A stretch of DNA of 21,436 nt from Streptomyces sp. NBC_01408. Its GTDB lineage: Bacteria > Actinomycetota > Actinomycetes > Streptomycetales > Streptomycetaceae. A model generated the notes under the pieces. It was given only the letters and a program-made list of their open reading frames with translations, was not told the origin of the DNA and did not search any database. Made by a program: the position numbers and the translations under genes. Positions 1 through 21,436 of the stretch are shown piece by piece (positions within the stretch are counted from its first letter, which is position 1; every line of letters begins with the position of its first letter). Location: contig NZ_JAPEPJ010000006.1 of the NCBI RefSeq assembly GCF_026340255.1, positions 1-21,436 of the forward strand, in the 5' to 3' direction.

Positions 1-1
1 C

Positions 2-2464
2 ACCGTCACCGACGGCAGACTGCTGGCCCCGGCGCTCTCCCCGGCCGGGCGCACCGCCTGGCTGTCCGCCGCTCCCGGACCACGCAAGGCCGAGGTCCTG
101 AGCCTCTACGCGTACGGGCGCGAGGTCGCCCTCGACGGGGACCTCGCGCCCGCGCCCCCGCGCTGGATCGGCGACGACCGCCTGCTGATCACGCTCGACG
201 GCCGGTTCCAGGTGATCCGTCCCCACACGGACACCACCGGCCAGGAGATCCCCCTCGACGCCACCCTTGAGGTGACCCGCCCCCGCTACCGGGCCAAGGA
301 GTACGTCCTGGAGGCCGAGCGGAGCCGTCCGGTCCACGGCATCCACCTGCCCGCCCTCTCACCCGACGGCCGCAGCGTGGCCTTCGCCGCGCTCAACGCC
401 CTGTGGACCGCACCCGTCACCGGGGGAGCACCGCGCAGACTCGTCCAGGCCCCCGCCACCGCCTACCTCCAGGGACCGGTGTGGACCCCGGACGGCCGGG
501 CGCTGCTCTACACCGACGACCGCGACGGGCTGAACACCGTACGCCGCCGGGAGCTCACCGGCGGCGGGGAGAGCGTCCTCGCCCCGGGCGGCCGCGTCTA
601 CGGAGTGCTCTCGCCCGACGGCGGACGGCTCGCCGCCCTCGACCTCGCCGGGCGGCTCCTCGTCCGCGACCTCGCGACCGGCACGGAGACCCCCCTGGTC
701 ACCGCCCTCGGCGGCGGAGGCCTGCCCGGCCCGCCCAGCTGGTCCCCCGACGGCCGGTACCTCGCGCTCTGCGACCGCAACCGCCTCAGCCGGCGCTTCC
801 GCGAGGGCTACAACCTCATCCGGATCGTCGACACCCGCACCGGCACCGCCCGCCTCTACGCGCTCGCCCCGCACGCCTCCCTCGCGGACCGCTACGCCTC
901 CGGCCCCGTCTGGTCGCCCGACGGCCGGTTCCTGGCCTGCGTCAGCGAGTCCGCCCTGTGGCTGCTCCCCGTCACCCCCGACGGCACCCCCGCCGGCCCC
1001 GCCCGCCGCGTGACCGGCGACGACGAGCCCGCCGACCACCCCTCCTGGTCCGGGGACTCCCGCACCCTGCTCTACCAGTCCGGCGCCCGGCTGCGCCTGC
1101 TCGCCCTCGACGACGCGGGCGTACCCGCCGCGGCCCCCCGGACCGTGCCGATCGCCCTGAGCTACCGCCGCCCCAGCCCCGTCGACACCGTCGTGCACGC
1201 CGGACTGCTGTGGGACGCCACCGGGTCCCCACCCCGCGCCGACGTCGACATCCTCGTCAGCGACGGCCGGATCACCGCTGTCGAACCCCACCGGCCCGGC
1301 CGCCGCGCCGCCCGCACCGTGGACGCCTCCACCGGCACGGTCCTGCCGGGCCTGTGGGACTCCCACGTCCACCCGTACCCCTACACCTACGGGGCCCGCC
1401 AGGGCCTCCTGCACCTGGCCTACGGAGTCACCACCGCCGTCTCCCTCGGCGGCTCCGCCTACGAACAGGCCCGGCTGCGCGAGGACATCAGGGCCGGCCT
1501 GCTGGCCTCGCCCCGGCTGTTGGCCGGCGGTGAGCTCCTCGACGGCTCCCGCGTCGCCTACAGCATGGGGCGCGCCCACCGCACCCCGGCCGGCTTCGCC
1601 CGCTCACTGGCCAGGGCCGAGGCGCTGGACTGGGACTTCGTCAAGACCTATGTCCGCGCCCCGTACGCGCACATGGCCGAAGCCGCCCGCTTCGCGCACG
1701 AGCGGATCGGCGTCCTGGCCGGCTCCCACCTGTGCGCCACCGGCATCCAGTCCGGCCAGGACCTGACCACGCACCTGGTGGCGACCGAGCGCGCCGAGTG
1801 CGGGCACGGTGCGACCCCGCAGGGCCACACCTACCAGGACACGCTGGAGGTGTACGCACGGCGCGGACTCGACCTGATCGCCACGCCCTTCACGGCCCTG
1901 CCGCTGATCGGCGCCGATCCGGCGGTCGCCGCCGACTCCCGGGTCACGGCCCTGATGCCGCCCTGGGACGTGGCGGCCGTCCGCACCGCGGCCGCGACCG
2001 CGCCGAGCGCCGAACAGCAGGCCGTACTGGAACGCGAGGTCGCCGCCTACCGGGGCGTCCTCGCGGGCGGCGGACGCCTCGCCCTGGGCACCGACGCGCC
2101 CCTCACCCCGGTCGGCCTCCACCTGCACCTGGCCCTGCGCGCCCTGCACCAGTACGGGCTGACCGCGGCGGAGGCACTCACCACCGTCACCCGCACCCCG
2201 GCCCGGGTCTTCGGTGTCGCGGACCGCCTCGGCACGGTCGAACCGGGCCGGATCGCCGACCTCACCCTCGTCGACGGCGACCCCTTCACCGACTTCGCCG
2301 ACCTGATCCGCGTACGGGCGACCGTACGCGGCGGAACCGTGTGGGAACGGGCCGTCCTGGAAACCGCGTTCACCCGGACCGCGGCCCCCGCCGCGCCGGC
2401 CGGCGACTGGCGCGACGTCCTGCACCAGATGCTGCGCGACGGCTGCTGCACCGCCGGTGCCTAG
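2..2464 (+). CDS. TolB-like beta-propeller/amidohydrolase, 3' part (cut by window start)
   Basis: This is residues 247-1066 of the protein complete at 9982-13182. The frame is open from base 2 and base 1 finishes the preceding codon, so the gene is cut by the window edge and not truncated biologically. The ATG at about 212 is internal, because PD40 repeats continue upstream of it in frame. The segment holds the later WSPDGR-type propeller repeats and the entire amidohydrolase domain with its HVH metal motif (His codons at 1364 and 1370). It ends with a Cys-rich tail (GCCTAG) and is followed by a hairpin plus T-tract at 2515-2530. Confidence 0.9.
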   Translation, partial: TVTDGRLLAPALSPAGRTAWLSAAPGPRKAEVLSLYAYGREVALDGDLAPAPPRWIGDDRLLITLDGRFQVIRPHTDTTGQEIPLDATLEVTRPRYRAKEYVLEAERSRPVHGIHLPALSPDGRSVAFAALNALWTAPVTGGAPRRLVQAPATAYLQGPVWTPDGRALLYTDDRDGLNTVRRRELTGGGESVLAPGGRVYGVLSPDGGRLAALDLAGRLLVRDLATGTETPLVTALGGGGLPGPPSWSPDGRYLALCDRNRLSRRFREGYNLIRIVDTRTGTARLYALAPHASLADRYASGPVWSPDGRFLACVSESALWLLPVTPDGTPAGPARRVTGDDEPADHPSWSGDSRTLLYQSGARLRLLALDDAGVPAAAPRTVPIALSYRRPSPVDTVVHAGLLWDATGSPPRADVDILVSDGRITAVEPHRPGRRAARTVDASTGTVLPGLWDSHVHPYPYTYGARQGLLHLAYGVTTAVSLGGSAYEQARLREDIRAGLLASPRLLAGGELLDGSRVAYSMGRAHRTPAGFARSLARAEALDWDFVKTYVRAPYAHMAEAARFAHERIGVLAGSHLCATGIQSGQDLTTHLVATERAECGHGATPQGHTYQDTLEVYARRGLDLIATPFTALPLIGADPAVAADSRVTALMPPWDVAAVRTAAATAPSAEQQAVLEREVAAYRGVLAGGGRLALGTDAPLTPVGLHLHLALRALHQYGLTAAEALTTVTRTPARVFGVADRLGTVEPGRIADLTLVDGDPFTDFADLIRVRATVRGGTVWERAVLETAFTRTAAPAAPAGDWRDVLHQMLRDGCCTAGA

Positions 2465-2514
2465 TGCTGTCACCGCCCGCGGGGAGGTACCGGGGGTGTC
2501 CGCCGCGTGATCGC

Positions 2515-2530
2515 CCCGGCGGCCGGGTTT
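2515..2530 (+). terminator. Hairpin with T-tract after amidohydrolase gene
   Basis: CCCGG-CGG-CCGGG followed immediately by TTT forms a 5-bp stem with a 3-nt loop, 50 bp after the amidohydrolase stop. It lies between two convergent genes, where a terminator is expected. The stem is short, so confidence is moderate. Confidence 0.45.
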
Positions 2531-2534
2531 CCGG

Positions 2535-2843
2535 TCAGGAGGCGGGCCGCCGGGCACGGGCGGGGTGGCTCAGGGCCTGCTGGCCTCCCGAGGCCAGCAT
2601 CCGGACCTCGCCCTGGTCGCTGATCTCGGCGCGGATGATCCCGGTGTCGTCGGCGTAGACCGGATGGCCGCCCGGACCCGTCCGCTCCGTGCGCGTGACG
2701 ACCACGGTGTCCGCGGACTCCGCCGAACCGTCGTCCTCGAACACCAACTCATAGCGATCCTCACGGTCCTCGCCCACCACGTACCTCCAGATCCCCGCCG
2801 TCGCGCGGACCGCGCCGAAGGGCCGCGTACCAACGTGCCCCAT
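2535..2843 (-). CDS. Small hypothetical protein, DUF6296-like (102 aa)
   Basis: Minus-strand gene of 102 codons starting at the ATG complementary to 2841-2843. The mature-looking core reads YELVFEDD, then DTVVVTRTERTGPGGHPVY, then TGIIRAEISDQGEVRMLASGG. From memory this matches the DUF6296 family of small Streptomyces/Kitasatospora proteins; the function is unknown. The frame is open much further upstream, but that extension is antisense to the DUF4180 gene and has no credible composition, so I chose the internal ATG (MGHVGTRPFG). A G-rich stretch just upstream could act as a weak ribosome binding site. The gene is divergent from DUF4180 and convergent with the amidohydrolase gene. No signal peptide or membrane segment is visible, so it is presumably cytosolic. 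Confidence 0.7.
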   Translation of the reverse strand: MGHVGTRPFGAVRATAGIWRYVVGEDREDRYELVFEDDGSAESADTVVVTRTERTGPGGHPVYADDTGIIRAEISDQGEVRMLASGGQQALSHPARARRPAS

Positions 2844-2915
2844 GGCCCCCGACGACAGCACGCGCCACGCGGCACCGGGACCCGACCGGGGGACACTCCC
2901 CGCCCCGGAATCCTG

Positions 2916-2944
2916 TCGACGGCATCCGTCCCCCCGACTAGCCT
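2916..2944 (+). promoter_or_regulatory. Promoter for leaderless DUF4180 transcript
   Basis: TCGACG (2916-2921) resembles a -35 element. After a 17-bp spacer, TAGCCT (2939-2944) fits the TANNNT -10 consensus. The -10 ends 7 nt before the ATG at 2952, placing the transcript start at or next to the start codon. No Shine-Dalgarno sequence precedes the ATG, as expected for a leaderless mRNA, which is common in actinomycetes. Confidence 0.6.
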
Positions 2945-2951
2945 CGGCCCC

Positions 2952-3332
2952 ATGAGCACCCTGCAGACGATCCACGGCGTACCCGTCCTGATATGCGGCT
3001 CCGAGGGCGAGAGGATCAGCGGTGAAGGCGACGTCATGGACCTCATCGGCAACGCCATGTACCAGGGGGTCCAGTGGATCGCCATCCCCGCCGAGCGCTT
3101 CGACGAGACCTTCTTCCGGCTGAGCACCCGGGTCGCCGGTGACGTCGTCCAGAAGTTCGTGAACTACCGCGTGGGGCTCGCCGTCCTCGGCGACATCTCC
3201 CGCCACACGACGAACAGTCCGGCACTGCGCGACTTCGTCCGCGAGTGCAACCGCGGCCGCCAGACCTGGTTCCTCACCGACGCCGCGGAACTGCACGACC
3301 GTCTCGGGCCCCCGGCCGCTTCAGAGGCCTGA
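2952..3332 (+). CDS. DUF4180 domain protein (126 aa)
   Basis: The protein starts MSTLQTIHGVPVLICGSEG and is a single DUF4180 domain. Recognisable pieces are the early GDVMDLIGNAMYQG, the I-P-A-E-R-FDETFFRL segment, the VAGDVVQKFVNYRVGLAVLGDIS core and the RDFVRECNRGRQTWFL tail. Family members are small cytosolic proteins of about 110-130 aa with no established biochemical role, so no function is assigned. The ATG at 2952 is chosen because the domain begins right after it and a promoter -10 ends 7 nt upstream; the frame is open further upstream but the extra residues are low-complexity shadow. Its last 12 bp overlap the end of the convergent methyltransferase gene. Confidence 0.9.
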   Translation: MSTLQTIHGVPVLICGSEGERISGEGDVMDLIGNAMYQGVQWIAIPAERFDETFFRLSTRVAGDVVQKFVNYRVGLAVLGDISRHTTNSPALRDFVRECNRGRQTWFLTDAAELHDRLGPPAASEA

Positions 3333-4115
3333 CCCGCGCCGGACCTGGAGCACATCAGGCGTCAGATCGTCCTCCAGGGCGAGGCCGGCCGCCGTGAGTT
3401 CCTCGGCGAGGGCCCTCCGGGTCAGCGGCCACAGGAGGAAGGACTCCCGGGCATGGCGCAGCATCCGGCCCTGACGGCACACCAGGTACGTGTAGTCGTA
3501 GCGGATCCGGCCGTCCTCGGCGCGCTGGGTGAGCTGCCCGCGGTAGGTGTCGATGCCGAGGCGGACCTCACCCAGCCCGCGCCGGACGGGCTGCGCGGGG
3601 AGACCGGCCGGTGGACGGTCCAGGAAGAGCAGCCCGCCGGGCACCAGCAGATCGGCCAGCACCCGCCACAGCGCGCGCCGCTCGGCGGGCGGCAGGCAGG
3701 GCACCATCCGCAGGCACACGGCCAGGTCGGCCTGGCCGCGCAGCGACAGTTCGAGGGCGGAGCAGGCGTGCACCGTCACCCGGTCCCCGGCGGAGCCGCC
3801 CGCCGGCGGGTGCAGCCGGGAGAGCAGGACGGCCCGCATGGCGGCCGCCGGCTCGACGGCGTGCACCGGTACGGTCGACGCGCCGATCAGTACCTCGGTG
3901 ACCAGGCCGGTACCCGCGCCGACCTCGACGATCCCGACCCGGGCGGCAGCCGCCGGAGCCGCCAGGGCGAGCGCGTGCCGGTGGTAGGCCCGGGCGTGCA
4001 ACAGGTCGTAGAACTCGGCCGACACGGCGTACGCCTCACCGGGACGCCCGCCGTGGGCACAGCGCTCCGACGGCGGCGCGTGCCCGTCCGGTCGTAAGTC
4101 CCCCCGTATGTCCAT
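3321..4115 (-). CDS. Class I SAM-dependent methyltransferase (264 aa)
   Basis: Rossmann-fold methyltransferase. Motif I (GIVEVGAGTG) is at residues 61-70, followed by an acidic motif II region (VHAVEPAAAM), CLRMVPCLPPAERR, and a motif-III-like LLVPGGLLFLDRP. The C-terminal half (YRGQLTQRAEDGRIRYDYTYLVCR) resembles small-molecule methyltransferases with a beta-rich cap. The region before motif I (AYAVSAEFYDLLH) is typical of UbiE/Methyltransf_25-type enzymes; the substrate cannot be told from sequence. The start at 4115 (MDIRGDLRPDG) is preferred over an ATG at 4154. Neither has a strong ribosome binding site, so the start is uncertain. The gene lies downstream of EF-G on the same strand but a strong hairpin separates them, so it probably has its own promoter. 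Its 3' end overlaps DUF4180 by 12 bp. Confidence 0.85.
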   Translation of the reverse strand: MDIRGDLRPDGHAPPSERCAHGGRPGEAYAVSAEFYDLLHARAYHRHALALAAPAAAARVGIVEVGAGTGLVTEVLIGASTVPVHAVEPAAAMRAVLLSRLHPPAGGSAGDRVTVHACSALELSLRGQADLAVCLRMVPCLPPAERRALWRVLADLLVPGGLLFLDRPPAGLPAQPVRRGLGEVRLGIDTYRGQLTQRAEDGRIRYDYTYLVCRQGRMLRHARESFLLWPLTRRALAEELTAAGLALEDDLTPDVLQVRRGSGL

Positions 4116-4187
4116 CCGGCCATCATGGCCGTACGAGCCCCGGCCCACGAGCACGCGATCCGGCCACGGGGCCGACCGCGCTGCCCG

Positions 4188-4229
4188 CCGCCCCGCCCCG
4201 CCCGGGCAGGCCGGGGCGGGGCGGGGCGG
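4188..4229 (-). terminator. Perfect 16-bp GC hairpin after EF-G gene
   Basis: Bases 4188-4203 are exactly complementary to 4214-4229, giving a 16-bp all-G/C stem with a 10-nt loop. The stem begins 6 nt past the EF-G stop codon on the minus strand. There is no U-tract, but U-less strong hairpins are accepted as terminators in Streptomyces. It should end EF-G transcription before the methyltransferase gene. Confidence 0.7.
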
Positions 4230-4235
4230 ACGGTG

Positions 4236-6320
4236 CTAGCGGCTCAGCACCACCGCGGCGACCGCAGCCGGTACCGGCGCGAGGGCCGCGGGCCGGGCCG
4301 TGAAGGTGCCCCGGCCCTGGGTCCGGCCGCGCAGCCGGGACGCGTAGCCGAAGAGCTCGGCCAGTGGCACGGCCGCGGTGACCACCGCCGTGCCGGACCC
4401 GGACGTGGAGCCCGAGACCCGGCCGCGGCGGGCCGCGAGGTCACCCAGCACCGCTCCCACACCGTCCTCGGGGACGGTCACCGTGACCTCCACCACCGGC
4501 TCCAGGAGCTCCACCGTGCTCGCGCGCAGCGCCTCGCGCAGCGCGAACCGGCCCGCCGCCCGGAACGCCAGCTCCGAGGAGTCCTTGGAGTGGGTGGCCC
4601 CGTCGGTGAGCGTCACCCGCAGCCCCGTCACCGGATACCCGCCGAGCGGTCCCTCGGCGAGCGCGTCCCGGCAGCCGGCCTCCACGGCGCGCGCGTACTC
4701 CTGCGGCACGCGGCCGCCGACGACCGACGACCGGAACACGAAGCCCGCAGCCTCCGCTGCCTCCTCCAGCGGTTCGACGTCGATGACGACGTGCGCGAAC
4801 TGGCCCGCGCCACCGTCCTGTTTGACGTGCCGGTAGACGAGGCCGGTCACCCCGCGTACGACGGTCTCCCGGTAGGAGACCTGCGGACGCCCGACCACGA
4901 CCTCCACCCCCTGGCCGCGGCGGATCTTCTCCACTGCGACCTCCAGGTGGAGTTCGCCCATCCCCGACAGCACGGTCTGGCCGGTTTCCCCGTCGGACCG
5001 CACCACCAGCGAGGGGTCCTCCTCGACGAGGCGCGCCAGGGCCGCCGCGAGCCGGCCGGTGTCGCTGCTCCGGCGTGCCTCGACCGCCACCGACACCACC
5101 GGTTCGGCCACCGACGGCGGTTCGAGGACCAGCGGAGCCCCGGGGGCGCACAGGGTCGTACCCGCCCGGGCGGCCTTCAGCCCGATCACGGCGACGATGT
5201 CACCCGCGACCGCCTCCTCCCGTTCCTCGTGCCGGTCGGCCTGTACCCGCAGGATCCGGCCGACCCGCTCCGTGCGGCCCGTCGCGGCGTCCAGTACGGA
5301 CTCGCCCTTGCGGAGCGTGCCCGCGTAGACCCGTACGTACGTGAGCCGTCCGGTCGGTGTCGCCGTCACCTTGAACGCCAGGGCCGTGAACGGCGCCGCC
5401 GGGTCGGGGGCCCGCTCCTGCTCCGCGCCGCCGGCCTCGCCCCGTACCGGTGGCATGTCGGCGGGCGACGGCAGGTACGCGAGGACCGCGTCCAGCAACG
5501 GCTCGATCCCGCGGTTGCGGTACGCCGAGCCGCACAGCACCACCACGCCGTCCCCGCGCAGCGTCAGCTCCCGCAGGGCGCGCGCCAGCGTCGGCCCGGT
5601 CACCGCCGAAGCCGCACAGAACTCCTCCAGCGCGTCCGCGTGCAGCTCGGCCACCGTCTCCTCCAGGAGCCGGCGCCGCCGCTGCGCCTCCTCGCGCAGC
5701 TCCTCGGGCACCGGTGCGGTCTCGTAGGTCTCGCCGCCCGCCCGCCAGAGCAGCGCGCGCATCCCCAGCAGGTCCACGACCCCGGTGAAACCGTCCTCCC
5801 GGCCGATGGGCAGCTGGACCACCAGCGGGACGACGCCCAGCCGCTCGCGGATCGAGGCGACGGCCGTGTCGAGGTCGGCGCCCGCCCGGTCGAGCTTGTT
5901 GACGAAGGCGATCCGCGGAACCCCGTGCCGGTCGGCCTGCCGCCACACCGACTCGCTCTGCGGCTCGACCCCGGCGACGGCGTCGAACACCGCGACCGCC
6001 CCGTCCAGGACGCGCAGGGACCGTTCGACCTCGTCCGAGAAGTCGACGTGGCCCGGGGTGTCGATCAGGTTGACGCGGTGCCCGGCCCAGGCGCAGCTCA
6101 CGGCCGCGGCGAAGATGGTGATGCCGCGGTCGCGCTCCTGGGCGTCGAAGTCGGTGACGGTCGTTCCGTCGTGTACCTCGCCCCGCTTGTGGATGGCGCC
6201 GGTCGCGAACAGGATGCGTTCGGTGATGGTGGTCTTGCCCGCGTCGACGTGGGCGAGGATGCCCAGATTGCGGACGGCGGTGGGGGACGTGCCGGCGAGC
6301 GGTCGTCGGATGGTGCGCAT
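4236..6320 (-). CDS. Elongation factor G paralogue (EF-G2 / FusB type, 694 aa)
   Basis: Full-length translational GTPase. The G1 loop AHVDAGKT is at residues 23-30, the switch I RGITI at 65-69, DTPGH at 87-91, NKLD at 141-144 and GSA at 264-266. Domain [12 protein letters not shown] is at 453-461, and the domain IV tip [11 protein letters not shown] is at 500-510. The C-terminal domain V carries [21 protein letters not shown]. Known role of the family: GTP-driven translocation on the ribosome or ribosome recycling. Streptomycetes carry a second EF-G (fusB in S. coelicolor) besides the essential fusA. The divergent motif spellings ([15 protein letters not shown]) and the absence of rpsL/rpsG/tuf neighbours indicate the paralogue. 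All catalytic motifs are intact. The ATG at 6320 is preceded by GAAAGG 9 nt upstream. The leader contains a short ORF, suggesting translation-dependent control. A ribosomal-protection (Tet-like) role is less likely given length and motifs. Confidence 0.93.
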
Positions 6321-6365
6321 GGCCCGAGGCCTTTCGAACGATGAGGAGGCAGGCAGCGCGATTCC

Positions 6366-6438
6366 CGGGACGGCACACCGGTCGGCCCCGCCCGTCCCGC
6401 CGGACCGGCCCCGGCTGCCGGGGGCGCAGGGCCGGGGC
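6366..6438 (-). promoter_or_regulatory. Possible folded leader RNA between the short ORF and EF-G
   Basis: Two perfect 8-bp inverted repeats lie in the 200-nt gap between the 22-codon ORF and EF-G: 6366-6373 with 6392-6399, and 6408-6415 with 6431-6438. The arm at 6431-6438 can also pair partly with 6384-6390, so alternative folds are possible, as in ribosome-mediated attenuators. Such repeats arise easily in GC-rich DNA and no U-tract is present, so this is tentative. I see no gene in the rest of 6321-6522. Confidence 0.3.
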
Positions 6439-6522
6439 AGGGGGGCACAAGGGCAGCGGGAGGAACGGAAACCGAAGGAGCGTCACGGGCATGCGGTGAC
6501 GGCCGCGCAGCCGGCACCGGGC

Positions 6523-6591
6523 CTAGCGAGACACCGGGATCACGTCGTACCGGGACGGGGGAACGAAGGCGGCGGTGTGGCGCATGCACAT
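6523..6591 (-). CDS. 22-codon upstream ORF in EF-G leader (candidate leader peptide)
   Basis: The minus strand holds AGAAGGGG (6602-6609), a strong Shine-Dalgarno sequence, about 10 nt before an ATG at 6591. The ORF encodes a 22-residue peptide starting MCMRHTAAFV and ending YDVIPVSR, then TAG. It ends about 200 nt before the EF-G start codon on the same strand, with no other gene between. A translated short ORF ahead of a ribosome-acting factor is a classic layout for ribosome-stalling control, though I do not recognise this peptide from a described system. It could also be a chance ORF; the strong ribosome binding site is the main argument against that. Confidence 0.5.
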   Translation of the reverse strand: MCMRHTAAFVPPSRYDVIPVSR

Positions 6592-6657
6592 GGCCCGGTT
6601 CCCCTTCTCTTCACTCGGCATCAGGCGCGCGGTGCCCTGTCGGCAGCGCGTGCGGCG

Positions 6658-6697
6658 AGTCTAGGGAAGAGGACCCGGCGGGGCACGGTATTTATTT
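6658..6697 (-). promoter_or_regulatory. Candidate promoter of the short ORF / EF-G transcript
   Basis: On the minus strand TAGACT (6658-6663) fits the TANNNT -10 consensus. An unusually A/T-rich tract (tatttattt, 6689-6697) lies where an UP element would sit, about 38-46 nt before a predicted start near 6651. No good -35 hexamer is seen at 17-18 bp spacing. The predicted start gives a leader of about 60 nt before the short ORF. Confidence 0.4.
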
Positions 6698-6711
6698 CCG
6701 GCTGCGCGGCC

Positions 6712-8316
6712 TCACTCCGGCCGGGGCGCCGCCGGGAGGCGGAGCACCAGGCGGGCGCCGTGCGCGTGGTCCTCGGCCGTCAGCGTCCCGCCGTGATGGG
6801 CCGTCAAGTCCCGGGCGATGGCGAGGCCGAGGCCCGCACCGCCGTGGTCGCGGCTGCGGGAGTCGTCGAGGCGGGTGAAGCGTTCGAAGACCCGCTCCCG
6901 GTCGGCCGCGGGGATGCCCGGGCCGTCGTCGGTGACCTCCAGTACGGCGGTACGGGGCCCCGGGCCGTTCGTGGTGCGCAGGGTGACGACCACGCGCCGG
7001 TCGGCGTAACGCTGCGCGTTGTCGAGGAGGTTGGTGACGACACGGCTGAGCCACAGGGCGCTGCCGGTGATCCCGACCCCGGCTTCGAGGTCCAGGTGTA
7101 CGGGAACCCTGTCGCCGAGCCGGGTGTCCACGGCTTCGCATACCAGGGCAGTCAGGTCCAGTTCCACCGCGGCCACGGGCTGGGCGGCGTCGATCCGGGC
7201 GAGCAGCAGCAGATCGGCCGCGAGGTGCTGGAGCCGTTCGATGTCCTGGAGGGCCCCGCCGATCAGCTCGGGCCACAGCTCCGGGTCCTGGACGGCGAGA
7301 GCCACTTCCAGCTGCGTGCGCAGGACGGTGATGGGGCTGCGCAGTTCGTGCGAGGCGTCGGCGATGAACTGCCGCTGGCGGACCCCGGAGGCCTCCAGCC
7401 GGTCCAGGGTGGCGTTCATGGTCTGCGCCAGGCGGGCGACCTCGTCGTGGGTGGCCGGCACCGGCACCCGGCGGTGCAGGTCGCGGTCGGTGATCCCGGC
7501 GACCTCGGCCCGGATCGCCTCCACCGGTCTCAGCGCCCGGCCGGTGACCCGCCAGGTCACGAGGGCGACGGTGGCCAGGAGCAGGGGCATCCCGATGACG
7601 AGGGCGGCGGTGGTGGTGTCGTCGACGGCGTCCGCGTCGCGCAGCGAGGCCCCGGCGTAGACGATGGCCGGGCCGTTCGGGGTGTCGGTGATGACCTGGA
7701 CGACCCGCTGGCGGTGGCCGCCGCCCAGGGGACGGACCTTCCAGGTGTGGAAGCGGGTCCCGGGCACCTCGGGGCCCGCGGGCGGGAACGCGGGTACGCC
7801 GATGAGGTTGGGGCTGGCCAGCAGGACGCGGCCGTCGGCGCCCACCACCTGGACGAACTCGACACCGCGGGCGACCAGCCGCGCGCGGTCGAGCCGCCCG
7901 GCCGCGGCGAGCTGGGCCACGGCGTCGGCCTGCCGCCGCGCGTCGTCCTCGGCGTTGCGCAGCAGATTGGCCTCGAGCAGCCCCAGCAGGGCGAACGAGG
8001 CGAGCGACAGGGCCGCGGCCACCACCACGCTCGCACCCACGGTGGCCCGCGCCCGGACGGTGGTGGGCCACAGCCGCCTCAGCACGGGCCATCGCTCCAG
8101 GGCGGCGCCCGCGGCCGCGCGCAAGGCGGCGGCGGGGCGGCTGCGCAGGAGACGGCCGCGCAGGAGACGGGCGCGGACGAGGAGATCGTGCAGGGTCCGG
8201 TCGTGCAGGGTCCGGTCGTACAGGATCCGGTCGTCCAGGATCCGCTCCCGGCAGAGGCGGCCGGGGAAGAGGTGGTCGCGGAACAGGCGGTCGCGGCCGC
8301 GGGGACGCTCAGCCAC
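6712..8316 (-). CDS. Sensor histidine kinase of an OmpR-type two-component system (534 aa)
   Basis: Starts at GTG 8316, inside the response regulator's last codons (GTGGCTGA overlap of 8 nt), which implies translational coupling; the longer open frame to 8424 is antisense to neighbours. Residues 9-58 are ten 5-residue repeats (see separate entry). The first membrane segment is at about 92-114, an extracytoplasmic sensor region at about 115-235, the second membrane segment at about 236-255 and HAMP at 256-309. The dimerisation helix has the H-box SHELRSPI with phospho-acceptor His323. The ATPase domain has NLLDN at 429-433, DDGPGIP at 463-469 and GGAGLGLA at 492-499. All catalytic motifs are intact. 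Known role: ATP-dependent autophosphorylation and transfer to the cognate regulator. In this unit the regulator has lost its receiver domain, so the kinase has no local partner. The signal sensed is not evident. Confidence 0.9.
   Translation of the reverse strand: MAERPRGRDRLFRDHLFPGRLCRERILDDRILYDRTLHDRTLHDLLVRARLLRGRLLRSRPAAALRAAAGAALERWPVLRRLWPTTVRARATVGASVVVAAALSLASFALLGLLEANLLRNAEDDARRQADAVAQLAAAGRLDRARLVARGVEFVQVVGADGRVLLASPNLIGVPAFPPAGPEVPGTRFHTWKVRPLGGGHRQRVVQVITDTPNGPAIVYAGASLRDADAVDDTTTAALVIGMPLLLATVALVTWRVTGRALRPVEAIRAEVAGITDRDLHRRVPVPATHDEVARLAQTMNATLDRLEASGVRQRQFIADASHELRSPITVLRTQLEVALAVQDPELWPELIGGALQDIERLQHLAADLLLLARIDAAQPVAAVELDLTALVCEAVDTRLGDRVPVHLDLEAGVGITGSALWLSRVVTNLLDNAQRYADRRVVVTLRTTNGPGPRTAVLEVTDDGPGIPAADRERVFERFTRLDDSRSRDHGGAGLGLAIARDLTAHHGGTLTAEDHAHGARLVLRLPAAPRPE
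8143..8292 (-). repeat. Ten 15-bp/5-residue repeats in kinase N-terminus
   Basis: Residues 9-58 of the kinase read as ten consecutive pentads of the form x-R-L/I/T-L/F-x: DRLFR, DHLFP, GRLCR, ERILD, DRILY, DRTLH, DRTLH, DLLVR, ARLLR, GRLLR. At DNA level the most alike copies are four near-identical 15-mers at about 8186-8245 (gtgcagggtccggtc and variants) and two at about 8147-8176. The stretch precedes the first membrane segment and would be cytosolic. Slippage of the 15-mer would change length in frame. Confidence 0.75.
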
Positions 8317-8455
8317 CGTCGGCCGCCAGCCGGTATCCGGCCCCGCGTACGGTCTCCAGCGCGGCGCGGCCGAACGGCGCGTCGATCTTGCGGCGTACGG
8401 CACTGACGTGGACCTCGACGACATTGGGATCGCCGTCGAAAGCGCTGTCCCACAC
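8309..8455 (-). pseudogene. OmpR/PhoB-family response regulator, C-terminal 48 codons only
   Basis: The last 48 codons encode VWDSAFDGDPNVVEVHVSAV, then RRKIDAPFGRAALETVRGAG, then YRLAADGG. This is the recognition helix and C-terminal hairpin of a winged-helix Trans_reg_C domain. The receiver domain with its phospho-accepting Asp, and the first part of the DNA-binding domain, are missing. Upstream of the VW codons the sequence turns abruptly into the antisense of a penicillin acylase gene. The frame stays open to 8632, but those residues look like shadow translation, so a functional protein is unlikely. The stop overlaps the kinase start, showing that the operon was once regulator-kinase. The break is sharp, with no decay inside the remaining part, which fits a recent rearrangement. 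Confidence 0.88.
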
Positions 8456-8475
8456 CTGGCCTACCCGGACGTCCT
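8450..8475. other. Rearrangement joint: response regulator 3' part / acylase 3' part
   Basis: On the minus side, response-regulator homology runs up to the VW codons at 8450-8455 and then stops. On the plus side, acylase-like coding is clear from YPDVLLPW (8462 onwards). Both genes lack their 5' ends and are cut at the same place in opposite orientation. That is the structure expected where the right end of a duplicated or excised segment is joined to its left end. No transposon end or attachment-site repeat is visible; a few bases of microhomology cannot be assessed without the parental sequences. Confidence 0.75.
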
Positions 8476-9001
8476 CCTGCCGTGGCTCTTCCTCGTGCCC
8501 CGGGTCGCGATGGGGCTCAACCACCTCCTGGCGGACTCCGAGCCCCTCGGCGCGGACCGTACGCAGCTGCTGCGGGCCGCTGTCGAGGACGCCGCGGCGC
8601 AGCCAGAGGCCGGCCCCTGGGGAGCTCTGCACCGGCTCTCCCCGTGGACGGCACTGCCCCGGGACAGCGACACGGCCTCGTGGCCCGCCCTAGCCGGCGA
8701 CTCCGAGTGCGTCCTGTCCACGACCCGCATCCCGGACGTCGAAGGCCACCTCACGCGCGGTCCCGCCGCACGCTACGTATGGGACCTGGCCGACCGCGAC
8801 AACAGCCTGTGGGTCGTCCCCCTCGGCGCCTCGGGGGCTGACGGGCCCCACCACCACGACCAGCTGCCCCTGTGGGAACGCGGCGAACTCGTGCCCGTGA
8901 TCACGGACTGGAGCCTGCTACGCAAGGAGGGCGGTGCACCGGGGCCCGCCGAGGAAGTCAGCGGCGGACGCGGGGCATACCCAGGCCCGTCCGGGAATTG
9001 A
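8459..9001 (+). pseudogene. Penicillin acylase family protein, C-terminal fragment (about 180 codons)
   Basis: Plus-strand frame resembling the C-terminus of penicillin acylase/amidase (Ntn-hydrolase) beta chains. It has YPDVLLPWLFLVPRVAMGL, a helical segment (GADRTQLLRAAVEDA), and the conserved end RYVWDLADRDNSLWVVPLGA followed by HHHDQLPLWERGELVPVITD. The signal peptide, alpha chain, spacer, the N-terminal catalytic Ser of the beta chain and most of the beta chain are missing. The family is usually 700-850 aa, so only about a quarter remains and it cannot be catalytic. The frame is open upstream only as antisense of the kinase and regulator. Translation from such an upstream start is improbable. 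The natural stop is preserved. Confidence 0.82.
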
Positions 9002-9021
9002 TCTCGCGCTGTCATCTGCCA

Positions 9022-9056
9022 CCGCCGAATCAGAAAGGCGGCAGTGCCTCAGGCAC
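9022..9056. terminator. Two small adjacent hairpins between convergent genes
   Basis: CCGCC (9022-9026) pairs with GGCGG (9037-9041), and GTGCC-TCA-GGCAC (9044-9056) forms a second hairpin. They lie 20-55 bp past the acylase stop and at the end of the minus-strand remnant. Position fits a two-way terminator, but stems are only 5 bp and no T-tract follows. Confidence 0.3.
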
Positions 9057-9438
9057 CGAGGTAGGGCACAAAATTGTCCGGCTCCAACAAGGGGTCGACC
9101 CACGCTGCGTGAGCAAATGCTGGACGCTGCGACATCCGACCGCCCACGTCATCGACAAGCGTCGTCCTCACCCGAGGAGTGAGATGAATCCGACAACGCA
9201 GACCCTCCACCTCGACGACGCCGCAGTCACCCGCATCGACGTCCAGCGCCGCGTCCGGGGCCACACTCACCGTCCACCCGGCCTTGGTGGCGAGATACAT
9301 CCACACCTCGAGAGCGCGCACGTAAGACGGCGGTCCCAAGCCGCCATGTCGGCGACCAGATCCCGGACGGCACGGCGTCCTCATGGGTGGCGCAGGCCTC
9401 TGCGATGCGCAGGGGCTGGCCTCCTTCCGTTCTTGCAA
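9049..9438 (-). pseudogene. Unrecognised minus-strand coding remnant, probably frameshifted
   Basis: The last 83 codons (ATG at 9300) read MYLATKAGWTVSVAPDAALD, then VDAGDCGVVEVEGLRCRIHL, and end EPDNFVPYLGA. The amino-acid composition is balanced, which suggests real coding. Upstream, in the same frame, the translation turns into Pro/Arg/Gly-rich shadow. Protein-like pieces appear in the other two minus frames: AVRDLVADMAAWDRRLTCAL at about 9310-9375 and RIAEACATHEDAV at about 9371-9410. Joined end to end these would make a plausible helical N-terminus, so I infer one or two frameshifts. I do not recognise the family. An intact 83-aa gene starting at 9300 (weak GAGG ribosome binding site) is the alternative. 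Confidence 0.4.
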
Positions 9439-9539
9439 CGGTCAGAGAGGGAGCGAAGTTGATGCGCTCTGTGTTGACGGACGGATCGTTCCAGTGGGCC
9501 TCCTTCTGCTGCGGTCATCCGTTCGCCGAGGAGGTCGTG

Positions 9540-9839
9540 ATGACTGGTTCCCTGCCCGTTGCTGCCCAGGCGGATCTGCGCCGTCAGCCCGTGGAAGACG
9601 TGCTGGAGCGCGTGGAAGCGGCCCTGCGTGTGGAATTGGATCGGCAGGCACTGGTGCGCAAGCGCCGTTCCTTGGGCGGTCGTACGGAGCGGGGTACATG
9701 GGTGCGCATCGAGCGGCGGGGGTTCTAGCGGATCGGCGCGCAGGGCTGGAACGGGACCGAGGCCGTCACCGCCAACAGGGGACTCGCACCCGAGGCCGAC
9801 GCCCCGCAGGACCTCGTCGACACCGTCCTGTGCAAGTGA
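9540..9839 (+). pseudogene. Broken gene with in-frame stop; 62-codon N-terminus plus relic
   Basis: GAGGAGG (9528-9534) precedes the ATG at 9540 by 5 nt, a good ribosome binding site. The 62-residue product starts MTGSLPVAAQADLRRQPVED and ends GGRTERGTWVRIERRGF, followed by TAG at 9726. The same frame continues after the stop as RIGAQGWNGTEA... to a TGA at 9837. The run on both sides of TAG looks continuous, so a premature stop is likely. The jump to VTANRGLAPEADAPQ suggests that the middle of the gene is also missing. The start resembles the N-terminus of actinomycete phosphotransferase-like proteins, but only weakly, and no catalytic motif is left, so I assign no function. A short 62-aa protein could still be made. 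Confidence 0.5.
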
Positions 9840-9911
9840 CGCTGCGCGTGGCCGGCTGACGGCCGTCGTGGCCCCGGGCCGGCGGCGGCGCCCGTGGACC
9901 GCAGCCCGTTG

Positions 9912-9934
9912 CCCCCGCCGGGGGTTGATCGTTT
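9912..9934 (+). terminator. Weak hairpin before the amidohydrolase gene
   Basis: CCCCC-GCC-GGGGG (9912-9924) is followed by ttgatcgttt. It could insulate the amidohydrolase gene from upstream transcription. The stem is 5 bp and the T-tract is interrupted. I see nothing else in 9840-9981 apart from the candidate ribosome binding site GAAGG at 9974-9978. Confidence 0.35.
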
Positions 9935-9981
9935 GGGTGGCTGACGGGTCGGTACGGGCGGTCATCGAAACGCGAAGGCGA

Positions 9982-12900
9982 GTGGTCGGGGTGCGAGTCG
10001 CGCGCAGGACGGTTCTGCAGGCGGGCGGGGCCGGCGCCCTCGCCGCACTGCTCGGACACCCCCCGGCCCGGGCCGCGGCCCAGGCCGGTTCCCCGGGTCC
10101 GGCGGCCGGGGAACCGCTCCGGTTGCGCTTCACCCGCGCGACCAACGGGGCCGCGACCGCCACCGCCACCGGGGACCGCGTCGTCGCCGAGGTGCAGAAC
10201 GTCCTCTGGTCTCTGCCCCCGGACGGCTCGCCCGCCACGCAGCTCACCCCGCCCGATCTGGAGCCCGGCCGCCCGGTGTTCTCCCCGGACGGCCGCCACC
10301 TCGCGATGAGCGCCTACCGCGGGGGCGCCTTCCACATCTGGGTGATGGGCGCGGACGGATCGGGTCTGCGCAGGCTCACCGACGGCCCGTTCGACCACCG
10401 TGCCCCCGCCTGGTCGCCCGACGGCTGCAGCCTCGCCTTCTGCTCCGAACGGGGCGGCGACCCGGTGGCGGGCAGCCCGTACCGGATCTGGGCGGTCGCC
10501 CTCACCGGCGGCGGCCCGCGCCGGCTGACGGGCCTGCCCGGGCAGCCCGGGCCAGGCCAGGAAGGCGACTGGGAGGACTTCGACCCGGTCTGGTCGCCGG
10601 ACGGTACCCGCGTGCTGTTCGTCCGCGGCACCGCCACGGGGGAGACCCTGACGGCCCGGACCCTCGCATCGGTCGCCGTCGCCGCGGCCGACGCCGGCGG
10701 GCCCGTACGGATCGAACACACCGTCACCGACGGCAGACTGCTGGCCCCGGCGCTCTCCCCGGCCGGGCGCACCGCCTGGCTGTCCGCCGCTCCCGGACCA
10801 CGCAAGGCCGAGGTCCTGAGCCTCTACGCGTACGGGCGCGAGGTCGCCCTCGACGGGGACCTCGCGCCCGCGCCCCCGCGCTGGATCGGCGACGACCGCC
10901 TGCTGATCACGCTCGACGGCCGGTTCCAGGTGATCCGTCCCCACACGGACACCACCGGCCAGGAGATCCCCCTCGACGCCACCCTTGAGGTGACCCGCCC
11001 CCGCTACCGGGCCAAGGAGTACGTCCTGGAGGCCGAGCGGAGCCGTCCGGTCCACGGCATCCACCTGCCCGCCCTCTCACCCGACGGCCGCAGCGTGGCC
11101 TTCGCCGCGCTCAACGCCCTGTGGACCGCACCCGTCACCGGGGGAGCACCGCGCAGACTCGTCCAGGCCCCCGCCACCGCCTACCTCCAGGGACCGGTGT
11201 GGACCCCGGACGGCCGGGCGCTGCTCTACACCGACGACCGCGACGGGCTGAACACCGTACGCCGCCGGGAGCTCACCGGCGGCGGGGAGAGCGTCCTCGC
11301 CCCGGGCGGCCGCGTCTACGGAGTGCTCTCGCCCGACGGCGGACGGCTCGCCGCCCTCGACCTCGCCGGGCGGCTCCTCGTCCGCGACCTCGCGACCGGC
11401 ACGGAGACCCCCCTGGTCACCGCCCTCGGCGGCGGAGGCCTGCCCGGCCCGCCCAGCTGGTCCCCCGACGGCCGGTACCTCGCGCTCTGCGACCGCAACC
11501 GCCTCAGCCGGCGCTTCCGCGAGGGCTACAACCTCATCCGGATCGTCGACACCCGCACCGGCACCGCCCGCCTCTACGCGCTCGCCCCGCACGCCTCCCT
11601 CGCGGACCGCTACGCCTCCGGCCCCGTCTGGTCGCCCGACGGCCGGTTCCTGGCCTGCGTCAGCGAGTCCGCCCTGTGGCTGCTCCCCGTCACCCCCGAC
11701 GGCACCCCCGCCGGCCCCGCCCGCCGCGTGACCGGCGACGACGAGCCCGCCGACCACCCCTCCTGGTCCGGGGACTCCCGCACCCTGCTCTACCAGTCCG
11801 GCGCCCGGCTGCGCCTGCTCGCCCTCGACGACGCGGGCGTACCCGCCGCGGCCCCCCGGACCGTGCCGATCGCCCTGAGCTACCGCCGCCCCAGCCCCGT
11901 CGACACCGTCGTGCACGCCGGACTGCTGTGGGACGCCACCGGGTCCCCACCCCGCGCCGACGTCGACATCCTCGTCAGCGACGGCCGGATCACCGCTGTC
12001 GAACCCCACCGGCCCGGCCGCCGCGCCGCCCGCACCGTGGACGCCTCCACCGGCACGGTCCTGCCGGGCCTGTGGGACTCCCACGTCCACCCGTACCCCT
12101 ACACCTACGGGGCCCGCCAGGGCCTCCTGCACCTGGCCTACGGAGTCACCACCGCCGTCTCCCTCGGCGGCTCCGCCTACGAACAGGCCCGGCTGCGCGA
12201 GGACATCAGGGCCGGCCTGCTGGCCTCGCCCCGGCTGTTGGCCGGCGGTGAGCTCCTCGACGGCTCCCGCGTCGCCTACAGCATGGGGCGCGCCCACCGC
12301 ACCCCGGCCGGCTTCGCCCGCTCACTGGCCAGGGCCGAGGCGCTGGACTGGGACTTCGTCAAGACCTATGTCCGCGCCCCGTACGCGCACATGGCCGAAG
12401 CCGCCCGCTTCGCGCACGAGCGGATCGGCGTCCTGGCCGGCTCCCACCTGTGCGCCACCGGCATCCAGTCCGGCCAGGACCTGACCACGCACCTGGTGGC
12501 GACCGAGCGCGCCGAGTGCGGGCACGGTGCGACCCCGCAGGGCCACACCTACCAGGACACGCTGGAGGTGTACGCACGGCGCGGACTCGACCTGATCGCC
12601 ACGCCCTTCACGGCCCTGCCGCTGATCGGCGCCGATCCGGCGGTCGCCGCCGACTCCCGGGTCACGGCCCTGATGCCGCCCTGGGACGTGGCGGCCGTCC
12701 GCACCGCGGCCGCGACCGCGCCGAGCGCCGAACAGCAGGCCGTACTGGAACGCGAGGTCGCCGCCTACCGGGGCGTCCTCGCGGGCGGCGGACGCCTCGC
12801 CCTGGGCACCGACGCGCCCCTCACCCCGGTCGGCCTCCACCTGCACCTGGCCCTGCGCGCCCTGCACCAGTACGGGCTGACCGCGGCGGAGGCACTCACC

Positions 12901-13182
12901 ACCGTCACCCGCACCCCGGCCCGGGTCTTCGGTGTCGCGGACCGCCTCGGCACGGTCGAACCGGGCCGGATCGCCGACCTCACCCTCGTCGACGGCGACC
13001 CCTTCACCGACTTCGCCGACCTGATCCGCGTACGGGCGACCGTACGCGGCGGAACCGTGTGGGAACGGGCCGTCCTGGAAACCGCGTTCACCCGGACCGC
13101 GGCCCCCGCCGCGCCGGCCGGCGACTGGCGCGACGTCCTGCACCAGATGCTGCGCGACGGCTGCTGCACCGCCGGTGCCTAG
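9982..13182 (+). CDS. Tat-exported TolB-like beta-propeller/amidohydrolase fusion (1066 aa)
   Basis: The only complete copy of this gene, spanning the boundary of the two repeat units. The N-terminus is a Tat signal: twin arginines at residues 8-9 (VARRTVLQAG), a hydrophobic stretch AGALAALLG and an A-rich cleavage region near 30-35, so export to the cell surface is predicted. Residues about 95-610 carry roughly ten PD40/TolB-type repeats (FSPDGR, WSPDGC, WSPDGT, LSPDGR, WTPDGR and others), a beta-propeller. Residues about 640-1050 are an amidohydrolase barrel. Likely metal ligands are His701 and His703 (HVH), Lys794, His822, His848 and Asp944 (GTDAP). Known for the superfamily: metal-dependent hydrolysis of amides or related bonds, including imidazolonepropionase and dipeptidase types; the substrate is unknown. 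GTG 9982 has GAAGG 3 nt upstream; GTG 9991 (1063 aa) is equally possible. Confidence 0.88.
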   Translation: MVGVRVARRTVLQAGGAGALAALLGHPPARAAAQAGSPGPAAGEPLRLRFTRATNGAATATATGDRVVAEVQNVLWSLPPDGSPATQLTPPDLEPGRPVFSPDGRHLAMSAYRGGAFHIWVMGADGSGLRRLTDGPFDHRAPAWSPDGCSLAFCSERGGDPVAGSPYRIWAVALTGGGPRRLTGLPGQPGPGQEGDWEDFDPVWSPDGTRVLFVRGTATGETLTARTLASVAVAAADAGGPVRIEHTVTDGRLLAPALSPAGRTAWLSAAPGPRKAEVLSLYAYGREVALDGDLAPAPPRWIGDDRLLITLDGRFQVIRPHTDTTGQEIPLDATLEVTRPRYRAKEYVLEAERSRPVHGIHLPALSPDGRSVAFAALNALWTAPVTGGAPRRLVQAPATAYLQGPVWTPDGRALLYTDDRDGLNTVRRRELTGGGESVLAPGGRVYGVLSPDGGRLAALDLAGRLLVRDLATGTETPLVTALGGGGLPGPPSWSPDGRYLALCDRNRLSRRFREGYNLIRIVDTRTGTARLYALAPHASLADRYASGPVWSPDGRFLACVSESALWLLPVTPDGTPAGPARRVTGDDEPADHPSWSGDSRTLLYQSGARLRLLALDDAGVPAAAPRTVPIALSYRRPSPVDTVVHAGLLWDATGSPPRADVDILVSDGRITAVEPHRPGRRAARTVDASTGTVLPGLWDSHVHPYPYTYGARQGLLHLAYGVTTAVSLGGSAYEQARLREDIRAGLLASPRLLAGGELLDGSRVAYSMGRAHRTPAGFARSLARAEALDWDFVKTYVRAPYAHMAEAARFAHERIGVLAGSHLCATGIQSGQDLTTHLVATERAECGHGATPQGHTYQDTLEVYARRGLDLIATPFTALPLIGADPAVAADSRVTALMPPWDVAAVRTAAATAPSAEQQAVLEREVAAYRGVLAGGGRLALGTDAPLTPVGLHLHLALRALHQYGLTAAEALTTVTRTPARVFGVADRLGTVEPGRIADLTLVDGDPFTDFADLIRVRATVRGGTVWERAVLETAFTRTAAPAAPAGDWRDVLHQMLRDGCCTAGA

Positions 13183-13232
13183 TGCTGTCACCGCCCGCGG
13201 GGAGGTACCGGGGGTGTCCGCCGCGTGATCGC

Positions 13233-13248
13233 CCCGGCGGCCGGGTTT
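13233..13248 (+). terminator. Hairpin with T-tract, copy 2
   Basis: Same CCCGG-CGG-CCGGG-TTT structure as at 2515-2530, after the complete amidohydrolase gene. Confidence 0.45.
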
Positions 13249-13252
13249 CCGG

Positions 13253-13561
13253 TCAGGAGGCGGGCCGCCGGGCACGGGCGGGGTGGCTCAGGGCCTGCTG
13301 GCCTCCCGAGGCCAGCATCCGGACCTCGCCCTGGTCGCTGATCTCGGCGCGGATGATCCCGGTGTCGTCGGCGTAGACCGGATGGCCGCCCGGACCCGTC
13401 CGCTCCGTGCGCGTGACGACCACGGTGTCCGCGGACTCCGCCGAACCGTCGTCCTCGAACACCAACTCATAGCGATCCTCACGGTCCTCGCCCACCACGT
13501 ACCTCCAGATCCCCGCCGTCGCGCGGACCGCGCCGAAGGGCCGCGTACCAACGTGCCCCAT
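13253..13561 (-). CDS. Small DUF6296-like protein, copy 2
   Basis: Identical to the 102-aa protein at 2535-2843, with the same start choice and the same convergent position behind the amidohydrolase gene. No differences seen. Confidence 0.7.
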   Translation of the reverse strand: MGHVGTRPFGAVRATAGIWRYVVGEDREDRYELVFEDDGSAESADTVVVTRTERTGPGGHPVYADDTGIIRAEISDQGEVRMLASGGQQALSHPARARRPAS

Positions 13562-13633
13562 GGCCCCCGACGACAGCACGCGCCACGCGGCACCGGGACC
13601 CGACCGGGGGACACTCCCCGCCCCGGAATCCTG

Positions 13634-13662
13634 TCGACGGCATCCGTCCCCCCGACTAGCCT
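13634..13662 (+). promoter_or_regulatory. Leaderless promoter of DUF4180, copy 2
   Basis: Same TCGACG - 17 bp - TAGCCT arrangement as at 2916-2944, with the -10 ending 7 nt before the ATG. Confidence 0.6.
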
Positions 13663-13669
13663 CGGCCCC

Positions 13670-14050
13670 ATGAGCACCCTGCAGACGATCCACGGCGTAC
13701 CCGTCCTGATATGCGGCTCCGAGGGCGAGAGGATCAGCGGTGAAGGCGACGTCATGGACCTCATCGGCAACGCCATGTACCAGGGGGTCCAGTGGATCGC
13801 CATCCCCGCCGAGCGCTTCGACGAGACCTTCTTCCGGCTGAGCACCCGGGTCGCCGGTGACGTCGTCCAGAAGTTCGTGAACTACCGCGTGGGGCTCGCC
13901 GTCCTCGGCGACATCTCCCGCCACACGACGAACAGTCCGGCACTGCGCGACTTCGTCCGCGAGTGCAACCGCGGCCGCCAGACCTGGTTCCTCACCGACG
14001 CCGCGGAACTGCACGACCGTCTCGGGCCCCCGGCCGCTTCAGAGGCCTGA
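13670..14050 (+). CDS. DUF4180 domain protein, copy 2
   Basis: Identical to the 126-aa protein at 2952-3332, including the leaderless start and the 12-bp overlap with the convergent methyltransferase gene. Confidence 0.9.
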   Translation: MSTLQTIHGVPVLICGSEGERISGEGDVMDLIGNAMYQGVQWIAIPAERFDETFFRLSTRVAGDVVQKFVNYRVGLAVLGDISRHTTNSPALRDFVRECNRGRQTWFLTDAAELHDRLGPPAASEA

Positions 14051-14833
14051 CCCGCGCCGGACCTGGAGCACATCAGGCGTCAGATCGTCCTCCAGGGCGA
14101 GGCCGGCCGCCGTGAGTTCCTCGGCGAGGGCCCTCCGGGTCAGCGGCCACAGGAGGAAGGACTCCCGGGCATGGCGCAGCATCCGGCCCTGACGGCACAC
14201 CAGGTACGTGTAGTCGTAGCGGATCCGGCCGTCCTCGGCGCGCTGGGTGAGCTGCCCGCGGTAGGTGTCGATGCCGAGGCGGACCTCACCCAGCCCGCGC
14301 CGGACGGGCTGCGCGGGGAGACCGGCCGGTGGACGGTCCAGGAAGAGCAGCCCGCCGGGCACCAGCAGATCGGCCAGCACCCGCCACAGCGCGCGCCGCT
14401 CGGCGGGCGGCAGGCAGGGCACCATCCGCAGGCACACGGCCAGGTCGGCCTGGCCGCGCAGCGACAGTTCGAGGGCGGAGCAGGCGTGCACCGTCACCCG
14501 GTCCCCGGCGGAGCCGCCCGCCGGCGGGTGCAGCCGGGAGAGCAGGACGGCCCGCATGGCGGCCGCCGGCTCGACGGCGTGCACCGGTACGGTCGACGCG
14601 CCGATCAGTACCTCGGTGACCAGGCCGGTACCCGCGCCGACCTCGACGATCCCGACCCGGGCGGCAGCCGCCGGAGCCGCCAGGGCGAGCGCGTGCCGGT
14701 GGTAGGCCCGGGCGTGCAACAGGTCGTAGAACTCGGCCGACACGGCGTACGCCTCACCGGGACGCCCGCCGTGGGCACAGCGCTCCGACGGCGGCGCGTG
14801 CCCGTCCGGTCGTAAGTCCCCCCGTATGTCCAT
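14039..14833 (-). CDS. Class I SAM-dependent methyltransferase, copy 2
   Basis: Identical to the 264-aa protein at 3321-4115; motif I GIVEVGAGTG is intact and the same start ambiguity applies (ATG at 14872 is the alternative). Confidence 0.85.
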   Translation of the reverse strand: MDIRGDLRPDGHAPPSERCAHGGRPGEAYAVSAEFYDLLHARAYHRHALALAAPAAAARVGIVEVGAGTGLVTEVLIGASTVPVHAVEPAAAMRAVLLSRLHPPAGGSAGDRVTVHACSALELSLRGQADLAVCLRMVPCLPPAERRALWRVLADLLVPGGLLFLDRPPAGLPAQPVRRGLGEVRLGIDTYRGQLTQRAEDGRIRYDYTYLVCRQGRMLRHARESFLLWPLTRRALAEELTAAGLALEDDLTPDVLQVRRGSGL

Positions 14834-14905
14834 CCGGCCATCATGGCCGTACGAGCCCCGGCCCACGAGCACGCGATCCGGCCACGGGGCCGACCGCGCT
14901 GCCCG

Positions 14906-14947
14906 CCGCCCCGCCCCGCCCGGGCAGGCCGGGGCGGGGCGGGGCGG
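14906..14947 (-). terminator. Perfect 16-bp GC hairpin, copy 2
   Basis: Same 16-bp stem and 10-nt loop as at 4188-4229, just past the second EF-G stop codon. Confidence 0.7.
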
Positions 14948-14953
14948 ACGGTG

Positions 14954-17038
14954 CTAGCGGCTCAGCACCACCGCGGCGACCGCAGCCGGTACCGGCGCGA
15001 GGGCCGCGGGCCGGGCCGTGAAGGTGCCCCGGCCCTGGGTCCGGCCGCGCAGCCGGGACGCGTAGCCGAAGAGCTCGGCCAGTGGCACGGCCGCGGTGAC
15101 CACCGCCGTGCCGGACCCGGACGTGGAGCCCGAGACCCGGCCGCGGCGGGCCGCGAGGTCACCCAGCACCGCTCCCACACCGTCCTCGGGGACGGTCACC
15201 GTGACCTCCACCACCGGCTCCAGGAGCTCCACCGTGCTCGCGCGCAGCGCCTCGCGCAGCGCGAACCGGCCCGCCGCCCGGAACGCCAGCTCCGAGGAGT
15301 CCTTGGAGTGGGTGGCCCCGTCGGTGAGCGTCACCCGCAGCCCCGTCACCGGATACCCGCCGAGCGGTCCCTCGGCGAGCGCGTCCCGGCAGCCGGCCTC
15401 CACGGCGCGCGCGTACTCCTGCGGCACGCGGCCGCCGACGACCGACGACCGGAACACGAAGCCCGCAGCCTCCGCTGCCTCCTCCAGCGGTTCGACGTCG
15501 ATGACGACGTGCGCGAACTGGCCCGCGCCACCGTCCTGTTTGACGTGCCGGTAGACGAGGCCGGTCACCCCGCGTACGACGGTCTCCCGGTAGGAGACCT
15601 GCGGACGCCCGACCACGACCTCCACCCCCTGGCCGCGGCGGATCTTCTCCACTGCGACCTCCAGGTGGAGTTCGCCCATCCCCGACAGCACGGTCTGGCC
15701 GGTTTCCCCGTCGGACCGCACCACCAGCGAGGGGTCCTCCTCGACGAGGCGCGCCAGGGCCGCCGCGAGCCGGCCGGTGTCGCTGCTCCGGCGTGCCTCG
15801 ACCGCCACCGACACCACCGGTTCGGCCACCGACGGCGGTTCGAGGACCAGCGGAGCCCCGGGGGCGCACAGGGTCGTACCCGCCCGGGCGGCCTTCAGCC
15901 CGATCACGGCGACGATGTCACCCGCGACCGCCTCCTCCCGTTCCTCGTGCCGGTCGGCCTGTACCCGCAGGATCCGGCCGACCCGCTCCGTGCGGCCCGT
16001 CGCGGCGTCCAGTACGGACTCGCCCTTGCGGAGCGTGCCCGCGTAGACCCGTACGTACGTGAGCCGTCCGGTCGGTGTCGCCGTCACCTTGAACGCCAGG
16101 GCCGTGAACGGCGCCGCCGGGTCGGGGGCCCGCTCCTGCTCCGCGCCGCCGGCCTCGCCCCGTACCGGTGGCATGTCGGCGGGCGACGGCAGGTACGCGA
16201 GGACCGCGTCCAGCAACGGCTCGATCCCGCGGTTGCGGTACGCCGAGCCGCACAGCACCACCACGCCGTCCCCGCGCAGCGTCAGCTCCCGCAGGGCGCG
16301 CGCCAGCGTCGGCCCGGTCACCGCCGAAGCCGCACAGAACTCCTCCAGCGCGTCCGCGTGCAGCTCGGCCACCGTCTCCTCCAGGAGCCGGCGCCGCCGC
16401 TGCGCCTCCTCGCGCAGCTCCTCGGGCACCGGTGCGGTCTCGTAGGTCTCGCCGCCCGCCCGCCAGAGCAGCGCGCGCATCCCCAGCAGGTCCACGACCC
16501 CGGTGAAACCGTCCTCCCGGCCGATGGGCAGCTGGACCACCAGCGGGACGACGCCCAGCCGCTCGCGGATCGAGGCGACGGCCGTGTCGAGGTCGGCGCC
16601 CGCCCGGTCGAGCTTGTTGACGAAGGCGATCCGCGGAACCCCGTGCCGGTCGGCCTGCCGCCACACCGACTCGCTCTGCGGCTCGACCCCGGCGACGGCG
16701 TCGAACACCGCGACCGCCCCGTCCAGGACGCGCAGGGACCGTTCGACCTCGTCCGAGAAGTCGACGTGGCCCGGGGTGTCGATCAGGTTGACGCGGTGCC
16801 CGGCCCAGGCGCAGCTCACGGCCGCGGCGAAGATGGTGATGCCGCGGTCGCGCTCCTGGGCGTCGAAGTCGGTGACGGTCGTTCCGTCGTGTACCTCGCC
16901 CCGCTTGTGGATGGCGCCGGTCGCGAACAGGATGCGTTCGGTGATGGTGGTCTTGCCCGCGTCGACGTGGGCGAGGATGCCCAGATTGCGGACGGCGGTG
17001 GGGGACGTGCCGGCGAGCGGTCGTCGGATGGTGCGCAT
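14954..17038 (-). CDS. Elongation factor G paralogue, copy 2
   Basis: Identical to the 694-aa EF-G at 4236-6320, with all GTPase motifs and the same leader. If the tandem arrangement is real, the cell carries at least a doubled dose of this translation factor together with its own promoter region. Confidence 0.93.
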
Positions 17039-17083
17039 GGCCCGAGGCCTTTCGAACGATGAGGAGGCAGGCAGCGCGATTCC

Positions 17084-17156
17084 CGGGACGGCACACCGGT
17101 CGGCCCCGCCCGTCCCGCCGGACCGGCCCCGGCTGCCGGGGGCGCAGGGCCGGGGC
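17084..17156 (-). promoter_or_regulatory. Possible folded EF-G leader RNA, copy 2
   Basis: Same pair of 8-bp inverted repeats as at 6366-6438, between the short ORF and EF-G. I see no gene in the rest of 17039-17240. Confidence 0.3.
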
Positions 17157-17240
17157 AGGGGGGCACAAGGGCAGCGGGAGGAACGGAAACCGAAGGAGCG
17201 TCACGGGCATGCGGTGACGGCCGCGCAGCCGGCACCGGGC

Positions 17241-17309
17241 CTAGCGAGACACCGGGATCACGTCGTACCGGGACGGGGGAACGAAGGCGGCGGTGTGGCG
17301 CATGCACAT
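17241..17309 (-). CDS. 22-codon upstream ORF in EF-G leader, copy 2
   Basis: Identical to the short ORF at 6523-6591, with the same AGAAGGGG ribosome binding site (17320-17327). Confidence 0.5.
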   Translation of the reverse strand: MCMRHTAAFVPPSRYDVIPVSR

Positions 17310-17375
17310 GGCCCGGTTCCCCTTCTCTTCACTCGGCATCAGGCGCGCGGTGCCCTGTCGGCAGCGCGTGCGGCG

Positions 17376-17415
17376 AGTCTAGGGAAGAGGACCCGGCGGG
17401 GCACGGTATTTATTT
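17376..17415 (-). promoter_or_regulatory. Candidate EF-G promoter, copy 2
   Basis: Same TAGACT -10 and upstream A/T tract as at 6658-6697. Confidence 0.4.
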
Positions 17416-17429
17416 CCGGCTGCGCGGCC

Positions 17430-19034
17430 TCACTCCGGCCGGGGCGCCGCCGGGAGGCGGAGCACCAGGCGGGCGCCGTGCGCGTGGTCCTCGGCCGTCA
17501 GCGTCCCGCCGTGATGGGCCGTCAAGTCCCGGGCGATGGCGAGGCCGAGGCCCGCACCGCCGTGGTCGCGGCTGCGGGAGTCGTCGAGGCGGGTGAAGCG
17601 TTCGAAGACCCGCTCCCGGTCGGCCGCGGGGATGCCCGGGCCGTCGTCGGTGACCTCCAGTACGGCGGTACGGGGCCCCGGGCCGTTCGTGGTGCGCAGG
17701 GTGACGACCACGCGCCGGTCGGCGTAACGCTGCGCGTTGTCGAGGAGGTTGGTGACGACACGGCTGAGCCACAGGGCGCTGCCGGTGATCCCGACCCCGG
17801 CTTCGAGGTCCAGGTGTACGGGAACCCTGTCGCCGAGCCGGGTGTCCACGGCTTCGCATACCAGGGCAGTCAGGTCCAGTTCCACCGCGGCCACGGGCTG
17901 GGCGGCGTCGATCCGGGCGAGCAGCAGCAGATCGGCCGCGAGGTGCTGGAGCCGTTCGATGTCCTGGAGGGCCCCGCCGATCAGCTCGGGCCACAGCTCC
18001 GGGTCCTGGACGGCGAGAGCCACTTCCAGCTGCGTGCGCAGGACGGTGATGGGGCTGCGCAGTTCGTGCGAGGCGTCGGCGATGAACTGCCGCTGGCGGA
18101 CCCCGGAGGCCTCCAGCCGGTCCAGGGTGGCGTTCATGGTCTGCGCCAGGCGGGCGACCTCGTCGTGGGTGGCCGGCACCGGCACCCGGCGGTGCAGGTC
18201 GCGGTCGGTGATCCCGGCGACCTCGGCCCGGATCGCCTCCACCGGTCTCAGCGCCCGGCCGGTGACCCGCCAGGTCACGAGGGCGACGGTGGCCAGGAGC
18301 AGGGGCATCCCGATGACGAGGGCGGCGGTGGTGGTGTCGTCGACGGCGTCCGCGTCGCGCAGCGAGGCCCCGGCGTAGACGATGGCCGGGCCGTTCGGGG
18401 TGTCGGTGATGACCTGGACGACCCGCTGGCGGTGGCCGCCGCCCAGGGGACGGACCTTCCAGGTGTGGAAGCGGGTCCCGGGCACCTCGGGGCCCGCGGG
18501 CGGGAACGCGGGTACGCCGATGAGGTTGGGGCTGGCCAGCAGGACGCGGCCGTCGGCGCCCACCACCTGGACGAACTCGACACCGCGGGCGACCAGCCGC
18601 GCGCGGTCGAGCCGCCCGGCCGCGGCGAGCTGGGCCACGGCGTCGGCCTGCCGCCGCGCGTCGTCCTCGGCGTTGCGCAGCAGATTGGCCTCGAGCAGCC
18701 CCAGCAGGGCGAACGAGGCGAGCGACAGGGCCGCGGCCACCACCACGCTCGCACCCACGGTGGCCCGCGCCCGGACGGTGGTGGGCCACAGCCGCCTCAG
18801 CACGGGCCATCGCTCCAGGGCGGCGCCCGCGGCCGCGCGCAAGGCGGCGGCGGGGCGGCTGCGCAGGAGACGGCCGCGCAGGAGACGGGCGCGGACGAGG
18901 AGATCGTGCAGGGTCCGGTCGTGCAGGGTCCGGTCGTACAGGATCCGGTCGTCCAGGATCCGCTCCCGGCAGAGGCGGCCGGGGAAGAGGTGGTCGCGGA
19001 ACAGGCGGTCGCGGCCGCGGGGACGCTCAGCCAC
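17430..19034 (-). CDS. Sensor histidine kinase, copy 2
   Basis: Identical to the 534-aa kinase at 6712-8316: GTG start overlapping the regulator stop, two membrane segments, HAMP, H-box and ATPase motifs all present. Confidence 0.9.
   Translation of the reverse strand: MAERPRGRDRLFRDHLFPGRLCRERILDDRILYDRTLHDRTLHDLLVRARLLRGRLLRSRPAAALRAAAGAALERWPVLRRLWPTTVRARATVGASVVVAAALSLASFALLGLLEANLLRNAEDDARRQADAVAQLAAAGRLDRARLVARGVEFVQVVGADGRVLLASPNLIGVPAFPPAGPEVPGTRFHTWKVRPLGGGHRQRVVQVITDTPNGPAIVYAGASLRDADAVDDTTTAALVIGMPLLLATVALVTWRVTGRALRPVEAIRAEVAGITDRDLHRRVPVPATHDEVARLAQTMNATLDRLEASGVRQRQFIADASHELRSPITVLRTQLEVALAVQDPELWPELIGGALQDIERLQHLAADLLLLARIDAAQPVAAVELDLTALVCEAVDTRLGDRVPVHLDLEAGVGITGSALWLSRVVTNLLDNAQRYADRRVVVTLRTTNGPGPRTAVLEVTDDGPGIPAADRERVFERFTRLDDSRSRDHGGAGLGLAIARDLTAHHGGTLTAEDHAHGARLVLRLPAAPRPE
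18861..19010 (-). repeat. Pentad repeats in kinase N-terminus, copy 2
   Basis: Same ten 5-residue repeats as at 8143-8292. The copy number of the 15-mer is the same in both units, although such repeats are prone to slippage. This supports a very recent duplication or an artefact. Confidence 0.75.
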
Positions 19035-19173
19035 CGTCGGCCGCCAGCCGGTATCCGGCCCCGCGTACGGTCTCCAGCGCGGCGCGGCCGAACGGCGCGT
19101 CGATCTTGCGGCGTACGGCACTGACGTGGACCTCGACGACATTGGGATCGCCGTCGAAAGCGCTGTCCCACAC
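19027..19173 (-). pseudogene. Response regulator C-terminal fragment, copy 2
   Basis: Identical to 8309-8455: only the end of the winged-helix domain remains before the sequence changes to antisense of the acylase fragment. Confidence 0.88.
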
Positions 19174-19193
19174 CTGGCCTACCCGGACGTCCT
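19168..19193. other. Rearrangement joint, copy 2
   Basis: Same joint as at 8450-8475. Its presence in both copies means that neither copy in this window abuts native flanking DNA. Confidence 0.75.
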
Positions 19194-19719
19194 CCTGCCG
19201 TGGCTCTTCCTCGTGCCCCGGGTCGCGATGGGGCTCAACCACCTCCTGGCGGACTCCGAGCCCCTCGGCGCGGACCGTACGCAGCTGCTGCGGGCCGCTG
19301 TCGAGGACGCCGCGGCGCAGCCAGAGGCCGGCCCCTGGGGAGCTCTGCACCGGCTCTCCCCGTGGACGGCACTGCCCCGGGACAGCGACACGGCCTCGTG
19401 GCCCGCCCTAGCCGGCGACTCCGAGTGCGTCCTGTCCACGACCCGCATCCCGGACGTCGAAGGCCACCTCACGCGCGGTCCCGCCGCACGCTACGTATGG
19501 GACCTGGCCGACCGCGACAACAGCCTGTGGGTCGTCCCCCTCGGCGCCTCGGGGGCTGACGGGCCCCACCACCACGACCAGCTGCCCCTGTGGGAACGCG
19601 GCGAACTCGTGCCCGTGATCACGGACTGGAGCCTGCTACGCAAGGAGGGCGGTGCACCGGGGCCCGCCGAGGAAGTCAGCGGCGGACGCGGGGCATACCC
19701 AGGCCCGTCCGGGAATTGA
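19177..19719 (+). pseudogene. Penicillin acylase C-terminal fragment, copy 2
   Basis: Identical to 8459-9001, with the conserved DLADRDNSLWVVPLGA end and no catalytic region. Confidence 0.82.
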
Positions 19720-19739
19720 TCTCGCGCTGTCATCTGCCA

Positions 19740-19774
19740 CCGCCGAATCAGAAAGGCGGCAGTGCCTCAGGCAC
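19740..19774. terminator. Two small hairpins, copy 2
   Basis: Same pair of 5-bp hairpins as at 9022-9056, after the acylase stop. Confidence 0.3.
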
Positions 19775-20156
19775 CGAGGTAGGGCACAAAATTGTCCGGC
19801 TCCAACAAGGGGTCGACCCACGCTGCGTGAGCAAATGCTGGACGCTGCGACATCCGACCGCCCACGTCATCGACAAGCGTCGTCCTCACCCGAGGAGTGA
19901 GATGAATCCGACAACGCAGACCCTCCACCTCGACGACGCCGCAGTCACCCGCATCGACGTCCAGCGCCGCGTCCGGGGCCACACTCACCGTCCACCCGGC
20001 CTTGGTGGCGAGATACATCCACACCTCGAGAGCGCGCACGTAAGACGGCGGTCCCAAGCCGCCATGTCGGCGACCAGATCCCGGACGGCACGGCGTCCTC
20101 ATGGGTGGCGCAGGCCTCTGCGATGCGCAGGGGCTGGCCTCCTTCCGTTCTTGCAA
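19767..20156 (-). pseudogene. Unrecognised frameshifted coding remnant, copy 2
   Basis: Identical to 9049-9438; the 83-codon intact tail begins at the ATG at 20018. Confidence 0.4.
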
Positions 20157-20257
20157 CGGTCAGAGAGGGAGCGAAGTTGATGCGCTCTGTGTTGACGGAC
20201 GGATCGTTCCAGTGGGCCTCCTTCTGCTGCGGTCATCCGTTCGCCGAGGAGGTCGTG

Positions 20258-20557
20258 ATGACTGGTTCCCTGCCCGTTGCTGCCCAGGCGGATCTGCGCC
20301 GTCAGCCCGTGGAAGACGTGCTGGAGCGCGTGGAAGCGGCCCTGCGTGTGGAATTGGATCGGCAGGCACTGGTGCGCAAGCGCCGTTCCTTGGGCGGTCG
20401 TACGGAGCGGGGTACATGGGTGCGCATCGAGCGGCGGGGGTTCTAGCGGATCGGCGCGCAGGGCTGGAACGGGACCGAGGCCGTCACCGCCAACAGGGGA
20501 CTCGCACCCGAGGCCGACGCCCCGCAGGACCTCGTCGACACCGTCCTGTGCAAGTGA
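20258..20557 (+). pseudogene. Broken gene with in-frame stop, copy 2
   Basis: Identical to 9540-9839, including the TAG (20444-20446). The stop is therefore fixed in both copies and is not a scattered sequencing error. Confidence 0.5.
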
Positions 20558-20629
20558 CGCTGCGCGTGGCCGGCTGACGGCCGTCGTGGCCCCGGGCCGG
20601 CGGCGGCGCCCGTGGACCGCAGCCCGTTG

Positions 20630-20652
20630 CCCCCGCCGGGGGTTGATCGTTT
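20630..20652 (+). terminator. Weak hairpin before amidohydrolase, copy 2
   Basis: Same CCCCC-GCC-GGGGG stem as at 9912-9934. Confidence 0.35.
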
Positions 20653-20699
20653 GGGTGGCTGACGGGTCGGTACGGGCGGTCATCGAAACGCGAAGGCGA

Positions 20700-21436
20700 G
20701 TGGTCGGGGTGCGAGTCGCGCGCAGGACGGTTCTGCAGGCGGGCGGGGCCGGCGCCCTCGCCGCACTGCTCGGACACCCCCCGGCCCGGGCCGCGGCCCA
20801 GGCCGGTTCCCCGGGTCCGGCGGCCGGGGAACCGCTCCGGTTGCGCTTCACCCGCGCGACCAACGGGGCCGCGACCGCCACCGCCACCGGGGACCGCGTC
20901 GTCGCCGAGGTGCAGAACGTCCTCTGGTCTCTGCCCCCGGACGGCTCGCCCGCCACGCAGCTCACCCCGCCCGATCTGGAGCCCGGCCGCCCGGTGTTCT
21001 CCCCGGACGGCCGCCACCTCGCGATGAGCGCCTACCGCGGGGGCGCCTTCCACATCTGGGTGATGGGCGCGGACGGATCGGGTCTGCGCAGGCTCACCGA
21101 CGGCCCGTTCGACCACCGTGCCCCCGCCTGGTCGCCCGACGGCTGCAGCCTCGCCTTCTGCTCCGAACGGGGCGGCGACCCGGTGGCGGGCAGCCCGTAC
21201 CGGATCTGGGCGGTCGCCCTCACCGGCGGCGGCCCGCGCCGGCTGACGGGCCTGCCCGGGCAGCCCGGGCCAGGCCAGGAAGGCGACTGGGAGGACTTCG
21301 ACCCGGTCTGGTCGCCGGACGGTACCCGCGTGCTGTTCGTCCGCGGCACCGCCACGGGGGAGACCCTGACGGCCCGGACCCTCGCATCGGTCGCCGTCGC
21401 CGCGGCCGACGCCGGCGGGCCCGTACGGATCGAACA
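20700..21436 (+). CDS. TolB-like/amidohydrolase, 5' part (cut by window end)
   Basis: Residues 1-245 and two bases of codon 246 of the protein complete at 9982-13182: Tat signal, then the first PD40 repeats. Base 1 of the window supplies the third base of codon 246, so joining the window's end to its start restores the gene exactly. This supports a circular or indefinitely tandem source. Confidence 0.9.
   Translation, partial: MVGVRVARRTVLQAGGAGALAALLGHPPARAAAQAGSPGPAAGEPLRLRFTRATNGAATATATGDRVVAEVQNVLWSLPPDGSPATQLTPPDLEPGRPVFSPDGRHLAMSAYRGGAFHIWVMGADGSGLRRLTDGPFDHRAPAWSPDGCSLAFCSERGGDPVAGSPYRIWAVALTGGGPRRLTGLPGQPGPGQEGDWEDFDPVWSPDGTRVLFVRGTATGETLTARTLASVAVAAADAGGPVRIE

Follow-up and report, generated by a model that had tools for sequence, protein, structure and literature searches.

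How does a contig come to consist of nothing but the same DNA written twice, and in what form did that DNA exist in the cell? The window analysed here (the whole stretch of 21,436 bp from Streptomyces sp. NBC_01408, N count 0) equals 2 x 10,718 bp, has no flank on either side and is very probably an entire contig rather than a cut-out. An earlier note on this DNA had described two perfect head-to-tail copies, and self-comparison bore this out. Position i compared with i+10718 gave 0 mismatches in all 10,718 pairs, and no other shift between 1 and 10,718 exceeded 45% identity when each 7th base was sampled. Inside one unit there was no directly repeated 20-base word (2 repeats were found with 18-base words and 6 with 16-base words), and 10,718 bp is therefore the true unit, not one built up from shorter nested repeats. 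Chance cannot account for a perfect 10.7-kb repeat.

The note's further claim, that the window lacks unique flanks and its end runs on into its start, also holds. The amidohydrolase frame (9559-13182) crosses the boundary 10718|10719 unbroken, so the contig ends are arbitrary cuts within a gene. The contig start falls in this frame, 8,458 bp from the recombination joint described below. The features of the unit, in window coordinates and with strand where one applies, are as follows.

8459..19176, no strand: complete 10,718-bp unit phased on the joint (period; alignment to S. xanthophaeus L001 and 12 acylase relatives)
8458..8459, no strand: novel joint, copy 1, response-regulator gene fused to penicillin-acylase gene with no insert seen (alignments to relatives)
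19176..19177, no strand: novel joint, copy 2, identical (period)
8459..9001, again 19177-19719, plus strand: penicillin acylase, C-terminal fragment, PF01804 profile 544-672 of 675 (profile scan)
9002..9984, no strand: lower-G+C patch with gene remnants, 65-71% G+C (500-bp windows; unit 74.6%)
9985..13182, partial copies 2-2464 and 20703-21434, plus strand: PD40 beta-propeller / amidohydrolase family protein, start uncertain (near 9985 assumed)
13253..13486, minus strand: DUF6296 protein, start approximate
13670..14050, plus strand: DUF4180 protein
14039..14872, minus strand: class I SAM-dependent methyltransferase
14954..17038, also 4236-6320, minus strand: elongation factor G paralogue, all EF-G domains, TIGR00484 above cut-off
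17430..19142, also 6712-8424, minus strand: sensor histidine kinase, HAMP-HisKA-HATPase
8138..8296, no strand: minisatellite with 15-bp period, about 120 bp longer than its counterpart in S. xanthophaeus, at the 5' end of the kinase ORF
8309..8458, again 19027-19176, minus strand: response regulator, C-terminal 49 codons only, Trans_reg_C profile 33-77 of 77 (profile scan)

The gene content of the unit is of chromosomal type, and the DNA probably comes from a streptomycete chromosome. Among named relatives with this layout the closest was S. xanthophaeus, whose scaffold L001 was collinear at 87-88% identity over window positions 9752-13173 and 13208-18868, and 94% identical over the final 171 bp before the joint (19006-19176); the minisatellite, the left 1.3 kb and a difference of 3.7 kb fall outside this collinearity of 87-94%. 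Orthologues of both halves of the unit sit 0.31-1.02 Mb from the contig ends in three genomes (G055, G270 and G200), and judging from these relatives the source segment probably lay in a chromosome arm. The genome survey that was used for the EF-G paralogue and the orthologue positions gave a tally of 314/314, after 78 of the 392 genomes were left unscored and dropped. By a codon-position G+C test with a strict cut-off, only the methyltransferase, EF-G and kinase ORFs were coding-like, the amidohydrolase ORF narrowly missing it. The database version of the amidohydrolase begins 46 codons downstream of the start assumed near 9985, and the true start of the kinase is probably about 110 codons later, because its relatives cover about 80% of the ORF. 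No biosynthetic gene cluster was seen in the unit, and tRNA and Rfam searches of the window returned no match.

At 8458|8459, and again at 19176|19177, the last 49 codons of the response regulator meet the C-terminal 181 codons of the acylase. An intact relative of the regulator, of 225 aa with Response_reg and Trans_reg_C domains, is present in the same S. xanthophaeus genome (L081, 7206-7883). Collinearity with L001 stops exactly at the joint base, beyond which the regulator gene of S. xanthophaeus runs on. On the other side, the stronger matches to full-length Streptomyces acylases mostly shared about 47-65% identity with the acylase fragment. Twelve acylase relatives were compared, the best 12 among the genomes matched by the acylase search, and in every one the codon preceding the joint was CCC or CCG and belonged to the acylase, whereas the window has regulator sequence there. 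With relatives standing in for the parents in the source strain, the bases common to both parents at the joint numbered 0 in six of the comparisons and 1 in the other six, and direct repeats at the unit ends were thus not found in any of the 12. The longest exact word common to these parents within 200 bp was 9-12 bp, a length taken without a shuffle control, and lay away from the joint. Only weak repeat pairs and no iteron array were seen between 8300 and 10100.

The sharing of 0-1 bp by the parents points to illegitimate, NHEJ-like joining, and the joint is probably neither repeat-mediated nor site-specific. Both the regulator and the acylase frames are open right to the joint, which suggests that the joining event was recent. 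The left parent arrangement can only be reconstructed, because the acylase fragment was found beside the homologous locus at none of 80 loci in relatives (E<=0.01; some loci had short flanks) and had no match in S. xanthophaeus.

Immediately to the right of the acylase fragment lies the low-G+C patch. No Pfam or PHROG family was found in the four ORFs scanned in it (9002-9984), and positions 9465-9771 were 81% identical to part of a hypothetical gene on a Streptomyces linear plasmid. Left of 9752 the patch gave no alignment to L001. Since the left 1.3 kb cannot be aligned there, the segment 8459-9751 could be an insert captured at the joint.

The scanned ORFs contained no member of a replication, partition, integrase or transposase family; the scans covered 9 and 8 window ranges with Pfam, 9 with NCBIfam and 10 with PHROGs, overlapping sets that took in few of the ORFs antisense to real genes. 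Features of a site-specific or transposable circle (ICE or IS circle) were likewise missing, with no recombinase or transposase in the scanned ORFs, no tRNA and no repeat at the joint. None of the PHROGs matches is a phage hallmark: the EF-G paralogue matched a translation elongation factor family, and the kinase matched six families. None of 50,697 phage records searched in near mode matched the unit, and in 72,556 plasmid records no place covered 80% of it; the plasmid matches listed fell on the acylase, the amidohydrolase, EF-G and short stretches within the 9002-9984 patch. In IMG/VR the joint had 0 exact matches, and the 9 pattern stretches for EF-G yielded 0 confirmed relatives. Plasmid, phage and ICE readings were rejected on two grounds, the lack of such genes in the ORFs scanned and of any match to the whole unit. 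Among the publications listed by the literature search, none named this 10,718-bp unit.

The earlier note had listed a circle or its dimer, a collapsed amplification and a circle written twice as possible sources and had chosen none of them. The located joint, a non-homologous head-to-tail joining of chromosomal DNA, favours the amplification and circle readings and speaks against an ordinary plasmid, and the factor of 2.000 is best assigned to assembly; the choice of cellular form is one that we infer. We favour, at about an even chance, a tandem-amplified segment of the chromosome arm (AUD/ADS-like) that the assembler collapsed into a circle and closed after two units, which would most likely be a kind of genome instability already known and not a new element. 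Illegitimate (NHEJ-like) recombination would have joined the end of a 10,718-bp chromosomal stretch, inside a response-regulator gene, to its start inside a penicillin-acylase gene. From the first tandem duplication or circle, a head-to-tail array of the AUD/ADS kind would then multiply past one or two copies, by RecA-dependent unequal recombination or by a replication fork trapped on the circle. With identical units in an array longer than the reads, the assembler would be unable to anchor the array in unique chromosome, and its output would be a flankless cyclic contig closed at two units. A collapsed array predicts a single contig record, and a protein 100% identical to the amidohydrolase over 96% of the 1065-aa query (P0003, 1019 aa) is listed from just one contig, 21,436 bp long. 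This one-contig argument is weak because the amidohydrolase alone carries it. The methyltransferase search (best 97%) and the kinase search (best 96% over 80%) did not list the window's own protein at 100%, so the database is an incomplete record of this contig.

The same contig is predicted by a free circle or by a library artefact. An extrachromosomal circle, of 10.7 kb or a true 21.4-kb dimer, made by the same end joining, lacking its own replicon and perhaps existing alongside an array, would have the same joint and no flank, its closure by the assembler would account for the integer number of units, and a circular template is an intermediate of amplification in the model quoted in the available part of PMC5869714. 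Because the scanned ORFs contain no replication or partition family, such a circle would be expected to be lost unless constantly rebuilt. No chromosomal donor copy was seen either (again the weak one-contig argument), and we regard the free circle as unlikely. A stronger form, in which natural high-copy circles of Streptomyces arm DNA arise by end joining without a replicon as a bacterial counterpart of ecDNA, is a long shot; if true, the circle could persist through the gene dosage of the EF-G paralogue and the truncated two-component locus. It is similarly doubtful that a sheared chromosomal fragment was ligated to itself while the library was prepared or the whole genome amplified, and that rolling-circle copying and doubled assembly followed. 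A joint between two arbitrary intragenic points with 0-1 bp in common is what blunt self-ligation would leave, and the single-contig record of the amidohydrolase fits as well, but one random self-ligated molecule should not attain assembly depth without rolling-circle amplification.

Two other explanations are very improbable. One is a genuine small circular plasmid or mobile element whose replication gene went unrecognised and which the assembler wrote out twice; it would account for the flankless circular topology, and doubled plasmid contigs are common. Against it stand the two genes cut at the joint and the phage, plasmid, gene-family and iteron searches described above. A plain two-copy tandem duplication in the chromosome, reported as a separate contig, agrees with the two copies that are written; unique flanks would however be expected, and the ends should fall at exactly 2.000 units inside a gene only if circular closure of the contig had taken place.

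Amplified units in Streptomyces are generally 5-100 kb and the chromosome arms are the classic site of their amplification. An AUD that is bounded by long direct repeats is termed 'type II'. As in AUD/ADS, the units here are identical and head-to-tail (2 units, 0 mismatches over 10,718 bp). In the available part of PMC5869714, the AUDs in the table rows listed were 14.2-32.8 kb and reached 325-820 copies, amplification was modelled as a replication fork trapped on a circular template, and amplification was lost in a recA mutant. Our unit resembles examples such as S. ambofaciens AUD90 in consisting of identical repeated DNA, probably from a chromosome arm, that lacks a recognised replicon, and in having a size of the same order; it differs in that the boundaries of AUD90, as described there, carry repeats of several hundred bp with >90% identity, compared to 0-1 bp at this joint. 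The joint itself is like the NHEJ joints of S. ambofaciens (PMC5869714) and S. avermitilis (PMC2920896), where unrelated sequences meet with minimal or no common bases. In the portions of these papers available, NHEJ scars had microhomology of 1-6 nt in 50% (PMC5869714), and non-homologous recombination seemed to play a part in almost every rearrangement previously studied in other Streptomyces (PMC2920896). Unlike those joints, which were deletions, repair scars and chromosome circularisations, this one creates a repeating unit.

The doubled layout also has a precedent. Small circular contigs written doubled are a common assembly outcome in the available accounts (PMC6966772, PMC12424758, PMC9980784), and the window, with exactly 2.000 units and a cut point unrelated to the joint, resembles long-read contigs in which a small circle appears twice at about 200% contiguity (PMC6966772, PMC12424758). 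The benchmarks in those accounts were plasmids and viruses, unlike a unit without a recognised replicon. A flankless, doubled contig that lacks a replicon may thus be read as an amplification and not filed as a plasmid, the sign being two truncated genes that meet within the circle. If the array is real, this would be a base-resolved joint of a Streptomyces amplification formed without end repeats, and it would bear on how amplification begins, by end joining rather than by recombination between repeats.

The earlier note's claim that the stretch consists of two perfect copies of a 10,718-bp unit was borne out: its length of 21,436 bp is 2 x 10,718, comparison of copy with copy gave 0 mismatches and no other period was found. 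Within one unit there were no directly repeated exact 20-bp words. The G+C content of the window is 74.6%. The amidohydrolase encoded here is 100% identical to database entry P0003 (1019 aa), which in the protein database comes from a single contig, 21,436 bp long; very probably, then, the window is that contig in full. The P0003 cluster has three member sequences, a number that would agree with one complete copy plus two truncated at the ends.

In each copy the end of a response-regulator gene meets the codons for the C-terminal portion of a penicillin acylase (8458|8459 and 19176|19177). Phased on this joint, the unit (8459-19176) contains, from left to right:

+ strand, penicillin-acylase C-terminal fragment
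9002-9984, lower-G+C patch with gene remnants
9985-13182, + strand, PD40/amidohydrolase protein
minus strand, DUF6296 protein
+ strand, DUF4180 protein
minus strand, SAM methyltransferase
14954-17038, - strand, EF-G paralogue
minus strand, histidine kinase
minus strand, response-regulator C-terminal fragment

The patch holds decayed gene pieces; its segment 9465-9771 shares 81% identity with part of a hypothetical gene on the linear plasmid of Streptomyces sp. NBC_01546. The histidine-kinase ORF has at its 5' end a minisatellite of 15-bp period (8138-8296) that exceeds the S. xanthophaeus version by ~120 bp.

Families for replication, partition, relaxase, integrase and transposase functions were absent from the window ranges scanned (Pfam, 9 and 8 ranges; NCBIfam, 9; PHROGs, 10), which overlap and mostly leave ORFs antisense to real genes outside. 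The window contained no tRNA or Rfam family. A near-match search with the unit found nothing among phage records, while 21 of 72,556 plasmid records match part of the unit and none covers 80% of it. The 80 loci retrieved for the amidohydrolase all come from actinomycetes and, going by record titles, almost all from Streptomyces; its nearest proteins are two at 95% and 90%, followed by that of S. xanthophaeus at 88%. The methyltransferase has a relative at 97%, and the kinase is 96% identical to that of S. xanthophaeus across 80% of the ORF. The 927-kb S. fungicidicus plasmid p1 carries, among unrelated neighbours, a gene related to the EF-G paralogue (81% over 2.0 kb); therefore the EF-G gene occurs on extrachromosomal replicons too.

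The best of the 80 loci compared, that of S. xanthophaeus NRRL B-5414 (L001), aligns to the window in two blocks at 87-88%, followed by 94% across the final 171 bp to base 8458, where the alignment ends. The regulator gene of S. xanthophaeus encodes 225 aa and has Response_reg as well as Trans_reg_C; what the window keeps is 49 codons with a partial Trans_reg_C (33-77 of 77). The right side of the joint opens with GCC TAC CCG of the acylase, and the codon preceding this point is CCC or CCG in 12 of 12 acylase relatives fetched. The base to the right is unlike the regulator parent, and the joint shares 0 bases in six of these relatives and 1 in the other six, although the acylases are only about 57-61% identical and the overlap in the actual strain may be slightly longer. 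We infer the left parent of the joint from such relatives. The joining event looks recent because both frames are open right up to the joint. The joint is of the kind that end joining leaves: NHEJ scars in S. ambofaciens are described as having microhomology of 1-6 nt in half of cases (PMC5869714), and joints in S. avermitilis as having little or none (PMC2920896).

The amidohydrolase was searched in eight genomes, of which seven matched (all but G079) and six of these also gave a place for the EF-G block (in G471 EF-G lacked a placement). In G055, G270 and G200 the two genes share one contig, each >8.6 Mb, but 6.7, 8.5 and 7.7 Mb separate them, and they lie towards opposite ends of the contig, at 0.31-1.02 Mb from these; G040 and G228 have them on separate contigs. 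In the S. xanthophaeus genome the DUF6296-to-regulator block begins 3.8 kb from the amidohydrolase. Because adjacency is common to the window and S. xanthophaeus while the genes are far apart in G055, G270 and G200, it is an older arm-to-arm rearrangement, separate from the regulator-acylase joint. A 3.7-kb stretch between amidohydrolase and DUF6296 in S. xanthophaeus (L001 13591-17317) is absent from the window (13174-13207). The left 1.3 kb of the unit did not align to S. xanthophaeus, and the acylase fragment had no match in that genome; it matches 124 of 199 genomes searched, many weakly. Rather than native flank, this left piece may be foreign to the locus and have been captured as an insert when the joint formed.

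Two broken genes joined within an otherwise ordinary chromosomal segment that has no recognised replicon are what one would see at the unit boundary of a tandem amplification, and equally of an excised circle. The contig is cut at a point that bears no relation to the joint, and it holds exactly 2.000 copies. Since random overlap of start and end would give an integer in about one case in 10,718, the assembly path presumably closed into a circle after two units. Some small plasmids are assembled at about 200% contiguity (PMC6966772), and the duplicated share of circular plasmids is given as a median of 71.4% (ONT) and 79.0% (HiFi) for metaMDBG and as 13.8% and 12.5% for metaFlye (PMC12424758). 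Since doubled small circles are common in assemblies, we do not take two as a biological number.

The chromosome arms of Streptomyces are known for tandem amplification, and for this reason we favour a head-to-tail array of a unit that probably stems from a chromosome arm. That just one contig is on record for the identical amidohydrolase also favours an array, but weakly, since the window's own 100% protein was absent among the matches in database searches with the methyltransferase and kinase. A free circle, which would carry the same boundary, seems less likely, and we give an artefact of the library a similar chance. If the unit is amplified as an array, the functional reason is a matter of speculation: it might lie in the dosage of the EF-G paralogue, or in a kinase without its own regulator.
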